Of a DNA stretch of 64,000 bases, positions 1 through 64,000 are shown piece after piece. Positions within the stretch are counted from its first letter, which is position 1. Each line of letters starts with the position of its first letter. The position numbers were made by a program, and so were the translations under genes. The notes beneath the pieces are model-generated. The model did no database searches, was not told the DNA's origin, and worked only from the letters and a program-made list of their open reading frames with translations. The stretch comes from Bacteroidia bacterium (GTDB lineage Bacteria; Bacteroidota; Bacteroidia; B-17B0; Aurantibacillaceae), in contig JAIOZA010000011.1 of assembly GCA_021740825.1 (NCBI GenBank), positions 1 to 64,000 of the forward strand, in the 5' to 3' direction.

Positions 1-217
1 TGTTGCCACTGCGACAACATGTAATAATATGATTGTGAGATTTTAATTTTTCAACACTAGTGCCTATTTGTTCTAATGGAATATTAATGGAGCCTTTCAC
101 ATGACCTGTAGCAAATTCTGCTTTGCTTCTTACATCAACGATAATCGCTCCATCTTTAATCAATTGAGACAAATCAACTGAATTATTCTTAAATAAATTT
201 TTTAATAATGATAACAT
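1..217 (-). CDS. Rhodanese-like domain protein (partial, 3' end beyond window)
   Basis: The first 72 codons of a rhodanese-fold protein are visible, starting at ATG 217 and running off the left edge. The protein has no signal peptide and is probably cytoplasmic. Visible family features are IIVDVRSKAEFATGHVKGSINIPL, given here as the DVR and GHV..GSINIP landmarks, and the active-site loop ITCCRSGN with the expected catalytic Cys just before RSG. Rhodaneses of this single-domain type carry sulfane sulfur as a persulfide. A -7 box lies at 237-244 and a Crp/Fnr-like site at 266-281, so it is probably controlled together with the MFS gene at 5001-6272. The family assignment is firm; the physiological substrate is unknown. 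Confidence 0.88.
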   Translation of the reverse strand, partial: MLSLLKNLFKNNSVDLSQLIKDGAIIVDVRSKAEFATGHVKGSINIPLEQIGTSVEKLKSHNHIITCCRSGN

Positions 218-236
218 AGTTTTAGCTTTTATGGGA

Positions 237-244
237 CAAAAATA
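237..244 (-). promoter_or_regulatory. -7 promoter box of the rhodanese gene
   Basis: The minus strand reads TATTTTTG, which fits the Bacteroidota -7 consensus TAnnTTTG. It ends 19 nt before the ATG at 217. No TTTG -33 element is seen; that position is occupied by the Crp/Fnr-like site at 266-281, which suggests activator dependence. Confidence 0.55.
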
Positions 245-265
245 TAACCTAAATCCTATTTTAAC

Positions 266-281
266 GGTTACAAATGTTACA
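266..281. promoter_or_regulatory. Crp/Fnr-like operator, copy 1
   Basis: The plus strand reads GGTTACAAATGTTACA, or TGTAACATTTGTAACC on the gene strand. It matches 13 of 16 positions of the identical sites at 4513-4528 and 6360-6375. Its centre lies 33 bp upstream of the centre of the -7 box at 237-244, the geometry of a class II activator site. Crp/Fnr proteins bind TGTGA-type inverted repeats; assigning this site to that family is inference. Confidence 0.55.
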
Positions 282-455
282 TAAGGCAAAAGACGCGTTT
301 TTAGTTTGCTTTTGCAGTGATTTTAAGCATTAAATGATTTCTAATGAATAAAATAAGGACTTCATTTAAAGATAATTAAATAGGGCGATTTTGCCCATTT
401 TTTCAACTGCGTAATAGCTTTATTAAGGATAAACAGTAAAACGCTCGGCTAACTT

Positions 456-2141
456 TTATTCAATCTCAATTTTATCAACCTCTTTCATTAGCCTATCTGT
501 TTCCGTTAAGGCAACAATTATTTTTTGATAATGTAAAATATCGTCAAATTCAAGTTTACGTTCCTTTCTATCCTTGAGCCATTTTTGGGCAGGTTGATAA
601 CCGCCAATGTAAAAGTTCCAAGCTACTTCGGGAACACTATTAAAATACTGTGTATCGTTAATATAAACTTTGCCTTCTTGATATTTAGGTTTAGTTACAA
701 CGTTATCTCCGTCTATTGGATATTGAGTAATGTATTTCTCAACAGTTGGGCTTTCCAGTAAATGTATCTGCCGTATTTCTCCACCTAATTTTACTAATTG
801 CCAAAATGTATTTAAATCCTTTGGGTAAGACACTCTCGGAAAATCAATTTTTAAAAACTCTTTATATTTTTCTCTATAAGTTGGGGAATACAAAACTGCA
901 TATATGTAATCTAAAATATCTATCGGTGCAAATGTGGCTTTTGTTTTTTCCTTTTCATTAGTGAAAATTAAGTCTAGTTTTTTTGTTAATTGCTTTACTA
1001 TTTCGGGATTTAGATTGGGAGTTCTCTTTTCGTTTGAATGTTCAATTCTTTGTTGTTTATTTGTTTCAATATATGAATACAAAGGAAAAAGCACACCGCC
1101 ACCTCTGTAATATAAATTAAAATCCGTGATAGAATTTGTAACAAAAGATAAATTCCATGGCATTGAACCAACAACTTGTCCTTGGCGACCAATGATTAAT
1201 CCAACATTTTCTCCTTCAATAAAATGTTGCATAACTTTTCGTACTGTTCTCCAAACTAATTTATCTTCATAGAAAATATATCTATTATCAAAAGGTCTAT
1301 ACAACAAAGGTTTAATGAATTTATTTAAATCTGTTTCTTTTTTTATATTGTCATAACCTTGCAATATATTCCAGCCTTCTTTTTTCTTAACATTAAATTT
1401 AGAATGTAAATTTTCTTCATTTCTTTCGGAGTTTTGAAACTCTTGATAGAATTTTAATAACTCATTTCTTTTATCTTTAATAACAAATTCATCATGAGCT
1501 GTTGTCATACCGACACCGTTAATAATGAATAAATCATTTAAATTAAATCCTTTGTCATATCCTTTTTGTTCTTCAAAATCTTTACTAACAAAAAAATAAT
1601 TTGGAGCAACATTCGGGAGTTCTTTATATTTAACAGTTTTGAGGGAATTCTCTGAAAGAAAGTCATATTTCATTTCTCGTTTTCCAAATAAATCGCAGTG
1701 GAATACTTTACCTAATTCATTTTCTTTTTTATTTCCTGTTTTTACAAATATATTAATGCTTACTCCTTGCATAATGTCAAAGACATTTATATCTGCACTA
1801 CCGTCTGGTGCTATCTCTTTTTTCTTACTATTACCATGTAAATCTATAGTATATATTTTGTCGTAAGTTTTAAGAAGATTCCAACGCATTCCTCTGAAAG
1901 TTGGATTATCTAAAAAGCCATGGGGATTGATGAAAGCCAAAATGCCACTACCATTTTTTTCAATAAAATGCTGACCATAGCGTAAAAACTTTACATAATC
2001 ATCATTTATCCATTTTGGATTTTTTTCTTTTAATTTCTCTTTACCCCCAGGTTCTTGTTTATAATCTTCCATTAGGTTCATAATCCATTCCCCTTTGTTC
2101 GAGCTTTCTCCGCTATAAGGTGGATTACCAATAATACACAT
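456..2141 (-). CDS. Type ISP-like restriction-modification enzyme, C-terminal part (interrupted gene)
   Basis: This is the C-terminal half of a DNA adenine methyltransferase/restriction enzyme. It begins with MCIIGNPPYSG, which is amino-methyltransferase motif IV (NPPY), followed by methyltransferase fold and target-recognition sequence. The end matches the type ISP C-terminal domain (landmarks DILDYIYAVLYSPTYR, FWQLVKLGGE, GGYQPAQKWLKDRK). Motif I and the nuclease domain lie in the gene piece at 2265-3635. The two pieces are in the same frame: 123 nt of open sequence between them encode family-like residues (RLRVYLTNSLEEHH...TGTLFANWLS) and only the TAA at 2265-2267 separates them. The ATG at 2141 could re-initiate translation, but a product lacking motif I would not bind S-adenosylmethionine properly by itself. 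It is probably a pseudogene unless the pieces assemble in trans. Confidence 0.8.
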   Translation of the reverse strand: MCIIGNPPYSGESSNKGEWIMNLMEDYKQEPGGKEKLKEKNPKWINDDYVKFLRYGQHFIEKNGSGILAFINPHGFLDNPTFRGMRWNLLKTYDKIYTIDLHGNSKKKEIAPDGSADINVFDIMQGVSINIFVKTGNKKENELGKVFHCDLFGKREMKYDFLSENSLKTVKYKELPNVAPNYFFVSKDFEEQKGYDKGFNLNDLFIINGVGMTTAHDEFVIKDKRNELLKFYQEFQNSERNEENLHSKFNVKKKEGWNILQGYDNIKKETDLNKFIKPLLYRPFDNRYIFYEDKLVWRTVRKVMQHFIEGENVGLIIGRQGQVVGSMPWNLSFVTNSITDFNLYYRGGGVLFPLYSYIETNKQQRIEHSNEKRTPNLNPEIVKQLTKKLDLIFTNEKEKTKATFAPIDILDYIYAVLYSPTYREKYKEFLKIDFPRVSYPKDLNTFWQLVKLGGEIRQIHLLESPTVEKYITQYPIDGDNVVTKPKYQEGKVYINDTQYFNSVPEVAWNFYIGGYQPAQKWLKDRKERKLEFDDILHYQKIIVALTETDRLMKEVDKIEIE

Positions 2142-2264
2142 TACGGGTGTATCGCGTTTTATTTGGTTAGCTTCGTTGGCTTCTGTGCTTAGCCAATTTG
2201 CAAATAGTGTTCCTGTGTCCTGGTGGTGTTCTTCTAAACTGTTGGTTAGGTAAACTCGTAAACG

Positions 2265-3635
2265 TTAGTTCTTCTCGACTCCGCTCGAAGTGACAGAAGG
2301 AGTATAACCTGTTTCGGTTAACAATAAATCTAATTTTAAATGAGCCATTGCATAACTTGCCATCAGCAACTCAAAACCATTTAGGCGAGGCAATAAATGT
2401 GTTTCCACATAATTACTCCAAATGCCTTGTTGCCCTTCAAATTTTTTATGGATGTGTTTTACTACTTCGGCAAGGAACGTTCCTGTGCCAGTGGCAGGAT
2501 CAAGAATTTGCACTTTATGTACTTCTTGCTCAACTTGGTTACCTTGTAGGTTTACTTTTATTTTGGTTTTGCTAGTATCGGCAAGCCCTTGTGGTAAATC
2601 AAATTCGGTTTTTAAAATATCATCAACAGCACGCACAATAAAGTTTACAACTGGTTGAGGCGTGTACCAAACACCGCGAGCCTTGCGCAGTTTAGGGTCG
2701 TACTCGCTCAAAAAGGTTTCGTAAAAATGGATAATAGGATCTTCCATTTTTGTTGTCTTGCCATAGTTTTTTAAAATTTCTTCTACGTTACAAGCTAAGA
2801 ATATGTCTACTAAACTATCTACAATCCATTTAATACGGTCATCAATATCAGGTCCAGCAATGTATCCAAATAGTTTTCTTAAAAACGGATTTGATTTTGG
2901 AATTAATTCGGCGGCTTCTTGTCTGCTAAACGTTGGCAATGTAGGGTCGTGCAAACGAGCTGCAAACATACCGTAAGCAATGGTTTGAGCATACACATCA
3001 GCAAAACCTTTTGGTGTAATATCGTGAATTAGTATTTCCTTAAAGGCGTTCATTTGGTCTTTAAGTATGCTGTCCTGCTGATTTGTTTCATCACTTGTTA
3101 AAGCCTTTTCAATGACTTCGGAAAGAAGGCGGGCTTTTCCTGCCATCATTTCTGCTAGTTTTTTTGAACTCTTAATTGATTGGCTAATGTGCGTACAAAA
3201 GTCTTTTAATAGATTTTCAAAAGAAGAAAAGTTGTTTGGTAAAGGAACGATGGTTCCATTTTGAATTTCGGCAATAGCAATTTTAGTTACAAAGATTCCA
3301 TCACGGTATAAATGGAAATCCAAATAATCAGTAAAAATTAAATTATTAAGTGAGGCTTTGTACCGATCAAATTGTTCTTTGTTTCCTGTTTTTTTGTTTC
3401 CCTCTAAATCTTTATCGCCAACATCTTTAGCTTCGATAAAACCCACAGGAATATCTTTTTTAGTTAGGATATAATCGGGCGCACCGCAGGATTGTCGTTT
3501 AGGTTCGTTGGTTGCAGCAATACCTGGAACAACACTTTCAATTAACTGCTGTAAATCTCCTCTAAATGTGTGTTCAGTTGCGTTACCTAGCTTATAACGT
3601 TTATTTATGTTGTCTGTGTATTGGTCTAATGTCAT
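2265..3635 (-). CDS. Type ISP-like restriction-modification enzyme, N-terminal part (nuclease and motif I)
   Basis: This is the N-terminal 456 residues of the interrupted restriction-modification gene. Residues around 40-75 hold a PD-(D/E)xK-type nuclease signature (GAPDYIL...GFIEAKD). A helical linker follows, and the N6-adenine methyltransferase motif I DPATGTGTF lies at residues 379-387. The frame ends with a non-family tail, VTSSGVEKN, encoded by the palindromic repeat at 2271-2296, followed directly by TAA. Beyond the stop the same frame continues into the methyltransferase (see 456-2141), so the original protein would have been about 1,060 residues. That is short for LlaBIII-type type ISP enzymes because no helicase domain is seen. 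No specificity or helicase partner gene is visible nearby. Confidence 0.8.
   Translation of the reverse strand: MTLDQYTDNINKRYKLGNATEHTFRGDLQQLIESVVPGIAATNEPKRQSCGAPDYILTKKDIPVGFIEAKDVGDKDLEGNKKTGNKEQFDRYKASLNNLIFTDYLDFHLYRDGIFVTKIAIAEIQNGTIVPLPNNFSSFENLLKDFCTHISQSIKSSKKLAEMMAGKARLLSEVIEKALTSDETNQQDSILKDQMNAFKEILIHDITPKGFADVYAQTIAYGMFAARLHDPTLPTFSRQEAAELIPKSNPFLRKLFGYIAGPDIDDRIKWIVDSLVDIFLACNVEEILKNYGKTTKMEDPIIHFYETFLSEYDPKLRKARGVWYTPQPVVNFIVRAVDDILKTEFDLPQGLADTSKTKIKVNLQGNQVEQEVHKVQILDPATGTGTFLAEVVKHIHKKFEGQQGIWSNYVETHLLPRLNGFELLMASYAMAHLKLDLLLTETGYTPSVTSSGVEKN
2271..2296. repeat. Short palindrome-like repeat inside the restriction-modification gene
   Basis: The minus strand carries CTTCGAGCGGAGTCGAGAAG within a 26-bp unit. 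It has TCGA half-sites in inverted orientation and is richer in GC than its surroundings. It sits exactly where the restriction-modification reading frame breaks. From memory, elements of this type (GTCACTTCGAGCGGAGTCGAG) are dispersed in many copies in Bacteroidota genomes; that could not be counted here. Confidence 0.6.
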
Positions 3636-3714
3636 TCTCTACAAAAATAGTTTGTAGCCAAAGTTAGTTTTTATTTCTATTTTACTAACATTGGTTATAA
3701 CTTCGATATAACAT

Positions 3715-4434
3715 TTACATCATTGATGGATTATCCCATTCTGCGCTATTCATTCCTTTGCGAATGGCTACAATGTAGTAAACAAATAATGCTGAAAAAG
3801 CAATAACGCACCAAAAGAAATAAGCCATTCGAATCATTGAAAAATAATCGATATGAGGTTTGCTTGTAATAAAGTTTGTTGGCGTAATGATTGTTAAAAC
3901 AAATGAAATTAGCACTATAAACCCAAATAAAACCTCTATACTTTTATAAGGCATAGCCATATATTTTCTGTACTCAGGATATTCATTTCCCCATTTATGT
4001 ATGTAATAAAATTCTCCATTTCCTATATCGGCAAATAATAGTTGCTGTGTAGTGGGATAGGTTGATTTAAAATTTTGAACTTCAGATAATACTTTAAAGT
4101 TAACCGGCTGACTTGATTCCATTTCAAAAGCTGTCGCTTTAATATGCGCATCATAAGGCAACTGAGCCTTGTAATGTTTTTTATCTAAAAAACGGTAACG
4201 ATAATCTATGCATACACTTTTAATATCTGAAATCGAAAATATTCTATCACTATCTAAAACAATTGTTTTAGCTGATAAAACAGATTCATACTTATCAATG
4301 TAGTAGTTATTTGAAAATTTTTTTTGAGTAGTTGGCTCACCTTTTAAAATAGAATAAGCCTCATTAATTAAATGTTCTTGAAAATATTCTATATTTTTTT
4401 GTCGTTGAGAAATTAAAACATCATGAATATCCAT
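3715..4434 (-). CDS. Hypothetical protein with two C-terminal membrane segments
   Basis: This 239-residue protein is not recognised. Residues 1-165 are soluble and mixed in charge, with no signal peptide. Two hydrophobic segments follow, at about 168-187 (VLFGFIVLISFVLTIIT) and 205-225 (MAYFFWCVIAFSALFVYYIV), then a short polar tail. The topology would place the large N-terminal domain in the cytoplasm, anchored to the inner membrane. It is transcribed divergently from the 131-residue gene at 4572. No -7 box with good geometry was found on its side of the Crp/Fnr-like site at 4513-4528. Confidence 0.6.
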   Translation of the reverse strand: MDIHDVLISQRQKNIEYFQEHLINEAYSILKGEPTTQKKFSNNYYIDKYESVLSAKTIVLDSDRIFSISDIKSVCIDYRYRFLDKKHYKAQLPYDAHIKATAFEMESSQPVNFKVLSEVQNFKSTYPTTQQLLFADIGNGEFYYIHKWGNEYPEYRKYMAMPYKSIEVLFGFIVLISFVLTIITPTNFITSKPHIDYFSMIRMAYFFWCVIAFSALFVYYIVAIRKGMNSAEWDNPSMM

Positions 4435-4512
4435 CTTACTAAGAATTTGATAATCAAATTTAGAGATAAAAAAGTCATTAATTTCCTATTGTATAAAATT
4501 TAACAAAACTTT

Positions 4513-4528
4513 TGTGACAATTGTTACA
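4513..4528. promoter_or_regulatory. Crp/Fnr-like operator, copy 2
   Basis: The sequence TGTGACAATTGTTACA is a near-perfect inverted repeat, identical in all 16 bases to the site at 6360-6375. Its centre is 34 bp upstream of the centre of a -7-like box, TACCTTTA at 4551-4558, on the plus strand. It therefore most likely controls the 131-residue gene at 4572 rather than the divergent gene. Confidence 0.6.
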
Positions 4529-4571
4529 AGTAAACCGTTGAAGGCCTGCTTACCTTTATAAAAAAAATATC

Positions 4572-4967
4572 ATGGAAAATCAAATCATCATTGGAAAAAG
4601 AGCTAGTTCAAATTTTTTTAGAAAAATGGGAACTCAATTAAATATGGAAAAAGGATTGTATAAAGCATACGAAAGTGTTTTTGGGATGTCATCAGGTTCG
4701 TGGAAAAAAACACCCAAATTTGACTATATCTTATTATTTAAAACATTGTACATTAAATGTGAAGGTTGCAGTCCTGAAGATTTTGAAGATGGACACGGAG
4801 CAGTTTACCAAATTAGTTTAGTATACAACAAAAACAGAAAATTAATCATACACGAAAGCAAAGAAAAAGAAGAGATAGTTGCTTTAGCAGAAAAGCTAAA
4901 ATCATTTTACCATATTAAAATTAAAGATTCTGCAACCGATAGAAGAAATCCAAAATGGATAGAATAA
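4572..4967 (+). CDS. Hypothetical small cytoplasmic protein
   Basis: This 131-residue soluble, lysine-rich protein has no signal peptide, no membrane segment and no motif I recognise. Two cysteines occur close together (IKCEGCSPEDF, residues around 63-66), which could bind metal or form a thiol pair, but this is only an observation. Expression is probably driven by the -7-like box at 4551-4558 with the Crp/Fnr-like site at 4513-4528. It converges with the MFS gene, leaving 33 bp between the stop codons. The shared operator with a rhodanese and an MFS exporter hints at a stress or respiratory-response role. Confidence 0.6.
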   Translation: MENQIIIGKRASSNFFRKMGTQLNMEKGLYKAYESVFGMSSGSWKKTPKFDYILLFKTLYIKCEGCSPEDFEDGHGAVYQISLVYNKNRKLIIHESKEKEEIVALAEKLKSFYHIKIKDSATDRRNPKWIE

Positions 4968-5000
4968 ACTATTTTAATTCAACTTAGTGGTAAAAAACTT

Positions 5001-6272
5001 TTAAGCAGCGCATTTTCGAGACGATTTATTTTGAAACCATAACATACTCTTTGTTTTATAGTTATAATCAATCTTACAAAACATTCTATAATGTATAATT
5101 AATGACGATAAAATGGTTAAAAAACCAATCATTATAATGGATGCATTAATACCTAAAATATCTGCTACAATACCTGTTAGAATAGCTCCAATAGCGTAAC
5201 CCATATCTCGCCATAAGCGAAAAACTCCTAAACTTTTAGGTCTATCAATTGGATTAGTATTTTCGGCAACTGTTGCTAAAAATGTGGGATATACCATAGC
5301 AGTTCCCCAACCTAAAATCACCGACAAAATAATATAATGTGTCATTGTTTGAGCCCACGGAATAAATAATAATGCTAATCCTTGTAATAACATTCCAGCA
5401 AACAATAACTTTTTTTTGCAAAAATAATCGGCCATTTTACCAGTTACAAGTTGCCCTAAACCCCAAACTGCAGGATAAGTTGCAGTAATTATTCCAATTT
5501 GCTCTAAGCTAAAATTCTTTTGAAATAAAAGTATGGGAAAAATTCCCCAAACCATACCATCATTCAAATTATTAATTAAACCTGCTTGTGTAACGGAACC
5601 CAAATTTTTATTTTTCCAAGTAGTTTCCCAAAAAATATTTTTCATTAAAGGTATTTTGGTTGAATTAGATTCAATGGTGACATGAGGTTTCGTGTCTTTT
5701 ATAAAAAACCAACTTCCTAATAAACCTATTATTGATAAAGCAATGCCAATAACAAACGGATAAGGTCTTAATCCATATTGATGCGCAATCCATCCCGTTA
5801 AAAAAGCAACAACTGCTACTGACACATATCCTGCAAATTCATTCAATCCCATTGCAAAGCCACGGTCTTTTTCTCCAACTAAATCAATTTTCATAACAAC
5901 CGTACTGCTCCATGTTAACCCTTGATTTATTCCTAAAAGTACATTGGCAGCAATAATCCAGTTCCAATGATTAGCAAACATTAAAATAAATGGAATTGGT
6001 AATGCGAATAACCAACCAATAACTAATAATTTTTTACGACCGACTTTGTTTGCTAATGCCCCAGTATAATAATTGGTAATGGCTTTTACAATACCAAACA
6101 CAATAATGAACGACAGAATTGCTGTTTTAGCAGCAATATGGAATTCTGCTTCAGCTATTTGTGGCAGGATAGAACGCTCCAAGCCAACCATACCACCCAC
6201 AAAGGAATTGACAATTATTAGAAGTGTAAATTGCTTCCAGTTTTCTTTTAATCCAAGTTTTATAGTTTCCAT
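5001..6272 (-). CDS. MFS transporter
   Basis: This 423-residue integral inner-membrane protein belongs to the major facilitator superfamily and is likely a drug/metabolite or ion exporter. The first half has the typical loop 2-3 signature GALANKVGRKKLLVIGW (residues about 70-86), and the second half repeats it as GKMADYFCKKKLLF. The hydrophobic pattern is consistent with 12 transmembrane helices. The substrate is unknown; the neighbouring arsA gene at 6443 makes arsenic or thiol compounds a possibility, but no ArsJ-specific features were verified. A -7 box (6331-6338) and a Crp/Fnr-like site (6360-6375) lie upstream, so it has its own promoter and is not simply cotranscribed from arsA. Confidence 0.85.
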   Translation of the reverse strand: METIKLGLKENWKQFTLLIIVNSFVGGMVGLERSILPQIAEAEFHIAAKTAILSFIIVFGIVKAITNYYTGALANKVGRKKLLVIGWLFALPIPFILMFANHWNWIIAANVLLGINQGLTWSSTVVMKIDLVGEKDRGFAMGLNEFAGYVSVAVVAFLTGWIAHQYGLRPYPFVIGIALSIIGLLGSWFFIKDTKPHVTIESNSTKIPLMKNIFWETTWKNKNLGSVTQAGLINNLNDGMVWGIFPILLFQKNFSLEQIGIITATYPAVWGLGQLVTGKMADYFCKKKLLFAGMLLQGLALLFIPWAQTMTHYIILSVILGWGTAMVYPTFLATVAENTNPIDRPKSLGVFRLWRDMGYAIGAILTGIVADILGINASIIMIGFLTILSSLIIHYRMFCKIDYNYKTKSMLWFQNKSSRKCAA

Positions 6273-6330
6273 AACTCTAATTTGTGATCTTGCTGGAATA
6301 TTTAAACAATCTTATAATTGGTTATTTGAA

Positions 6331-6338
6331 CAAAGTTA
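6331..6338 (-). promoter_or_regulatory. -7 promoter box of the MFS gene
   Basis: The minus strand reads TAACTTTG, fitting TAnnTTTG, about 58 nt before the ATG at 6272. The operator-like site at 6360-6375 is centred 33 bp upstream, in place of a -33 element. Confidence 0.5.
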
Positions 6339-6359
6339 CAGAGCTATAAGTTGATAAAG

Positions 6360-6375
6360 TGTGACAATTGTTACA
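6360..6375. promoter_or_regulatory. Crp/Fnr-like operator, copy 3
   Basis: The sequence TGTGACAATTGTTACA is identical to the site at 4513-4528 and is flanked by further matching bases (GTG...CAC). It is centred 33 bp from the centre of the MFS -7 box, the same spacing as at the rhodanese promoter. It lies 68 bp downstream of the arsA stop codon, so it belongs to the MFS gene. Confidence 0.62.
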
Positions 6376-6442
6376 CTAAAATAATTACAGGACTTTCCAA
6401 CTTCAAAACGACAAAATAAATCCAAAGCAGATTGAATACATT

Positions 6443-8227
6443 TTAAGAATTGACTTCTATTTTTTCGTACATAGAAATGATAGCAGGTAATAGTTTTTCT
6501 TCTGGCAAATATGGAAGGATGTAAGTTCTTTTAGAAAGATTCTCTTTAATATTTTTAATGATAGCACCTTCATTTGATGCTCTCTTTTTTAATAAAGGAT
6601 CTTTTAAATTTTTGACTGCCGAAAGGCATTGGTTAATAACCCAACCGTATGGCTCAATACCAGCTCTTTTTAAATCGATTTGCAAAGCTTCAGCTTCTCG
6701 CATAGGTGTGGTTTCGGGTAATGCAATTAATAAAATTTTCGCAAAATTACCATCTTGTAAAGTCATGTAAGGAGTTGTAATTCTATCCGGATTTAAGGTT
6801 GTTGTTTTTAAAATCTCTTTATGATATTTACCAGTAGTATCAAGTAAAAGAAGTGTATGTCCGGTTGGAGCAGTGTCCATAACAACAAATTGCCTTTTGG
6901 CTTTATTGATTGCTTTAGAAAAAGCATTAAAAACAGCTACTTCCTCATTACAAGGTGATTTTAAATCTTCAATCAATAATTTTTTAGCTTCTTCATTTAA
7001 ATTTTTACTTTTTTGCTCAAATATTTTGTCAGTATAAACTTTGGTTTCAACTTTTGGGTCTATTCTTTCTACCGTCAAATTTTTAGGAACCTCATTTAAT
7101 TGATTTATAAAATCTTTAACGTGCGCTGCCGGATCAGTTGTAGTTAAAAGTACTTGATGTCCGCGGCGAGCTAACATAGTAGCTATAGATGCAGCAACAA
7201 TTGTTTTTCCAACACCGCCTTTACCCATGGTCATAATTAAACCACTATTACTATGGGCGTCTAACGAATCTACTAATTCGTGTAAATTACTCAATATATT
7301 TACAGACTCTGGTTCTGAAGAAATTTCGTTATCAATAATTGTTTTTTGCAAATCTTTATTGAATAAGGATCTTAGTTTTTTAACACCTAAAATATTATAT
7401 GGTAACAAAGGGTAATCTGCTCTTTCTAAAATTTTTAAAGAATCGGGCATTTCAGATAATTCTTTCTTAGCAATCGCTTCCATTTTAATTCCAAGTTCGT
7501 CGCTTTTATCAATAGCATCATATACGCCATTTATTAATAATTTTTGATTAGCTAAGCCTAATGCTTTCAATTCAATACTTGTGCGGTTTGCTTCTTTTAA
7601 AGAAGCTGTTTCAGCTCTTGATACTAAATAAAAAGTTGTTTGTTTAGGGTCTCTTAAACTTGTAATTACTTTTTTATATCTGTCTTTACTGCTTTTTAAT
7701 GCAGTTGAAGGACCAATACATGATGCACCGCCCGGATTTTTATCCAGAAAATCGTCCCATGCAGCAGGTAATTCTAAAAGGCGAATTGTATGCCCCGTTG
7801 GTGCGGTATCAAAAATAATTACATCATAGTTTTCAGGATTACCTTCTCCCGTTATAAATCTAGAAAATTCATCAAAAGATGCAATTTCTGTTGTACAAGC
7901 ACCAGATAATCCTTCTTTTATTTTATGTATTTCTTGGTCAGAAATGGATTTTTTAAACGGCTCAACGGCCCTTTCTCTATATTCATCTGCTGCACTATCA
8001 GGATTTATATTAATCGTAAACAAATTACTTAATTCTTTATGTGAAGTAATTTTATCTAAAACCGCACAACCTAAAACATCCTCTAAATTAGAGGCAGGAT
8101 CAGTACTAATTAAAAGCACTTTTTTACCTTGGTCAGCAATTTGTATAGCTGTAGTGCAAGCTAGTGAAGTTTTCCCTACCCCGCCTTTACCAGTGAAGAA
8201 TAAGTACTTGGTGAATTTGTCGGACAT
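6443..8227 (-). CDS. arsA: Arsenite efflux ATPase ArsA, two-domain
   Basis: ArsA is the cytoplasmic ATPase that energises arsenite export through ArsB. This 594-residue protein has the full two-domain layout. P-loops GKGGVGKT lie at residues 13-20 and 335-342, and DTAPTGHT signatures occur in both halves. The three cysteines that bind As(III)/Sb(III) in the E. coli plasmid protein (C113, C172, C422) have counterparts at C111 (SGACTTEIASFDEF), C170 (GGASCIG) and C426 (SPCNEEVAVFNAF). The metalloid site therefore looks intact. No arsB/acr3, arsD or arsR lies in the window. The downstream MFS transporter has its own promoter. Alternative roles in tail-anchored or flotillin-like protein handling are less likely given the cysteines. 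Confidence 0.88.
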   Translation of the reverse strand: MSDKFTKYLFFTGKGGVGKTSLACTTAIQIADQGKKVLLISTDPASNLEDVLGCAVLDKITSHKELSNLFTININPDSAADEYRERAVEPFKKSISDQEIHKIKEGLSGACTTEIASFDEFSRFITGEGNPENYDVIIFDTAPTGHTIRLLELPAAWDDFLDKNPGGASCIGPSTALKSSKDRYKKVITSLRDPKQTTFYLVSRAETASLKEANRTSIELKALGLANQKLLINGVYDAIDKSDELGIKMEAIAKKELSEMPDSLKILERADYPLLPYNILGVKKLRSLFNKDLQKTIIDNEISSEPESVNILSNLHELVDSLDAHSNSGLIMTMGKGGVGKTIVAASIATMLARRGHQVLLTTTDPAAHVKDFINQLNEVPKNLTVERIDPKVETKVYTDKIFEQKSKNLNEEAKKLLIEDLKSPCNEEVAVFNAFSKAINKAKRQFVVMDTAPTGHTLLLLDTTGKYHKEILKTTTLNPDRITTPYMTLQDGNFAKILLIALPETTPMREAEALQIDLKRAGIEPYGWVINQCLSAVKNLKDPLLKKRASNEGAIIKNIKENLSKRTYILPYLPEEKLLPAIISMYEKIEVNS

Positions 8228-8413
8228 ATAAACTAACTTTAATTATTAAATTGCATTAAAATAAGCAATGTATTTTTTAAAGTAAATGATGAATATCAGT
8301 TGTGAGCAGATCTTTGTACTGTCAATTTTAAATTACTTACTTTTATTACAATTAATAAAAATCATTAAATTTTTATATTATTTTTGAATTGAATGTTAGA
8401 GTTTATTATTAAT

Positions 8414-8421
8414 TATATTTG
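8414..8421 (+). promoter_or_regulatory. -7 promoter box directly before the barrel gene at 8428
   Basis: TATATTTG fits TAnnTTTG. Only 6 nt separate it from the ATG at 8428, so the transcript would start at or next to the initiation codon (leaderless). A TTTG at 8383-8386 is 27 bp away, which is long for a -33 element. Confidence 0.5.
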
Positions 8422-8427
8422 ACTTAA

Positions 8428-9285
8428 ATGAATCGACTTATATTACTTGTACTTTGGCCACTTTATTTATTTTCATCAAACGGTGACGGGCCAATTGGCG
8501 TGCGCTCTGCGGCATTAGGACATGCATCATCTTGCTTATTTGATGTTTGGAGCGCCAGAAACAACCAAGGGAGTCTGGGATTTTTAAGAAAATCAGAGGT
8601 TGGCGCTTTTTATGAAAATCGTTTTTTTGTAAAAGAATTAACACAATCGGGATTTGCAGCAGCTATTCCGATAAAAAAAGGAACATTTGGATTAAGTTAC
8701 TCTTCTTTAGGTTATAAATTATACCGAGAATCGCACATGACATTGAGTTACGGAATGAAATTAACGGATAACATTGCCGCCGGAATTGGTTTTGATTATT
8801 TAAATACCAGAATTGCCGATATATACGGAAACGCAAATGCCTTTACTGGTTCTGTTGGATTAACTGCTAAAATATTGCCGCAGGTGGTTATTTCATCTCA
8901 TGTTTTTAATCCATTTAGGGCGAAAATCACAAATTACAATAACGAAAAAATCCCTACTATTTTTAAATTGGGCGCACAATATATATTTTCTAAAAAAGTA
9001 TCTATTCTTGCTGAAGCAGAAAAAACATCGGCACAAAAAATTAATATGAAAGGTGGCATTGAATACAATCCTTCATCTTTAATTTATTTGCGCGTTGGAG
9101 GTTCTAGCTACCCAACTCAAGCCTCGTTTGGCGTTGGCGTAAATTATAACGGTTTAAAAATAGATATGTGCACATCGTACCATTATATATTAGGACTTTC
9201 TCCACAAATTGGCTTGAGTTATACATTTGGAAAAGAAAAAATTAAACCTAGTAATAACTCAACGGAACTTCCAGAAAAACTATAA
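8428..9285 (+). CDS. PorV/PorQ-like outer-membrane beta-barrel protein
   Basis: This 285-residue protein has an N-terminal hydrophobic signal (LILLVLWPLYLFSS). The region that follows, with GVRSAALGHASSCLFDVWSARNN, resembles the start of PorV/PorQ/FadL-like barrels in which a short helix precedes the strands. The remainder alternates polar and apolar residues with aromatic girdles, typical of a beta-barrel. It is probably located in the outer membrane. It is followed at once by another barrel protein (9333-11411), with the upstream stop codon lying inside the probable start region of the next gene, so the two are likely cotranscribed. Function is unknown; a role in type IX secretion is possible but not shown. 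Confidence 0.65.
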   Translation: MNRLILLVLWPLYLFSSNGDGPIGVRSAALGHASSCLFDVWSARNNQGSLGFLRKSEVGAFYENRFFVKELTQSGFAAAIPIKKGTFGLSYSSLGYKLYRESHMTLSYGMKLTDNIAAGIGFDYLNTRIADIYGNANAFTGSVGLTAKILPQVVISSHVFNPFRAKITNYNNEKIPTIFKLGAQYIFSKKVSILAEAEKTSAQKINMKGGIEYNPSSLIYLRVGGSSYPTQASFGVGVNYNGLKIDMCTSYHYILGLSPQIGLSYTFGKEKIKPSNNSTELPEKL

Positions 9286-9332
9286 TCAAAATTAAATTTT
9301 ACCAATACATATTTAGTTTTTTATTTGCGTAC

Positions 9333-11411
9333 TTGATAACTCATTCTATCATTGCTCAAAACGATAGCATTAACTTTAAAAACAATGAGCAAGTTGATGA
9401 GCAGATAAATCAAAATGTGGAATTTCTGTCCGAGCAACTTCAAAGCGAAGATGGCGATTTATCGAGTTTAACTGATAACTGGCAATATTACAAAACACAT
9501 CCACTTAATTTAAATAAAGCCAAGCAAGAAGATTTAGCTGAACTACAAATCTTAAACGATATACAAATAAATAACTTATTAAAGCATCGCGAAAAGAATG
9601 GAAACCTAATTACAATCTATGAATTACAAAGTATTGATGGTTTTGATTTATCAAGTATAAAAAAAATATCGCCCTTTGTTTACGTGAGTGATAATTTTAA
9701 TTCGGCACACTTTAGCGCCAAAGAAATGTTTAAAGATGGCAAACATGAATTTGTTGTCAGGTATCAACGTATACTTGAAAAACAAATTGGTTATTTTACT
9801 CCCGATAGCATAACAAAAGCTACTAAACCAAATTCCTTTTATTTAGGAAATCCTGATCGTTATTTCGCTCGTTATACTTTTCAATACAATAATAATGTGT
9901 CTTTTGCTTTAGCTGGAGAAAAGGATGCAGGAGAACAATTTTTTAAAGGTACTCAAAAACAAGGTTTTGATTTTTATTCTGGTCACGTTGCTATTAAAAA
10001 TATCAAATCCATAAAAACATTTGTTGTTGGGGATTATCAAGCAACATTTGGACAAGGCTTAACCCTTTGGCAAGGATTTGCATTTGGCAAATCAGCGTCG
10101 GCAGTTAACATTAAACGTTATGGTATTGGTATAAAGCCTTATCGTTCGTTTGATGAAAATCGGTTCTTTAGGGGCGCTGCTGGAACAATACGTTTGAAAA
10201 AAATGGAGTTCACATTACTAGCATCCTATAAAAAAATGGATGCAAATGCTACCATCACCGACACCTTATCTAATGGAGAGGTTGATGTAGTTGGTGTTAG
10301 CAGTTTAGAATTAGGAGGTGTTCATAATACCACTTCTTTAATGCAAGATAAGGGTACAATTAACCAAACTATTCTTGGCGGAAATGTGGCTTATAATAAC
10401 AAAAGTTTTCATGTAGGCGCCACTGTTCAAAATATGAACTTAAGTGCTGAGTTAATTAAAAAGCCATCCTTGTATAATCAGTATGACTTTCAGGGCAAGA
10501 GTAATTTTGTGGGTGGTATTGATTATAATTACGTTTTTAAAAACGCAAACTTTTTTGGAGAGTATGCCATGAGCGCCAATGGCGGAAAAGCGCTTTGTCA
10601 AGGTTTGCTTTTAGTGCTTGATCCAAAATTAACTTTTTCAGCTCACTATCGTAACTATGAAAAGAAATTTCAAAATCTTTATGGTAATGCTATTGCTGAA
10701 AATACACTTCCGCAAAATGAAACAAGTATTTTTTTAGGAATGGAATCTAAACTTTTTAAAACCTTAACTTTTTCAGTTTACTTAGATCAATACAAATTTT
10801 CTTGGTTGCAATCCGGTAAAAGTTCGCCATCAAGTGGTCGCGATATTTTTGCTCAACTTAATTATACACCAACAAAAAAAATTGACATGTATTTTAGAGT
10901 GCGCCATCGCACAAAATTTGAAAATAGTACCATCGACAATGCGTATGATTATTTAATACCTTATGCTCAATATAATTATCGTTATAATTTATCGGTGCAA
11001 ATTACACCTGATATTAAATTTAAATCGCGAATAGAATTTACTCATGTTGATAAAACACTAAGACCAGATGAAGATGGGGCAGCATTTGCTCAGGATATTA
11101 TTTTTAAAAAAATGAAATTTCCACTTACATTCACTTTGCGCTATGCAGTATTTGACACAAAAAGCTATGATAGCAGAGTTTATATATATGAGAACGATGT
11201 TCTATACGGATATTCAGTACCTGCCTTATATGAAAAAGGCCAAAGGGCTTACTTTATTGTAAATTGGGATATTACTCGCAATTTTGAAATTTGGGTCCGC
11301 GTTGCACAAACACTTTATGATAATCAAACCGTATTGCAGCAGGGTAGCTTAAATCAAATAAACGACAATCATAAAACAGAATTAAAATTACAAGCTAGAC
11401 TGAAATTTTAA
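9333..11411 (+). CDS. Helix-hairpin-helix domain outer-membrane barrel protein
   Basis: The N-terminal third (about residues 50-120) has ComEA-like helix-hairpin-helix sequence (LNLNKAKQEDLAELQILNDIQINNLLKHREKNG). A long outer-membrane beta-barrel with aromatic strand ends follows, finishing in KLQARLKF. Proteins combining these parts are common in Bacteroidota and of unknown function. The TTG at 9333 gives only eight residues before the predicted cleavage region (IIAQN). Reading the same frame upstream gives a complete signal peptide (IKIKFYQYIFSFLFAYLITHS) with no ATG, GTG or TTG in front. The true start may therefore be ATT 9291 or a codon overlapping the previous stop (9282-9287). Confidence 0.72.
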   Translation: MITHSIIAQNDSINFKNNEQVDEQINQNVEFLSEQLQSEDGDLSSLTDNWQYYKTHPLNLNKAKQEDLAELQILNDIQINNLLKHREKNGNLITIYELQSIDGFDLSSIKKISPFVYVSDNFNSAHFSAKEMFKDGKHEFVVRYQRILEKQIGYFTPDSITKATKPNSFYLGNPDRYFARYTFQYNNNVSFALAGEKDAGEQFFKGTQKQGFDFYSGHVAIKNIKSIKTFVVGDYQATFGQGLTLWQGFAFGKSASAVNIKRYGIGIKPYRSFDENRFFRGAAGTIRLKKMEFTLLASYKKMDANATITDTLSNGEVDVVGVSSLELGGVHNTTSLMQDKGTINQTILGGNVAYNNKSFHVGATVQNMNLSAELIKKPSLYNQYDFQGKSNFVGGIDYNYVFKNANFFGEYAMSANGGKALCQGLLLVLDPKLTFSAHYRNYEKKFQNLYGNAIAENTLPQNETSIFLGMESKLFKTLTFSVYLDQYKFSWLQSGKSSPSSGRDIFAQLNYTPTKKIDMYFRVRHRTKFENSTIDNAYDYLIPYAQYNYRYNLSVQITPDIKFKSRIEFTHVDKTLRPDEDGAAFAQDIIFKKMKFPLTFTLRYAVFDTKSYDSRVYIYENDVLYGYSVPALYEKGQRAYFIVNWDITRNFEIWVRVAQTLYDNQTVLQQGSLNQINDNHKTELKLQARLKF

Positions 11412-11573
11412 ATCTAATTGCAGAAAATTGATTATACAGCTTATTATAAGTCCGATTTTATGCTCATTTTGTTTTTTTACTTGTTTGATAAATTATCTTC
11501 ATTAATTTCTAACATTTAATTTGCATTGTTAATATTTAGCATATTTTAATAATAAATCTAAAGTATTCCTGCG

Positions 11574-11581
11574 TAAATTTG
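11574..11581 (+). promoter_or_regulatory. -7 promoter box of the bacilliredoxin gene
   Basis: TAAATTTG matches TAnnTTTG and lies 35 nt before the ATG at 11617. No clear TTTG -33 box is present. Confidence 0.45.
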
Positions 11582-11616
11582 CAATCAGTAAATTAACTTT
11601 ATATAAAATTAAAAAT

Positions 11617-12027
11617 ATGTATCCAGAAGCATTAGTTACACCAATGAAAGCAGAATTAACTGCCGTTGGTTTCGAAGATTTAAGAACATCAGATAGCGTT
11701 GAAAACGCTTTAAAAAATGAAGGCACTGTTTTAATGGTTGTAAATTCCGTTTGTGGTTGCGCAGCCGGTGCTTGCCGACCAGGAGTTAAATTAAGTTTAC
11801 AAAACGATAAAAAACCAGCGCATTTAGCAACCGTTTTTGCCGGATTTGATAGTGATGCAGTTAATCAAGCTCGTCAACATTTTGCTCCTTATCCACCATC
11901 TTCGCCAGCAATTGCATTATTTAAAAATGGAGAATTAGTTCATTTTGTTGAACGCCATAATATTGAAGGAAGAACAGCTGCGATGATTTCTGAGCATTTA
12001 AAAATGGTTTACGACGAATTTTGCTAA
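11617..12027 (+). CDS. BrxA/BrxB family bacilliredoxin
   Basis: This 136-residue cytoplasmic thioredoxin-fold protein is of the DUF1094/YphP-YqiW family, which removes low-molecular-weight thiols from mixed disulfides on proteins. The diagnostic CGC motif lies at residues 46-48 (SVCGCAAGACRPG), with another cysteine at 53. Landmarks MYPEALVTPMKAEL at the start and FAPYPPSSPAIALFKNGELVHFVERH near the end are typical, and the length is that of the family. It stands alone, with a promoter at 11574 and a strong terminator at 12073-12097. In Bacteroidota the cofactor thiol is not necessarily bacillithiol, so the substrate is inference. Confidence 0.93.
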   Translation: MYPEALVTPMKAELTAVGFEDLRTSDSVENALKNEGTVLMVVNSVCGCAAGACRPGVKLSLQNDKKPAHLATVFAGFDSDAVNQARQHFAPYPPSSPAIALFKNGELVHFVERHNIEGRTAAMISEHLKMVYDEFC

Positions 12028-12072
12028 CCATTAATTGCAAACAATTCATTATTAAAAAGTACTAAAAAAATT

Positions 12073-12097
12073 AAAGCCTCCTAGTGAGGCTTTTTTT
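12073..12097 (+). terminator. Rho-independent terminator after the bacilliredoxin gene
   Basis: The arms AAAGCCTC and GAGGCTTT pair perfectly around the loop CTAGT, and a run of T follows. It lies 46 bp after the bacilliredoxin stop codon and just before murB. Confidence 0.88.
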
Positions 12098-12108
12098 AAT
12101 TTTAAACT

Positions 12109-13125
12109 ATGCTAATTTTAAATAACACATCTCTTAAACCTTATAACACTTTTGGTATTGAATCTATTGCTAAGCACTTTACTTCTGTCCAATCAATTGC
12201 TCATTTAAATGAGCTTATACATAGCCAACAATACAAAGCCAATGAGCGACTAATAATTGGTGGCGGAAGTAATTTATTATTTACTAAAAATGTCAATGCA
12301 TTAGTAATTAAAAATGATTTAAGGGGCATAGCCTTGATAAAAGAAACCGCAGATTATGCTTTTGTGAAATGTGCCGCAGGCGAAGTTTGGCACGAGTTTG
12401 TGTTGTGGTGTATTGAAAAAAATTATGGCGGACTAGAGAATTTATCTCTAATTCCCGGATGTACTGGAGCCAGCCCCATGCAAAATATTGGTGCATACGG
12501 TGTAGAAATAAAAGATACTTTTTATGAATTAGAAGCTATTCATGCAGAAACAGGTCAATTAAAGCTATTTTCAAAATCGGAATGTGAATTTGGATATAGA
12601 GAAAGTGTTTTTAAACGTCAATTTAAAAATCAATTTATTATTACATCTGTTACCTTTAAATTATCAAAACATCCTGAATTTAATATTGACTATGGCGCCA
12701 TTAAGCAAGAATTAGAATCAATGAATGTTTCTGAATTAAGTATTAAGGCGATATCAGATGCCGTAATTAATATTAGAAGTAGTAAACTTCCTAATCCAAA
12801 AGAAATTGGAAATGCGGGTAGTTTTTTTAAGAATCCGGAAGTGCCTACGGATCACTATCATCAATTAAAAATACAGTTTCCCAATTTGGTTGCTTATCCT
12901 TTAGAAAACGGAAATTATAAATTAGCGGCTGGTTGGTTAATTGAACAAAGTGGTTTAAAAGGTTTTCGACAAGGCGATGCTGGAGTTCATAAAAATCAAG
13001 CATTAGTGCTTGTAAATTATGGCATGGCAACAGGAAATGAAATTTACAATTTATCAACACTCGTTTTAAAAACAGTTAATGATAAGTTTGGGGTTAATTT
13101 GGAAAGAGAAGTGAATATTATTTAA
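12109..13125 (+). CDS. murB: UDP-N-acetylenolpyruvoylglucosamine reductase MurB
   Basis: MurB reduces UDP-GlcNAc-enolpyruvate to UDP-MurNAc with NADPH and FAD, the second committed step of peptidoglycan synthesis, in the cytoplasm. The 338-residue protein starts SLKPYNTFGIES and has the FAD-binding motif IGGGSNLLF. The central signature is IPGCTGASPMQNIGAYG, and NAGSFFKNP carries the catalytic Ser. The C-terminal end is the long type I form (AAGWLIEQSGLKG). It begins 12 bp after the T-tract of the bacilliredoxin terminator, so its promoter must overlap that region. No cell-wall neighbours are seen. Confidence 0.97.
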   Translation: MLILNNTSLKPYNTFGIESIAKHFTSVQSIAHLNELIHSQQYKANERLIIGGGSNLLFTKNVNALVIKNDLRGIALIKETADYAFVKCAAGEVWHEFVLWCIEKNYGGLENLSLIPGCTGASPMQNIGAYGVEIKDTFYELEAIHAETGQLKLFSKSECEFGYRESVFKRQFKNQFIITSVTFKLSKHPEFNIDYGAIKQELESMNVSELSIKAISDAVINIRSSKLPNPKEIGNAGSFFKNPEVPTDHYHQLKIQFPNLVAYPLENGNYKLAAGWLIEQSGLKGFRQGDAGVHKNQALVLVNYGMATGNEIYNLSTLVLKTVNDKFGVNLEREVNII

Positions 13126-13216
13126 TTCATATTCCTTAAAATGATCAATGTATTATTGTCAATTTCATTATTTCGTTAGCCAAACTTTAAGTTTACATTA
13201 ACAAATAATTTATTTA

Positions 13217-13271
13217 ATTCCATAAAAAGGAAATAATGCAAAGTTTATTCCATAAAAAGGAAATTATGCAA
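13217..13271. repeat. Two tandem copies of a 25-bp motif with 30-bp period
   Basis: Copies at 13217-13241 and 13247-13271 read ATTCCATAAAAAGGAAAT followed by wATGCAA, differing at one base. Each copy contains TTCC and GGAA as inverted halves. They lie in the leader region of the T9SS cargo gene at 13316 and could be protein-binding sites or a simple duplication. Confidence 0.6.
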
Positions 13272-13315
13272 TTCTGACTATGAACTAAGCAAAGAATACT
13301 TTAGTTTTGAAGAAA

Positions 13316-14341
13316 ATGAAGAAAAGAATAAATATGGATAACCGAATTTTAATAGGTGTCTTGTTAGCAGTAGCGTTTAGTTTAAATGCATACAGTGTGA
13401 CGTATACTGCAGTTGGATGTCCAGGACCTATCAATTGGAATGGAATGAATGCAACTTCACCATTTTATAATGGGGCAATACAATTAACGTCACAACCAAT
13501 TAATGGTGATATTTTAGTAATTCCTGCAGGTTGCACAGTTACGGTAACAGACGATATTGATATTACAAATGCGGTAACACTGAATATATATGGCACACTA
13601 AAATTTATTACTACAAGTGATAAACTTAGATTTGATAATATTGGGTCAATTTTATCAATTTTTGTAGGAGGAGCTATTACTGCTCCAAGTAATTCAAATC
13701 AAATTAAAATAGGGAATTCTGGTGGCGCTGAATGGTCTGGGCCAGGAACTTTAAGCGGTCCGGCAACTATAAGTAACGGATTTTTACCTGTTGAATTGAT
13801 TGATTTTACAGCAGATTGTATTTCAAATGGTGTTGAACTAAATTGGAGTACAGCAAGTGAAAACAACAATGATTACTTTTTAATTGAAAGAAGTGCAAAT
13901 GGCATTGATTATCATCATGTCACAAAAATTGCTGGTAATAGTAACTCAAGTTCTGTCAATCATTATTCCTATATACTAAATGAAAATGCAGATGATTTAA
14001 CGTATTATAGACTTACCCAAGTTGATAAAACTGGTGAAAGTAAAGTTTTTGCGGCTAATAGTTTGCAATGCAAAAATACAGTAGAAGATATTCTAATTAT
14101 ATATCCTAATCCGGCAAAGTCTGAAATTAACGTATTACTAAATACAAACGTTAGCTCAGAGCCCGCTACTATTAAAGTAGAAAATGTTTTTGGAGAAGTT
14201 ATTTTAGAATTAAAAATTAATATTACAAATGAGCTCAACTTACACTCAATTCCTTTAAATATGGGCTCAGGCACGTATTATGTAACTGTATTATCAGATC
14301 ATATTTCTGTTCCTAGTCAAAAAGTAGTAATAATGAATTAG
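13316..14341 (+). CDS. Secreted protein with T9SS C-terminal sorting domain
   Basis: This 341-residue protein has a Sec signal (NRILIGVLLAVAFSLNAYS). Residues about 30-145 form a Gly/Asn/Thr-rich beta-rich region. A FLPVELIDFTADC...ELNWSTASENNNDYFLIERS segment, typical of the module that precedes sorting domains, comes next. The C-terminal T9SS type A domain includes IYPNPAKSEINV. It is therefore exported by the type IX system to the cell surface or medium. The ATG at 13316 was chosen over the TTG at 13307 because it gives a better signal-peptide start. No catalytic domain is evident, so an adhesin or structural role is possible. Confidence 0.82.
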   Translation: MKKRINMDNRILIGVLLAVAFSLNAYSVTYTAVGCPGPINWNGMNATSPFYNGAIQLTSQPINGDILVIPAGCTVTVTDDIDITNAVTLNIYGTLKFITTSDKLRFDNIGSILSIFVGGAITAPSNSNQIKIGNSGGAEWSGPGTLSGPATISNGFLPVELIDFTADCISNGVELNWSTASENNNDYFLIERSANGIDYHHVTKIAGNSNSSSVNHYSYILNENADDLTYYRLTQVDKTGESKVFAANSLQCKNTVEDILIIYPNPAKSEINVLLNTNVSSEPATIKVENVFGEVILELKINITNELNLHSIPLNMGSGTYYVTVLSDHISVPSQKVVIMN

Positions 14342-14367
14342 TGGGACTTTTTTTTTTCAAAATTACA

Positions 14368-15138
14368 TTATTGTTCCATTTTTTTTGCTTCATTCCAAAA
14401 CACATCCATTTCATTTAATGAGCAATCGGCTAAAGCTTTTCCTTGCTCTAAAATTTTTCGTTCCATATAATTAAAACGACTGATGAATTTTTTATTGGTT
14501 TTCTCTAAAGCGTCTTCGGGATTAACCTTTAAAAAACGAGCGTAATTTATGAGAGCAAAAAATACATCTCCAAATTCCTGTTCTAGTTTTATTTGATTAT
14601 TGGCTGCAATTTCCTCTTGCAATTCGCCTAATTCCTCCTGAACTTTTTGCCATACCTGACTAGGATCATCCCAATCAAAACCAATTGCCCTCGCTTTATC
14701 TTGTATACGCAATGCTTTTAAAAGCGAAGGCATACTATTTGGCACACCGGATAATGCACCTTTATTACCTTCTTTTTGCTTTAATTTTTCCCAATTTTGA
14801 GTTACTTCTTCCGCATCTTTGACATTGACATCGCCATAAATATGCGGGTGACGAAAAATCATTTTTTCGCACAAGGAATTAATTACATCTGTAATATTAA
14901 AATCATTTGTTTCGCTACCAAGTTTAGCATAAAACACTAAATGTAATAATATATCACCAATCTCTTTTTTGATTTCGTTTTTATCCCCTTTTAAAATAGC
15001 ATCACTTAACTCGTAGGTTTCTTCAATTGTTAAGTGCCTTAAACTTTCAAAAGTTTGCTTTTGATCCCATGGGCATTTTGCTCTTAAATCATCCATAATA
15101 TTAAGCAAACGCTCAAAGGCAACCAATCTTTCGTCCAT
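14368..15138 (-). CDS. mazG: Nucleoside triphosphate pyrophosphohydrolase MazG
   Basis: MazG hydrolyses (d)NTPs, including aberrant ones, to the monophosphate plus pyrophosphate in the cytoplasm. This 256-residue protein has the complete tandem-domain architecture. The first MazG domain carries CPWDQKQTFESLRHLTIEETYEL and the metal-binding EIGDILLHLVFYAKLG helix (residues about 20-75). The second has VQEELGELQEEI and EFGDVFFALINYARF (about 165-205), followed by NKKFISRFNYME. It lies 53 bp upstream of kmo's stop side on the same strand order (kmo is further upstream in transcription), so kmo-mazG cotranscription is plausible only in that direction for kmo's neighbours; otherwise mazG has its own start. 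Confidence 0.95.
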   Translation of the reverse strand: MDERLVAFERLLNIMDDLRAKCPWDQKQTFESLRHLTIEETYELSDAILKGDKNEIKKEIGDILLHLVFYAKLGSETNDFNITDVINSLCEKMIFRHPHIYGDVNVKDAEEVTQNWEKLKQKEGNKGALSGVPNSMPSLLKALRIQDKARAIGFDWDDPSQVWQKVQEELGELQEEIAANNQIKLEQEFGDVFFALINYARFLKVNPEDALEKTNKKFISRFNYMERKILEQGKALADCSLNEMDVFWNEAKKMEQ

Positions 15139-15191
15139 ATTAAAAGTTTTGAAAATTTAAAAAGTAAATCGATTATAAGATTAAATGTGAA

Positions 15192-16541
15192 TTATAATAA
15201 ATTTAGAATTTCTTTTTCTACTTCTGCACTATCCCACAATAATTCAATATCTGTTATTGCCATAATTTTATCCATAATATCTTGTTGCTTATTCCCAGAG
15301 GCAAGAGCCTCGCTATATCTAATATGTGGACTATAAGTTACCATGCTATACAATGGAATCCATAAATCAGGATGTTTAGCACTAAAATGGGCTTCAATTT
15401 TCTTTTGTAATAAAAAAGTTTTATCGGCCGTTTTATCGCGCATCTCAATAAAATTGGCAATAGCTAAATCAGCAATGGCATCTCCATCTGGTTTACGCAA
15501 CGTTTCGTATTCTTTTAAGCATGCGCCGTTTAAATCTCCATATTTATTAATTAACTCGTCTAGCACAACGCAATCTTCAAAACCGCAATTCATACCTTGT
15601 CCATAAAAAGGAACAATAGCATGCGCAGCATCTCCAATTAATGCAATTTTATCATCCCATACCCAAGGCTTACATTTTACAGTAACTAAACTTGCTGTAG
15701 GATTAACAAACCAATCAGTTAAAAGAGTTGGCATTAATGGAACAGCATCCGGAAATTCTTCGGTAAAAAATTTCATGACATCGTCTTTTGTTTTAATTGA
15801 ATCAAAAGATAAAACGCCTTCCATTTGAAAAAACAACGTACACGTAAAACTGCCATCCATATTAGGTAAGGCAATCATCATAAAACTGCCACGGGGCCAA
15901 ATATGTAAGCAATTTTTTTCAATTAAATACTCTCCGTTTGGTCCAGCAGGAATAACTAATTCCTTATAACCAGCATCAATATAAAATTGTTGATAATCAA
16001 AACGATCTGATTGAAATTGCATTTGGGTTCGCACTGCACTAAATGCGCCATCCGAGCCTAAAACGATATCACTTTTTACATCCGTTTTAGTAGCAGTTTT
16101 TGTATTAAAAAAAGATAACTCATTTGATTTTCTGTCTAGCTTATCACAACGTTCTTCAAAATGCAAAGTTACATTTGGTTGTTGCTCTGCTAAATCCATC
16201 AAGCGCATATTAATTCCGCCGCGAGAAACAGAATAAATTGCTTGATTATCCTTGCCATAAGCTTGATAAGTAGATGAACCATCTTTTAAATGAATTGCCC
16301 TACCGTACATAGGAATTGCAATTTTTTTAATCTCCTCTGCAATACCAACTCCTTCTAAACCTCTCCAACCTCTATCGCTTAAAGCCAGATTAATAGATCT
16401 ACCTGCAACCACATCCGCTTTTCGCATATCTGGTCGGCGCTCATAAACATCTACTTTATACCCTCGTTTAGCAAGATAAATTGAAACTAAAGATCCAACT
16501 AGCCCAGCGCCAATTACCGTTATATTTTTTTTAGAACTCAT
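15192..16541 (-). CDS. kmo: Kynurenine 3-monooxygenase
   Basis: This FAD- and NADPH-dependent enzyme hydroxylates L-kynurenine to 3-hydroxykynurenine in the eukaryote-like tryptophan-to-quinolinate route, which serves NAD synthesis in many Bacteroidota. The 449-residue protein has the N-terminal FAD motif VIGAGLVGSLVSIYLAKRG (residues 8-26) and the KMO-specific AGRSINLALSDRGWRGLEGVG. The second FAD motif is IALIGDAAHAIVPFYGQGMNCGFEDC. The C-terminal region is present, so the length is that of complete bacterial KMO. mazG follows 53 bp downstream on the same strand. Kynureninase and other pathway genes are not in the window. Confidence 0.95.
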   Translation of the reverse strand: MSSKKNITVIGAGLVGSLVSIYLAKRGYKVDVYERRPDMRKADVVAGRSINLALSDRGWRGLEGVGIAEEIKKIAIPMYGRAIHLKDGSSTYQAYGKDNQAIYSVSRGGINMRLMDLAEQQPNVTLHFEERCDKLDRKSNELSFFNTKTATKTDVKSDIVLGSDGAFSAVRTQMQFQSDRFDYQQFYIDAGYKELVIPAGPNGEYLIEKNCLHIWPRGSFMMIALPNMDGSFTCTLFFQMEGVLSFDSIKTKDDVMKFFTEEFPDAVPLMPTLLTDWFVNPTASLVTVKCKPWVWDDKIALIGDAAHAIVPFYGQGMNCGFEDCVVLDELINKYGDLNGACLKEYETLRKPDGDAIADLAIANFIEMRDKTADKTFLLQKKIEAHFSAKHPDLWIPLYSMVTYSPHIRYSEALASGNKQQDIMDKIMAITDIELLWDSAEVEKEILNLL

Positions 16542-16734
16542 ATATTTTTCAGTAAATAATGTAATTAAAATTGAACTGCTAAATTATTGTTTTTTAATTT
16601 ATAAAATAAAAGATTTTATTGGAAAGTATAAATTAAAAAAGATGATTTTCGTCAGTTATATTTGGATCATTTGCAATGATATAAATTAATAAAACAAATT
16701 CATACAAATCAAATTAACTGACTATGCCACAAAA

Positions 16735-16762
16735 AAAACGTCCCTAATATTAGAGACGTTTT
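16735..16762 (-). terminator. Rho-independent terminator downstream of the twin cold-shock genes
   Basis: On the minus strand, ACGTC-T-CTAAT/ATTAG-G-GACGT forms a long stem with one T-G wobble, followed by a run of eight T. It lies 23 bp after the stop codon of the second cold-shock gene. Confidence 0.82.
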
Positions 16763-16785
16763 AATCTTTAAAAAGTTTATTACAA

Positions 16786-16974
16786 TTAAGCTAACTTAAC
16801 GTTTACTGCATTTAAACCTTTTTTTCCTTCTTGTACATCAAATACAACATTATCGTTTTCGCGAATTTCTTCTTCTAAACCTGTTGCATGAACAAAAATT
16901 TCTGGTCCATTGTCTTCTTTAATAAATCCGAAACCTTTTGCTTCGTTGTAAAATTTTACTACTCCGTTTTTCAT
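16786..16974 (-). CDS. Cold-shock protein (CspA family), copy 2
   Basis: This 62-residue single-domain OB-fold protein binds single-stranded nucleic acid and melts RNA secondary structure. RNP1 is KGFGFI (residues 14-19) and RNP2 is IFVHAT (26-31). The protein is identical in all residues to the one at 17015-17203, although the DNA differs at about six synonymous positions. It lies downstream of copy 1 with a 40-bp spacer and ends at a strong terminator, so both are probably on one transcript. The protein is a little shorter than E. coli CspA (70 residues). Confidence 0.95.
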   Translation of the reverse strand: MKNGVVKFYNEAKGFGFIKEDNGPEIFVHATGLEEEIRENDNVVFDVQEGKKGLNAVNVKLA

Positions 16975-17014
16975 TTTTTTATTTTTTATTGTTATTTTTC
17001 TATTTGAATTGGTC

Positions 17015-17203
17015 TTATGCTAACTTAACATTTACTGCATTTAAACCCTTTTTTCCTTCTTGTACATCAAATACAACATTATCGTTTTCGCGAATTTCTT
17101 CTTCTAAACCTGTTGCGTGAACAAAAATTTCTGGACCATTGTCTTCTTTAATAAATCCGAAACCTTTTGCTTCATTGTAAAATTTTACTACTCCGTTTTT
17201 CAT
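17015..17203 (-). CDS. Cold-shock protein (CspA family), copy 1
   Basis: This copy encodes the same 62-residue protein as 16786-16974, with RNP1 KGFGFI and RNP2 IFVHAT, and acts as a cytoplasmic RNA chaperone. It follows the DEAD-box helicase at 17282-18412 after 78 bp on the same strand, an association expected for cold-induced RNA remodelling. No TAnnTTTG box is seen in the 78-bp gap, so it may be expressed from the helicase promoter or from a promoter of another type. Confidence 0.95.
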   Translation of the reverse strand: MKNGVVKFYNEAKGFGFIKEDNGPEIFVHATGLEEEIRENDNVVFDVQEGKKGLNAVNVKLA

Positions 17204-17281
17204 TTTTTTTGTTTTTTGTATTGTTATTATTTATTTTATTAATTGTAACCTTGCCACTACTTGACAACAACTACAATGCCT

Positions 17282-18412
17282 TTAAGAATAAGGATGTTTT
17301 TTTATCACATCTATATCTTTTTTAATTAATTTTTGTATCCCTTTAAAATAAGGTAATTCTTCATGACTACATAATGAAATTGCCTCGCCACTCTCACCTG
17401 CTCTTCCAGTTCTACCAATTCTATGAACGTAAGCTTCTGCCTGTTCAGGAATTTCATAGTTAATGACATGCGTCAATTTATCAACATCAATTCCTCTCGA
17501 GGCAATATCGGTAGCAACTAAAACATTAATGGTTCTATCCTTAAAACCTTTTAGAGCTTTTTCTCTATTATTCTGCGATTTATTTCCGTGTATTGCTTCA
17601 CATTTAATATTCAAACCATTTAATGCTTTGGCTACTTTGTCGGCACCATGTTTTGTTCTGGTAAAAATAAGGACATGATTTATTTTATTTTCATGTAAAA
17701 TATGCTTTAACAAAGCAGGCTTTTTTGTTTTTTGAACAAAATACACGGTTTGTTTTACTAAAGTAGCTGTAGATGAAACAGGATTAACAGCTACACTAAC
17801 CGGATTATTTAAAATTGTATTAGCTAGCTTCATGATATTTGGCGCTGCCGTTGCCGAAAAAAACATAGTTTGTCTTTTTACTGGTAATTTAGCAATTACT
17901 TTTTTCATATCATTAATAAAGCCCATATCTAACATACGATCTGCTTCATCTAATACAAAATATTCAACTGAACCTAATTTAATAATTCCTTGCTGCATTA
18001 AATCTAATAAACGACCTGGAGTAGCTATTAAAATATCTATTCCTGTTTTTACAGCAACTACTTGGTGAAACTGAGAAACTCCACCAAAAATTACGGCATG
18101 TTTAAATCCCAAATTTGCACCATATTCTTTAAAATTTTCACTAATTTGGGTAGCTAATTCGCGAGTAGGCGCTAAAATCAAAGCTTTAATTTCTCTACGC
18201 TGATTTGGTTTTTTGTTAGCATCTAATAATTGTAAGATTGGCAATGCAAATGCAGCAGTTTTACCTGTGCCAGTTTGAGCACTACCAAAAATATCTTTTC
18301 CTTCTAAAATGTGTGGTATTGATTTTTCTTGAATAGGAGACGGTTCTTTGTACCCTTTTTTATCAAGCGCGTTTAAAAGCGGTTTGATTAATTTTAATTC
18401 TGTAAATGTCAT
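17282..18412 (-). CDS. DEAD-box RNA helicase, RhlE-like
   Basis: This 376-residue ATP-dependent RNA helicase has the two RecA-like domains and almost nothing beyond them. Motifs are the Q motif (KKGYKEPSPIQEKSIP), Walker A AQTGTGKT, PTRELA, DEAD in VLDEADRMLDMGF, SAT, and HRIGRTGRAG. The C-terminal extension typical of ribosome-assembly helicases is nearly absent. It acts in the cytoplasm on structured RNA, probably in ribosome biogenesis or mRNA decay. It is upstream of two cold-shock genes and carries a long leader of about 100 nt if the -7 box at 18518 is used, a feature of cold-induced messages. Confidence 0.93.
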   Translation of the reverse strand: MTFTELKLIKPLLNALDKKGYKEPSPIQEKSIPHILEGKDIFGSAQTGTGKTAAFALPILQLLDANKKPNQRREIKALILAPTRELATQISENFKEYGANLGFKHAVIFGGVSQFHQVVAVKTGIDILIATPGRLLDLMQQGIIKLGSVEYFVLDEADRMLDMGFINDMKKVIAKLPVKRQTMFFSATAAPNIMKLANTILNNPVSVAVNPVSSTATLVKQTVYFVQKTKKPALLKHILHENKINHVLIFTRTKHGADKVAKALNGLNIKCEAIHGNKSQNNREKALKGFKDRTINVLVATDIASRGIDVDKLTHVINYEIPEQAEAYVHRIGRTGRAGESGEAISLCSHEELPYFKGIQKLIKKDIDVIKKHPYS

Positions 18413-18517
18413 TAATTGTTTTTGTTGTTAATACTTTAAAAGAAAAATATAAAGTATATAAGAATGGCAATTGGCATTTACAAACATAATTTTAATACAG
18501 TCTTCAAAAGAAGTACA

Positions 18518-18525
18518 CAAATATA
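18518..18525 (-). promoter_or_regulatory. -7 promoter box of the helicase/cold-shock operon
   Basis: The minus strand reads TATATTTG. Transcription starting just after it would give a 5' leader of roughly 100 nt before the ATG at 18412. No exact -33 TTTG is seen. Confidence 0.45.
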
Positions 18526-18583
18526 AACATATTATTAACAATAACCTAATTAATTCCCGAAGTGATTAAAAGCATGGATTTTT

Positions 18584-19897
18584 CTAGCTAGATATTTCCA
18601 TTTTAATTTTTTTGTTTTTAATTTTTTCGTCTTTAATTAATTTTAAAGTTTTTATTATTTTACTTGTTTTAACTGCTACATAAGCCGAATGATCTAGCAC
18701 TTCAATTTTACCAAGTTCGTCTTTTTGCAATTGTCCTTTTTGTAATAGCATTCCAACAATATCCATTTTATTGATTTTGTCTTTTTTACCGGCGCCTATG
18801 TATAATGTTTTCCACTCGCAAGGTGCAGGCAATATTAATTGCTTAGGTAATGTTTCTTCTATAGGAACAATATCCAAAAACTTTGGTAAATGGTCGTTAA
18901 TATCCAATAAAAAATAAGATGTTCCTTCAGCATTCATACGTGCTGTTCTTCCGTTACGATGAATCATCACATCTTCCGTTGCCGGAAATTGATAATGAAT
19001 CACGGCTTCAATTTCGGGAATATCTAAACCACGTGCAGCTAAATCTGTAGTGATAAGTAAATTAATACTTCCGTTACGTAATTTAATTAATGTTTTTTCA
19101 CGATCAATTTGCTCTAAACCTCCATGATAAAAACCATGATCAACTTTGTAAATACTTAATTGTTCCGAAATTCTGTTAACAGCCTCACGATGATTACAAA
19201 ATACAATAACTGATTTTGCATTTATTCTACCTAATAATAACATCAGAGCTTCTAACTTATCATCACCTTCTACCCGAACTGATTTTACAATTAAGGATGA
19301 TTTTAACTCCTTATGTTCGGTTGTGTAATTTAATTCAATACTATTTTTTAATCCTACAAATGCCGGAATATCTTTTAATGAAGTAGCCGAAGTTAAAATT
19401 CGTTTTGTTAAGTGTTTACATTGTTCAATAATGTATTCCATTTCGTCTTTAAAACCAAACTCTAACGATTTATCAAACTCATCTAAAATCAACGTATGTG
19501 TATGATTTACATTTAAATTTTTACGGCGCAAGTGATGTGCAATTCTTCCGGGTGTACCAACTAAAACGGCCGGTGGATGCTGAAAATTATTTTCTTCAAT
19601 CCTCACTGAATGCCCACCGTAACAACAATTAATTTTATAAACGGTACTCATTTGCTTAAACACTTGTTCAATTTGAATGGCTAATTCGCGAGAAGGCACT
19701 ACTATTAATACCTGAACACCCACTTTATCAAATTTTAATACCTGAGTTATTGGCAATAAAAAAGCCAACGTTTTACCTGAACCTGTTGGAGAAACTAAAA
19801 CCACATCATTTAATTTTGGTATGGCTTCGCAAGTTGCTTTCTGCATTTCATTTAATTCGGTAATATTAAAATGCGAAAGAATAGATGTGTAGTTCAT
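18584..19897 (-). CDS. dbpA: DEAD-box RNA helicase with DbpA-type RNA-binding domain
   Basis: This 437-residue helicase is likely to work in 50S ribosomal subunit assembly. Motifs are Walker A SPTGSGKT, motif II DEFD in place of DEAD (LILDEFDKSLEFGF), TSAT and HRNGRTAR. The C-terminal ~75 residues (TLYIGAGKKDKINKMDIVGMLL, then a VLDHSAYVAV strand) match the DbpA RNA-binding domain, which in E. coli DbpA recognises hairpin 92 of 23S rRNA. The start ATG at 19897 is chosen because the open frame upstream (to 20080) runs through a palindromic repeat and into the start of the divergent helicase gene. A -7 box sits 17 nt upstream. Confidence 0.88.
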   Translation of the reverse strand: MNYTSILSHFNITELNEMQKATCEAIPKLNDVVLVSPTGSGKTLAFLLPITQVLKFDKVGVQVLIVVPSRELAIQIEQVFKQMSTVYKINCCYGGHSVRIEENNFQHPPAVLVGTPGRIAHHLRRKNLNVNHTHTLILDEFDKSLEFGFKDEMEYIIEQCKHLTKRILTSATSLKDIPAFVGLKNSIELNYTTEHKELKSSLIVKSVRVEGDDKLEALMLLLGRINAKSVIVFCNHREAVNRISEQLSIYKVDHGFYHGGLEQIDREKTLIKLRNGSINLLITTDLAARGLDIPEIEAVIHYQFPATEDVMIHRNGRTARMNAEGTSYFLLDINDHLPKFLDIVPIEETLPKQLILPAPCEWKTLYIGAGKKDKINKMDIVGMLLQKGQLQKDELGKIEVLDHSAYVAVKTSKIIKTLKLIKDEKIKNKKIKMEISS

Positions 19898-19914
19898 TTG
19901 AGATTTATAAGCGG

Positions 19915-19922
19915 CAAATATA
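19915..19922 (-). promoter_or_regulatory. -7 promoter box of dbpA
   Basis: The minus strand reads TATATTTG, 17 nt before the ATG at 19897, which supports that start. The 34-bp palindrome at 19939-19972 covers the -33 region and upstream. Confidence 0.55.
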
Positions 19923-19938
19923 CATTTAAAATAAAGAC

Positions 19939-19972
19939 TTGGGCGTGTCCGCCAGCTGGCGGACACACCCAA
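19939..19972. repeat. GC-rich 34-bp palindrome between two divergent helicase promoters
   Basis: The core TGTCCGCCAGCTGGCGGACA is a perfect palindrome, and the flanks extend it to 34 bp with one mismatch pair that becomes a G-U wobble in RNA from the minus strand. It is strikingly GC-rich against AT-rich surroundings. From memory such TCCGCCAGCTGGCGGA elements recur in Bacteroidota genomes; copy number could not be checked. Confidence 0.75.
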
Positions 19973-20007
19973 ATTAAATAACAGAAATAATTTGAGCAAA
20001 CTCTGCG

Positions 20008-20015
20008 TATATTTG
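20008..20015 (+). promoter_or_regulatory. -7 promoter box of the second RhlE-like helicase
   Basis: TATATTTG lies 19 nt before the ATG at 20035. A TTTG occurs at 19991-19994, 13 bp upstream, which is closer than the usual -33 spacing. Confidence 0.5.
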
Positions 20016-20034
20016 AGACTTAAAAAAAACATAC

Positions 20035-21177
20035 ATGCCTTTTTCAAAACTTGGTTTATCCGACATCGTAATAAAAACATTACTTGAACAAAAATATACG
20101 CAACCCTACCCTATTCAGCAACAAGCTATTCCTGCTATTTTAGCTGGAAAAGATATTTTAGGAATTGCGCAAACTGGTTCTGGTAAAACTGCTAGTTTTG
20201 TATTACCAATTTTACAAATGTTTCAAGATGGTGTGGGTTCTAAAAACAGACACGTAAGAGCCCTGGTATTAGTGCCAACCAGAGAGTTAGCCATACAGGT
20301 AAGTGAAGTAGTAAAATTATTGAGTGCAAATTTACCTTCAAAAGTAAAGAGCATGGCAGTGTTTGGTGGTGTTTCTATCAACCCACAAATGATTGAATTG
20401 CAAGGTGTAGAAATTTTAGTAGCAACTCCTGGAAGGTTATTAGATTTAATTTCAAACAGAGCAGTTTCATTATCAGCTATTAAAATATTAGTATTAGATG
20501 AGGCTGACAAAATGTTGAATCTTGGGTTTAAAGAAGAGATGACAAAAATATTCGGCTTGCTTCCTAAAAGCCGACAAAACCTTTTGTTTTCAGCTACCTT
20601 AAGTGATGACTTAAATAATATTAATAAAAGTTTATTACGTAATCCTGTAATTGTAAAAGTTGAAGAAGAAATAAAAAATTTAGATTTAATAAAGCAGTTT
20701 GCTTATTTAATTGCTGAAGAAAAAAAGGGGCCGTTACTTCGTTATATTATCAAATCACAAAAAATTAAACAAGTTTTGATATTTGCCTCATCTGTGCATA
20801 GAGCTGATGCCATTGCTTTAAAATTAAGTCAAAATGGTATTGATGCCTTTGCAATTCATAGTAAAAAAAGTCAGGAAGCCAGAACCGAAGCTTTAAACTT
20901 TTTCAAAACAGGTAAAGTAAAAGTGTTAGTTGCAACCGATTTAATGGCGCGTGGTATTGATATTAAATTTTTACCCTACGTTATTAATTATGAATTACCG
21001 CGTTCGCCAAAAGATTATATTCATAGAATAGGAAGAACAGGAAGAGCAGAAGCATCCGGCGAAGCTATCTCATTAATTTCCCCACAAGAAGAAAATCACT
21101 TTAAAGTGATTCAAAAAAAGATAAAAAAACACGTGACCCAAATTGATGGGAATGCTATTAATGTTAAAGGATACTAG
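20035..21177 (+). CDS. DEAD-box RNA helicase, RhlE-like
   Basis: This 380-residue cytoplasmic RNA helicase is the third in this cluster. Motifs are the Q motif (YTQPYPIQQQAIP), AQTGSGKT, PTRELA, LDEADKMLNLGF, SAT, and HRIGRTGRAEASGEA. Like the helicase at 17282-18412 it has almost no C-terminal extension, and the two are clearly paralogues, although divergent in sequence. It is transcribed divergently from dbpA across a 137-bp region containing two -7 boxes and a palindrome. Three RNA helicases and two cold-shock proteins within 4.4 kb point to RNA handling at low temperature. Confidence 0.93.
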   Translation: MPFSKLGLSDIVIKTLLEQKYTQPYPIQQQAIPAILAGKDILGIAQTGSGKTASFVLPILQMFQDGVGSKNRHVRALVLVPTRELAIQVSEVVKLLSANLPSKVKSMAVFGGVSINPQMIELQGVEILVATPGRLLDLISNRAVSLSAIKILVLDEADKMLNLGFKEEMTKIFGLLPKSRQNLLFSATLSDDLNNINKSLLRNPVIVKVEEEIKNLDLIKQFAYLIAEEKKGPLLRYIIKSQKIKQVLIFASSVHRADAIALKLSQNGIDAFAIHSKKSQEARTEALNFFKTGKVKVLVATDLMARGIDIKFLPYVINYELPRSPKDYIHRIGRTGRAEASGEAISLISPQEENHFKVIQKKIKKHVTQIDGNAINVKGY

Positions 21178-21407
21178 CTATTTGTTTATCAAAGTATTGC
21201 TATAAATTTTTTAAGCCAAAAAAATGCTCATAATTTAATTACTTAATCTATTTATTTAATATGTTGCAAATTTTAGCGGTACCGTTAAAAATCTAAAAAT
21301 GTAATTAATCATATTACAAATAGATTCTTATCATTTTTATATCATTCATTGCAACGCACTTTTGTGGCCCGTCAAAGTATTAATAAAATAAAGTAGCATT
21401 TAAATTT

Positions 21408-22574
21408 ATGAATTTTACAGATCAAAAAGGTGTTTACGTATCAGGAATTGGACAACTAAAAATAGAAAAAGAATCAAAATTGAGCATAAGAGAAATGGGT
21501 GCGCTTGCAATTAACAGAGCAATGGATGATGCGGACATTGATAAATTAGATGCGATTTATTTAGGTAACATGCTTTCTGGAATAATTTCGAACCAACAAC
21601 ATCTTGGTCCGTTAGTTGCATGCCAAGCAGGCTTAAAAGGTACCGAATCAGTAACTTTAGAAGCTGCTTGCGGTTCGGGTGGAGCCGCTCTGCGCGCAGG
21701 ATACATGGCTATTATGAGTGGCTTATGTGACAATGTAGTTGTATGTGGATTAGAAAAAATGTCTCATCACGATAAAAATTTTGTTAGCCAATCTATTGCA
21801 ACTGCATCTGATTGGGAAAAAGAAGGTAGCAATGGTGAAACGTTTGTGACCCTTAATTCAAAACTAATGGATATGTATATAAATAAATATAAAATTAATC
21901 CCGACTCATTTGGAATGTTTGGAGTAAACGCACATCATAATGGCTATTCCAATTCAAATGCATTGTTTCAAAAAAAAATTACATTAGATCAATATTTAGA
22001 TTCTAAATTTATTTCAGGACGAGTTCGATTATATGATGCATCGCCAATATGCGATGGAGCCGCAGCTATTGTTTTATCAAAACACCCACCTCATAAAAAG
22101 AAAAAACAAGTAAAAATAACAGCATCTTCATCCGCTACAGAACATGTTGGAATAAACGACCGAACTTCGCCTCTTGCAGCAGAAGGAATAAAACAATCAG
22201 GACAAAAAGCATATAAAATGGCTGGCATAACAGCAAAAGACGTAGATGTTTTTGAATTGCACGATGCATATTCTATTATTTCAACGCTATCACTAGAAGC
22301 AATGGGATTTGCCGAACCAGGTGAAGGTTGGAAATTAGCAGCAGATGGTGATATTTTTTTAGAAGGTAAAATACCTATTTCAACTTTTGGTGGCTTAAAA
22401 GCAAGAGGTCATGCTATTGGAGCATCTGGTGTATACCAGGCTATTGAAACATACTTGCAACTTACGGGGACCGCAGGTAATAATCAAATAAAAAACGAAC
22501 CTAGAATTGGATTAGTTCAAAGTATTGGTGGAACTGCTTCAACTACATTAACTCATGTGCTTATGGCTGAATAG
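21408..22574 (+). CDS. Thiolase family protein (acyl-CoA acetyltransferase type)
   Basis: This 388-residue soluble thiolase-fold enzyme probably makes or cleaves 3-ketoacyl-CoA. The nucleophilic cysteine is in LEAACGSGGAALRAG (residue about 87), the catalytic His region is VFELHDAYSI, and the C-terminal GHAIGASGVYQ motif is present. The sequence is of the SCP-x/archaeal acetyl-CoA acetyltransferase branch rather than PhaA/FadA, because it has the HDAYS box and an FGMFGVNAHHN segment. No partner HMG-CoA synthase or DUF35 protein is adjacent. It stands alone after a 230-bp gap in which no clear promoter box was found, and converges with the barrel gene at 22600. Confidence 0.85.
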   Translation: MNFTDQKGVYVSGIGQLKIEKESKLSIREMGALAINRAMDDADIDKLDAIYLGNMLSGIISNQQHLGPLVACQAGLKGTESVTLEAACGSGGAALRAGYMAIMSGLCDNVVVCGLEKMSHHDKNFVSQSIATASDWEKEGSNGETFVTLNSKLMDMYINKYKINPDSFGMFGVNAHHNGYSNSNALFQKKITLDQYLDSKFISGRVRLYDASPICDGAAAIVLSKHPPHKKKKQVKITASSSATEHVGINDRTSPLAAEGIKQSGQKAYKMAGITAKDVDVFELHDAYSIISTLSLEAMGFAEPGEGWKLAADGDIFLEGKIPISTFGGLKARGHAIGASGVYQAIETYLQLTGTAGNNQIKNEPRIGLVQSIGGTASTTLTHVLMAE

Positions 22575-22599
22575 TGGAATATTAAATACAACTTATAGA

Positions 22600-23535
22600 T
22601 TATAAATCCAATCGAAATAATAGAACAAACTGAAATATCAATCCGTCTGAAAAATCAGTATTTAATTGTTTGCGATTATCTCCTATAAAAACTAATGGAA
22701 GCGCAAAAGTCACCTTATCATTATCATCATATACTCTATATTTACGCGCAAAGGACTGACCAATTTTAGTTTGCAAACTAAAACTTTTACCAATATTAAA
22801 TTTTAAATAAGCATACAACTCGTTGGTAGATTTAGCAACATAAGAACTCTTAATATCTGGGCTAATGTTTGACAAATGATACGTTCTACCTTGTCCGTTA
22901 AAATTAACACCAACATTTAATAACGGTATAATTTTATAATTTAAATCCACTTGTAATGGCAACATTACATTAGCCTCAAATTTATTATTTTGACTTAAAT
23001 AATATAAGCCAAACATGGGGACGAAAAATGGACCGAATCGCTCAGAATTATAATATAAACCATATTTATAATGCAGATTTGCCTTTTTCTTATACTTAAA
23101 TAATGCTACTGCTCCTATCTGAAAATCTTTTTCAATTAATTGAGTAAAGTTAGAAGCTCCTTTAGGTAAAAGGATAAAAGTACTTGTAAATTTATCATTA
23201 AACTTATGGCTTACCCCTAACTTTAAATTAATTGAACTGAATGTGTGCATTTTTTGATCGGCAAATAACTTTGTTTGAATATTCTCAAATATAATCACAG
23301 TAATAAAGGTTGATTTAGAATTTATTTTAACAGGAACTGTAGCATCAACCAAAAATTCATTTAAGACAGATGAAGTTATACTACTATCAAATTTATTAAG
23401 AGGTGTAGTACCTAATTGTACTTTTAATAGCTCAACATAATTTTGAGCCATAACTACATTAGAAATGCTAAATACAATTGCTATATAACTGACATTTCTT
23501 TTAAGAGATTTTATGTAAAAAAATAACACAAACAA
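22600..23535 (-). CDS. Outer-membrane beta-barrel protein, DUF6268-like
   Basis: This 311-residue protein has an N-terminal signal (NVSYIAIVFSISNVVMAQN). The mature part is built of alternating amphipathic strands with many Tyr/Phe and Asn/Lys turns (for example YGLYYNSERFGPFFVPMFGLYYLS), ending in a terminal strand IFQFVLLFRLDL. The arrangement resembles the DUF6268 family of putative outer-membrane barrels in Bacteroidota; this assignment is from memory and unverified. It converges with the thiolase (25 bp between stops). It is separated from the glucan locus by a 203-bp gap and is not obviously part of it. Confidence 0.6.
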   Translation of the reverse strand: MFVLFFYIKSLKRNVSYIAIVFSISNVVMAQNYVELLKVQLGTTPLNKFDSSITSSVLNEFLVDATVPVKINSKSTFITVIIFENIQTKLFADQKMHTFSSINLKLGVSHKFNDKFTSTFILLPKGASNFTQLIEKDFQIGAVALFKYKKKANLHYKYGLYYNSERFGPFFVPMFGLYYLSQNNKFEANVMLPLQVDLNYKIIPLLNVGVNFNGQGRTYHLSNISPDIKSSYVAKSTNELYAYLKFNIGKSFSLQTKIGQSFARKYRVYDDNDKVTFALPLVFIGDNRKQLNTDFSDGLIFQFVLLFRLDL

Positions 23536-23738
23536 TAGTAGTTAAAGATTATAAATACTAACATAATTATTTGAAATAAAAGAAACCATAATGCTAGATA
23601 ATCTTATCATTTTTTTCATTGTTGAATTTCAAGAATGAAAAAAATATGTTAGTTTGTACTTGTAAGAAAATCATCTAAAATCAAATAAGAAATTTCAGAA
23701 GTATTAAACTAAAATTTATTAAAAAAAACTTTTTTTTA

Positions 23739-24602
23739 CTATAAAGGTATAAATCTAAATTCTTTAACAATTAACTCCACTTCATTATTATTAGATGGAG
23801 GAGCGCCATTTAGCAACCACAAATTAATTCGAGCATGTGTATCTCCTCCGGGCGCAGGAATAATTACTGGAGCAGATTGGTTTCCGCCTTCCACTTTAAT
23901 TCTAGGAGGATTTGATTTATCAAATTGCCATGTTGCTAAAGCGGTTGTCCCCGGATAATTCGGTCCTGCATAACTTGCCCAAGTTACCAATGAATCTGTC
24001 CATTTAAACGCATGGGTAGATAGTGTTTTTAATTTACTTACATTCATTATAGGATGCTTTGTGCGTTCGTAAAAAATGGTAGGATATGAAAAAGAAACTG
24101 GTTGAGCAGAATAAGTTAAAGTTAAAGTATCATTTGCACTACCCCACTTAGAAAATTCAACATCAATTTCACTGTTTGCTTGAGAATAAAAGGAAGTATT
24201 GTCCCATGTAAAAAGGCCTACAACCACATTCTTATCAATATTTGCAACATTACTAGCAACAGTAAAAACATAAGTGCCATATCCGTAATAATTATTTGAA
24301 ATCACTTCAGCACAATTCCACTTACCATTTTCATTAGTAATTTTTAAATGTAAATAACCAAGGCTATCTAAAAACACATTATTTGAAGAGTTAGAAAAAT
24401 AATTAGGTCCCGGCCCTAATTTATTATTATTGCCTGTCTTTATGTTCCATGTTATTCCTGAAAAATTAATGGTTGATGTATATGTTGGAGAAATTGGGGT
24501 TGAAACAGGATCTAATGCAGGAGGATCAGATTGCTTGCAAGAAACAAAAATCATTACTAATAGTGCACTTGCTATAAAGTTATTTTTTAAAAATGAAATC
24601 AT
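23739..24602 (-). CDS. Glycoside hydrolase family 16-like lipoprotein
   Basis: This 287-residue lipoprotein has a lipobox ending at Cys22 (MIFVSC), so it is anchored in the outer membrane. The domain fits the GH16 jelly-roll. The catalytic ExDxE motif is at residues 145-149 (SEIDVEFSKWG: nucleophile E145, assisting D147, acid/base E149), with YGYGTYVF upstream as an expected strand. GH16 enzymes include laminarinases and lichenases, which fits the adjoining GH3. It is the last gene of the minus-strand glucan operon and follows GH3 after 57 bp. The protein is shorter and more divergent than secreted laminarinases, so the exact substrate is inference. Confidence 0.78.
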   Translation of the reverse strand: MISFLKNNFIASALLVMIFVSCKQSDPPALDPVSTPISPTYTSTINFSGITWNIKTGNNNKLGPGPNYFSNSSNNVFLDSLGYLHLKITNENGKWNCAEVISNNYYGYGTYVFTVASNVANIDKNVVVGLFTWDNTSFYSQANSEIDVEFSKWGSANDTLTLTYSAQPVSFSYPTIFYERTKHPIMNVSKLKTLSTHAFKWTDSLVTWASYAGPNYPGTTALATWQFDKSNPPRIKVEGGNQSAPVIIPAPGGDTHARINLWLLNGAPPSNNNEVELIVKEFRFIPL

Positions 24603-24659
24603 ATTACACAGTTTTAATATTTTTTATTCAACTTATTTTAAAGTTCAAATGGTATAAAT

Positions 24660-26927
24660 CTAATTATTGATTGTAAATTTTTGTTTTAAGTTAGCAACAG
24701 AAATTTCAAAATCGCCTTCTTCAACAATCGATTGATTTTTTGAATCTATAAATGTTAAATCACTTTTTGTAATCTTGAAAGAAACGATGGTTGAACTTCC
24801 TTCATTTATTAGTACTTTATTAAAAGCCACAAGCTTTTTTACAGAAGGCGTAATACTCGCGTATAAATCACTCATGAATAATTCAACAACCTCTTTACCT
24901 CTTATTTTACTGTTATTTTTAACTGTTACCCGCACTGTTAATGTATCGTTCATTTTCAAAGTATCGTGACTCACTTCTAAATTTGAATATTCAAAAGAGG
25001 AATAGCTTAATCCATAACCAAAAGGAAACTGAGGGTTAAACGCATTTTCGCCGAAATGAATATCTAATTTTTCGGAGTATTTATGATCATAAGGTACTAA
25101 AGAACCGGTATATCTTGGATAGGTAAAAGGTAATTTACCACTAGGATTGATATCACCATACAAAATATCTGTAATTGCCTTTCCACCTTCATCACCGGGC
25201 AGATAAGCCAATAAAATCCCTTGAACTTTGTCAACAATGTCATTAATAATTCTTGGTCTGTTTTCAGCTAAAACAATAATAATTGGTTTTCTGGTTTTAG
25301 CTAATGCTTTAATCAAATTTAATTGAGCCGCTGGCAAAGTTAAATCTTCAATATCTCCGGGTTTTTCTGTGCAAGGATTTTCTCCTAAACACGCAATTAT
25401 ATAATCGCATTTTTGAGCTACTTTAATTGCCTGTTCCACATTTTTTTCTTCAAAAATAGAACTACCTTCCACATAATCAACTCTTGAAGTTCCAATTTTA
25501 TTGGTGATGGCTTTTAAAATTGTGCTTTTATTTTTAGTGTTATAATTTGTATTTACACCCTGCCAAGTATGGGTCCAAGCTCCATTTAAAATGTTTAACG
25601 AATTTGCTGAAGGTCCGCAAACAAGCACTCGTTTATCTTTTGAAAGTGGCAAACAATTATTTTCGTTTTTTAATAGTGTGATTGATTCAGAAGCTGCCTC
25701 ATAACTTAAGTCACTAAATTTTTTTGATCCAAAATCCGGATAATCTTTTATATTAGTAATTGATTTTTCAAACAATCCTAATTCAAATTTTAAAGTTAAA
25801 ATTCTTGCAACAGCTTCGTTTATTCTTTCTTCCGATACTTGTTTTTCTTTTACCAACTGCAATAATAAATCAGAAAACTCGTAATCATTAGGGACCATAC
25901 TCATATCAATACCCGCCATAATAGCAATTTTTACAGCTTCTTTTAACGAAGATGCTACACGATGTATTTTATAAAGTTTAATTATATCTTCCCAATCAGT
26001 AACAGCAACTCCTTTAAAATGTAACTCATCTCTCAATAACGTTGTCAAGATATCATGGTTTGCATGAACAGGCACTCCATTAATTTCACCCGAATTAATC
26101 ATGACTGTTTTTGCACCAGCATCAATAGCCGTTTTAAAGGTTGGTAAAAAATACTCCCTTAATTCTCTTTCTGGAATCCAAGCTGGGGTTCTATCTTTTC
26201 CGCTCAAAGAAAAGCTATAACCTAAAAAATGTTTCATACAAGCAGCTACTTTATTTTGATCAGAAACATCGGTTCCTTGGTATCCTTTTATAGCAGCAGA
26301 AGTCATCGATTTAGCTAAGTAAACATCTTCTCCATAGGTTTCAAAAAACCTTGACCATAAAGGTTGTCTGCCCAAATCTAAAACAGGAGAAAAATTCCAA
26401 GGAATTCCTGAAGCTCTTACTTCATATGCTGTTACTGATGCAATTTTTTCAACCAATCCGGGGTTCCAAGTGGCCGCCTGTGCTAGTTGCTGCGGAAATA
26501 AAGTTCCTCCCTCTGTATAATTAACACCATGAATAGCGTCAATACCATATAAAACTGGGATACCAAGTCTTGTTTTATTTTTAGCAAGATTTTGAATTTG
26601 ATTTATAATATCATGCCAATGTTCTCTGCTATAAGTATGGCTTCCACAATTAAGTATTGAACCAACTTTATAATCGACGATTGCTTTGTTTAATTTTTGA
26701 GAATCTAATTGGTGTGGTTCCTCTAATTTATAAAGTTCTCCTTTTGAAATAACATCAATGTTTAGTTGAGTCATCTGTCCTACTTTTTCCTCTATGGTCA
26801 TTTTAGAAAGTAGTTCATTTACTTTCTTTTCAATTTCTGTTGATTTAGAACTATTTAATTTTTCATTTTGACATGAAAAAAAAACTAGAAAAAAAGCCGG
26901 AAAAATAATTCGTAATAAATGATTCAT
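24660..26927 (-). CDS. Glycoside hydrolase family 3 beta-glucosidase, lipoprotein
   Basis: This 755-residue exo-acting beta-glucosidase has a lipobox ending at Cys19 (VFFSC), suggesting outer-membrane attachment, facing either the periplasm or the outside. Domain order is the GH3 N-terminal TIM barrel (about 35-400), the GH3 C-terminal alpha/beta sandwich (about 410-630) and a fibronectin III-like domain (about 660-750). The catalytic nucleophile is D311 in GVAVTDWEDI; substrate-binding GIDAIHG and KHFLGY motifs are present. It would release glucose from oligosaccharides made by the GH16 enzyme. It lies 10 bp after the CBM9-like gene, within the operon. Confidence 0.93.
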   Translation of the reverse strand: MNHLLRIIFPAFFLVFFSCQNEKLNSSKSTEIEKKVNELLSKMTIEEKVGQMTQLNIDVISKGELYKLEEPHQLDSQKLNKAIVDYKVGSILNCGSHTYSREHWHDIINQIQNLAKNKTRLGIPVLYGIDAIHGVNYTEGGTLFPQQLAQAATWNPGLVEKIASVTAYEVRASGIPWNFSPVLDLGRQPLWSRFFETYGEDVYLAKSMTSAAIKGYQGTDVSDQNKVAACMKHFLGYSFSLSGKDRTPAWIPERELREYFLPTFKTAIDAGAKTVMINSGEINGVPVHANHDILTTLLRDELHFKGVAVTDWEDIIKLYKIHRVASSLKEAVKIAIMAGIDMSMVPNDYEFSDLLLQLVKEKQVSEERINEAVARILTLKFELGLFEKSITNIKDYPDFGSKKFSDLSYEAASESITLLKNENNCLPLSKDKRVLVCGPSANSLNILNGAWTHTWQGVNTNYNTKNKSTILKAITNKIGTSRVDYVEGSSIFEEKNVEQAIKVAQKCDYIIACLGENPCTEKPGDIEDLTLPAAQLNLIKALAKTRKPIIIVLAENRPRIINDIVDKVQGILLAYLPGDEGGKAITDILYGDINPSGKLPFTYPRYTGSLVPYDHKYSEKLDIHFGENAFNPQFPFGYGLSYSSFEYSNLEVSHDTLKMNDTLTVRVTVKNNSKIRGKEVVELFMSDLYASITPSVKKLVAFNKVLINEGSSTIVSFKITKSDLTFIDSKNQSIVEEGDFEISVANLKQKFTINN

Positions 26928-26937
26928 ATAATTTATT

Positions 26938-28461
26938 TTAATTAAGATTAATTAAACCCCATAGCGAAGGATTGATATTGAAACCTTCTTGCTGTGGACT
27001 AGCCCATCTTGTTTGTTTTATTCTTTTTCCGGACGCATCGCCATCATCAATGGCTATTTCAAATCCATATTTTTCTCCCTTTATCATTTTTGCATCTCCT
27101 ATTGCACTAAACGGAATTTTTATTTCAATTTGATAACCATAATCAGTTTTATTAATCATTACTTCGGCGTCAGTTATAATAGATTTCTTTTTCCAATTCC
27201 ACACATAAGGTTTATCTGTTGCTTTAATTCCTATTTGAAAATCACTCCATAAATATCTAGTTCTATTTAAATCTGCGCTGGCATTTGTTCCAAAACTAAT
27301 TTCCAAAGCATCACCATTCCAAATATCACTGTTATTTTGGTTATTAATTAATGGATGTTTATCAAAAATGCTAGCTGCAATAAATAAATTTTTATCATCA
27401 TAATTAATATGTATTTTATGTAAGTCATCTATAAGCAAAGATTTGCTGCCCCACTCTTCATCCGAAATACTTCCATCAATTTTTATATTCGAACTAACTT
27501 TAAAGGCATCAAATTTAGGTTTCAAAATTCCTTCAAATGGTACAATTGTCATTTCATCAATAATAAAATCTCCTTCTGCTTCAAACTGCATAATAAATTG
27601 TTTAATATTAAAAACATCCAAATCAGTTTGAGCAATTGGAAATACATTAAATGGTATAGTTATTTTGGTCCAATTTGCTGTTATTTTTCCTCCGTCAATA
27701 AATGAGGTCGAAAAACCGGTATACGCCTGAACGCCAGAATAATCTTCTAATGCCAAAGCAACCGGAAGTCCTTTTAATGTATCGCCTTTAGTTCTCGCAA
27801 AAAATTGAATCGCTGCCTTGCCAACTAAACCAGAAATATCTTTTCCTTGCCAACCATTCCAACCAATGCCCATTCCAATCCAATTGCAGCCACCAGAAAT
27901 TTTATCCCATTTTATATGCAAACCATTATTGCCTTTGTATTTATTGATATTATCAACAGAAGCATCAATACACTTTTTATTTTCTGTAAACCAAATCTCT
28001 TTAGATAATGCATCTGAAAATAAATTCAATGCATAAAAACCATCGATATTTGCTTCATTCAAAGTATCCTCTGTATCATATAACTGAGATTGTTTAAATA
28101 CTGACTTTTTTTTATCAGAAACAGTAATTTCTTTGATGTCTATTTCTTTTCTTTTTAACTCAATTTGTAATTGATTGTTTTTTTCAAGAGAAATTTGCTC
28201 ATCATAACTTTGATAACCTAAAAAAGAAACTACCAATCTTATGTTTTTATCCGTTGCCTCAATTAAAAAATATCCATCTTTATTTGTAACAACCTTTTTT
28301 TTAGATTGTTTTATTGTGACTATTGCATCGCTAATATTTTTTTTAGTGGAAAAATCTTTAACGATTCCGCTAATAGAATAAACATCTTTAGTCTGGCAAA
28401 ACAATGAAAAGCCAATACTTAAGAAAGAAAAAAGAAAAATTATTTTTAATTTATTAATCAA
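26938..28461 (-). CDS. Surface protein with carboxypeptidase-D-like, galactose-binding-like and CBM9-like domains
   Basis: This 507-residue exported protein has a signal sequence ending SLFCQ. Residues about 28-112 form a carboxypeptidase-regulatory-like beta-sandwich (YSISGIVKDFSTKKNISDAIV). Residues about 150-335 look like a galactose-binding/CBM11-type jelly-roll (GMGIGWNGWQGKDISGL...DGGKITANWTKITIPF...FIIDEMTIVPFEG). Residues about 345-505 resemble a CBM9-like domain (IKIDGSISDEEWG...GFEIAIDDGDASGKR). There is no enzymatic domain, so it is likely a glycan-capture protein. Its ATG overlaps the stop of the lipoprotein gene at 28458 by 4 nt, indicating translational coupling. Confidence 0.72.
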   Translation of the reverse strand: MINKLKIIFLFSFLSIGFSLFCQTKDVYSISGIVKDFSTKKNISDAIVTIKQSKKKVVTNKDGYFLIEATDKNIRLVVSFLGYQSYDEQISLEKNNQLQIELKRKEIDIKEITVSDKKKSVFKQSQLYDTEDTLNEANIDGFYALNLFSDALSKEIWFTENKKCIDASVDNINKYKGNNGLHIKWDKISGGCNWIGMGIGWNGWQGKDISGLVGKAAIQFFARTKGDTLKGLPVALALEDYSGVQAYTGFSTSFIDGGKITANWTKITIPFNVFPIAQTDLDVFNIKQFIMQFEAEGDFIIDEMTIVPFEGILKPKFDAFKVSSNIKIDGSISDEEWGSKSLLIDDLHKIHINYDDKNLFIAASIFDKHPLINNQNNSDIWNGDALEISFGTNASADLNRTRYLWSDFQIGIKATDKPYVWNWKKKSIITDAEVMINKTDYGYQIEIKIPFSAIGDAKMIKGEKYGFEIAIDDGDASGKRIKQTRWASPQQEGFNINPSLWGLINLN

Positions 28462-29462
28462 GGTTCTAAAGCTTTATTATCTGTAAAAATTAAATAATCC
28501 ATTTTTGTTTTTGAAAAACCCGACGAAGGATCCGCTAAATGTAAAGCAGATATCTTTAACAATCTTTCAGGATTTTGCTGCTGATTTCCTTTAGGTGCAG
28601 ATGGAGCACCATTAACTAGGGTAGCTAAATCAGAATATTTAACAGTAATTAATCGCCAACCAGCCCAGGTAATTTTCAATTCATAATCATACTCATCTTC
28701 AGTGGAACTTTCAAAAGTCCCATTATTATTATCATCTTCTCTCAATTGAAATAACAAAATTGCGTTAGTAATTCCTGGCTCACCCCAAACTAAAACATTA
28801 AAATAAACATTATTTGGATTTGTATTTAATGGGAAATGCGCTAAGCCATTGGCAGTTGAAGGAAATTCAATTAAACTAACCAACCAATCCCAATTAACCG
28901 TTCCTGCCATATTATAAAAATTATTTCCCTGCGGTACTGGTGGCACACTTCTAACTTGACAATCCATACTGGCACCAGATTGAGCAAATTTAACCCAAGA
29001 ATTATTGAAACCAGATTCAAAATCTGTAACAATATAACCTGCATTAACTTTCGGTTTAATAACTTTAAGAGCAAGAGAGACAGAATCCCTTTCGGTTGGA
29101 AAAGTTAATAATACAGAACAATTTTCTTTTTTAAACATTGGCAAAATGGACGTACTTCCATTCCACAAAGCGTTAGTAACATCTATTGTTTTAGATTTTC
29201 CAGTAATTATTTTTTCTGCTCCGGAAGATAATCCTTTGATGGTTATTTTCCAATCAACTAATTTGTTCATCTTAGCCGTAAAATAATTTGTTTGACTTGC
29301 AGAAAAGTCTACACTATCTAAATTACTTTTAAATGGTTCTAAAAACCTGAAAGAACCATACAAATCATTTAAATCGGGACCATCATAAGGAGATTTTTCA
29401 TGCTTGCAACCAAACATTAAAATAGCAAATAAAAACAAATGGAGTTTAACTATATTTTTCAT
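28458..29462 (-). CDS. Lipoprotein of the glucan locus, probable surface glycan-binding protein
   Basis: This 334-residue lipoprotein has a lipobox ending in LMFGC (Cys19), followed by KHEKSPYDGPDLNDLYG. Residues about 50-135 look like one beta-sandwich domain. The rest (YIVTDFESGFNNSWVKFAQSG...NVLVWGEPGITNAILLFQLREDDNNNG...YDYELKITWAGWRLITVKYSDL) resembles a jelly-roll carbohydrate-binding fold with exposed Trp residues. No catalytic motif is visible. It sits between the outer-membrane barrels and the CBM9-like protein, which is where SusE/F-type binders occur in canonical glycan loci, so a binding role is inferred from position and fold. Confidence 0.68.
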   Translation of the reverse strand: MKNIVKLHLFLFAILMFGCKHEKSPYDGPDLNDLYGSFRFLEPFKSNLDSVDFSASQTNYFTAKMNKLVDWKITIKGLSSGAEKIITGKSKTIDVTNALWNGSTSILPMFKKENCSVLLTFPTERDSVSLALKVIKPKVNAGYIVTDFESGFNNSWVKFAQSGASMDCQVRSVPPVPQGNNFYNMAGTVNWDWLVSLIEFPSTANGLAHFPLNTNPNNVYFNVLVWGEPGITNAILLFQLREDDNNNGTFESSTEDEYDYELKITWAGWRLITVKYSDLATLVNGAPSAPKGNQQQNPERLLKISALHLADPSSGFSKTKMDYLIFTDNKALEP

Positions 29463-29483
29463 TGTAACTAAATTTTAAATGGT

Positions 29484-31211
29484 TTAGAATTTCATATTAT
29501 AAATAATTAATAACTGATTTATGGAATAGGAAGATACGCTATTTAATTTATTTGTAAAATCATAATTTTGATAAAGTGCTGTTAAATAAATTTTATCAGA
29601 AAAACGATACCTCAAACCGCCTCCTAAAATCATTTCAGAAGTATTAATTTTATATTCGTTAAAATCCGTTACTTCAGAGTACTTATTTCTATCAGCAATC
29701 AATTCATTTCCATTTGCTTCATAAGAAATTATACCACCGAGTAAATCAAAGTTTTTATAAAACTCAACTTCAAATCCTGCGTTCCAATTAGTTGATGTTA
29801 AATTTATTTTTTCAAAATCTAAATCGCTATTTCGTTTTGTTGATTGCGTTGAAAAACCTGTTGTTATTTTGATATTTTTTTTGAGTGCCAACAACTTATG
29901 TAAATTAAATTCAGCATGAGATTTGATAAGATTAAATGACTTCAATTTTTCTGTACCTTGACCTTTTATTTCATTTAATAAATAAGTTTCTGCTCCCAAC
30001 TTTACTATTTCTTTTTTATCTACAAAATCAAGTTTTGCATAAACACCTTGTCTGTTAAAAGTTGCAATACCAAATGGCATCACATTATTATAGGCCGGAT
30101 TAAATGCCATTAAATTATTACTAATGGATTTGTTATATAAAGTTTCATCACGCATCATATCAAATATTCCTATAGATCGAAGATCTTGTTGATTTGTATA
30201 CCGGTTATAAACTGAAGGAGTTGCATTGTAATTCATTCGTTTTGATTGAGCTCCAGCACTTCTAAATTCAGGTCCAACATCCAAATAACCAAGTGTTAAT
30301 TTAGTATGCATTGGTTTGTAAGATAAAGAAATTCCCAAATCTAAAAATGAGTCATCTAATTTTGGCGCCAACGAATCTAATGTATATTTAGATTCCGAAA
30401 ATCCCGCTTCTCCAAAAAATCGAAAATCAATTTTTTCTTTTCCCAATTGTAATTCATAATTTAAGGATGCTACATTATTTCTAAATGCATTTTTATTTGA
30501 CGATGTACCAATTAAATCAAATAAACTAACATAATTAATTCCAACAAATAAATTCTTACTTTGTTGAATGCCAATGTTTCCTCCTCCATAAAATCTATCT
30601 GGTACATTAGTAAAATCGGTTACATTAATTCGATTAATAAATCCGTTAAATTTTATCTCTTTAATAATTTTAGCAAATTCAAGCGCAAAATCAGCTGCTG
30701 CACCTTGTTGTCTCCAAGTGTTTTTTTGATAAAATGTTTCGTAATTCACAATTTCTCTCTGCAATTTAAAAACATCTGGCTGCTGAATAAGTTGATCTTC
30801 ATCATGATTATAAAAAGTAAATGGTGTTAGTTTATAATTAATATCGCCTAATTGATATCTTACCACATTTCCAATAATTCCTTTAACGTATAACTGACGC
30901 ACATCAAACGTTACCCCTGCTCCATAAAATCCACCGAAAGCATTTCTTATCCTCATCATGCCTAATATTTCGGTGTTTTTGTTTGGGAAAATATTTACAC
31001 CTAAATCAATTAAAGCGTAGCCACCCATTTTCTTTTTAGCGGTAACTGTATCTTCTATTGGATCTTTAACAACCAACTCATTACTATTCATGATAGAACG
31101 AGCTACACCTACAAACTGAACTTTTTTTGCAGTTTGTGATTTTGCCTGATTATAAATACATACCAACAATAATATGTAGTATAGAGTCTTTATTTTATAA
31201 TTTACTTTCAT
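29484..31211 (-). CDS. Outer-membrane beta-barrel protein of the glucan locus (second)
   Basis: This 575-residue protein has a signal peptide (YYILLLVCIYNQAKSQ). The whole mature chain is a large beta-barrel with aromatic-flanked strands, ending IYNMKF. There is no plug, TonB box or SusC feature. It shares the motif LTPFTFY (residues about 127-133) and a following Y/F-Q...W..QG pattern with the next upstream gene (31222-33162), so the two barrels are probably paralogues. Only 10 bp separates them. Passive uptake of gluco-oligosaccharides across the outer membrane is a reasonable inference from context; no homologue of known function was recognised. Confidence 0.68.
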   Translation of the reverse strand: MKVNYKIKTLYYILLLVCIYNQAKSQTAKKVQFVGVARSIMNSNELVVKDPIEDTVTAKKKMGGYALIDLGVNIFPNKNTEILGMMRIRNAFGGFYGAGVTFDVRQLYVKGIIGNVVRYQLGDINYKLTPFTFYNHDEDQLIQQPDVFKLQREIVNYETFYQKNTWRQQGAAADFALEFAKIIKEIKFNGFINRINVTDFTNVPDRFYGGGNIGIQQSKNLFVGINYVSLFDLIGTSSNKNAFRNNVASLNYELQLGKEKIDFRFFGEAGFSESKYTLDSLAPKLDDSFLDLGISLSYKPMHTKLTLGYLDVGPEFRSAGAQSKRMNYNATPSVYNRYTNQQDLRSIGIFDMMRDETLYNKSISNNLMAFNPAYNNVMPFGIATFNRQGVYAKLDFVDKKEIVKLGAETYLLNEIKGQGTEKLKSFNLIKSHAEFNLHKLLALKKNIKITTGFSTQSTKRNSDLDFEKINLTSTNWNAGFEVEFYKNFDLLGGIISYEANGNELIADRNKYSEVTDFNEYKINTSEMILGGGLRYRFSDKIYLTALYQNYDFTNKLNSVSSYSINQLLIIYNMKF

Positions 31212-31221
31212 TAATTATTTT

Positions 31222-33162
31222 TTAAAAAAATAGTTTTAATTCTACGGTAGTTTCTGTTCCAATATATTTATCCTTTTTGAAGCTGTAATCATGATAATCT
31301 ATCCACCTTTGACGAACATACAAACCGGCGTTTTTTCCAAGTGACAAATCAAAACCCGTTGCAAAACTTAATCCTTCCTGATTCCTGGGTCTTCTTGTTT
31401 CGGTATCCAAATCTGTATTGTAATTTGCAATAATCCTTTCCCAACCAAAATAATTAGCTATCACCAAATTTGAATTTACTTTAAAGTAAAGTTCAAATTG
31501 ATGATAATAGTTTCTAATGTAGGCTTGTTCAGTAAATACTGTAATAGCAGACATTTTTTTCTGAATAGAATTATAAGATCCCAAATAATTTAAATAAACA
31601 TCATGATTTAAAATATTGAACGCGTATTTAGCATTTATCTCAATAGTGTTAAAATTTTTAAGCGTCAACGACGTATCGTTTACATTTATTGTTTCATAAA
31701 CTCCTCTGTATACTTTTGTTAAATTACCGTAAGGACCTAAACCTGTTGTTGGATAATTACTCCATCTCCAAAATCTAGACAGCGCTAAATTGTTTGTAGG
31801 ATGATTATAAGTTATTTGTGTAGATATATTTGATATTTCCTGAGAAATACCATTTCCAATACTTAATTTTAATTTTCCAATATTTAAATCGGCATTAATG
31901 TTTAAACCTTGACGATTATTAGTAAGCTGACCAATTTGCACCATTGAACTTGCAAATGGTGCTAATACAGCATTACCCGATGCTGTTGCAATAGTATTTT
32001 GTTGAGTTTCCACCACCGAAGAATTCCAAAAAATAGAATTATTATTGATGACATTAGAATTAATTCGGAAGTAGTTAATCTCAATAGGAATTAACGCATA
32101 TTTTTTAGGTAGTAATAATTTAAAATTCAATGCTTCACCAAAATCTCCTATATTAGAAGAATCAGAAAAACCAGCAGAATAAAGAGGACTAAAATACTTG
32201 CCAAGGCCTACCTCTCCAGATAATACAACATCTTTCCAATTTAAATTATATTCAACAGTGTGCATATTAAAACCAACAGTTTGTTTAGCAAGACTATCCG
32301 TATATGTTTTACTATTAAACGTATTGACACTTACAAAACTTTTACCAAATGTTTTTTTTAATTTACCACCTATTGAGTTATCAGGGATTGAAGTCATTCC
32401 GCCATTAACAACACTTTTACCGTACATCACCACCGCAGAAAAATCATAAGGTAAATCATCCGCTTCAACAATTAATCCCTGAAAAGCTTGTTTTCCCCAC
32501 CTTGAGTCTTGAGTAATTCCTCCGTATTGGTAAAAAGATTTATAGCGGTCAACCGGTGATTTAGATCCTGGATCCCAAGGATTTCTCTCAAAAACAGAAT
32601 ATCGGTTATATCCCAAGTTAGTGTAAAATGTAAATGGCGTTAGAGAATACCAGTGAATACCACCAGCCATTATATTAAAATTACCAATATCTGTTGCAAA
32701 CGAACCATATAAATTCACTCCTAAATTTAAGCCTTTCACATATTCGCTTGGAGCTAAACCAGTCATTTTATTCCATAAATACAAATCAGTTCCAAAGCTT
32801 GTATTTGCGGTAGGCTTTCCCGAAATATTTAACATCAGTTCAGGAATCTGACTATCATCTCCAATAAATAGTTTTTTAGGTGTAGAGGCAAAAGATGTTG
32901 TATCGGAAGGTGAATTTGAATATGCAGTTTTCATCTGCTGATAATTGCCTATAAACCTGTAATAACCACTAATAGTAAGATTTTTTAAAGTAGATTCAAC
33001 TTGTTTTGGGAATGAACCGTAACTTGTATTATTTAAACTAGTAAGAAATTTAATTTTCTCTTTTAAACCTAAAGAGTCTTGCGAATTGGCTTTCGTGAAA
33101 AATAAACATAGCAAAACAACACTAAAAAATTTTAATAGAATATGACTTGCTATTTTTTTCAT
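31222..33162 (-). CDS. Outer-membrane beta-barrel protein of the glucan locus (first)
   Basis: This 646-residue protein has a signal peptide (LLKFFSVVLLCLFFTKANSQ) and a mature part made of amphipathic strands ending TTVELKLFF. The shared WYSLTPFTFYTNLGYNRYSVFERNPW segment relates it to the barrel at 29484-31211. There is no TonB plug domain, so it is not SusC. It is the first gene after an internal promoter: a -7 box (33168-33175) ends 5 nt before its ATG, and a regulator-type inverted repeat lies at 33179-33199. This suggests that barrel and hydrolase genes downstream are directly controlled by the NUDIX-type regulator. Confidence 0.7.
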   Translation of the reverse strand: MKKIASHILLKFFSVVLLCLFFTKANSQDSLGLKEKIKFLTSLNNTSYGSFPKQVESTLKNLTISGYYRFIGNYQQMKTAYSNSPSDTTSFASTPKKLFIGDDSQIPELMLNISGKPTANTSFGTDLYLWNKMTGLAPSEYVKGLNLGVNLYGSFATDIGNFNIMAGGIHWYSLTPFTFYTNLGYNRYSVFERNPWDPGSKSPVDRYKSFYQYGGITQDSRWGKQAFQGLIVEADDLPYDFSAVVMYGKSVVNGGMTSIPDNSIGGKLKKTFGKSFVSVNTFNSKTYTDSLAKQTVGFNMHTVEYNLNWKDVVLSGEVGLGKYFSPLYSAGFSDSSNIGDFGEALNFKLLLPKKYALIPIEINYFRINSNVINNNSIFWNSSVVETQQNTIATASGNAVLAPFASSMVQIGQLTNNRQGLNINADLNIGKLKLSIGNGISQEISNISTQITYNHPTNNLALSRFWRWSNYPTTGLGPYGNLTKVYRGVYETINVNDTSLTLKNFNTIEINAKYAFNILNHDVYLNYLGSYNSIQKKMSAITVFTEQAYIRNYYHQFELYFKVNSNLVIANYFGWERIIANYNTDLDTETRRPRNQEGLSFATGFDLSLGKNAGLYVRQRWIDYHDYSFKKDKYIGTETTVELKLFF

Positions 33163-33167
33163 TTAAA

Positions 33168-33175
33168 CAAATATA
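33168..33175 (-). promoter_or_regulatory. -7 promoter box of the first barrel gene
   Basis: The minus strand reads TATATTTG, 5 nt before the ATG at 33162, so the message would be leaderless. The operator at 33179-33199 overlaps the spacer and -33 region. Confidence 0.55.
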
Positions 33176-33178
33176 TAG

Positions 33179-33199
33179 ATATTGTTTTTAAAACACTAA
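33179..33199. promoter_or_regulatory. Putative operator of the NUDIX-type regulator (site 5)
   Basis: The plus strand reads ATATTGT-TTTTAAA-ACACTAA. The right arm is the exact complement of TTAGTGT found in other sites, and the left arm differs from TTATTGT by one base. The spacing of 7-7-7 bp is the same as in the four other copies. It is centred 17.5 bp upstream of the -7 box, a repressing position. Confidence 0.6.
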
Positions 33200-33206
33200 C
33201 TATTTC

Positions 33207-34547
33207 TTAATTTTCTTGAAAAGAATTCATTGTCGGGTGCTTGAAATTCACAAAATGAGCTGGTGGATCATTTGGAGTTCGAGGTATAACATAAAAAGTA
33301 ATATTAGCATAACCAACTTTCTTTCCATCGGAAACTGTTACAAACAATCTGTATGCTCCTTCATTTATAGGCGCTTTAAATATAATTTTATTGTCTTTTT
33401 TTGATTTTATAAGGCCTCTTAACTCCTCAGGTTTTAATTCAGCGTCTCCTCCTGACTTTAAATCGGTACTTTCTGGCAGAACAAACCACCTGTATATTAG
33501 TTTATCGTTTTCTCGATTAGTTGAAAAAACTTGCGCTTCAAATTTATTTTCTGACTTTAAATAAATATTTTGATTTTTATTCATTCCGATCACAACTAAA
33601 GAATCAATGGATGGAGCTGTATTTGTCGGCAATTTTTCTTTCCAACAATATTCAATCGCATCAACGGTTTCAGTGGGTTCTCCTTTTTCAGTAAACATAC
33701 CATACCAAGTTCCTGTATATTCTTGCTTGTGCCCCCATAAAAAAACATACGAACCAACGCATTTTTCAACGTCTGAATAAATAAATTTATCATAACGTTC
33801 TTTATATACGATAAATTTTTCTTTACTTGTTTGCTCTATAGAAGAGCCCCACTCCGTCTTAGGTGATTCCCAATGGCCATTTGGTCCCCACTCTGTAATC
33901 ATATATGGGCCATTCCATCCAAATTTTCTTATATTTTCTTTTACATTACCAATATCACCGTATGTATTAATTCCGTAAATATCTATATTTGGTGTTTTCT
34001 GCTTTATAAAAGCAACTTCAGACGAATCTAAACCGGCAGTAACAGTTGAAGTAGGATGATTTGGATCTAATTCGTGAATCATTTTTGCAATATCATTTAT
34101 AGCATCCCAAACATTTGTATTAGAGTATGATAAGTCAACTTCATTACCTACGCCCCACAGCAATAAAGCTGGATGATCTTTATATTTTTTTACAGTTTCA
34201 CGAAAATCATTAAGTTGTTTTTCAATTTTCGCTTTATTATTATAATCAAAACCATGTCTTTCATGCTGAACCCACAATCCTAACATAACTGTCAAACCAT
34301 GTTTTTGAGCATCATCTAAAATTTGTTGTGCATTTTCAGAACCCCATGTTCTTAATGAATTCCCTCCACATTCCAAAATTCTATCCATATATTTATCACC
34401 ACCTGCTCCTTTTATATAATAGGGTTTTCCATCTCTATATAAATTCCACGTAGTTCCATCAAGTTTAACTTCAACTTTTATTGGAGTTTGAGCTATCATT
34501 GATTGGCATGTCAAAAAAATAATTGAAATAATAAAGCTAGTTTTCAT
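33207..34547 (-). CDS. TIM-barrel glycoside hydrolase (GH2/GH5-like)
   Basis: This 446-residue secreted hydrolase has a signal peptide (FIISIIFLTCQSMIAQ). Residues about 45-280 form a (beta/alpha)8 barrel: GVGNE gives a likely acid/base E136 and ITEWGP a likely nucleophile E219, the two-glutamate arrangement of clan GH-A. YIKGAGGDKYMDRILECGGNSLRTW is typical of GH2-like TIM barrels. A C-terminal beta-sandwich (about 320-440) follows. Family GH158 beta-1,3-glucanases are one alternative. The ATG at 34547 was chosen over the further upstream start because it gives a clean signal peptide and lies 10 bp after the regulator's stop codon. Confidence 0.78.
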   Translation of the reverse strand: MKTSFIISIIFLTCQSMIAQTPIKVEVKLDGTTWNLYRDGKPYYIKGAGGDKYMDRILECGGNSLRTWGSENAQQILDDAQKHGLTVMLGLWVQHERHGFDYNNKAKIEKQLNDFRETVKKYKDHPALLLWGVGNEVDLSYSNTNVWDAINDIAKMIHELDPNHPTSTVTAGLDSSEVAFIKQKTPNIDIYGINTYGDIGNVKENIRKFGWNGPYMITEWGPNGHWESPKTEWGSSIEQTSKEKFIVYKERYDKFIYSDVEKCVGSYVFLWGHKQEYTGTWYGMFTEKGEPTETVDAIEYCWKEKLPTNTAPSIDSLVVIGMNKNQNIYLKSENKFEAQVFSTNRENDKLIYRWFVLPESTDLKSGGDAELKPEELRGLIKSKKDNKIIFKAPINEGAYRLFVTVSDGKKVGYANITFYVIPRTPNDPPAHFVNFKHPTMNSFQEN

Positions 34548-34557
34548 GTTCATTAAT

Positions 34558-35247
34558 TTAGAGTTCAAATGAAAATCCTTTTTGAATAAGTGATTGGTAT
34601 TTCTTTTTATCAAATCTGTAAAGTCTTGCAGGACGGTGAGCAACTGCATTTTGAGAAAAACCACTATCAATTAGTAAACCCATTGCTAATAATTTTTTTC
34701 TAAAATTCCTCTTATCTAACTCAATTTCGAAAACAGATTCGTAAAGATGTTGAATGTCTGTTAAGGTAAATTCTTTTGGCAAAAGTTCAAAACCTATTGG
34801 CTGATGGCGCACCTTATCTTTCAATTTATTTTTAGCATATTCTAAAATCTCATTATGATCAAATGGAAGTTTAGGAATGCTGCTAATAGAATGCCATTTT
34901 ACATCCTTTGCCCAAGAAGAAGCATTAACTTTATAATCACTCACTTTTACTAATGAATAATAGGCTACTGTAATAACCCTTCCCAAGGGATGTCGCTCAA
35001 CTTTACCAAATGTATGAATTTGGTCCATGTACACATTTGTTAAACCAGTTAGTTCATTTAATACGCGCCTAGCAGAATCATCTAAATCTTCATCTAATCT
35101 CACTAAATCTCCAGGTAAAGCCCAAGTTCCTTTGTAAGGATCTGCACCCCTATAAATAAGTAGCACTTTAAGATCTCCTTCATCAAAACCAAATATAACA
35201 GAGTCGACAGAAAAAGCCGATCTAAAAAACTGTTTAATTACATTCAT
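34558..35247 (-). CDS. NUDIX-winged-helix transcriptional regulator (NrtR family)
   Basis: This 229-residue cytoplasmic regulator has an N-terminal NUDIX domain (about 8-145) and a C-terminal winged helix (about 150-225, with FTLTDIQHLYESVFEIELDKRNFRKKLLAMGLL). The NUDIX box PGDLVRLDEDL...RRVLNELTGL keeps the fold glycines but lacks two Glu of the REUxEE metal site (RVLNEL), so it probably senses a ligand rather than hydrolysing one. NrtR-family members in Bacteroidota control sugar catabolism. It lies upstream of the TIM-barrel hydrolase (10 bp) and is divergent from the sugar kinase across a region containing a 21-bp inverted repeat. A -7 box ends 4 nt before its ATG. Confidence 0.88.
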   Translation of the reverse strand: MNVIKQFFRSAFSVDSVIFGFDEGDLKVLLIYRGADPYKGTWALPGDLVRLDEDLDDSARRVLNELTGLTNVYMDQIHTFGKVERHPLGRVITVAYYSLVKVSDYKVNASSWAKDVKWHSISSIPKLPFDHNEILEYAKNKLKDKVRHQPIGFELLPKEFTLTDIQHLYESVFEIELDKRNFRKKLLAMGLLIDSGFSQNAVAHRPARLYRFDKKKYQSLIQKGFSFEL

Positions 35248-35251
35248 ATAA

Positions 35252-35259
35252 CAAATATA
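35252..35259 (-). promoter_or_regulatory. -7 promoter box of the NUDIX-type regulator
   Basis: The minus strand reads TATATTTG, only 4 nt before the ATG at 35247, implying a leaderless message. Operator site 1 is centred 39.5 bp upstream. Confidence 0.55.
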
Positions 35260-35284
35260 TTAAAAGATTATTAATTTAATTAGA

Positions 35285-35305
35285 TTAGTGTATAAAATAC
35301 AATAA
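35285..35305. promoter_or_regulatory. Putative operator of the NUDIX-type regulator (site 1)
   Basis: The plus strand reads TTAGTGT-ATAAAAT-ACAATAA, a 7-7-7 inverted repeat with one mismatch between arms. It is in the 100-bp divergent region between the regulator and the kinase gene, centred 21.5 bp upstream of the kinase -7 box. Confidence 0.68.
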
Positions 35306-35317
35306 TTAATTGTATTT
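35295..35317. repeat. Perfect 9-bp inverted repeat overlapping operator site 1
   Basis: The arms AAATACAAT and ATTGTATTT are exact complements around AATTA. The structure overlaps the right half of operator site 1 and the kinase -7 box (35313-35320). It may be a second, offset binding site for the same or another regulator. Confidence 0.6.
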
Positions 35318-35320
35318 TTG
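35313..35320 (+). promoter_or_regulatory. -7 promoter box of the kinase-glycolysis operon
   Basis: TATTTTTG fits TAnnTTTG and lies 27 nt before the ATG at 35348. The -33 region coincides with operator site 1. Confidence 0.5.
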
Positions 35321-35347
35321 TATAAATTTAATTATTTTATTTAAATT

Positions 35348-36208
35348 ATGGTCATAATTGCTGACAGTGGATCTACAAAAGCAGATTGGAAATTGATTAG
35401 TAACAACAAGGTTGTTAAAACCATTCGTACAATGGGTTTTAATCCTTTTTTTCATACAGAAAAAATTATCGTTGACGAGTTAACAAAGTGCTTTCAAAAT
35501 GAACTTGATGTAAACGATGTTTCTAAAGTACATTTTTACGGAGCAGGCTGTTCAAGTGAGGATAGAAATCAAATAATACAAACCGCTTTAACCTCATTTT
35601 TTCCAAACTCAAAAAACGAAGTTTATCATGATATTTTAGCTTCTGCAAGAGCTACCTGTGGTAATAATCCAGGAATAGCTTGTATTTTAGGGACTGGTTC
35701 AAATTCGTGCGCGTATGACGGCATAGATATTACTGATAATCTTCCTTCTTTAGGATTTATGTTAGGTGACGAAGGAAGTGGAAGTAGTTTTGGTAAATTA
35801 CTTATTAGAAAAATATTTTATAGAGAATTGTCGGAAGATTTATTACAATTATTCAATTCAAAATATAAATTATCTAAAGAGGATATTTTAGATTCATTGT
35901 ATAACAAACCACATGTGAATGTTTTTTTATCAAAGTTTTCTGAGTTTTATTCAGAAAACCAGAATCATCCTCAAATCAAAAAAATGGTCAAGACAGTTTT
36001 TACTGAATTTTTTGAATGTCATATTGTAAAATATAAAAATCACGATACTTACCCTATCCATTTTGTAGGCTCTATAGGATTTATTTTTAGGCCAATATTA
36101 GAAGATGTAGCAAAAGATTTTAAAGTGAATTTAGGCGTGACAATAAAAAATCCAATTGACTCATTGGTCAATTTTCATATAAATACGTTTTCGGAAAATT
36201 TAATTTAA
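35348..36208 (+). CDS. BadF/BadG-type ATPase, probable sugar kinase
   Basis: This 286-residue cytoplasmic protein of the ASKHA fold is likely a hexose or amino-sugar kinase. Visible motifs are phosphate-1 IIADSGSTKADW (residues 2-13), an adenosine/phosphate-2 region CILGTGSNSCAYDG, and MLGDEGSGSSFGK. These resemble N-acetylglucosamine kinase of the BadF/BadG/BcrA family. Its position directly ahead of pfkA, gapN and the isomerase suggests that it phosphorylates glucose released by the glucan enzymes. Substrate choice between glucose, GlcNAc and glucosamine cannot be decided from the sequence. pfkA starts 72 bp downstream, with operator site 2 in between. Confidence 0.8.
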   Translation: MVIIADSGSTKADWKLISNNKVVKTIRTMGFNPFFHTEKIIVDELTKCFQNELDVNDVSKVHFYGAGCSSEDRNQIIQTALTSFFPNSKNEVYHDILASARATCGNNPGIACILGTGSNSCAYDGIDITDNLPSLGFMLGDEGSGSSFGKLLIRKIFYRELSEDLLQLFNSKYKLSKEDILDSLYNKPHVNVFLSKFSEFYSENQNHPQIKKMVKTVFTEFFECHIVKYKNHDTYPIHFVGSIGFIFRPILEDVAKDFKVNLGVTIKNPIDSLVNFHINTFSENLI

Positions 36209-36245
36209 GATAGTGAATATTTGCGTTATAAAAACCATAAAACAC

Positions 36246-36266
36246 TTAGTGTATATTTTACAATAA
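36246..36266. promoter_or_regulatory. Putative operator of the NUDIX-type regulator (site 2)
   Basis: The sequence TTAGTGT-ATATTTT-ACAATAA matches site 1 in both arms and even in the bases that follow (ATTAAT). It ends 14 nt before the pfkA ATG, so it could block an internal promoter or act as a roadblock. Confidence 0.65.
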
Positions 36267-36280
36267 TTAATAAAAAAAAA

Positions 36281-37267
36281 ATGAAAGATGAAATTAAAAA
36301 AATAGCGTTATTAACTTCTGGAGGAGATGCTCCAGGCATGAATACCTGTATAAGAGCAGTTGTTAGAGCAGGAATCTATTACAATTTAGAAGTATATGGT
36401 ATTAAAAGGGGTTATCAAGGTTTAATTGAAAATGATATTCAATTAATGTCATCTCGTTCTGTCAGTAATATTATTCAAAGAGGAGGAACTATATTAAAAT
36501 CAGCAAGAAGTAAAGACTTTATGCTACAAAGTGGTATGGATGCTGCATATCAAAATTTAAAAAATAAAGATATTGATGCTCTCATAGTAATAGGCGGCGA
36601 TGGTACATTTACTGGTGCCAATATTTTTTCAAACAAATTCGACATTCCAATCATAGGAATTCCTGGAACTATTGATAACGATTTAAACGGCACTGATGCA
36701 ACAATAGGATTTGATACTGCTACAAATACTGCATTAGACGCTATCGATAAAATTAGAGATACCGCCAATTCTCATAATAGATTATTCTTTATAGAAGTTA
36801 TGGGAAGAGATTCGGGTTATATAGCAATTAAAACAGGAATTAGTGGTGGTGCAGAAGCTATTTTAATTCCTGAAAAGAAAACAACCATCAACGAATTAAT
36901 TGCAATTTTAGATAGAGGTTCTAAACAAAAAAAATCATCAAGTTTAGTAGTTATAGCTGAGGGAGGAGAAAGTGGCGGTGTAATTGACTTAGCAAAGAAA
37001 GTAGAAGAGAGATTCAGCTATTACGATACAAGAGTTACAATTTTGGGGCATCTTCAAAGAGGAGGCACGCCAACTTGCACTGATAGAGTATTAGCTAGTT
37101 TACTGGGAGTAAGAGCCGTTGAAGGTTTAAAAGAAGGTAAATCGAATATGATGGTGGGCACCATTAATAAAAAAGTTGTATTTACTCCTTTCGAAAAAGC
37201 ACTCAAAAAGAAAAAAACAATAGACCGCGAGTTACTTAGAATATCAAAAATTTTATCAAACAATTAA
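36281..37267 (+). CDS. pfkA: ATP-dependent 6-phosphofructokinase
   Basis: This 328-residue cytoplasmic enzyme phosphorylates fructose-6-phosphate to fructose-1,6-bisphosphate. The motifs are complete: LTSGGDAPGMN (14-21 core), GGDGTFTGA (105 onward, Gly rather than Asp after GGD, as in ATP-using enzymes), catalytic PGTIDNDLNGTD (D132), and VMGRDSGYIA. The length is typical of bacterial PfkA. The ATG at 36281 was chosen because the longer frame from TTG 36221 would run through operator site 2. gapN follows after 22 bp. This is probably a second, locus-dedicated glycolytic gene. Confidence 0.95.
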   Translation: MKDEIKKIALLTSGGDAPGMNTCIRAVVRAGIYYNLEVYGIKRGYQGLIENDIQLMSSRSVSNIIQRGGTILKSARSKDFMLQSGMDAAYQNLKNKDIDALIVIGGDGTFTGANIFSNKFDIPIIGIPGTIDNDLNGTDATIGFDTATNTALDAIDKIRDTANSHNRLFFIEVMGRDSGYIAIKTGISGGAEAILIPEKKTTINELIAILDRGSKQKKSSSLVVIAEGGESGGVIDLAKKVEERFSYYDTRVTILGHLQRGGTPTCTDRVLASLLGVRAVEGLKEGKSNMMVGTINKKVVFTPFEKALKKKKTIDRELLRISKILSNN

Positions 37268-37289
37268 AATCATCTAAACCTATAATAAA

Positions 37290-38936
37290 ATGGATAAATT
37301 AAATGAAAATCAGAATACAGGAATAGACTTAAGTAAGTTATTTCCAGAGGAAAGCGAAATTCCAAATGAATATAATTTTACAGAAACAATTGAACAAAAA
37401 GAATACTTGATTAACGGAAAAATAGAATCGTGGGATACGTCTTTCCAAGATGTTTATTCACCGGTTTGCATAAAATCAAATGAAGGACTAAATCCAAAAC
37501 GTTTAGGAAAATATCCTTTGCTTACCGAAAAAGAATCGCTAGAAGCTTTAGATGCGGCTGTAAAATGTTATGACCACGGAAGAGGTGTTTGGCCAACAAT
37601 GACAGTAAAAGACAGAATTACCTGCATGGAACTATTTGTTTCGAGAATAAAGGTAAAAAGATCTGAAGTTGTAAAAATATTAATGTGGGAGATTGGAAAA
37701 AATTTAGAAGATTCGGAAAAAGAATTTGATAGAACTATTGAATACATCAATGATACAATTGAAGAAGTAAAAAAATTAGACAGAGAATCATCTCGCTTTC
37801 AAATTCATCAAGGAATAATAGCTCAAATTAGAAGAGGTCCATTAGGTGTTGTGCTTTGTATGGGACCATTTAATTATCCTTTAAATGAAACGTTTTGTAC
37901 GCTAATACCAGCGCTAATAATGGGAAATACGGTCATTATCAAACCACCAAAAAAGGGTGTTTTATTATACCGCCCATTACTAGCGGCATTTAGAGATTGC
38001 TTTCCTAATGGAGTTGTAAATGTAGTTTACGGAGAAGGCGCCATTACATCAGGAACACTTATGAAATCAGGGAAAATTGATGTGCTTGCATTTATCGGAT
38101 CTAGTGCGGTAGCTAACGAATTAAAAAAATTACATCCCTACCCGCACAGACTTCGTTCCGTATTAGGATTAGAAAGTAAAAACCCTGCCATTATATTGCC
38201 TGATGCAGATTTAGAACTAACAGTAAAGGAATGTCTACTAGGTTCATTATCATTTAACGGACAAAGATGCACGGCGCTAAAAATGATTTTTGTTCATTCG
38301 AAAATAAAGGATGAATTTATAAAATTATTTTCAGCAGCAGTAGATCAAATTAAATATGGAATGCCTTGGGAAAAAGGAATTTTAAATACTCCACTTCCTG
38401 ATATTTTGAAAGTGCAATACATGGAAGAATTAGTGAACGATGCCGTATCAAAAGGAGCAAAAGTAATTAATAAAAATGGCGCTCATTTGCAATCCACATT
38501 TTTCTTTCCAACGATTGTTTTTCCAGTAAACGATAGTATGCGCATTTATCATGAGGAACAATTTGGACCTGTTATTCCCATTTTAGAATATGATAATATT
38601 GAAACACCTATAAATTATATGGTAAATTCTCCATACGGTCAGCAAGCAAGTATTTTTGGAACAAATTCTCAAACAATAGCAAAATTAATAGATCCACTGA
38701 TTAACCAAGTATGCAGAATCAATATTAACAGTCAATGTCAGAGAAGTCCGGATAACTATCCATTTTGTGGAAGAAAAAATTCGGCAGAAGGAACCTTATC
38801 TGTGTTTGACGCATTGAGAGTATTCTCGATTAGAACTTTGGTAGCCGCTAAAAAAAATGAACTCAACGAGAAAATTCTTTCAAGTATTATTCACGATAGA
38901 CAATCAAATTTTTTAAGAACAGATTATATATTTTAA
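37290..38936 (+). CDS. NADP-dependent non-phosphorylating glyceraldehyde-3-phosphate dehydrogenase (GapN-type)
   Basis: This 548-residue aldehyde dehydrogenase oxidises an aldehyde with NAD(P). The catalytic set is present: N195 in MGPFNYPLNE, E295 in LGLESKNPA and nucleophile C327 in SFNGQRCTALK, a string typical of GapN. GapN converts glyceraldehyde-3-phosphate straight to 3-phosphoglycerate with NADPH formation, bypassing ATP-yielding GAPDH. The N-terminus has an extra ~45 residues compared with streptococcal GapN. It lies between pfkA and the isomerase in one operon, supporting a glycolytic substrate. Another aldehyde substrate remains possible. Confidence 0.85.
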   Translation: MDKLNENQNTGIDLSKLFPEESEIPNEYNFTETIEQKEYLINGKIESWDTSFQDVYSPVCIKSNEGLNPKRLGKYPLLTEKESLEALDAAVKCYDHGRGVWPTMTVKDRITCMELFVSRIKVKRSEVVKILMWEIGKNLEDSEKEFDRTIEYINDTIEEVKKLDRESSRFQIHQGIIAQIRRGPLGVVLCMGPFNYPLNETFCTLIPALIMGNTVIIKPPKKGVLLYRPLLAAFRDCFPNGVVNVVYGEGAITSGTLMKSGKIDVLAFIGSSAVANELKKLHPYPHRLRSVLGLESKNPAIILPDADLELTVKECLLGSLSFNGQRCTALKMIFVHSKIKDEFIKLFSAAVDQIKYGMPWEKGILNTPLPDILKVQYMEELVNDAVSKGAKVINKNGAHLQSTFFFPTIVFPVNDSMRIYHEEQFGPVIPILEYDNIETPINYMVNSPYGQQASIFGTNSQTIAKLIDPLINQVCRININSQCQRSPDNYPFCGRKNSAEGTLSVFDALRVFSIRTLVAAKKNELNEKILSSIIHDRQSNFLRTDYIF

Positions 38937-38967
38937 CAAACATTAAAAAAGAATTAAATAAAAAACC

Positions 38968-39957
38968 ATGAAATCATTAATCCAAAATTTTTCAAATCAA
39001 TTATCAGAAGCCATAATTATAGGAGAGTCTGCTAAGCTTACCCAATCAGTTCACAAAATATCAAATATTTTAATTTGTGGAATGGGTGGATCAGGAATTA
39101 GCGGAAATATTTTAAACGAGTTAGTAAATACCGAAGTAAATGTTCCAATAAATATTTGCAAAGGATATTTTATACCAAATTACGTCTGCGAAAATACATT
39201 AGTAATCATTTCATCCTACTCAGGAAATACAGAAGAAACTATAAACTGTATTAATATGGTTATTCAAAAAAATGCTAAGGTAGTTTGTATTACATCAGGA
39301 GGTATCATTGAAAGAATAGCAATTGAAAATAATTTTGATTACATTCTTATACCAGGAAATATGCCACCTAGATCATGTTTAGGATATTCTCTGATTCAAA
39401 TGTTTTACATTTTATATTTTCATAAAATTATTGATGATAGCTTTAAAAATGATTTTAAAAATTCTATAAATTTATTAGAACATGAAAACTCAAGTATTAA
39501 AGCCGATGCTGAAGAACTCGCTAAATTACTATTTAAAAAAACACCAATTATTTACACAACTACAAATAACGAAGCTTTAGCAATAAGATTTAGACAACAA
39601 TTAAATGAAAATTCAAAAGTACTTTGTTGGCATAATACTATACCAGAAATGAATCATAATGAACTTGTAGGATGGACTTCTAAAAACGAATCTATAGCAG
39701 TATTAATTCTATTAGATGAAACAGATTATAAAAGAAATAAAATTAGGGCTGGTTTAAATTTAGAAGTTATAAAAAAATACGCTTCAAGCGTAAACGTCAT
39801 TTATTCTAAAGGAGAAACAGCCATAGAAAAAGCAATTTACTTTATTACTTTATGTGATTGGATTTCAATATTTTTAGCAGAAATGCGCGAAATTGACCCT
39901 GTTGAAGTTGATGTTATTAATGAACTTAAAAATTCCTTAGCTAACCTAATTGACTAA
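38968..39957 (+). CDS. Bifunctional phosphoglucose/phosphomannose isomerase
   Basis: This 329-residue SIS-domain protein interconverts glucose-6-phosphate or mannose-6-phosphate with fructose-6-phosphate. Family landmarks are ILICGMGGSGISGNI (residues about 32-46), ISSYSGNTEETI, and the signature IPEMNHNELVGW with the catalytic His/Glu region. The length is typical of the archaeal/bacterial PGI/PMI family rather than the larger classical Pgi. It is the last gene of the plus-strand operon (31 bp after gapN) and converges with the sugar permease. It supplies the step between the kinase and PfkA, making the local pathway continuous. Confidence 0.9.
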   Translation: MKSLIQNFSNQLSEAIIIGESAKLTQSVHKISNILICGMGGSGISGNILNELVNTEVNVPINICKGYFIPNYVCENTLVIISSYSGNTEETINCINMVIQKNAKVVCITSGGIIERIAIENNFDYILIPGNMPPRSCLGYSLIQMFYILYFHKIIDDSFKNDFKNSINLLEHENSSIKADAEELAKLLFKKTPIIYTTTNNEALAIRFRQQLNENSKVLCWHNTIPEMNHNELVGWTSKNESIAVLILLDETDYKRNKIRAGLNLEVIKKYASSVNVIYSKGETAIEKAIYFITLCDWISIFLAEMREIDPVEVDVINELKNSLANLID

Positions 39958-39978
39958 TTAAATATCACATACAAAAAA

Positions 39979-41424
39979 CTAATGTGCCATTGTGGAATTA
40001 TCTGCAATGGCAATATTTTGTGATTTTAAAATAACTTTAACTTTTAATGCATAAAAAGCAAGGTATGCAAAACAACACACTCCAACCAAGTAACTCCATT
40101 GAATTCCAAGGAAATTATTTGCCGCTAAGTATCCTTGCAGCAAACTAATAAAGCCACCTCCCATAATCATCATTATTAAAAAACTAGAACCTTGGTTTGT
40201 AAATTTTCCTAATCCAGAAATTGCCAAAGTAAATATGCATGGCCATAAAGTGCTACAAAATAAACCTACACTAATAAAAGCAAAAACACTTACCATTCCG
40301 GAAGAAATCATACCAATAAACAACGCTATAATTCCAAAAACTGAATATATTAATAATTGAGTTGCAGGGTTTCCTTTACTCATTATATCACCAACTACTA
40401 AAACTAATATTATTACTGAATAAATATAAAAAGGAGTAACATCATTATTTGCAAAAATATTAATTAATAGAAAAACTAAAAAAGCTATGTATGGCATAAA
40501 AAACTGTAATATTTTTTTTGTTCCCATTTTCAAGTTAAATGCTCCAACAGAAGCAGTCCACCTTCCAATCATTAAACTAGCCCAAAACAAAGACACAAAT
40601 GGCGCTATTTTATTAGTTTCAATATTTAAATGTTGCTTCATAAATTCAGGTAAATTACTAGCAGTGGATACTTCAACACCCACGTATAAAAAAATAGCAA
40701 TCATTCCTAAAACTAATTGTGGGTAATCTAACGCACTTTTTTTAGTTATGTCTTTTTGGGTTCCTTTATCTATTTCATCCGTAACTGTTTCAATTTTATT
40801 AGGAATAGAAGAAAATTTAAAAATAACCGCCACAACTAAAAACGCAAAACCTAAAATCATATAAGGTATCTTTATGCTTTCGATATTTGATCCATTTTCA
40901 TTTTTACTTAATGAACCAAAAATGGCAAAACTAATTAGAATAGGTCCGATAGTAGTTCCTAAATTATTTATTCCTCCTGCTAAACTTAATCTCTGAGAAC
41001 CTTTTGAAGGGGCTCCCATGACAATAGCCAATGGATTTGCAGCTGTTTGTTGCAATGAAAAACCTAATCCAACAATAAATAATCCTGAAATCATTAATGG
41101 AAAAGATGCCATCTCTGCAGCCGGATAAAATAATAAAGTACCAAGTGCAGAAATTAACAACCCTACTACAATTCCATTTTTGTAGCCAACTTTATTTAAT
41201 ATATCTCCACCAGAAAACTTTGAAATTAAAAAATAAATAATTGATCCAACGGTATAAGCAACATAAAATGCAAAAGAAATTAATTGAGATTGCCATTGGT
41301 CAAGATGTAAATTTTCCTTAAAAACAGGTATTAAAATATCATTGCTTGCTGCTACAAATCCCCAAAAGAAAAAAACCGAGATTAATACTATTAACGAAGA
41401 ATTACTTTTTTTTACTGTTGTCAT
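39979..41424 (-). CDS. Sugar MFS transporter (FucP/glucose-galactose type)
   Basis: This 481-residue inner-membrane symporter of the FHS family of the major facilitator superfamily probably imports glucose, galactose or a related monosaccharide with H+ or Na+. Landmarks are LIVLISVFFFWGFVAASNDILIPVFK at the start, VGYKNGIVVGLLISALG, and QQTAANPLAIVMGAPSKGSQRLSLAGGINNLGTTIGP, which is typical of FucP-like proteins. Twelve membrane helices fit the pattern. Its upstream region carries operator site 3 (41458-41478), so it is likely in the same regulon. It would bring in glucose released in the periplasm by GH3. Confidence 0.9.
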   Translation of the reverse strand: MTTVKKSNSSLIVLISVFFFWGFVAASNDILIPVFKENLHLDQWQSQLISFAFYVAYTVGSIIYFLISKFSGGDILNKVGYKNGIVVGLLISALGTLLFYPAAEMASFPLMISGLFIVGLGFSLQQTAANPLAIVMGAPSKGSQRLSLAGGINNLGTTIGPILISFAIFGSLSKNENGSNIESIKIPYMILGFAFLVVAVIFKFSSIPNKIETVTDEIDKGTQKDITKKSALDYPQLVLGMIAIFLYVGVEVSTASNLPEFMKQHLNIETNKIAPFVSLFWASLMIGRWTASVGAFNLKMGTKKILQFFMPYIAFLVFLLINIFANNDVTPFYIYSVIILVLVVGDIMSKGNPATQLLIYSVFGIIALFIGMISSGMVSVFAFISVGLFCSTLWPCIFTLAISGLGKFTNQGSSFLIMMIMGGGFISLLQGYLAANNFLGIQWSYLVGVCCFAYLAFYALKVKVILKSQNIAIADNSTMAH

Positions 41425-41457
41425 TACTATTATTTAAAGAATTTAAAATTTTAAAAG

Positions 41458-41478
41458 TAAGTGTTTTTTTTACAATAA
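41458..41478. promoter_or_regulatory. Putative operator of the NUDIX-type regulator (site 3)
   Basis: The plus strand reads TAAGTGT-TTTTTTT-ACAATAA, with the right arm exact and the left arm one base off TTAGTGT, in the same 7-7-7 layout. It lies 33 bp upstream of the permease ATG at 41424. Confidence 0.55.
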
Positions 41479-41637
41479 CAAATCTGTCTTATATTATTTT
41501 TTTTAAATAGCTATTTTCACATTAATTTGTTAAAACCTGCTTAGAACTTGAATCAAGAAGAACTTTGGAATAAAACAATGAGAATAAAATTCAGAAATAA
41601 TGCAGTTTTTATCCAATTTTAAAAAATATTTTCTTAC

Positions 41638-41658
41638 TTATTGTATTTTAAACAATAA
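41638..41658. promoter_or_regulatory. Putative operator of the NUDIX-type regulator (site 4)
   Basis: The sequence TTATTGT-ATTTTAA-ACAATAA has perfectly complementary 7-bp arms. It is centred 19.5 bp upstream of the -7 box at 41664-41671, overlapping the -33 region of the repeat-protein gene at 41713. Confidence 0.68.
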
Positions 41659-41663
41659 TTTAA

Positions 41664-41671
41664 TAAATTTG
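41664..41671 (+). promoter_or_regulatory. -7 promoter box of the three-repeat secreted protein
   Basis: TAAATTTG fits TAnnTTTG and lies 41 nt before the ATG at 41713. Confidence 0.5.
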
Positions 41672-41712
41672 TTTTACAAACTAAATTATTACTAAACTTA
41701 AAAAAATCTAAC

Positions 41713-43053
41713 ATGGACAAAAAAAATTTACTTACAAAAGGAGTAATTATGAGTATCATAGTGTTCTCACTAATTACTCTTAATTTAAATGCTCAAAACA
41801 ATCAAGCTAAAGAAAATAACCTAATTGATTTAGTTATTAACGTTGATGTATGTACTACAACTGCGGACACAGTTAGAATTACTGGTCCATTTTGGAATTG
41901 GAATCCAAATGGTGGACCTCTTGGAACAAATAATGGTAACGGTTCATGGTCTTTTACATTATCTCCTGCTCCAAGTGCAGATATGGAATATTTAGTTATA
42001 GTTGATGGCGTTCAAGAAAACTTAATTGCTGATATGCAAAACGGTGGGACATGCGCCCCAGTTACAGATTATGCTAATTACGCTAATAGAAAATGGGTTG
42101 TGGGTTCAGGAGATATAAATATCATTTATGATCGCTGCGTTCCATGTTCTAATTTGGTTATTAATGTTGATGTATGTACTACAACAGCTGACACAGTAAG
42201 AATAACAGGACCATTTTGGGGATGGAATCCAAATGGTGGGCCACTAGGAACAAATAACGGTAACGGAACATGGTCTTTTACCTTATCCCCTGCTCCAACT
42301 GCTGATATGGAATATTTAGTTATAGTTGATGGAGTTCAAGAAAACTTAATTTCCGATATGCAAAACGGAGGAACCTGTGCACCAGTAACAGATTATTTTA
42401 GTTATGCAAACAGAAAGTGGGTTGTAGGTTCAGGGGATGTATTTATTTCTTATGATCGTTGTGTTCCATGTTCTTATCCAAACATAGTTATTACAACTTG
42501 TGCGCCAGGTGCTACATCTGTAAAATTAACCGGACCTAATTGGCAGTGGAATCCTAATTTCGGGCCTTCAGCTGTAAACAATGGTAATGGAACTTGGACT
42601 TTTTCAATTTCTCCTGCGCCAAATGATACATTAGAATACAAATTAATTAAGGATGGAATTTTTGAAGATTTAATTCCAGCGATGCTTAGTGGCGGAACTT
42701 GTGCGCCAGTTACTGATTATGCAAATTACGCAAATCGCAGATGGTTAATTGCAGATGGTGCTATTTCAAACACCTTCGGTAGTTGCGCTACTTGCAGTGT
42801 TACGGGTATTAATGAAAATATAAATGGCTCTCTTCAAATTTTCCCTAATCCAACCAATTCTAATGTAAAAATAAGATATTCTAATAAATCATTTAAAACT
42901 AAGTTATTAAATATTTTAGGAGAGGTAATAATTGAAAGTAGTTCGGATAATTTTGAGGACGAGTTAAATTTAAGCAACTTTGCAAGCGGTATTTATAACT
43001 TAACGATTACTTCAAATAATGAAACAAAATCAATCAAATTAATTAAAGAGTAA
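41713..43053 (+). CDS. T9SS-exported protein with three tandem ~107-residue repeats
   Basis: This 446-residue secreted protein has a signal peptide (IMSIIVFSLITLNLNAQ). Three repeats lie at about 40-145, 148-253 and 256-361, each with ITGPFWxWNPNGGPLGTNNG, SPAP..DMEYL, DGVQENL and GGTCAPVTDY landmarks and four conserved Cys. The first two are nearly identical and the third is more divergent. A T9SS type A sorting domain ends the protein (IFPNPTNSNVKI, 376 onward). I recall similar Trp-rich modules beside GH16 laminarinases in marine Bacteroidota, so glycan binding is plausible. Operator site 4 places the gene in the glucan regulon. Confidence 0.82.
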   Translation: MDKKNLLTKGVIMSIIVFSLITLNLNAQNNQAKENNLIDLVINVDVCTTTADTVRITGPFWNWNPNGGPLGTNNGNGSWSFTLSPAPSADMEYLVIVDGVQENLIADMQNGGTCAPVTDYANYANRKWVVGSGDINIIYDRCVPCSNLVINVDVCTTTADTVRITGPFWGWNPNGGPLGTNNGNGTWSFTLSPAPTADMEYLVIVDGVQENLISDMQNGGTCAPVTDYFSYANRKWVVGSGDVFISYDRCVPCSYPNIVITTCAPGATSVKLTGPNWQWNPNFGPSAVNNGNGTWTFSISPAPNDTLEYKLIKDGIFEDLIPAMLSGGTCAPVTDYANYANRRWLIADGAISNTFGSCATCSVTGINENINGSLQIFPNPTNSNVKIRYSNKSFKTKLLNILGEVIIESSSDNFEDELNLSNFASGIYNLTITSNNETKSIKLIKE

Positions 43054-43082
43054 TTTGATTATTTAATTAAGTTTTTAAAATA

Positions 43083-43117
43083 AAAAATCCCGACAATTTA
43101 TTTTGTCGGGATTTTTT
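43083..43117 (+). terminator. Rho-independent terminator after the three-repeat protein gene
   Basis: The arms AATCCCGACAA and TTGTCGGGATT pair perfectly and are followed by T residues. The flanking A and T runs could let it also work for the convergent pirin gene. Confidence 0.88.
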
Positions 43118-43162
43118 ATTCATTTTTTCTACAATTAAATATATTTCATGAAAAGTTGACTA

Positions 43163-44308
43163 TTAAGAACTCTTTATTTCCAGTTTACCATCAGCATACT
43201 TTGCAAAGCGCGTTTTTTCTCTTTCATGCACTTGATCATACTTTGGCCAAGGCCAGCCACCAAATTGAGTTTTGTGATAATCTTCAAAGGCGCTGTTAAT
43301 TTCCTGTTTGGTATTCATTACAAAGGGTCCATATTGCATTACTGGCTCACCAATAGGTTTTCCTTGAAGCATTAAAATACTTGTTTCTTCCGCCGCTTTT
43401 ATTTCAACTTCTAAATCTGCTTTTAATTCAATAGCATTATAATTTTTAATAATAGTGCCAGCAACTATAATTTCAGTTCCTTCATAAAAATAAATTGTTC
43501 TATTAGTTCCTAAAGATGCTTTTGGTAAAATAAACGTTGCTCCGGCTTCCATTTTAATATTCCACACAGCCACATCATTTACCGAATCTGCTGCCCAAGA
43601 ATTAGGCGGTGGGGTTGGAGCTTCGGCATTTTCTAACTTACCTGCTATAACTTCTACAGTTGTTTTTTTATTGGATGAATCTATATGAACCTGGTTTGGA
43701 ATTGATTCTCTCCAAAACATTTTAAAATGAGGTTCAACCATTTTATTTCGCTTTGGTAAATTCAACCAAATCTGAAATAATTCCATTGTATTTTCTTTAT
43801 CAGCATGAACTAATGGAAACATTTCTGAATGCTGTACTCCTTTGCCCGCCGTCATCCATTGTACATCGCCATTGCCATAACGTCCGGCAGCACCCATTGA
43901 ATCGGCATGATCTACAATACCTTTTCTTACTACCGTAATTGTTTCAAAACCACGGTGTGGGTGACCGGGAAAACCGGGAACTGATTTTCCATGATACATT
44001 CTAAAACCATCTTTTATTATAAAATCATCACCCATGTGACGACCATTTAAATATTTTTCATCAGGCCCCATTTGCTCATTTCCATTAGGAAAAGCATCTT
44101 CGTGGTGTACACAAAATAAAAACGGATCTGAAGTTTCCCATTGAAAACCTAAAGGCTTGGTATTTAAGATTGGATTCATAGTATGTTCTTCTGATTTAAA
44201 TGCTTTTTTAAATGATTCTGAAAACGACAAAGTAGGCGCTGCCATCGCTGTGGCAAAGGCAAACAACGAACGACTTAAAAAGTTTCTTCGAGGTATTTCG
44301 TTACTCAT
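43163..44308 (-). CDS. Pirin family protein with Tat signal
   Basis: This 381-residue bicupin protein is of the pirin family. The N-terminus MSNEIPRRNFLSRSLFAFATAMAAPTLSF has a twin-arginine motif (RRNFL), so it is probably exported folded to the periplasm, which is unusual for pirins. The first cupin holds the metal-ligand region HPHRGFETITVVRKG and H...QWMTAGKGVQHSEMFP; the C-terminal cupin ends with QYGPFVMNTKQEI...GGWPWPKY. Pirins bind Fe or other metals, and some are quercetin dioxygenases. A -7 box TAAATTTG (minus strand) is at 44356-44363. The substrate is unknown. Confidence 0.9.
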   Translation of the reverse strand: MSNEIPRRNFLSRSLFAFATAMAAPTLSFSESFKKAFKSEEHTMNPILNTKPLGFQWETSDPFLFCVHHEDAFPNGNEQMGPDEKYLNGRHMGDDFIIKDGFRMYHGKSVPGFPGHPHRGFETITVVRKGIVDHADSMGAAGRYGNGDVQWMTAGKGVQHSEMFPLVHADKENTMELFQIWLNLPKRNKMVEPHFKMFWRESIPNQVHIDSSNKKTTVEVIAGKLENAEAPTPPPNSWAADSVNDVAVWNIKMEAGATFILPKASLGTNRTIYFYEGTEIIVAGTIIKNYNAIELKADLEVEIKAAEETSILMLQGKPIGEPVMQYGPFVMNTKQEINSAFEDYHKTQFGGWPWPKYDQVHEREKTRFAKYADGKLEIKSS

Positions 44309-44366
44309 GGCTTATTAATTGTATTATAAAACAGATTAAATGTTTTTTAGTTTATCAAATTTAAGC

Positions 44367-44615
44367 AAAGAAATAGTAAATCACAATACAATGCCATACT
44401 GAAGTTGTTGCATTATCTATTCGGTATTTAATTTTACTTCAATGAGACCATGAATCGAATTCAGGGTGACTAAACCTCGGGCCTTTAATTTTTTCAATTT
44501 TAATAAAAGAATAGTATATCAAATAATGTCATGCTGAACTTGTTTCAGCATCTATCCAGTGTTTAATTTTATTTCATAAATACTCATATATTTTTAATCA
44601 GTGTGACTATACCTA
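44367..44615. repeat. Two diverged copies of a ~110-bp intergenic repeat
   Basis: Units at about 44367-44480 and 44508-44615 align along their length. Both have AGAAtAGTAwATCA, then ATGyCATrCTGAAsTTGTT, a CATCTAT-like stretch, TTTAATTTTAyTTCA, and a closing CAGkGTGACTAwACCT. The second has an 8-bp hairpin, ATGCTGAA/TTCAGCAT, at 44531-44551. From memory the TCATGCTGAACTTGTTTCAGCATC unit (shown here only by its arms) is a dispersed Bacteroidota repeat. This 372-bp gap holds no gene. Confidence 0.62.
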
Positions 44616-44681
44616 AGACGTCATATTTTTAGTTGATTTATTAAAAAAGCTACCTTTTTATGATAGCTTACTTTATTTTAA

Positions 44682-45092
44682 TTAATCCATTGGATACCCT
44701 TTGGCAACCCAATCAGGTTTAATGCTTTCAGGTAATTCGAGCACCTTCGTATTTTTAAATCCTTGAGCAATTAAAAAATCGTATGCTGGTTTAATATTTG
44801 GGCAACTCGAATAGGAACAACATCCGCAATAAACTACAATTGGTTTTGTTTTACTTTCCATTGTTAAGTAGGATTGAATCTTACTACCAAACGTAACATT
44901 AGTTGCAGCGCCAACAGCAATTGCACCTTTAATATTTTCCATAGGACCAACGTTAAAAATGAGTGGTTTATCCTTAGCATTAGTTTTGATTTTTGTACTA
45001 AGTTCGATGGTCGTCATCATTTGTTCTTTTTTCCAAGTTGGAGTTTGAAATAATCCAAAGGCAGTAAATATCAATAGAGCTAAAATTTTCAT
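44682..45092 (-). CDS. Exported rhodanese-like protein
   Basis: This 136-residue protein has a short signal sequence (MKILALLIFTAFGLFQT) and a rhodanese-like domain in the periplasm. The active-site loop is IVVYCGCCSYSSCPN, with four cysteines where a typical rhodanese has one; several could form disulfides or bind metal. The end, AYDFLIAQGFKNTKVLELPESIKPDWVAKGYP, matches the usual C-terminal part of the fold. A -7 box TAGTTTTG (minus strand) lies at 45116-45123, 23 nt before the ATG. The function is unknown; thiosulfate sulfurtransferase activity is only a possibility. Confidence 0.78.
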   Translation of the reverse strand: MKILALLIFTAFGLFQTPTWKKEQMMTTIELSTKIKTNAKDKPLIFNVGPMENIKGAIAVGAATNVTFGSKIQSYLTMESKTKPIVVYCGCCSYSSCPNIKPAYDFLIAQGFKNTKVLELPESIKPDWVAKGYPMD

Positions 45093-45233
45093 AGTAATAG
45101 TTATTTATTTTTCATCAAAACTAATTACAATTTGAAAATAATAATTCTAAAAAATGCTAAAAAATCAGATAACTTAAATTTTTATAATGAATTTCATCAT
45201 TCCCAAAAAAGTCAGGTGTAAAGATGTTAATGT

Positions 45234-47375
45234 TTAGTTTCCTTTAAAAATATCTTTAATCTTATCTTTTAAATGAATGACCTTTTCAATATTTTCTTTG
45301 AAAGCAGGAACAGTCATCTCAGTCATTTGTGAATCGCTTAATGATTTTAATGATTCTGGATAAAATACAATAAAACTAGTAAACTCATTATTTTTACTTA
45401 ACGTCTTTGGCATGTTATCAATGTGAAAATCAAACGACACAGTTTGCTTTCTGCTACTTAAAAACATATATAAATCATCTTCTTTAACATGATCTATAAT
45501 TTCGCTATCATCAAAACTCTTTACAATTAAGTAATTATAAAATTCACGTTTTTTATCTTTGATTAGATTAGTAAATGCTTCGATGGTTTTATGCTGACCA
45601 TAAATAATTCCATCATTTCCAAGTTGTTTTAAAATAGTATTGATTTTACGAACAACTAAATTAAATCCACTTTCCAATTCAGAGTTTGGAGCTAATAAAA
45701 CAATAACACGCTTATATGAATTTAAAGGTTGAATAACCTTTGAAATAATAATCGATTGTTTGGTCTTCACTAGTAAATTATCTGCAATACTTCCAAAAAT
45801 TAAATTGGTACCACTCTGTTGAGCTTTCCAACTAATCAAAACATCGGAGATACTATACGCTTTTGCTGTTCGAGCAATTCCATCAACAATACTTAAATCA
45901 ACTTTTTTAAGCACCTGTACTTTTTTATCTACAGACGCAATTTGCTCAACAATACCATCAATTACTTTTTTAACGATATTAATTTTTTCATCAGCATCTT
46001 CATTTTCTTCTACAATTGATAATGGATAAATTGGTTCTTGCGATTTATCGTCTTTAATAATTAATGCTAAATCTATTAATCTGGCTATATTTTCTGGATT
46101 ACTAACCGGAATTAAAATTCGTTCTGTTCTATCAATAATTTTTTTAGAAGTTTCTTTTTCAGAGATTGCAATTTCTCGAGCAGCGCCTTCGGTAACAAAT
46201 GAACTTACCATACAAGTAATTAAAATCAAGATAATTGTTCCGTTGATAACATTTTGATCAAATAAGCCAATATCGTATCCAACTTTAATAATTGCAAGCG
46301 TTGCAGCAGCATGAGAAGCGCTTAAACCAAACATTACTCTTTTTTCGTATTTATTATATTTATAAATAATGCCAGTAATCTCTGCTGCCAACCATTTCGT
46401 GATAAGCGCAACTCCACTTAAAATACCTGCAAAAATTAAAGCATCAGTCCCTTTTAAAAACACAGAAAAATCAACTAACATACCTGCACTAATTAAAAAG
46501 AAAGGAATAAAAATAGTGTTACCAATAAAGATGACACGATTCATTAATACTGAATTATGCGGTATAACTCTGTTTAATGCTAACCCTGCTAAGAATGCTC
46601 CAATAATTGGTTCAACGCCTGCTAATTCAGAAAAAAATCCGGAAATAAATACCACAGCTAACACATAAATATACTGAGAACTCCCCTGCCCTTCAATGTT
46701 TCTAAAAAACCAACGACTAACTTTTGGAACTAAATATAAAACAGCAAAACCTAAAAGTGCTAACGAAAAAACTAACCTCATCCAAAACATGGCGTTTATT
46801 TCGCCACCCACTACATTTGTAATCACACCCAATAAAATTAAAACAGCACTATCAGTAATTATTGTTCCTCCAAAAGAAACTTGCACCGCTCTATTTTTTA
46901 CAATACCCATATTGCTTACAATTGGATAGCTTAAAAGCGTGTGCGTAGAAAACATACTTGCTAATAATAAAGCAGGCCACATCGAAAACCCGAAAACATT
47001 AATACAAACAAAATAACCTATAATAATGGGAATAAAAAATGTGAAGGCTCCAAATACCAGGCTCTTGGATCTGTTTTGTTTATATTCTTGCATATCTATT
47101 TCTAAACCTGCCAAAAACATAATATATAGAAGTCCTGTTTTACTAAATAATTCGAAACTTGTTGATTTTTCAATAATATGAAGTGTATTCGGCCCAATGA
47201 TAACGCCCGCAATAATTAATCCGATAATGCCGGGAATACGGAAACGTTTTAAAACTAAAGGCGCGAATAAAATAATAAGTAACGTTAAAGCCAGTATAAG
47301 AACTGGATTTTTTACTGGGAGATAATGACTAAAAAAGTCATGTATATGTTGAAAATTTCCAGTAAAGAATTGCAT
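45234..47375 (-). CDS. Cation:proton antiporter (CPA2 family) with cytoplasmic C-terminal domain
   Basis: This 713-residue inner-membrane antiporter exchanges Na+ or K+ for H+. Residues about 20-405 form the Na+/H+ exchanger domain with ~12-13 helices (LKRFRIPGIIGLIIAGVIIGP, MFLAGLEIDM, GAFLAGLALNR, SHAAATLAI). Residues about 415-713 are a soluble region with nucleotide-binding universal-stress-like pattern (RILIPVSNPENIARLIDLAL; FGSIADNLLVKTKQSIIISK). TrkA-N domains of KefB/KefC are absent. A -7 box TATTTTTG (minus strand) lies at 47391-47398, 15 nt before the ATG. It is monocistronic and probably acts in pH or salt homeostasis. Confidence 0.88.
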   Translation of the reverse strand: MQFFTGNFQHIHDFFSHYLPVKNPVLILALTLLIILFAPLVLKRFRIPGIIGLIIAGVIIGPNTLHIIEKSTSFELFSKTGLLYIMFLAGLEIDMQEYKQNRSKSLVFGAFTFFIPIIIGYFVCINVFGFSMWPALLLASMFSTHTLLSYPIVSNMGIVKNRAVQVSFGGTIITDSAVLILLGVITNVVGGEINAMFWMRLVFSLALLGFAVLYLVPKVSRWFFRNIEGQGSSQYIYVLAVVFISGFFSELAGVEPIIGAFLAGLALNRVIPHNSVLMNRVIFIGNTIFIPFFLISAGMLVDFSVFLKGTDALIFAGILSGVALITKWLAAEITGIIYKYNKYEKRVMFGLSASHAAATLAIIKVGYDIGLFDQNVINGTIILILITCMVSSFVTEGAAREIAISEKETSKKIIDRTERILIPVSNPENIARLIDLALIIKDDKSQEPIYPLSIVEENEDADEKINIVKKVIDGIVEQIASVDKKVQVLKKVDLSIVDGIARTAKAYSISDVLISWKAQQSGTNLIFGSIADNLLVKTKQSIIISKVIQPLNSYKRVIVLLAPNSELESGFNLVVRKINTILKQLGNDGIIYGQHKTIEAFTNLIKDKKREFYNYLIVKSFDDSEIIDHVKEDDLYMFLSSRKQTVSFDFHIDNMPKTLSKNNEFTSFIVFYPESLKSLSDSQMTEMTVPAFKENIEKVIHLKDKIKDIFKGN

Positions 47376-47441
47376 TTTAAGACTTTATAACAAAAATAGA
47401 TAATAAAATCGCACTAATTGCATTTTCAAAAAAATACTTTT

Positions 47442-49895
47442 TTAAAATGTTAGCACGTATTGAATTGCAGCGGTTCGAGGCGATTCAATTTTAAGTGGTC
47501 TTAAGGAATATGCTTGATTTAGGATATTGTTACAAACAATAGATAATTTTTGTTTCGCATTTATTGTGTAGCTTAATCGGGCATCCCAAACGCTAATAAA
47601 ATAATGACTTGACCAGAACTTTACTCCTTTGATTCTTTCTACATTTGGATAAAAACCATCCGTTAATGTTTCAATGTCTTTAAATGCTTTATCTATATTC
47701 TGCATTTTACTATAATATTTATTGCTGACCCCAAAAGCAAATCGGTAAATTTTGACCTCAACATCTAATTTAAACATATGTTTAAAACGATATTTTAGTA
47801 CATTATCAGTAGTATCCATACTGCTTCTTTTATAGCTTAAATCCTGACCAAAACCTCCTAATGACTTATCTCGGGCATAAACGCTGTCAGGCGTTAAGGA
47901 TATTGGTTCGATATAAGTATAACCGATTAAGGCAGAAACACCGAAACGTTTATTAGTTTCGGCAGTAGTAGCAGCTAATGACATATCAATACCTCGCACT
48001 CTTGAATCGCCCGTATTTAAAAATTTAAATCCAACTATAGCAACATCTGGGTCCCAAACACCAAACAAGTACTCAATGGTATTATGGTATTTTTGATAAA
48101 AACCGGCTACATCAAGAAAAGCTTTACAATTTCCGATTTTAAATCCTTGTTTTAATCCAATTTCGAAACTATTACTTGTTTCAGGTTTTAAGTCAGGATT
48201 CGGGAAAATACCAAACAATCCTGCTTTAGTTGTTATATATCTTTCTGTTATGGTCGGATATCTAAAACCTTGTCCATAGGATGATCTGATAAATGTGCCA
48301 CGGGTAACTTGTAAATTTGCACCAATTCTAAATATAGGGGCTACAACATTATTAAGATTATTCATTTTAAAATATTCATATCTAACCCCACCAGATAAGT
48401 TTAAGATTCTCCAAAATTTTTTATCTAATTGAATGTACCCGGATGCATTGACTATCCTATTTTCAGGTGTTCCACTCGCGGCATATAAGCGTGATTTTGA
48501 TTGAGAGATGTTCCCTACTAAACCACCTGTGAAAGTTAAATCGATACTTTTAAATTGACGCTGCAATTGATATTCACCAAAATACATCGTGCCTTTATTT
48601 GATTGATTATTAGTTATGACATTATCTGAATGAAAAACACGAGTTTGCAAACTGTGCCCTATTCCATTTTTAGTTTTGTATTTAATATAAGGGTCAATAT
48701 TAAATAATGTTTGATCTTCTAAAAATACAGCTCCAGGGTACCCTTTATATAAACCGGAAGAATCGCCAAGCCAAGCAAAGACCATATTGGTTTTATTAAG
48801 CATAAAATTAGCATTAACTCCAAAATTCAATCCTTCGAAACGCTTGGGTCTGTATCTTAAGTTAACATTTACCCTTCCTCTCTTTTTTATCATATCATTA
48901 TTAGTAAAGGTTGGTATACTATCTTCCAATAATAGAGCTTTTCTTATGGCAGGATCCATATATGGTGCCGGTGGTGGTGGTCCAATATAGCCTTGATCTA
49001 CATTAAAATTTGCTCCTATAACAAAATCTAAATTATTTTTAATGACACGAGAATGAAACAAATTCAAATTACTAAATGCGGGCAACGAATTATTACCATT
49101 ACTCTTATACCAATTTTCAGCTGGTGAATTTGGAATACTATATTGACCAGCCGAATAATTAATACTTGTTTTTGGTTTACTGCGAGGATATGCAGTGCGA
49201 ATATTTATTACACCATTTAATGCTGATGAACCATATAATACAGATGATGCTCCTTTTATGACTTCTATTTGTTCAATATTTTCAACAGGAATATAACTCC
49301 ATTCAGGTCGGCCAGCATCGCCACTTAATAAAGGTACACCATCTACCACAATGGCTACTCGACTACCGACGCCAAACGTAAATCCACTACCTCCTCTAAT
49401 TTGCGGATCATTATCTATAATTGTTAAGCCGGGAACTTGCTCTAAAACAGTTTCAATACTTGTTGTATTTTTATTTTGAATTAAACTGGGTTTAATAACT
49501 TCCATAGAAACGGTTAACTCTTCAATTTTTTGCTCAAACTTACCAGATGAAACAACGACGGTTTCTAGTGTTTTAGAGCTTTGTTTAAGTGAGATATTTT
49601 TTTGAGTAATTTGATTTTCTTTAATGAATACAGAAAATGTATCGCTTTGCAATCCTAAAAAACTGCATATGATTTTATAATAACCAGAGTCTAAAACCAA
49701 AACATAATTGCCATCAATGTCAGCAGAAGTACCTTTTGATAAATCATTTAATAATTGAATGGTGGCGCCAACGGCAGGTTCTTTAGAATCTTTATCAAAT
49801 ATATTTCCCTTTAAAACACCTGTTCCTGTTTGAGAATAAATAAAAAATGACGAGGCTACAAAAACTACTATTAATATTCTAGCATAAATAATCAT
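47442..49895 (-). CDS. TonB-dependent outer-membrane receptor
   Basis: This ~817-residue outer-membrane transporter takes up a ligand using TonB energy. After the signal (ILIVVFVASSFFIYSQ) comes a carboxypeptidase-D-like domain (about 25-110, GVLKGNIFDKDSKEPAVGATIQLL). The plug follows (VVVSSGKFEQKIEELTVSMEVI...VLEQVPGLTIID...VDGVPLLSGDAG...ASSVLYGSSALNGVINI), then a 22-strand-type barrel with a final aromatic strand. It is not SusC-like and has no SusD partner. ATG 49895 was preferred to ATG 49922 because the latter lies in the loop of a hairpin at 49908-49933. The ligand is unknown. Confidence 0.9.
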   Translation of the reverse strand: MIIYARILIVVFVASSFFIYSQTGTGVLKGNIFDKDSKEPAVGATIQLLNDLSKGTSADIDGNYVLVLDSGYYKIICSFLGLQSDTFSVFIKENQITQKNISLKQSSKTLETVVVSSGKFEQKIEELTVSMEVIKPSLIQNKNTTSIETVLEQVPGLTIIDNDPQIRGGSGFTFGVGSRVAIVVDGVPLLSGDAGRPEWSYIPVENIEQIEVIKGASSVLYGSSALNGVINIRTAYPRSKPKTSINYSAGQYSIPNSPAENWYKSNGNNSLPAFSNLNLFHSRVIKNNLDFVIGANFNVDQGYIGPPPPAPYMDPAIRKALLLEDSIPTFTNNDMIKKRGRVNVNLRYRPKRFEGLNFGVNANFMLNKTNMVFAWLGDSSGLYKGYPGAVFLEDQTLFNIDPYIKYKTKNGIGHSLQTRVFHSDNVITNNQSNKGTMYFGEYQLQRQFKSIDLTFTGGLVGNISQSKSRLYAASGTPENRIVNASGYIQLDKKFWRILNLSGGVRYEYFKMNNLNNVVAPIFRIGANLQVTRGTFIRSSYGQGFRYPTITERYITTKAGLFGIFPNPDLKPETSNSFEIGLKQGFKIGNCKAFLDVAGFYQKYHNTIEYLFGVWDPDVAIVGFKFLNTGDSRVRGIDMSLAATTAETNKRFGVSALIGYTYIEPISLTPDSVYARDKSLGGFGQDLSYKRSSMDTTDNVLKYRFKHMFKLDVEVKIYRFAFGVSNKYYSKMQNIDKAFKDIETLTDGFYPNVERIKGVKFWSSHYFISVWDARLSYTINAKQKLSIVCNNILNQAYSLRPLKIESPRTAAIQYVLTF

Positions 49896-49907
49896 ATTAT
49901 AAATAGA

Positions 49908-49933
49908 AAACCCTAACTGCATAGTTAGGGTTT
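49908..49933 (-). terminator. Hairpin between the PCMD-like gene and the TonB receptor
   Basis: The arms AAACCCTAACT and AGTTAGGGTTT pair perfectly around GCAT. On the minus strand the hairpin is followed by TTTTCTATTTATAA, a modest T-tract. It could end the upstream PCMD-like transcript or attenuate read-through into the TonB receptor. Confidence 0.65.
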
Positions 49934-49953
49934 AAAAATGATTTAATTTTTGT

Positions 49954-50943
49954 TTAGTCAATAAATAATTTACCAAATTTACCTTGAGATTTGCCACTTA
50001 CTTTATACATGTAAATTCCTGATTTTAATGAAGAAATAGAAATCGTATTTACAATACTGTTATCTATAATCTGAGAATAAACAATCTGGCCAGTAGCGTT
50101 GTAAATATCTATGATTGATTGTTCAGAATTTTTATTCAGAAAATCAACATAAATGTTTTTTTCAAAATAATACACCTTAACATTTTTGGTAAATTCAGTT
50201 TCATTAATTGATGTAGTATTATTGTAAATAAGTTCTAAATCATCTACCCATAATTTACTACCAGAACCTGTTGAACCAGGAGCTGTAGTTAATTGATTAT
50301 TTGATGATGTAATATTTACCATAATAAATGCTGGAGTATTTGAATTAATGTAATTAAAAGGAACTGTAAAACGTTTCCACGAACTTTGATTAGCTGCTGG
50401 GGATACATATAAAGCGTCACCAATCTTATTAGCAGATAAGTCGGGATGATTGCCACTAACTGGGGCAGCGGGATCATAATAATCACCTGAATGTAATACT
50501 GCATATACTTTAGCCTGCTCAGCTGCAGCGCCAGTTCCACTTGTGGCTTGTGTATATTTATACCAACCAACGATACTATCTGGCCTTCCGGTAAATGCTA
50601 ATTTATCAGAACCAGTTGCACTAAGGTAGCCTTGCGACTTATTTGTACTTGGAGCATTTACAACACCTGTGGTTACATTACCATTAACTACAGCTAAAAT
50701 ATAATAAATAGTCTCAACACGAACACATGAGGTTCCTGAATGAGGAGCAGATGTCTCTTGAAAACAAGTTTGAGGACCTGTTGATGCTAAACCAGTGCCA
50801 GTTTTATTTGAATTCCATGAAGTTGGTTCAGCTGAACTACCTGAACCTCCCCAGTTTTCAAAACCAGCATTTGTTAGTTGAGTTTGCGCTAATGAAAATA
50901 ATGTAATAGATAATGATAAAATTGTAGTAAACGTTTTTTGCAT
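49954..50943 (-). CDS. PCMD-like secreted protein with T9SS sorting domain
   Basis: This 329-residue secreted protein has a signal peptide (FTTILSLSITLFSLAQ). Residues about 20-240 match the pattern of the putative carbohydrate metabolism domain (PCMD): QLTNAGFENWGGSGSSAEPTSWNSN at the start, SIVGWYKYTQA, YVSPAANQSSWKRFTVPFNYI, and GSKLWVDDLELIYN at the end. The last ~75 residues are a T9SS type A sorting domain (SIDIYNATGQIVYSQ, LKSGIYMYKVSGKSQGKFGKLFID). It is therefore cell-surface or secreted and likely glycan-binding. A -7 box TATTTTTG (minus strand) at 51015-51022 gives a ~65-nt leader. It precedes the TonB receptor on the same strand. Confidence 0.8.
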   Translation of the reverse strand: MQKTFTTILSLSITLFSLAQTQLTNAGFENWGGSGSSAEPTSWNSNKTGTGLASTGPQTCFQETSAPHSGTSCVRVETIYYILAVVNGNVTTGVVNAPSTNKSQGYLSATGSDKLAFTGRPDSIVGWYKYTQATSGTGAAAEQAKVYAVLHSGDYYDPAAPVSGNHPDLSANKIGDALYVSPAANQSSWKRFTVPFNYINSNTPAFIMVNITSSNNQLTTAPGSTGSGSKLWVDDLELIYNNTTSINETEFTKNVKVYYFEKNIYVDFLNKNSEQSIIDIYNATGQIVYSQIIDNSIVNTISISSLKSGIYMYKVSGKSQGKFGKLFID

Positions 50944-51159
50944 ATAAAATTTATTTAAGTTTTAGTCTTTTATTTATTTGAATTGTATAATAATACATAA
51001 AAAATTATTTGTAGCAAAAATATAAATAAGATTTTAGATTTTTGGTGATTTGCTTACACGTAATTTATTTGTTTTTTGTTAACCAAAATAATTAACAATA
51101 ATTTTTATGGCATCTGTGCCATTTAAATATTTTATAAGATTGTATAATTTTGATTCAAT

Positions 51160-52995
51160 TTAATTTTCCTTTTTAGAGTGTACATGAATTCCATTTTTAT
51201 TAATGCTAAGTTTTGATTCTTTAGAATTAATTTTAACGCCATTGCTATCGATTTTTATTTGTGCATCTTTTGCTTTTACATCCACTCCATTTAAAGTAAT
51301 ACTGATATTTTCTTTATTATTATTTTCGGTATCCAATTCATTCTCTTTATTTGAATTATCATCCAAGCCATCGCAATCAAGGCATTTTAAGCCATTTTCA
51401 GTCATCATCCATTTGCGATTTACCATCTCACCATCATACGTATTCGTCATATTTTCAATATCATAAATCAAACTTTCTAACGACTTATCTAAATAAACTA
51501 CTTTACCTACTGGCAATTTTAAAATCACCTTAATGTCCTGAAATCTAAATTTATCTGCATTATTAACTTTGAACAAATTATCAAATTCAATTAAACTATC
51601 TGTTTGAGCAACTTTGTAAGAAATGTTTTTAGCGCGATTTGTTGCAGTGCGTTTATCAGAACCCTTTGCTTCTTTTACAACTACTATAATAATTTTATCT
51701 GTTTGCGATTTGATAATATTCAATTGAGCATGCCCTAATAAGTATTTTATTCCATTATTAGTTCCAATCATATAATCATTGCTTTTTTTATAAGCTTCAA
51801 ATCCTCTTTCGCCTTCCTGCTCGTCATCGCTTGCATTTATTTCTTCAAAATCAATAGGCATTTCATTCATTTTAAGGTAAAGCGTATCATGAGGAACTAC
51901 TATTGTATTTTCTCGAACTTTAGCCGTTTTATTAAAATCATTGCCCGTATTAATGGCAACATATAATAACACTACAAATCCAACTAACCAAATAACACCC
52001 GCTACCCTATTTACCCAGCGGTTAGTGTATTTTATTTTAAATAAAAATTTCACACATGCGTAAATCATCATTATAAGTGGTGTTCCAATAAAAAAAATAA
52101 TTCCAATTAAACCGATGTGAAAATCCTTACCGTCCAACAACAATAAATCAATCCACTCCTTGGCAGTAGTATTATTTGTTAAAAAAGATAGTCCGAAAAC
52201 TGAGGTAAATAATCCTAAAAAAAGGATAACACCAACAACCACCAATAAAGCAGCTGCAATCTTAAGAAAAACTCTAACTAAATAAAAAAAGACATCTATT
52301 ATAAATTGAATTAGTTTTTCAGCAACATTGCGAGGCACATCTCGATTATTGTTAGCCGTATTTTTAAATTCATGGCCGTATTTTTCCATGCGTTTTTTTA
52401 GCTGCTCCGCCTCTTCTTTTACTGCTTTTGATATATTATTAATATCCGCTTTTTCGCCTTTCATTGCTAATTTTTCGGCAGTCGTTTTAGCTTCCGGCAT
52501 TGCTATCCAAAGTATGATATATAACAAAATGCCAGTTCCTGCAAAAAATAACATTAATAATAGGGCTATTCGTAACCAAACTGAATCGAGTCCAAAGTAA
52601 TGACCAATGCCTGAACACACTCCACCTAAAACTTTATTATCTCCGTCACGGTATAAGCGTTTTTTTATTACCTCTGTATTTTCATCGGATTCATTTTGAT
52701 TTATTTGCGATCCGGAAATATTATCTGATGAATCACCTACAAATTCCTCTGGCTTACCCATCTTCTGCATTACAAAATCAACATCACTCATTAAAACAAC
52801 TTGTTTTGTTGAGCTAATTTTACTTTGTAACATTTCAGCAATACGAGCTTCAATGTCATTCATAATTTCAATGCCGCTTTCAGTGTTGCTGAAATATCCT
52901 TTAATTGTTGATAGGTATTTACTTAATTTATCAAACGCATCTTCCTCTATATGAAAAATAATACTGCATATATTTATGGTTACTGTCTTATTCAT
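51160..52995 (-). CDS. PspC domain membrane protein
   Basis: This 611-residue inner-membrane protein is probably involved in envelope-stress signalling. Residues 1-90 form a small cytoplasmic domain (IEEDAFDKLSKYLSTIKGYF...MQKMGKPEEFVGD). Residues about 105-165 are the PspC domain (RLYRDGDNKVLGGVCSGIGHYFGLDSVWLRIALLL...LYIILWIAMPE). Three or four membrane helices at about 240-350 follow. The extracytoplasmic C-terminal ~230 residues have repeated polar beta-strand pattern, ending in four short repeats (VKAKDAQIKIDSNGVKINSKESKL). It follows padR after 34 bp, the common Bacteroidota PadR-PspC pair. Confidence 0.88.
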   Translation of the reverse strand: MNKTVTINICSIIFHIEEDAFDKLSKYLSTIKGYFSNTESGIEIMNDIEARIAEMLQSKISSTKQVVLMSDVDFVMQKMGKPEEFVGDSSDNISGSQINQNESDENTEVIKKRLYRDGDNKVLGGVCSGIGHYFGLDSVWLRIALLLMLFFAGTGILLYIILWIAMPEAKTTAEKLAMKGEKADINNISKAVKEEAEQLKKRMEKYGHEFKNTANNNRDVPRNVAEKLIQFIIDVFFYLVRVFLKIAAALLVVVGVILFLGLFTSVFGLSFLTNNTTAKEWIDLLLLDGKDFHIGLIGIIFFIGTPLIMMIYACVKFLFKIKYTNRWVNRVAGVIWLVGFVVLLYVAINTGNDFNKTAKVRENTIVVPHDTLYLKMNEMPIDFEEINASDDEQEGERGFEAYKKSNDYMIGTNNGIKYLLGHAQLNIIKSQTDKIIIVVVKEAKGSDKRTATNRAKNISYKVAQTDSLIEFDNLFKVNNADKFRFQDIKVILKLPVGKVVYLDKSLESLIYDIENMTNTYDGEMVNRKWMMTENGLKCLDCDGLDDNSNKENELDTENNNKENISITLNGVDVKAKDAQIKIDSNGVKINSKESKLSINKNGIHVHSKKEN

Positions 52996-53029
52996 TTTAT
53001 TATTTCTTTAAATTTTAACTACAATTATT

Positions 53030-53365
53030 TTATTTAGTGTTTTGTATGGTGGTGTTTACTGCATTTACGAGTTCTATCCATGACAGTTGTAATTCGTTTA
53101 GATAATTTTGACCTATTTCTGGTAAAAAATAATATTTACGTGGCGGCCCAGATGAACTTTCTTCCCAACGATAAGAAAGTAATCCTGTATTTTTTAATCT
53201 AGTTAAAAGAGGATACAACGTTCCTTCCACTACAACTAATTTGGTTTCTTTTAATTTGTCAATAATTTCTGTTGGATAGGCTTCGCCTTGCGATAGAATG
53301 GAAAGTATGCAGAGCTCAAGGACACCTTTACGCATTTGAGCTTTTGCATTATCTGAATTTATCAT
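53030..53365 (-). CDS. PadR family transcriptional regulator
   Basis: This 111-residue winged-helix repressor is of the short PadR-s2 type. Landmarks are MRKGVLELCILSILSQGEAYPTEIIDKL, VVEGTLYPLLTRLKNTGLLSYRWEESSSGPPRKYY and the C-terminal dimerisation helix. It is the first gene of an operon with the PspC protein (34 bp downstream) and probably controls itself and that gene in response to a membrane-active compound or envelope stress. A -7 box TATCTTTG (minus strand, 53450-53457) and an inverted repeat (53468-53484) lie upstream. Confidence 0.93.
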   Translation of the reverse strand: MINSDNAKAQMRKGVLELCILSILSQGEAYPTEIIDKLKETKLVVVEGTLYPLLTRLKNTGLLSYRWEESSSGPPRKYYFLPEIGQNYLNELQLSWIELVNAVNTTIQNTK

Positions 53366-53467
53366 AAACTAATTGGTTTATTTATAATTATTATTAAAGC
53401 ACTACTTTAAGTTATTATCTATAATTTAATAACTACGAATTGTGCTTTACAAAGATATATTTTTTTT

Positions 53468-53484
53468 TATAGTACCTTGCTATA
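53468..53484. promoter_or_regulatory. Inverted repeat upstream of padR, candidate operator
   Basis: TATAG-TACCTTG-CTATA has complementary 5-bp arms. It lies 10 bp upstream of the padR -7 box (53450-53457), in the spacer/-33 region, where PadR autoregulators commonly bind. Confidence 0.4.
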
Positions 53485-53557
53485 CATAGTAACTAAAAAT
53501 TATATAACTATCTCATAATCAATAGATATTTTTTTAGGTAAAGCTTTAAAAACCACT

Positions 53558-53565
53558 TATATTTG
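53558..53565 (+). promoter_or_regulatory. -7 promoter box of the TerC gene
   Basis: TATATTTG fits TAnnTTTG and lies 16 nt before the ATG at 53582. No TTTG -33 is evident. Confidence 0.5.
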
Positions 53566-53581
53566 CAGCCTAATTATAAAT

Positions 53582-54385
53582 ATGCACGATTTCTCGACTG
53601 ATTTATCCAGCTTACTTTCTGTAAATGGCCTTATTACTTTATTTACTTTAACTCTATTAGAAATAATACTAGGAATTGATAATATTATTTTTATTTCGAT
53701 AGCAGTAGATAAATTACCGCGCATTCAGCAATCAAAAGCCAGAACAATAGGGCTACTTTTAGCTTTGGTAGTAAGAACAATTCTACTGTTTTTTATTGGC
53801 TTTATAGCGGGTCTAAAAGATCCATTTTTTCATTTGGGAGAATATGGAATTTCAGGAAAAGCACTTATTTTGCTAGGAGGTGGTTTGTTTTTATTGATAA
53901 AAACATGGCAAGAAATTCAGGAACATATTCATGGTGATGAAGATGAAATTGGTCCGGGAAAAAAAGGAAAATCCACCTTTAATGCCATAATCATGCAAAT
54001 CATCATCATTGATTTTGTATTTTCCTTTGATAGTATATTAGCTGCTGTTGGATTATCGGGTGTTGTTTTAATTATGGTCTCTGCCGTAGTAATATCTATG
54101 TTTTTAATGATTTTGTTTTCAGGTTTAGTTTCTGATTTTATTAATAAAAACCCTGGTATTAAAATGATTGCCTTATCTTTTTTATTGGTAATTGGCGGTA
54201 TATTAGTTGCAGAAGCACTAATTGATAGCTACAATACTACCTTGGCGCATGAACACCACATTGAACTGAATAAAAACTATGCTTATATTGCATTAGCATT
54301 TGCTATGTTAATTGAATTATTTAACATTAAAGAGCGTAAGATAAAACGATTAAAAGATTTTACTCAGGAAGATAAAGAGGAATAA
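53582..54385 (+). CDS. TerC family integral membrane protein
   Basis: This 267-residue inner-membrane protein has about seven helices. The acidic membrane motif TLLEIILGIDNIIFISIAVDKLP and its second-half counterpart IIIDFVFSFDSILAAVGL are the family signature; the Asp/Glu residues probably bind a divalent metal. TerC proteins are linked to tellurite resistance, and several export Mn2+, often to load secreted enzymes. The histidine/acid-rich loop EHIHGDEDEIGPG is a further metal-binding candidate. It is monocistronic and converges with recO, with 2 bp between stop codons. Confidence 0.93.
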   Translation: MHDFSTDLSSLLSVNGLITLFTLTLLEIILGIDNIIFISIAVDKLPRIQQSKARTIGLLLALVVRTILLFFIGFIAGLKDPFFHLGEYGISGKALILLGGGLFLLIKTWQEIQEHIHGDEDEIGPGKKGKSTFNAIIMQIIIIDFVFSFDSILAAVGLSGVVLIMVSAVVISMFLMILFSGLVSDFINKNPGIKMIALSFLLVIGGILVAEALIDSYNTTLAHEHHIELNKNYAYIALAFAMLIELFNIKERKIKRLKDFTQEDKEE

Positions 54386-54387
54386 AA

Positions 54388-55113
54388 TTACATTTCGTTT
54401 GCCATTTCCTGCATCACATTATACGATTTTAATTCAATAAGTCCGGGAATTTGCATTTTATAATATTGCAATAAGCAATCTAGTAAAGCTAAACGCTCGC
54501 TTCTATTTATTTTTTTTTGATTTAGTATTGAATGTGAAAATAAATCGGCAAACAAAGTCGATTGCCAATGGTCAAAACCTAGTGGAAAACTTTTAATGCT
54601 TGAAGAAAATTTACCTTCTAACGTATCAAAATAGGCCATACTATTGTCTCTGTTATTAATAGGATAAAAACCCAAATGTTTAGTTAATTCAAATAAAAAA
54701 TAAATATGAGTATCTACAAAATTTGAGTCAGACTTATCTAACCATTGATAGGTGTTGCAAATTAAATCAAATAAATCGTCGTTAGGAATTTGCTCTTTGA
54801 TACATTTATATAGCACCTCATTTAAAAATTGTGCTATACACAACTTACTAAAATTTAATTGTAAATCAGTATACACAAACAAGCACTTAACTTCATTGAT
54901 TTGCTGAATATCTTTATTTTCTTTTAATGAAACAATGAATTCAATTTGTGTTAAGGGTTGAATGACTCCTGATTTTATTTTAGCCTTTGCTCCTGTTCCG
55001 ATATTGATATTGGCAGAAATTAATCCAAAATCTTTCGTGTAAATTTTTGAAATTATTTTTTTATCGGCATACTTTATATTATGCAAAACAATGCCTTGCG
55101 TTGTATAAAGCAT
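54388..55113 (-). CDS. recO: DNA repair protein RecO
   Basis: RecO loads RecA on SSB-coated DNA in the RecFOR recombination pathway, in the cytoplasm. This 241-residue protein has the N-terminal OB fold (LYTTQGIVLHNIKYADKKIISKIYTKDFGLIS, then IQPLTQIEF) and a helical C-terminal part (FELTKHLGFYPIN). The zinc-finger cysteines found in some RecO proteins are absent. Its ATG shares one base with the porZ stop codon (TAATG), so recO is translationally coupled to porZ. This order is common in Bacteroidota. Confidence 0.93.
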   Translation of the reverse strand: MLYTTQGIVLHNIKYADKKIISKIYTKDFGLISANINIGTGAKAKIKSGVIQPLTQIEFIVSLKENKDIQQINEVKCLFVYTDLQLNFSKLCIAQFLNEVLYKCIKEQIPNDDLFDLICNTYQWLDKSDSNFVDTHIYFLFELTKHLGFYPINNRDNSMAYFDTLEGKFSSSIKSFPLGFDHWQSTLFADLFSHSILNQKKINRSERLALLDCLLQYYKMQIPGLIELKSYNVMQEMANEM

Positions 55114-57446
55114 TAATTAATAATCAATAGTTTTGTAGTGGCAGATAGTTCTCCTGTAGCAGTAGCACAGTAAATTAAATATACACCACTACTCGCTTTG
55201 GTTCCACTAAACGTTTTAAGATTCCACTCAATTTGACCACCTTGCGATTTTGTTGACCAAACTAAATTACCACTAACATCGGTAATTTTAACTTCCGATT
55301 CATCGACTAATCCTTTAACATAAACATTTCCACTATATCCTGGTCGTACTGGATTTGGGTAAGTATGTATTTTAGAATAGTCTTCAAAACCTTTTATGAT
55401 AGAAGTTCTAAATGACTGAATTCCTTTGTCGGTAGCAATAAAAACATCACCAGAAATTTCATCAACAACTACATCTTTAATGGTATTTGAATAGAGTGGG
55501 CTGTTTTCTTGTGTGAAATGATAAATTTCTTTCTGCCCATCTGATGACAAGCAATAAACACCAGAACTTTGAGTTCCAATCCATTTTTGATTAACCCCAT
55601 CTACAGCTATTGCCGAAATGATATCGTTTTCTAAAAGTATTTGTACATAACCATCTTGCTCAATTAATATTTGCTGACAATCCCAATTTGACGTACTAAA
55701 AACATTTTCAGGGTTATAAAAAACAGCAACACCTTTGGCCGTTCCTAGCCAAATATGACCTTCCTTATCCTCACAAATAGAATGAACATCTTGCGAAGGC
55801 AATTTGCCGTTACCAACCACACTGCTTAAAAATTTTGTATTGGAAGAATTTGGTTGAGATAAACCGTTAACATCTTTATAAACCATTAATCCAATATTAC
55901 GTGGTAAAACTATCCAAGCCTGATCATATTTATCAAAAATAATTTTAGAAATGGTAGGCTGCACAACAAATTGCTCAAAATTTAAAAGAGTCCATGTGTT
56001 ATTTGGCTTTCTTACAGTAACACATTTTTTTCCAAGCGTAATTGATGCCCATAAATTGGAGTTTTTATCAAAACTTACTCCTGTTACACGAACGTCATTA
56101 CCACTGTTATAACCAATTAACGGACTATTGCCATATTTATAAACTGCTTTTAATTGGTTTGATTGCACATCAATAATACCGCTGCTCATACCAGCAAAGG
56201 CAATGTGGTTCTTATCATTAGGGTCAATTGCAACCGCATTAATATCTAATAATGAATCGGGAATAATACTTCTTAACGATCGCCATTCTCCATTTTCAAA
56301 TACATTTGGTTTGTACCTCAAATACTGCGAATTATAAACCTCTCCTAAATTTACCGGAGCAACTGCCAATAAGCCATCTTTGATATCTAGATCATTTACA
56401 TAATTATTCTCGGGACCATTAATTCTTATCATTTCATTTGGGGTCCAGGAAGCACCACCCGATTTAATTAAACCATGCAAATAATCTGCGACCCAAAAAA
56501 TACCATTATTTTCATAAAAAAAATCATTAGTACGGGCAACATCAAAGCCATAATTTGTAAGGTAATTTAACCTAGTTCCAACAGCATCAAATTCAGCAAG
56601 CCCCCATTGATCTAATATCACTAACTTATTATACTTTGAATAGTCATATAGCTTTTTGTTTGAAACACCTTTATGATTGATATTAAGCGTATATGTTGCC
56701 CAGCCAGCTTGCGTATATTCATATAATGTATCTTTAAAAGTAGTATTAGATTTTAATAATTCAGAATAATTGGTAATGATTTTCCCGTTATAATTAACAA
56801 TTGCATTATAAGGACCAACAGGCAAGCCTGCGTTTAACGACTTCCAATTTTGATAGAAACTTAAGTTGCTGTTTTTGTTACCATAAAATACACCATTTGG
56901 CGTAGCAGCAAATATAGCTGTATCGTTGCTTGTAACCTGATAAACTTCTAAATTTGCAGTAGCATTTCCTAAGTAATAGGTATCTTTTATTTCTAATTTA
57001 TCAGTATCAAATACAATGATACCAAAGCCGCAAGATATGTAAGCGTTTTTACCTTTAAAGTAAACTTCGTTAATGGTTTTTTTTCCGGTTATTAGTTTCC
57101 TTTTTATATCCGCAATATTTACTATTTTTTCACTATTATCAATAACATCAATATTTGTGTTATCATAAATTACTAAAATAGAATTGTTGTAATCATTTTT
57201 TCGCAGCATCTGAACACCAACATCCGACAGGCCATCAATTTTCGTTAATTTCTCGATACTATTATCGCCTGTATTGTAAGTTGCTACACCTGAGCCATTT
57301 GAAAAATATACTTTATCACTAACTTTAACCACGCTATTGGCATAATCGTACGATAAATGATCGAGCCACTGCCCCACTTTAACTTGCGAAAAACCGCATA
57401 AGCTAATGCAGGTAAATAAAATTAAAAGACTTTTTTTTGATTGCAT
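55113..57446 (-). CDS. porZ: PorZ-like type IX secretion component (beta-propeller protein)
   Basis: This 777-residue exported protein has a signal (SLLILFTCISLCGFS). Two seven-bladed propellers of two-component-regulator type (SVVGNGKLPSQDVHSICEDKEGHIWLGTAKGVAVF; QKWIGTQSSGVYCLSSDGQ) are followed by a C-terminal T9SS sorting domain (THTYPNPVRPGYSGNVYVKG). This matches PorZ, the surface subunit of the T9SS attachment complex that delivers anionic LPS to the sortase PorU. The VGQWLDHLSYDYANSVVKV start and the coupling to recO support it. A large sensor-only propeller protein is the alternative. Confidence 0.88.
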   Translation of the reverse strand: MQSKKSLLILFTCISLCGFSQVKVGQWLDHLSYDYANSVVKVSDKVYFSNGSGVATYNTGDNSIEKLTKIDGLSDVGVQMLRKNDYNNSILVIYDNTNIDVIDNSEKIVNIADIKRKLITGKKTINEVYFKGKNAYISCGFGIIVFDTDKLEIKDTYYLGNATANLEVYQVTSNDTAIFAATPNGVFYGNKNSNLSFYQNWKSLNAGLPVGPYNAIVNYNGKIITNYSELLKSNTTFKDTLYEYTQAGWATYTLNINHKGVSNKKLYDYSKYNKLVILDQWGLAEFDAVGTRLNYLTNYGFDVARTNDFFYENNGIFWVADYLHGLIKSGGASWTPNEMIRINGPENNYVNDLDIKDGLLAVAPVNLGEVYNSQYLRYKPNVFENGEWRSLRSIIPDSLLDINAVAIDPNDKNHIAFAGMSSGIIDVQSNQLKAVYKYGNSPLIGYNSGNDVRVTGVSFDKNSNLWASITLGKKCVTVRKPNNTWTLLNFEQFVVQPTISKIIFDKYDQAWIVLPRNIGLMVYKDVNGLSQPNSSNTKFLSSVVGNGKLPSQDVHSICEDKEGHIWLGTAKGVAVFYNPENVFSTSNWDCQQILIEQDGYVQILLENDIISAIAVDGVNQKWIGTQSSGVYCLSSDGQKEIYHFTQENSPLYSNTIKDVVVDEISGDVFIATDKGIQSFRTSIIKGFEDYSKIHTYPNPVRPGYSGNVYVKGLVDESEVKITDVSGNLVWSTKSQGGQIEWNLKTFSGTKASSGVYLIYCATATGELSATTKLLIIN

Positions 57447-57523
57447 GTGTAGATAACGAAATTCAAAATAATTTATTGTAACTAACGAGCATAAATTTAA
57501 TACTTATATTTGTTAAATAAAAT

Positions 57524-57595
57524 GGCTTTGTAGTACAATGGATAGTATTTGGGTTTCCGAAGCCTACGATCTAGGTTCGATTCCTAGCAAAGCCA
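57524..57595 (+). tRNA. tRNA-Arg (anticodon CCG)
   Basis: The cloverleaf folds by eye. The acceptor stem is GGCTTTG/CAAAGCC, and the D-stem GTAC/GTAT has one G-T pair. The anticodon stem TGGGT/GCCTA has two wobble pairs around the loop TTCCGAA (anticodon CCG, reading CGG). The T-stem is CTAGG/CCTAG with loop TTCGATT. The discriminator base is A, and CCA is not encoded. Confidence 0.93.
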
Positions 57596-57608
57596 CAAAA
57601 TTATACAC

Positions 57609-57640
57609 AAACCCTTTACTAGGAATAGTTTAGGGTTTTT
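57609..57640 (+). terminator. Terminator of tRNA-Arg
   Basis: AAACCCT pairs with AGGGTTT, with an inner ACTA/TAGT extension, followed by five T. It starts 14 nt after the tRNA. Confidence 0.75.
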
Positions 57641-57675
57641 CATTTTGATAATAGCTACAATTTTTAAAAATCTTT

Positions 57676-59121
57676 TTACTCTATTATCACTTTCTCAGTA
57701 TAATTCTGCTTACCGGCAAATATTTTTATGAAATATATGCCTTTTGATAAACTAGATAAATCAATTTGATTATTTGATTTTAAGTCAGGATTGGAAACTA
57801 GAATTCCAATGTTATTGTAAACTTCAATAAACGTTATAGCCTTATCAGTTTTAAGATTAAATATCTCTTTACTTGGGTTTGGGTAAACTGTAATGAATTT
57901 TGAATTGGATTTCAATTCATTTATACCTACAAATGTGCGATAATAATAATAAATACTATCTGCACTTGCAAGTACACCAGAATTATATGAATAGAATACT
58001 TGTTTCATCTGAAATCCATTAACATCAAATGTATACTTAGAAAGTTGATTAATACCCCCCCAAGCTGTTCCATTCCAATTTTGACGTGTAAAAGTAGTTA
58101 GATTATTATTGGCGTCATATGTTCTGGCATCTAGATAATTATTAACCATAGTTGTATTATTCCAAATTTGAAATAAACAAGAAGTTTGATTGTTATTGGC
58201 ATCATATGTATAAGTATATTTATTGGAATCTGTAAAAGTTGTGCCATTCCAAATTTGATACAAATAAGAAGTTTGATTACTATTGGCATCATAAATATAT
58301 GTCTTTTGATTGTCATTTACCCAAGTCAAAGTAGTACTATTCCATACTTGAATTAAAGAAGAAATTTGATTATTATTTGCATTGTATGTATTCGTATTTT
58401 TAGTACTATTAACATAAGTTGTACCATTCCATGTTTGCTTTAAATCAGAAGTTTGATTATTACTAGCATCATAGGTATAGATGTTTTTACTGCTAATAAC
58501 CCAATTTGGATCATTCCAAGTTTCCCTCAAATAAGAAGTTTGATTATTATTGATATCAAATGTAGAAGTATATTTAGAATTATTAACCCAACTCAAAGTA
58601 GTACTATTCCATGATTGAATTAACATAGAAATCAGATTACTATTGGTATCGTAAGTATAGGTGTAGGAGTTGCCACTATTAACCCAAGTCAAAGTACTAC
58701 TATTCCAAGATTGAACCGAAGAAGAAATTTGATTGCTATTGGCGTCATAGGTATTCAAAAATTTAACGCCACCAATCCAAGTTGTTCCATTCCAAGTTTC
58801 ACGTGTATAAGAAGTTTGATTATTATTGGCATCATATAGATAATTGAAGTACCTATATTTATTCGTACTGAATTGATTAGTACTTAAGTTTAATTCCCAC
58901 CTCCTTATGCTATCCATTTGTTGCAACAAACTACTTATTTTGCTTGTTTCAGGGTTTTTATTTTTTAAATTTATCCCGTTTTCAATCTTCTGCTTGTTAG
59001 CAAATTCAATATCATAATTATTTGATTCATTTAATAACAGTAAGTTAGAGGAGTTTTGATTTATTTGTGAAATCAAATTAATGGATATTATGCTCAAGAG
59101 TAGAAGTATGTTTTTTGTCAT
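57676..59121 (-). CDS. Secreted protein with ten ~30-residue repeats and T9SS sorting domain
   Basis: This 481-residue protein has a signal peptide (ILLLLSIISINLISQ). Residues about 90-390 contain ten imperfect repeats of 29-32 residues. Each has a T-Y/F-D-A-N-N-N-Q-T-S start and a W-N-G/S-T-T middle (for example TYDANNNQTSYLRETWNG), recalling YD repeats. The C-terminal T9SS type A domain (VYPNPSKEIFNLKTDKAITFIEVYN) follows. It is therefore exported to the surface, with adhesion or binding as the likely role. A -7 box TACCTTTG (minus strand) at 59144-59151 ends 22 nt before the ATG. The repeats are also clear at DNA level, which makes copy-number change possible. Confidence 0.82.
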   Translation of the reverse strand: MTKNILLLLSIISINLISQINQNSSNLLLLNESNNYDIEFANKQKIENGINLKNKNPETSKISSLLQQMDSIRRWELNLSTNQFSTNKYRYFNYLYDANNNQTSYTRETWNGTTWIGGVKFLNTYDANSNQISSSVQSWNSSTLTWVNSGNSYTYTYDTNSNLISMLIQSWNSTTLSWVNNSKYTSTFDINNNQTSYLRETWNDPNWVISSKNIYTYDASNNQTSDLKQTWNGTTYVNSTKNTNTYNANNNQISSLIQVWNSTTLTWVNDNQKTYIYDANSNQTSYLYQIWNGTTFTDSNKYTYTYDANNNQTSCLFQIWNNTTMVNNYLDARTYDANNNLTTFTRQNWNGTAWGGINQLSKYTFDVNGFQMKQVFYSYNSGVLASADSIYYYYRTFVGINELKSNSKFITVYPNPSKEIFNLKTDKAITFIEVYNNIGILVSNPDLKSNNQIDLSSLSKGIYFIKIFAGKQNYTEKVIIE

Positions 59122-59234
59122 TTTATGTTTTTTATATATTAATCAAAGGTATCTATTTTTTAACATAATCACCTAAATCCCGTTAGCATTATATCAATAT
59201 CTTTTAGCTGGTGGTCAGATATTAAAATAGTTCG

Positions 59235-59242
59235 TATATTTG
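59235..59242 (+). promoter_or_regulatory. -7 promoter box of the small gene at 59248
   Basis: TATATTTG fits TAnnTTTG. It ends 5 nt before the TTG start at 59248, so a leaderless message is predicted. Confidence 0.5.
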
Positions 59243-59247
59243 GATCG

Positions 59248-59580
59248 TTGAAAGCAAAGTTTAAAATATTTTTATCTGTTACTTTATTGGCGGTTGTTTT
59301 ATTTGCAGCTGTTCCAAAAGTATATATTCACGCTTTATTAGGGCATACTCACAGTATAATCAATTCTATTTCTGATGGTACTTTTATAAACGAGCAAGAA
59401 GGTACACAGGATTGTAATTTTGAAAAGTACGACTCGCCGGTTTATTACACTGTTTTTAAATTTATTTTAAATTTTGTACCATTAAAACCCGCTAAACAAA
59501 CCTCTTTCAATTATCATCAAGATATCATTGAAAAAACACAATTTAATACTTCTTTATTAAGAGGTCCGCCGGTAGCTTAA
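59248..59580 (+). CDS. Small exported or membrane-anchored His-containing protein
   Basis: This 110-residue protein has one N-terminal hydrophobic segment (IFLSVTLLAVVLFAAVPKVYIH). It is followed by HALLGHTHS, a histidine cluster that could bind a metal ion, and a polar C-terminal part. I recall proteins with this YIHALLGHTH start beside TonB receptors in Bacteroidota but not a family name. The TTG start is accepted because the frame is open and a -7 box lies 5 nt upstream; no ATG exists near the N-terminus. yidD and a TonB receptor follow on the same strand, suggesting a metal-uptake unit. Confidence 0.65.
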   Translation: MKAKFKIFLSVTLLAVVLFAAVPKVYIHALLGHTHSIINSISDGTFINEQEGTQDCNFEKYDSPVYYTVFKFILNFVPLKPAKQTSFNYHQDIIEKTQFNTSLLRGPPVA

Positions 59581-59625
59581 TTTATTTGTTCAAATAAATG
59601 AGTTACTAACCTTATAAAAATAAAA

Positions 59626-59835
59626 TTGAAGTTTATTCCCCTGGCGATTATTCGCTTTTATCAATATGCAATTTCTCCCTTACTAAAACCGTCGTGCCGT
59701 TTTACGCCCTCTTGTTCGCAATATGGATTAGATGCCGTTACAAAACATGGCGCTTTTAAAGGAAGTTGGATGGCATTAAAACGAATTTTTCGTTGTCATC
59801 CATGGGGAGGAAGTGGTTACGATCCGGTAAAATAA
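59626..59835 (+). CDS. yidD: Membrane protein insertion efficiency factor YidD
   Basis: This 69-residue protein is membrane-associated and supports YidC-dependent insertion. The family signature is complete: [61 protein letters not shown], seen here as the [19 protein letters not shown] and [13 protein letters not shown] landmarks. It starts at TTG (59626), which is common for this gene. It is usually near rpmH-rnpA-yidC; here it is between a small exported protein and a TonB receptor, an arrangement I have seen in Bacteroidota. Confidence 0.95.
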
Positions 59836-59876
59836 ACTTCTTTAAATCACAAAAAAATAAAATTCCTATCTTAATA

Positions 59877-62222
59877 ATGAGACAGCTTTTCTGCGCATAT
59901 ACTTATTTCATATTTTTCTTGTTATTCATAATAGGTCTTCCTGCTTATTCACAAAACTCATGCACTTTATCATTTAGTGGTAGAATTATTGATTTAGATG
60001 ATGGAAAAGAATTAGAAGGCACGTTTATCATTCATAAAGCAGACGAGCAAACGCAAATTACAAACGAGCATGGCAGTTTTAAGTTCACCAATTTATGTAG
60101 TGGAAATCACCAATTTATTTTGCGACATGTTGGTTGCCATGACACTGTTATTAGTGTTGATTTAAAAAAAGATACAAAACTTACTATAAAATTACCACAC
60201 AGTGCTGTCGAATTAAGTGAGATTGCTATTATGGATAAGCAGCCAGATATGATAAAAACACAAACCGTTAATGATATTACTGCAAAAGAATTAGACGGAA
60301 CACGCGGGCAATCTTTAGGTGAATCACTGAAATTAATAAGTGGTGTAACAACATTAAACACTGGAAGTACCATTAGTAAACCCATGATTCATGGTATGCA
60401 AGGTTATAGAGTATTGATATTAAACAATGGTATTAGACAAGAAGGGCAACAATGGGGTAATGAACATGCTCCAGAAATTGATCCCTTTATTGCTCAAAAA
60501 TTATCTGTAATAAAAGGTGCAAATGCTGTACGTTATGGCAGCGATGCAATGGCTGGCGTTATTTTAGTAGAACCAAATGATTTGCTAGATACGGCTGCTG
60601 TTACTGGAGAAATAAATTTAGTGGGAATGAGTAACGGACAAGCAGGTGTTGCTTCAGGAATTTTGCAAGGCTACTTTGATAAAATAAAGGGCTTTAATTG
60701 GAGAGTACAAGGAACTTATAAAAAAGGAGGTATTATAAAAACACCAACCTACTATTTAAAAAACACAGGTGTTGAAGAACTCAACTTTTCGTATACACTA
60801 GGTTATCATCGCAAAAATTGGGGTATAGAAGGATACTACTCTCAATTTAATACTAAAATAGGAATTTTTAGTGGTGCACATATTGGCAATTTAACCGATT
60901 TAAAAAATGCTTTTAATGCAAACAAACCACAAGATAGCTTGGCAACATTTAGTTATGATATTGATAGGCCGTATCAAGACATTTCTCACGAATTAGCAAA
61001 AGGAAAATTTCACTTACACCTAGCCCCTCGATGGATAGCAAACATACAATATGCGTATCAATATAATATCCGCAAAGAATACGACAAACATAAACCATTA
61101 AATAATGCTTTAGCGGCGCTTAATAAACCTGAATTAGATTACCGCATTACATCACAAACAGTAGATTTAGTGATTGAGCATTTGAATATAAAATCGTTTA
61201 GAGGGCAATTTGGAGGCAGTTACATGAACCAAAAAAATGTATACTTAGGTCGTTTTTTTGTTCCTAATTTTATTAATAACACTTGGGGAGTATTTGCAAG
61301 TGAACGCTATGTAAAACAACATATTGAATTTGAAGCAGGTGTAAGATACGATCAAAAACATCTACAATCCTTTTATTACATAGGTAATGATTTACAAAAA
61401 CCAGATTTAAATTTCAATAACGTTTCGTGGAATGTTGGAACTATTTTAAAACCGAAAACAAATTTAAACTTTTTTATTAATGCTGGTTCAGCCTGGCGCG
61501 CACCAGCGCCGAACGAATTATATAGTAACGGTGTTCATCATGGTGTAGGCTCTATTGAACGAGGTGATGCCAATTTAAAAACTGAACAAGTTTATAATAT
61601 AACAGCAACAGGATTATATCATTTAAAAAATACAATAATTGAAATTACTGGGTATCATAATCAGTTTTCTAACTTCATTTACATGAATCCTGCTGATCAG
61701 CCAGAGTTAACTATAAGAGGTGCTTATCCTGTTTTTAATTATAAACAAGCCAATGCACGTATTAGTGGTATGGATGCAAAAATTCAAACTACACTTTTCA
61801 ATCATTTATCAATTACCTCCAAAGCCATGATTTTAAGAGCTTGGAATTATTCAATTAATGATTACTTAGTTTACATGCCTTCTGATAGATACTCGTTAGA
61901 TGTGAAAGCATTTACGACAATATCAAAACATATAAAAGAAATTTATTTACAAGCTGGTTATCAGTTCATCACCAAACAATGGCGTGTGCCACAAAACACA
62001 GACTTTGCTCCGCCACCAAAGGAATATGGACTATTATCAGCAGAAATTGGTGGGGATTTTGATTTTGGTAAACAAAAATTACAAGTAAGCTTAACAGCCA
62101 ATAATTTATTAAATGTAGAGTATAGAGATTACTTAGATAGGTTTAGATATTTTGCAAATAGCCAAGGACAAAATTTTACGTTAAGAATAAAAGTGCCATT
62201 AACAATTTACGACAAAAAATAA
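59877..62222 (+). CDS. TonB-dependent receptor, ZnuD-like
   Basis: This 781-residue outer-membrane receptor has a signal (FIFFLLFIIGLPAYSQ), a carboxypeptidase-D-like domain (about 27-105), a plug and a barrel. The plug segment ISKPMIHGMQGYRVLILNNGIRQEGQQWGNEHAPEIDPFIAQKLSVIKGANAVRYGSDAMAGVILVEP, recognised by its HGMQGYRV, NEHAPEIDP and RYGSDAMAGV parts, resembles zinc receptor ZnuD. Zinc specificity is inference. The ATG at 59877 was chosen because it begins a clean signal peptide; the longer frame from 59766 overlaps yidD. A lipoprotein gene follows after 32 bp. Confidence 0.88.
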   Translation: MRQLFCAYTYFIFFLLFIIGLPAYSQNSCTLSFSGRIIDLDDGKELEGTFIIHKADEQTQITNEHGSFKFTNLCSGNHQFILRHVGCHDTVISVDLKKDTKLTIKLPHSAVELSEIAIMDKQPDMIKTQTVNDITAKELDGTRGQSLGESLKLISGVTTLNTGSTISKPMIHGMQGYRVLILNNGIRQEGQQWGNEHAPEIDPFIAQKLSVIKGANAVRYGSDAMAGVILVEPNDLLDTAAVTGEINLVGMSNGQAGVASGILQGYFDKIKGFNWRVQGTYKKGGIIKTPTYYLKNTGVEELNFSYTLGYHRKNWGIEGYYSQFNTKIGIFSGAHIGNLTDLKNAFNANKPQDSLATFSYDIDRPYQDISHELAKGKFHLHLAPRWIANIQYAYQYNIRKEYDKHKPLNNALAALNKPELDYRITSQTVDLVIEHLNIKSFRGQFGGSYMNQKNVYLGRFFVPNFINNTWGVFASERYVKQHIEFEAGVRYDQKHLQSFYYIGNDLQKPDLNFNNVSWNVGTILKPKTNLNFFINAGSAWRAPAPNELYSNGVHHGVGSIERGDANLKTEQVYNITATGLYHLKNTIIEITGYHNQFSNFIYMNPADQPELTIRGAYPVFNYKQANARISGMDAKIQTTLFNHLSITSKAMILRAWNYSINDYLVYMPSDRYSLDVKAFTTISKHIKEIYLQAGYQFITKQWRVPQNTDFAPPPKEYGLLSAEIGGDFDFGKQKLQVSLTANNLLNVEYRDYLDRFRYFANSQGQNFTLRIKVPLTIYDKK

Positions 62223-62254
62223 ATAATAAATAACAACCAAAAACCAAAAAACCA

Positions 62255-62875
62255 ATGAAAACAATCATCACAACAATTGCAATGCTTGCTATGTTAGCAA
62301 CAGCATTTACATCATGTAAAAAAGACAAAAAAACTGAACCTGAAGCACCTGCTCCGCCAGTAAATCAAGGTGAGTTAATTACAACCATGAAGGTAACACT
62401 AACAGATACAATTACAAATGTAAGTGCAACTTATGTGTTTAGTGATTTAGATGGAGCTGGTGGAAATCCTGCAACATTTGGAAATAGTGGGGCTGACTCT
62501 GTAATTAACATTACAGCTAATCACGTGTATGAGGCCACCATCTTATTATTAGACCAAACAAAAACGCCAACAGATACCATTTCAAATGAAGTAGAAGAAG
62601 AAGGTGCTGATCACATGTTCTTTTTTAACAGTATTTCGCCAACAGGTACAACTTCTTATACTGTTAATTTAAGTGGAGGCACAACAATTAAGTACTTAGA
62701 TTCAGATGCAAACAATCGTGGTATAGGCTTAGAAACTTTATGGACAGCAAATCCAAATTCTTCGGCTATAGAACCATTAAAAATTGAATTAAAGCACCAA
62801 CCAGGAATAAAAAATGGCACTTACGCCCCAGGAGAGACAGATATACAGGTTGGATTTAAATTAAAGGTGAATTAA
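62255..62875 (+). CDS. Lipoprotein associated with the TonB receptor
   Basis: This 206-residue lipoprotein has a lipobox ending in TAFTSC (Cys21), followed by KKDKKTEPEAPAPP, a charged and proline-rich linker. The mature domain is beta-rich, with GELITTMKVTLTDT, YVFSDLDGAGG, HVYEATILLLD and GADHMFFF landmarks, and ends DIQVGFKLKVN. It lies 32 bp after the receptor, so it is in the same operon and likely a surface or periplasmic ligand-handling partner. I associate this family with TonB-receptor operons in Bacteroidota, but I know no demonstrated function. Confidence 0.75.
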   Translation: MKTIITTIAMLAMLATAFTSCKKDKKTEPEAPAPPVNQGELITTMKVTLTDTITNVSATYVFSDLDGAGGNPATFGNSGADSVINITANHVYEATILLLDQTKTPTDTISNEVEEEGADHMFFFNSISPTGTTSYTVNLSGGTTIKYLDSDANNRGIGLETLWTANPNSSAIEPLKIELKHQPGIKNGTYAPGETDIQVGFKLKVN

Positions 62876-63028
62876 TGTTAGTTATTGGTTGTTATAAAAG
62901 GTTGTATCGCAAGCATAAACCTACAACACAACCCTTATTAATTAGAAAATATAACCTGATTGGGGAATCAGAGCGAATTAAAAATTCGCACAGTGGTTTT
63001 AATTTCAATTAATATGACAAAATTAACA

Positions 63029-63061
63029 AATAAAGAGGTAGTATTCCACTACCTCTTTATT
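63029..63061. terminator. Bidirectional terminator between the lipoprotein and glycosyltransferase genes
   Basis: The arms AATAAAGAGGTAGT and ACTACCTCTTTATT pair perfectly around ATTCC. The A/T-rich ends can serve both strands. It overlaps the stop codon of the glycosyltransferase (63060-63062). Confidence 0.75.
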
Positions 63062-64000
63062 ATTTAGAAACCTCACTCAACAAATACGCATAATCCTTAG
63101 CGCAATTTTCTCTAGAATATTTATCGATTGAAGTTGAATTTATAAAAAGCTGATTGGTTTTATATTTTTGATATAACTCTACAACAGCTTTTTTTGTTCC
63201 TTCGTAATCATCAAAATGAACCATAGTTCCTGCATGTGTATTTTTTAATATCGCAGCTGCATCTGCATCTGGTAAACCAATTCCAAAAATAGGTCGTTTA
63301 GCGGCTAAATATTCAAACAATTTACCGGATAAAACTCCAGCGTTATTTGGCGTATTATTTAGTGCTAATAATAAAACGGGCGATTGCGCCATCAATTTTA
63401 CAACATCGCTGTGGGGTAAATAATCTGTTTTTTGAGAATTATCTAAAATTCCATTTTGCTTTAAACTTTCAAAGGCAATCGCATCTGTTTTTCCAGTAAA
63501 CTTTATTACCAAATCTCTTTTTAAATCTGGATTTTCTTTACATAACTCACCTAATACTTTCCAAAGCGTATAAGGGTTTCTGTCTTTATTTAAAGCACCG
63601 ATATGATGAAATAAAAAACCTTCTAGCATAGGAGAATCAACCCCGATAGCTATCGGGGTAAAATCATCAGTATCAAAACCGTTAGTAATCACATCTACTT
63701 TTCGGTTACCTAATTTCTCCAAATCTTTGCCGCAAGATGGACTAATGGTTACTACTTTATCGGCATGAGTTAAAACCTGATGCTCTAATTTTTTATGTTT
63801 ATTATCTGCAAACGATGATAATTTTAATTGGCTGTAAAAATCTATTTGAGTCCACGGATCTCTAAAATCAGCTATCCAAGGTAAATTAAATTTTTGCTTT
63901 AGTCCCATGGCAATAAGGTGCATACTATGTGGTGGACCTGTACTAATAATAGCATCAATCTTATTTTTTATAATATAATCAGACAAATAAGAAATAGAAG
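63060..64000 (-). CDS. Glycosyltransferase (GT4-like), N-terminus beyond window
   Basis: About 310 C-terminal residues of a GT-B glycosyltransferase are visible; the frame is open to the right edge, so the start lies outside. Landmarks are the end of the acceptor domain (DAIISTGPPHSMHLIAMGLKQKFNLPWIADFRDPWTQIDFY) and ITNGFDTDDF at the linker. The donor domain has HHIGALNKDRNPYTLWKVL and LLALNNTPNNAGVLSGKLFEYLAAKRPIFGIG, with the E of FEYLAAKRP expected to bind the nucleotide sugar. It probably makes surface polysaccharide or LPS. An 18-bp perfect palindrome (63641-63658) lies within the coding sequence and adds PIAIG in frame. Confidence 0.85.
   Translation of the reverse strand, partial: SISYLSDYIIKNKIDAIISTGPPHSMHLIAMGLKQKFNLPWIADFRDPWTQIDFYSQLKLSSFADNKHKKLEHQVLTHADKVVTISPSCGKDLEKLGNRKVDVITNGFDTDDFTPIAIGVDSPMLEGFLFHHIGALNKDRNPYTLWKVLGELCKENPDLKRDLVIKFTGKTDAIAFESLKQNGILDNSQKTDYLPHSDVVKLMAQSPVLLLALNNTPNNAGVLSGKLFEYLAAKRPIFGIGLPDADAAAILKNTHAGTMVHFDDYEGTKKAVVELYQKYKTNQLFINSTSIDKYSRENCAKDYAYLLSEVSK
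63641..63658. repeat. Perfect 18-bp palindrome inside the glycosyltransferase gene
   Basis: CCCCGATAGCTATCGGGG is exactly self-complementary and is translated in frame as part of TPIAIGV at the linker between the two GT-B domains. From memory this string recurs in Bacteroidota genomes as a dispersed element; its copy number could not be checked here. Confidence 0.7.

Follow-up and report, generated by a model that had tools for sequence, protein, structure and literature searches.

Gene content and organization of the locus

The locus occupies positions 23739-43053 of the stretch of DNA that we analyzed (64,000 nucleotides, hereafter the window), which lies within contig C20 of a 2.95 Mb Bacteroidota genome comprising 58 contigs and estimated to be 87.6% complete. 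It consists of two divergent operons flanking an intergenic stretch of about 100 bases (35248-35347; Table 1). The minus-strand operon encodes, in order, a Nudix-type regulator, a GH158 protein, two outer-membrane barrels (646 and 575 amino acids), a surface lipoprotein (334 amino acids), a CBM9 protein (507 amino acids), a GH3 enzyme, and a GH16 enzyme, with intergenic gaps ranging from -4 to 57 bases. The plus-strand operon runs from a BadF kinase through PfkA and a GapN-like enzyme to a phosphoglucose/phosphomannose isomerase (PGI/PMI). The gene for an MFS sugar permease is convergent with this second operon and is followed by that for a T9SS-secreted protein with CBM48-like repeats. The eight-gene order of the glucan operon was also found in relatives, at 60-82% identity.

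We recovered every component that an earlier note on this DNA had listed, namely the GH16, GH3, and TIM-barrel hydrolases, the barrels, the binding proteins, the permease, the kinase, PGI/PMI, PfkA, and the GapN-like enzyme. The Nudix regulator had been overlooked there. A gene for a DUF6268 protein (22600-23535) lies directly downstream of the glucan operon, and CBM48/CBM20-like T9SS proteins resembling the one in the window were also observed near four other barrel loci (L082, L089, L090, and L093). An Rfam search returned nothing except one tRNA, and scans for promoters and terminators gave signals at chance level.

Table 1. Features of the locus, with window coordinates and the evidence for each assignment. 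The start of the GH158 gene was placed after the stop codon of the regulator.
Feature	Coordinates	Strand	Evidence
GH16-like lipoprotein, putative divergent beta-glucanase (motif EIDVE)	23739-24602	-	Pfam GH16 below cut-off; lichenases are the best PDB matches; lipobox
GH3 beta-glucosidase, predicted lipoprotein	24660-26927	-	Pfam GH3 N, C, and Fn3; BoGH3B (5jp0), 646 bits
CBM9/CBM30-like protein carrying a CarboxypepD_reg domain at its N-terminus, second candidate for surface binding	26938-28461	-	Pfam; CHU_1279 slot, no sequence match to CHU_1279
Surface glycan-binding-type lipoprotein, CHU_1278 homologue	28458-29462	-	BLASTP 84 bits, 25%; lipobox in 33 of 38 homologues
Outer-membrane barrel 2, CHU_1277 homologue	29484-31211	-	BLASTP 315 bits, 38%; AF2 barrel, pLDDT 74, pTM 0.72
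Outer-membrane barrel 1, CHU_1276 homologue	31222-33162	-	BLASTP 204 bits, 27%; AF2 porin-like barrel without plug, pLDDT 72, pTM 0.74
GH158 endo-beta-1,3-glucanase family protein	33207-34547	-	phmmer 307 bits to GH158 9oro, 261 bits to 6pal
NrtR/AraR-like Nudix and winged-helix regulator, heading the operon	34558-35247	-	Pfam NrtR_WHD, AraR_C, NUDIX; relatives 73-82% identical
Putative operator, palindrome ATACAATAATTAATTGTAT in the stretch separating the two operons	35297-35315		Same place in three relatives
BadF-type sugar kinase, putative glucokinase	35348-36208	+	1zxo 231 bits, 8ow9 220 bits; adjoins Zwf-Pgl-Edd in relatives
PfkA 6-phosphofructokinase, one of two genomic copies	36281-37267	+	TIGR02482 411 bits, above cut-off; other copy on contig C17
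GapN-like aldehyde dehydrogenase lacking the general base	37290-38936	+	GapN 3prl 230 bits; R103, Y155, R283, C284, and R437 kept, E250 is Gly
Bifunctional PGI/PMI	38968-39957	+	TIGR02128 273 bits, above cut-off
Inner-membrane MFS sugar permease, GluP/FucP/NagP type	39979-41424	-	TIGR01272 199 bits (cut-off 202.6), NagP 169 bits
T9SS-secreted protein, repeated CBM48/CBM20-like domains, probably binding glycan at the surface	41713-43053	+	Pfam CBM48, Por_Secre_tail

Enzymes and predicted substrate

The hydrolase that had been described as a TIM barrel is a GH158 family protein, and the GH3 enzyme is close to BoGH3B. The GH16 assignment is weaker: the Pfam score was 16 bits against a cut-off of 22, and the best PDB matches, 1,3-1,4-beta-glucanases, scored about 20 bits. 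We regard this protein as a genuine but divergent member of the family. Together, GH16, GH158, and GH3 make up the enzyme set of a SusCD-containing beta-1,3-glucan utilization locus of Bacteroides uniformis (1,3GUL; PMC7157763). The window thus contains GH158 and GH3 along with a GH16 that is weakly assigned, and this combination points to beta-1,3-glucan, either laminarin or a mixed-linkage form, as the predicted substrate. The window further resembles 1,3GUL in having extra surface binders. However, it lacks SusC, SusD, and the hybrid two-component regulator of that locus, its uptake proteins are barrels resembling CHU_1276 and CHU_1277, and its GH16 is divergent and may not belong to GH16_3.

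The barrel pair and the absence of SusC and SusD from the locus

The two barrels had been described as non-TonB barrels, and this description held. A search for Plug domains across the genome gave no match inside either barrel, NCBIfam returned no match for either, and AF2 models of both, at moderate confidence, are large, porin-like, and free of a plug. Foldseek retrieved nothing but barrels of a generic kind, including both porins and TonB receptors, and profile searches started from the barrel sequences identified no useful PDB relative. The possibility that the barrels are degenerate SusC proteins was rejected, as they have neither a plug match nor a SusC signature and are instead homologous to CHU_1276 and CHU_1277.

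The 87.6%-complete genome yielded no match to either SusD model (PF07980 and PF14322), whereas PF14322, as a positive control, was detected twice in the Cytophaga genome; PF14322 was also without a match in four members of the window's family. The genome contains 17 TonB plug domains. Five of these 17 receptors were scanned for SusC, namely the window's own pair plus the three with the longest frames outside it, and the best score to TIGR04056 was 125 bits, compared to a cut-off of 368. The locus therefore has no SusC/SusD pair of the kind that defines a canonical polysaccharide utilization locus, as the earlier note had claimed, and the search for a pair elsewhere found none within the same limits of genome completeness and of five scanned receptors. 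These searches make a strong case for the absence of SusCD from the locus and a good, though not certain, case for its absence from this incomplete genome. The two TonB-dependent receptors of the window (47442-49922 and 59766-62222) have heme/hemoglobin-type proteins as their best NCBIfam match, far below the cut-off.

The similarity to CHU_1276, CHU_1277, and CHU_1278 extends to gene order, with the lipoprotein occupying the same slot after the barrels and the CBM9 protein standing in the CHU_1279 slot. The reference for this comparison is a locus in genome G471 (L175; 1.487-1.496 Mb), which was reached through the family of a Sporocytophaga MAG and has the layout OMP747-OMP606-SGBP380-375-aa protein-GH9. 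CHU_1279 is likewise a 375-aa protein, in which W89, F92, F180, Y253, F256, and F343 were mutated in published work (PMC12016534), and CHU_1280 is a GH9 enzyme (PMC6247017). All six residues are present in the 375-aa protein of L175. From this layout and the exact agreement of these residues, we identified L175 as chu_1276-chu_1280, and G471 is by the same token presumably Cytophaga hutchinsonii.

Given this homology, the window locus belongs to the SusCD-less “atypical PUL” type that has been described for cellulose, equipped with another set of enzymes. As such it has a precedent, rather than representing a new kind of system. Like chu_1276-chu_1280, it combines two adjacent plug-less outer-membrane barrels, a CHU_1278-like lipoprotein, a second binding-type protein, and a hydrolase downstream, with neither SusC nor SusD. 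Differences concern the two outer positions of the published cluster: the second binder of the window is of CBM9 type and unlike CHU_1279 in sequence, and GH158, GH3, and GH16 replace GH9. The window also differs from chu_1276-chu_1280 in the Nudix-type regulator within the operon and in the linked glycolysis operon. GH9, the type of endoglucanase represented by CHU_1280, was observed only in the cellulose branch of the barrel family, and we treated it as a substrate-specific part that does not define the wider CHU_1276-type family. We found no earlier report of a locus of this type in the family to which the window belongs.

Link to central metabolism

Three members of the same family (G006, G038, and G039) share with the window both the glucan operon, at 60-82% identity, and the divergent kinase, which is followed in these genomes by Zwf-Pgl-Edd and not by PfkA-GapN-PGI. 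Since the kinase adjoins Zwf-Pgl-Edd there, its product is likely glucose-6-phosphate, and the pairing with Zwf similarly points to glucose as its probable substrate; its nearest relatives in the PDB are amino-sugar and MurNAc kinases. The occurrence of Zwf-Pgl-Edd in the relatives, as opposed to PfkA-GapN-PGI here, suggests that the locus takes different, exchangeable catabolic cassettes. The Zwf genes of the three relatives all lie in this locus and are the only copies found in those incomplete genomes, and the 87.6%-complete genome of the window gave no Zwf match.

The earlier note had proposed looking for the rest of glycolysis. A second PfkA is encoded on contig C17 and an ordinary GAPDH on contig C46; a PGI of the PF00342 type had no match in this genome or in four relatives. 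Within the window, the intergenic palindrome has no other exact match, and 0.33 matches would be expected by chance when up to three mismatches are allowed. Its conserved position between the operons suggests that both may be regulated together. The palindrome was not seen upstream of the permease, which therefore need not share this control.

The proposal that the locus is coupled to its own upper glycolysis stood in one respect and was overstated in another. The glycolytic genes do belong with the locus, as judged by the shared divergent promoter region, the palindrome, and the kinase kept in three relatives, but their presence is not a conserved trait, as the relatives have Zwf-Pgl-Edd. Most beta-glucan-type loci of the class have no central-metabolism genes nearby, so the coupling is best described as a lineage trait, real but confined to the window's family.

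The GapN-like enzyme (548 amino acids) has GapN as its best PDB match, is distant from it in sequence, and is about 70 residues longer than the GapN of S. mutans. In GapN, R103, Y155, R283, and R437 bind the phosphate of glyceraldehyde-3-phosphate (G3P), C284 is the catalytic cysteine, and Glu250 is the general base. The window enzyme shares the binding residues and the cysteine with GapN, but the position of Glu250 is Gly in all eight orthologues, that is, in the window and in seven others of the family (motif GL[ED][AS]KN). In these enzymes (window; L037-L043), a Glu or Asp is found two positions after the Gly. Because the general base is replaced throughout, assigning the enzyme as GapN is unsafe. 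The prediction that its use would yield NADPH instead of ATP is correspondingly weakened, as the retained G3P-binding residues are offset by the loss of Glu250 and by the presence of an ordinary GAPDH. The GapN neighborhoods of the seven other family members contain no linked glycolysis or glycan genes, which disqualifies GapN as a marker of the locus.

Two alternative views of the linked operon can be weighed against these data. The glycolytic genes could be ordinary neighbors, either housekeeping genes or recent arrivals, that serve all sugars. None of the 19 further genomes searched within the genus contains the barrel, GapN orthologues elsewhere sit in unrelated neighborhoods, and the general lack of central-metabolism genes beside beta-glucan-type loci of the class is also in line with such co-location. 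We nevertheless consider it unlikely, as the divergent kinase is kept in place in three relatives along with the conserved palindrome, the genes that follow it are always those of glucose-6-phosphate catabolism, and the PfkA and GAPDH encoded elsewhere mean that the locus copies are not the sole ones. The other view accepts the link and takes the GapN-like enzyme to be a true non-phosphorylating GAPDH, so that the locus would provide an NADPH-producing route replacing the NADPH-making Zwf-Pgl-Edd of the relatives. The conserved phosphate-binding residues and catalytic cysteine agree with this, as does the finding of Zwf only in this locus in the relatives and nowhere in the window's genome. 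The latter is, however, only 87.6% complete, and with Gly in place of Glu250 in eight orthologues, an acidic residue two positions later, and an ordinary GAPDH at hand, we hold this second view to be rather doubtful.

Proposed route of glucan use

We consider it likely that the window encodes a CHU_1276-type locus for beta-1,3-glucan (laminarin or mixed-linkage) and that this locus forms, together with the genes for the initial steps of glucose breakdown, a single regulatory unit with divergent transcription. In this scheme, lipid-anchored binders (the CHU_1278-like lipoprotein, the CBM9 protein, and perhaps the T9SS CBM48 protein) would hold the glucan at the cell surface, where GH16 and GH158 would cut it and GH3 would free glucose. 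Glucose or short glucans would pass the outer membrane via the two plug-less barrels, and the GluP/NagP-type permease would move glucose into the cytoplasm. The BadF kinase would then form glucose-6-phosphate, which PGI/PMI and PfkA would feed into glycolysis, and the GapN-like enzyme might act on triose phosphate or on another aldehyde. The Nudix-type regulator, presumably binding the shared intergenic palindrome, would switch both operons together. The cellular locations and transport steps given here are predictions from sequence.

Passive entry of monosaccharides, as the earlier note envisaged, is plausible by analogy with the published cluster. A chu_1276 mutant and a chu_1279 deletion grew poorly at low glucose, and CHU_1276 reportedly takes part in glucose uptake (PMC12016534). 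The AF2 models predict large barrels without a plug, at a confidence too moderate to fix pore size or strand number, and do not discriminate between possible cargoes. It is also conceivable, at somewhat less than even probability, that the barrels take up oligosaccharides, with the CHU_1278-like and CBM9 proteins acting as SusD-like lids and GH3 completing hydrolysis in the periplasm. Wherever the contig permits a view, the barrel pair is accompanied by at least one surface lipoprotein; the barrels reach 747 amino acids, larger than 16-strand porins; and Foldseek query TM-scores against 22-strand TonB-receptor barrels (0.40-0.45) exceeded those against porins. In addition, cells mutated in chu_1277 or chu_1276 show a defect on cellulose (PMC12016534). 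On the other side, the barrels have no plug domain and hence no known energy coupling, and the glucose phenotype of chu_1276 favors the entry of monosaccharides.

Distribution of the barrel pair in Bacteroidia

A profile search detected barrel 1 in 48 of 395 genomes of the class Bacteroidia. We inspected the neighborhoods of about 75 loci, and in all 74 that could be tested the two barrels stood side by side on one strand in an invariant order, separated by a median gap of 12 bases. The pair is normally followed by one or two genes of the surface-binder type. Chance clustering was rejected as an explanation of the locus, as its order is conserved across families. The enzyme sets found with the pair correspond to beta-1,3-glucan, cellulose (GH9), alpha-glucan (GH97), and amino sugars (NagB), where these substrate labels are taken from neighboring genes and denote association rather than tested specificity. 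In a tree of 76 barrel 1 proteins, rooted at the midpoint for drawing only, the window falls within a supported clade of 46, mostly accompanied by beta-glucan enzymes. The other clade, of 30, contains the cellulose loci with GH9, the Sporocytophaga loci, the GH97 loci (L121 and L123), and loci with NagB-like genes.

In the literature that we searched, SusCD-less families were described only from C. hutchinsonii, though this does not prove that no others have been published. The class-wide breadth of the barrel pair and the range of enzymes associated with it appear to be new, as we did not find them described in that literature. We lean slightly toward the view that the CHU_1276/CHU_1277 pair, together with its surface lipoproteins, constitutes a second general glycan-uptake platform of Bacteroidia beside SusCD. 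Its enzyme sets would be exchangeable, directed at beta-1,3-glucan, cellulose, alpha-glucan, or amino sugars. Some lineages would additionally have connected it to a private route into central metabolism that can likewise be swapped: glycolysis including a GapN-like enzyme in the window, Zwf-Pgl-Edd in the relatives, and GapA-PfkA beside NagB-type loci in another family. SusCD is the hallmark used to find polysaccharide utilization loci, and searches based on it would miss a widespread platform of this kind, which would in turn change estimates of which Bacteroidota consume laminarin, cellulose, starch, or chitin. Such a platform also raises the question of how outer-membrane passage of glycans proceeds when TonB supplies no energy. 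With one conserved operon flanked by either of two catabolic cassettes, these genomes provide a natural test of the connection between a locus and central metabolism.

Several of the other loci are of interest in themselves. In L121 and L123 (genomes G239 and G177), the CHU_1276-type barrel pair adjoins GH97, the family of SusB, which suggests an alpha-glucan version without SusCD. In another family (L122, L124-L127, L129, and L130), the barrel operon lies beside GapA-PfkA. NagB-like genes are also present there where the contig extends far enough, one of which carries a fused PIG-L deacetylase domain (checked with Pfam in L125 and L127). The neighboring genes mark these as a putative version for amino sugars or chitin that includes glycolysis genes. 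In the Sporocytophaga loci L138, L140, and L178, the barrel operon ends in GH3 and is followed by an aldehyde dehydrogenase.

Follow-up and report, generated by a model that had tools for sequence, protein, structure and literature searches.

What controls a locus in which the degradation of a glucan, the uptake of a sugar and several glycolytic enzymes appear to be encoded side by side? The window analysed here, a stretch of 64,000 nucleotides from a member of the Aurantibacillaceae (Bacteroidia), raises this question. On its forward strand lie genes for a sugar kinase of the BadF/NagK type that is a candidate glucokinase (35348–36208), an ATP-dependent 6-phosphofructokinase (PFK, 36281–37267), an aldehyde dehydrogenase most closely related, among solved proteins, to non-phosphorylating glyceraldehyde-3-phosphate dehydrogenases (GAPN, 37290–38936), and a bifunctional phosphoglucose/phosphomannose isomerase (PGI, 38968–39957), which are followed by a gene for an MFS sugar transporter of the GluP/FucP/NagP type on the reverse strand (39979–41424) and by a forward-strand gene for a surface protein with CBM48-like repeats and a T9SS sorting domain (41713–43053). 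The reverse strand also encodes a secreted GH158 endo-β-1,3-glucanase with its catalytic residues N137, E138 and E221 present (33207–34553), an outer-membrane-type protein of unassigned function that has no Pfam match and is 73% identical in the related locus L057 (31222–33162), an outer-membrane β-barrel-like protein with a weak Pfam match (29484–31211), a protein without Pfam match that is conserved in L057 (28458–29462), and a carboxypeptidase-regulatory-like protein with CBM30/CBM9-type glycan binding (26938–28461). With functions assigned by homology, the predicted regulon is coherent and leads from β-1,3-glucan via glucose to glycolysis. The solved relatives of the kinase include GlcNAc/MurNAc kinases. 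Neither the kinase nor the PFK is unique in the genome, as there is a 40%-identical kinase copy on contig C30 and a second PFK on contig C17. ROK, Glk and a classical PGI were not found in the genome, and these absences are provisional because the genome is only 87.6% complete.

The initial annotation described five intergenic 21-bp inverted repeats of 7-7-7 architecture starting at 33179, 35285, 36246, 41458 and 41638. The sequences are found at exactly these starts, and each falls between reading frames. As putative operators, they are arranged as follows: the first (33179–33199, reverse strand) precedes the outer-membrane protein gene at 31222–33162, the second (35285–35305, forward strand) lies in the divergent promoter region of the kinase and the regulator and thus, as had been claimed, in the promoter of the regulator itself, the third (36246–36266, forward strand) is positioned 14 bp upstream of the PFK start codon, the fourth (41458–41478, reverse strand) precedes the MFS transporter gene, and the fifth (41638–41658, forward strand) precedes the gene of the CBM48-like T9SS surface protein. 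To say that each lies before a different transcription unit is slightly too strong, as the repeats at 36246 and 33179 fall inside collinear gene runs, where they may drive internal promoters. Of the promoter boxes proposed for three repeats, all three exact TAnnTTTG matches exist, downstream of the first, the second (on the kinase side) and the fifth operator, but they start 3, 7 and 5 bp past the operator edge (14–18 bp from the centre) and not 17–22 bp away. At 36246 and 41458, an exact box is missing downstream, and the only boxes, which lie upstream of these operators, deviate by one mismatch.

Could such palindromes simply have arisen by chance in AT-rich intergenic DNA? The regions that hold them are indeed 82–92% A+T. 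In a pattern search of the whole genome (2,946,009 bp), TTAGTGT-N7-ACAATAA with at most one mismatch occurs at seven places, five of which are the repeats of the window, within 8.5 kb. The remaining two, C43:26554 within a coding frame and C34:7176 about 80 bp upstream of a PAS histidine kinase, are likely chance matches and not further operators. Depending on the background rate chosen, the Poisson probability of at least four further sites is 5e-11 to 2e-8, and a loose form of the motif was observed five times as compared to 0.002 matches in shuffles of the AT-rich gaps alone. An independent matrix, trained on operators of distant loci only, with the window and its three closest relatives left out, gives the five repeats the five highest ranks in the 64-kb window (scores 15.9–19.5; 9.7 for the next match; block shuffles give an expectation of 0.08). 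When the matrix is built from NAD-type sites alone, four repeats rank 1 to 4, and the one at 41638, in which both half-sites are TTGT, ranks only seventh. As positions are also conserved in relatives (see below), the probability that the repeats are mere products of base composition is negligible. Enrichment in the genome, which had been suggested as a test, was seen only in the sense that five of the seven close matches are at the locus, since the raw count was nine for the motif and nine for a reversed control pattern. Because this raw count is not above the control, we base the argument on clustering, the independent matrix and conservation instead of enrichment: the operator signal is one of local clustering, symmetry and conservation, without genome-wide enrichment by raw count.

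Which protein might bind these sites? The gene at 34558–35247 on the reverse strand codes for a regulator of 229 aa that, by its domains and its similarity to BtAraR, the AraR of Bacteroides thetaiotaomicron (BT0354; PDB 5bs6, 5deq), is assigned to the NrtR family. Matches to Pfam PF00293, PF21906 and PF19368 (NUDIX, NrtR_WHD and AraR_C domains) are above cut-off, and the N-terminal Nudix domain is followed by the C-terminal NrtR winged helix that characterizes the family, a domain order found as well in the classical, ADP-ribose-responsive NrtR of Shewanella (3gz5). BtAraR is the best solved relative (E=1e-53), a similarity high enough to settle the fold, and likewise combines a Nudix-like sensor having an impaired Nudix box with a winged helix. 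In the regulator of the window, the Nudix signature (GX5EX7REUXEEXGU) is degenerate (GDLVRLDEDLDDSARRVLNELTGL), with RE changed to RV and EE to EL, which is a family trait like the palindromic 21-bp operator in the regulator's own promoter. All of the BtAraR recognition-helix residues D178, K179, R180, N181, R183 and K184 are retained (DKRNFRK), as are five of the six DNA-contact residues K179, R180, N181, K184, K204 and R205, the exception being K204, which is replaced by His. BtAraR was crystallised on AAAGTGT-TACTTTT-ACACCCA, a 21-bp operator of the same 7-7-7 geometry, from which it is released by L-arabinose (PMC4666351).

The same spacing is found with homologous regulators. Of 81 distant homologues, 45 have TGT-N7-ACA upstream, where 7.0 would be expected and shuffles reach a maximum of 11, and 28 have GTGT-N7-ACAC there (0.5 expected); no spacer other than 7 comes near that enrichment. 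In 36 of the 81, including L065, L073 and L138 of the same clade, TGT-N7-ACA is absent upstream of the regulator's own gene. The same operator precedes the own gene in many homologues across Bacteroidota and Planctomycetota, those of the latter flanking NAD genes. A comparison of orthologous loci, as initially called for, shows that the nearest relatives (L057 and L058) keep two sites in place, one between kinase and NrtR and one between GH158 and the outer-membrane protein, with TAnnTTTG 1–5 bp downstream. Beside the same regulator, the nearest relative has a complete Entner–Doudoroff set in place of PFK–GAPN–PGI, again with sites. Within the same larger clade, regulators are found beside MFS, SusC/D and GH16 genes, beside GH16 or beside GH3, with sites preceding SusC or surface genes. 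In L153, which belongs to a starch-type clade, the order is NrtR-site-PFK-GAPN-kinase-GH31, and in L115 a site lies between NrtR and GAPN-kinase-GH31.

It could be that another, unlinked regulator owns the sites and that the NrtR-type protein acts elsewhere, and the raw genome-wide motif count, being equal to the control, would fit with this. However, the motif goes with the regulator gene in different phyla, with the spacing used by BtAraR, whose recognition helix is the same as that of the window's protein, and this makes the idea very unlikely. The link between regulator and sites, and with it a control of glucan and glucose genes, had been an inference of the initial annotation; recognition helix, 7-bp spacing in homologues, conserved sites and gene functions now support it well, albeit short of proof. 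It is therefore likely that the NrtR-family protein encoded next to the five repeats uses them as its operators; it would be a locus-specific sugar-responsive repressor.

What does the regulator sense? At the positions of the AraR arabinose pocket R34, F36, G47, G48, F49, R86, V92, F129 and H131, it has R, A, G, D, L, R, V, F and H. Three of these positions differ, and the sugar-contacting R34, R86 and H131 are kept; together with G89, which is Leu here, the substitutions F36A, G48D and F49L set the protein apart from AraR, as do its placement on a different branch of the tree and its predicted targets, which comprise genes for β-1,3-glucan, glucose and glycolysis and none for arabinose. A regulator that binds the sites and yet responds, as classical NrtR does, to ADP-ribose or NAD would tie glucan use and glycolysis to the redox or NAD state. 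Such a function would fit with the operator TTAGTGT-N7-ACACTAA that is common to homologues beside NAD genes, in Planctomycetota as well as in the window's own family, and with the GAPN-type enzyme of the locus, whose solved relatives are NADP-dependent. It is nevertheless improbable, as this regulator has Leu in place of the Arg R98, which in SoNrtR makes the contact to ADP-ribose, and GDL in place of GGF (most NAD-linked homologues retain the Arg and GGF), and as the genes next to the five sites include none for NAD metabolism, the target of classical NrtR. With the ADP-ribose-contacting arginine missing from the pocket, glucose or a compound closely derived from it is the probable effector. 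It is less probable, yet possible, that the inducer is glucose-6-phosphate or a β-gluco-oligosaccharide (for example laminaribiose) and not free glucose: the kinase gene shares the promoter region of the regulator and is the catabolic gene that co-occurs most often with it, and GH3 β-glucosidases are present in relatives, but AraR binds a free monosaccharide in the same pocket (PMC4666351), and the sugar-contacting residues R34, R86 and H131 are retained here.

For a glucose-type effector, regulation could proceed as follows. Without inducer, a regulator dimer would occupy the GTGT/TTGT half-sites spaced by 7 bp. In the promoters of the kinase, outer-membrane and surface-protein genes it would thereby cover the -33 region, and at the PFK and transporter genes it would block transcription just past the start. 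Basal GH158 would cut β-1,3-glucan, and glucose would enter via the MFS carrier. Once the Nudix-like pocket has taken up glucose or a compound closely derived from it, the winged helices would leave the DNA, and the whole route of surface binding, GH158, uptake, kinase, PGI, PFK and GAPN would be induced. From the shared divergent site, the regulator probably acts on its own gene as well. Judged from the sequence, the sugar is thus very probably required for the pathway to be switched on.

The kind of regulator is known, and it is the predicted specificity for β-glucan or glucose that is new. AraR, too, is encoded among sugar genes, and its control extends to genes of polysaccharide degradation, and XylR of Bacteroides (BT0791) is another NrtR-family member in a sugar-gene cluster (PMC3878776). 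Flavobacterium xylose-gene loci (L082) probably represent the XylR type, and in contrast to the regulator described here, these xylose-linked homologues carry DKSNFRR as recognition helix and lack a 7-7-7 site upstream of their own gene. A β-1,3-glucan utilisation locus of B. uniformis comprises SusC/D, GH16, GH158 and GH3 (PMC7157763); it shares the GH158 endo-β-1,3-glucanase with the window but is controlled by a hybrid two-component regulator, whereas here an NrtR-type protein takes this place and predicted sites also precede glycolysis genes. In the literature searched, which comprised few subscription journals, no glucose or β-glucan NrtR regulator was found. To our knowledge, the sugar-type NrtR regulators known so far are those for arabinose and, by prediction, xylose.

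There is about an even chance that the regulator belongs to an undescribed glucose-sensing NrtR branch, which would combine a DNA code of the NAD type with a different pocket, would make what is apparently the main glucose route into glycolysis (transporter, kinase, PGI and GAPN) conditional on β-1,3-glucan, and would have an exchangeable catabolic module, PFK-GAPN-PGI here and the complete Entner–Doudoroff set in the nearest relative. The operator matrix permits such regulons to be mapped in other genomes. If the branch exists, regulators that use one common DNA operator with sensor pockets for either a nucleotide or sugars would be a clean case of their kind, the β-glucan/glucose branch would govern glycolytic enzymes as well, and an explanation would be at hand for how many environmental Bacteroidota, such as Saprospiraceae, Crocinitomicaceae and Chitinophagaceae-like bacteria, could regulate glucan use with no hybrid two-component system.

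The initial annotation described five 21-bp inverted repeats, and these are confirmed at exactly the claimed positions (33179, 35285, 36246, 41458 and 41638; putative operators 1 to 5), each built of two 7-bp arms around a 7-bp spacer and all falling between reading frames. Their interpretation as operators of an NrtR-family Nudix and winged-helix protein (34558-35247, minus strand, 229 aa) for glucan and glucose genes is well supported by the sequence comparisons. Across the 58 contigs of the genome (2.95 Mb; 87.6% complete), only seven places lie within one mismatch of TTAGTGT-N7-ACAATAA: operators 1 to 5, one place within a coding frame and one ahead of a PAS histidine kinase. A genome-wide enrichment of the motif was not found (raw counts of 9 matches versus 9 for the reversed-pattern control), and the evidence therefore rests on clustering, symmetry and conservation, not on abundance. 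An independent matrix, built from 30 operators upstream of distant homologous regulators with the window and its three closest relatives excluded, ranks operators 1 to 5 first to fifth over the 64-kb window (15.9-19.5 bits; next best 9.7), and block-shuffled windows yield 0.08 expected matches at this score level. In just the AT-rich gaps where the sites lie, the loose motif occurs five times, versus 0.002 in shuffles of those gaps.

The regulator matches the Pfam families NrtR_WHD, AraR_C and NUDIX, and aligns with the solved AraR of Bacteroides thetaiotaomicron (BtAraR) with E=1e-53. Two catalytic glutamates of its Nudix box are gone (RE to RV, EE to EL), and the Nudix domain is therefore probably a binding domain and not an enzyme. 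Its DKRNFRK segment contains all DNA-reading residues of the BtAraR recognition helix (D178, K179, R180, N181, R183, K184), and the wing residue R205 is also kept. BtAraR, which is set free from DNA by L-arabinose, was crystallized with AAAGTGT-TACTTTT-ACACCCA (PMC4666351), an operator of the same geometry as operators 1 to 5. The helix residues and the operator geometry make the link between regulator and sites much stronger than the neighbourhood argument on which it had been based.

Many of the homologous loci (80 returned by one collection scan and 20 further regions from relatives) carry such sites as well. TGT-N7-ACA occurs upstream of the regulator gene in 45 of 81 non-close regulators, where shuffled sequence gave 7.0 (at most 11). 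For the strict GTGT-N7-ACAC the figures are 28 of 81 and 0.5, and no other spacer length gave anything comparable upstream of these 81. In the two nearest relatives, L057 and L058, whose regulators are 82% identical to that of the window, the gene order kinase-NrtR-GH158-outer-membrane-type protein (OMP) is kept, and in L057 it runs on with the OMP, unknown-protein and CBM-protein genes. Both have sites at the same two places as the window, which can be aligned base by base and are followed after 1-5 bp by TAnnTTTG.

This -7 box has its T at -12 and its G at -5 (PMC6847099). Relative to the starts it predicts, operators 1, 2 and 5 lie at about -40 to -16, where they would overlie the -33 element, a repressor position; the box is 3-7 bp from the operator edges and not 17-22 bp, as had been stated. 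Operators 3 and 4 have only one-mismatch boxes, upstream of the operator, and may thus serve as roadblocks. The starts predicted for the OMP gene (31222-33162, minus strand) and the regulator gene, at 33163 and 35247, are on or beside the start codons, so that both mRNAs may be leaderless.

Among the genes that the sites would control, those on the minus strand after the regulator are headed by a secreted GH158 endo-β-1,3-glucanase (PDB 9oro, E=1.5e-90; catalytic N137, E138 and E221 present), followed by genes for outer-membrane and glycan-binding proteins. The plus-strand run encodes a BadF/NagK-type kinase (35348-36208), PFK, a GAPN-type dehydrogenase and PGI/PMI. The remaining members are a GluP-type transporter and a T9SS surface protein that carries CBM48-like repeats. 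As ROK kinase, classical glucokinase, classical PGI and G6PD have no match in the 87.6% complete genome, the locus looks like its main entry for glucose. Outside the window, the genome also encodes another BadF-type kinase with 40% identity (C30:19972-20805) and another PFK (C17:45835-46662). In L057, a complete Entner-Doudoroff set (G6PD, 6-phosphogluconolactonase, 6-phosphogluconate dehydratase and KDPG aldolase) stands in place of PFK-GAPN-PGI, with operators before G6PD (8965) and between the aldolase and T9SS protein genes (4332). The order NrtR-site-PFK-GAPN-kinase-GH31 recurs in L153, of a separate starch-type clade, and in L115 the site sits between NrtR and GAPN-kinase-GH31. Within the window's larger clade, regulators adjoin MFS, SusC/D and GH16, or GH3 genes, with sites before SusC or surface genes. 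Glucose is the common denominator of these modules. In one further genome (G079), a site at 1501-1521 of L166, ~20 bp ahead of a gene for a secreted glycan-binding-like protein, is not on the same contig as the regulator, which suggests a distributed regulon there.

Homologues adjoining NAPRT, NadE, NAMPT or ADP-ribosylglycohydrolase genes, in Planctomycetota and in the window's own family, likewise have TTAGTGT-N7-ACACTAA as operator. GGF and the arginine touching ADP-ribose in the NAD-type Shewanella NrtR are retained in most of these homologues, whereas the window's clade has GDL and, at the arginine position, Leu, Gln, Tyr or similar. From this common operator and the differing pockets, the DNA code seems better conserved than the choice of ligand. 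In the Planctomycetota loci (L077-L080, L102; NAPRT, NadE or ADP-ribosylglycohydrolase neighbours), mostly tandem operators ~22 bp apart precede the NAD-type regulator, and another lies ahead of the gene run led by NAPRT; in the window's family (L141-L150), a pair ~50 bp apart precedes the NAD-type gene. Several further fully palindromic TTAGTGT-N7-ACACTAA sites in genome G035 suggest a wide NAD regulon. Starch/maltose-associated regulators (L115, L121, L152, L153, L155) mostly have in common a pocket loop extended by a long insertion, e.g. RVRKEQDAEWLKTMRTDPQARV, and possibly form a third ligand class. A sister clade (L123, L124, L127-L129, L131, L133, L135, L136), often adjoining GH3 genes, differs in both half-site (ATTGTGT-N7-ACACAAT) and recognition helix (DRRNFQKK), and is a natural pair for the study of the DNA code. 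For the window, we infer from context and the AraR precedent that the inducer is probably glucose or one of its near derivatives, and the protein would be a known kind of regulator with a new specificity.
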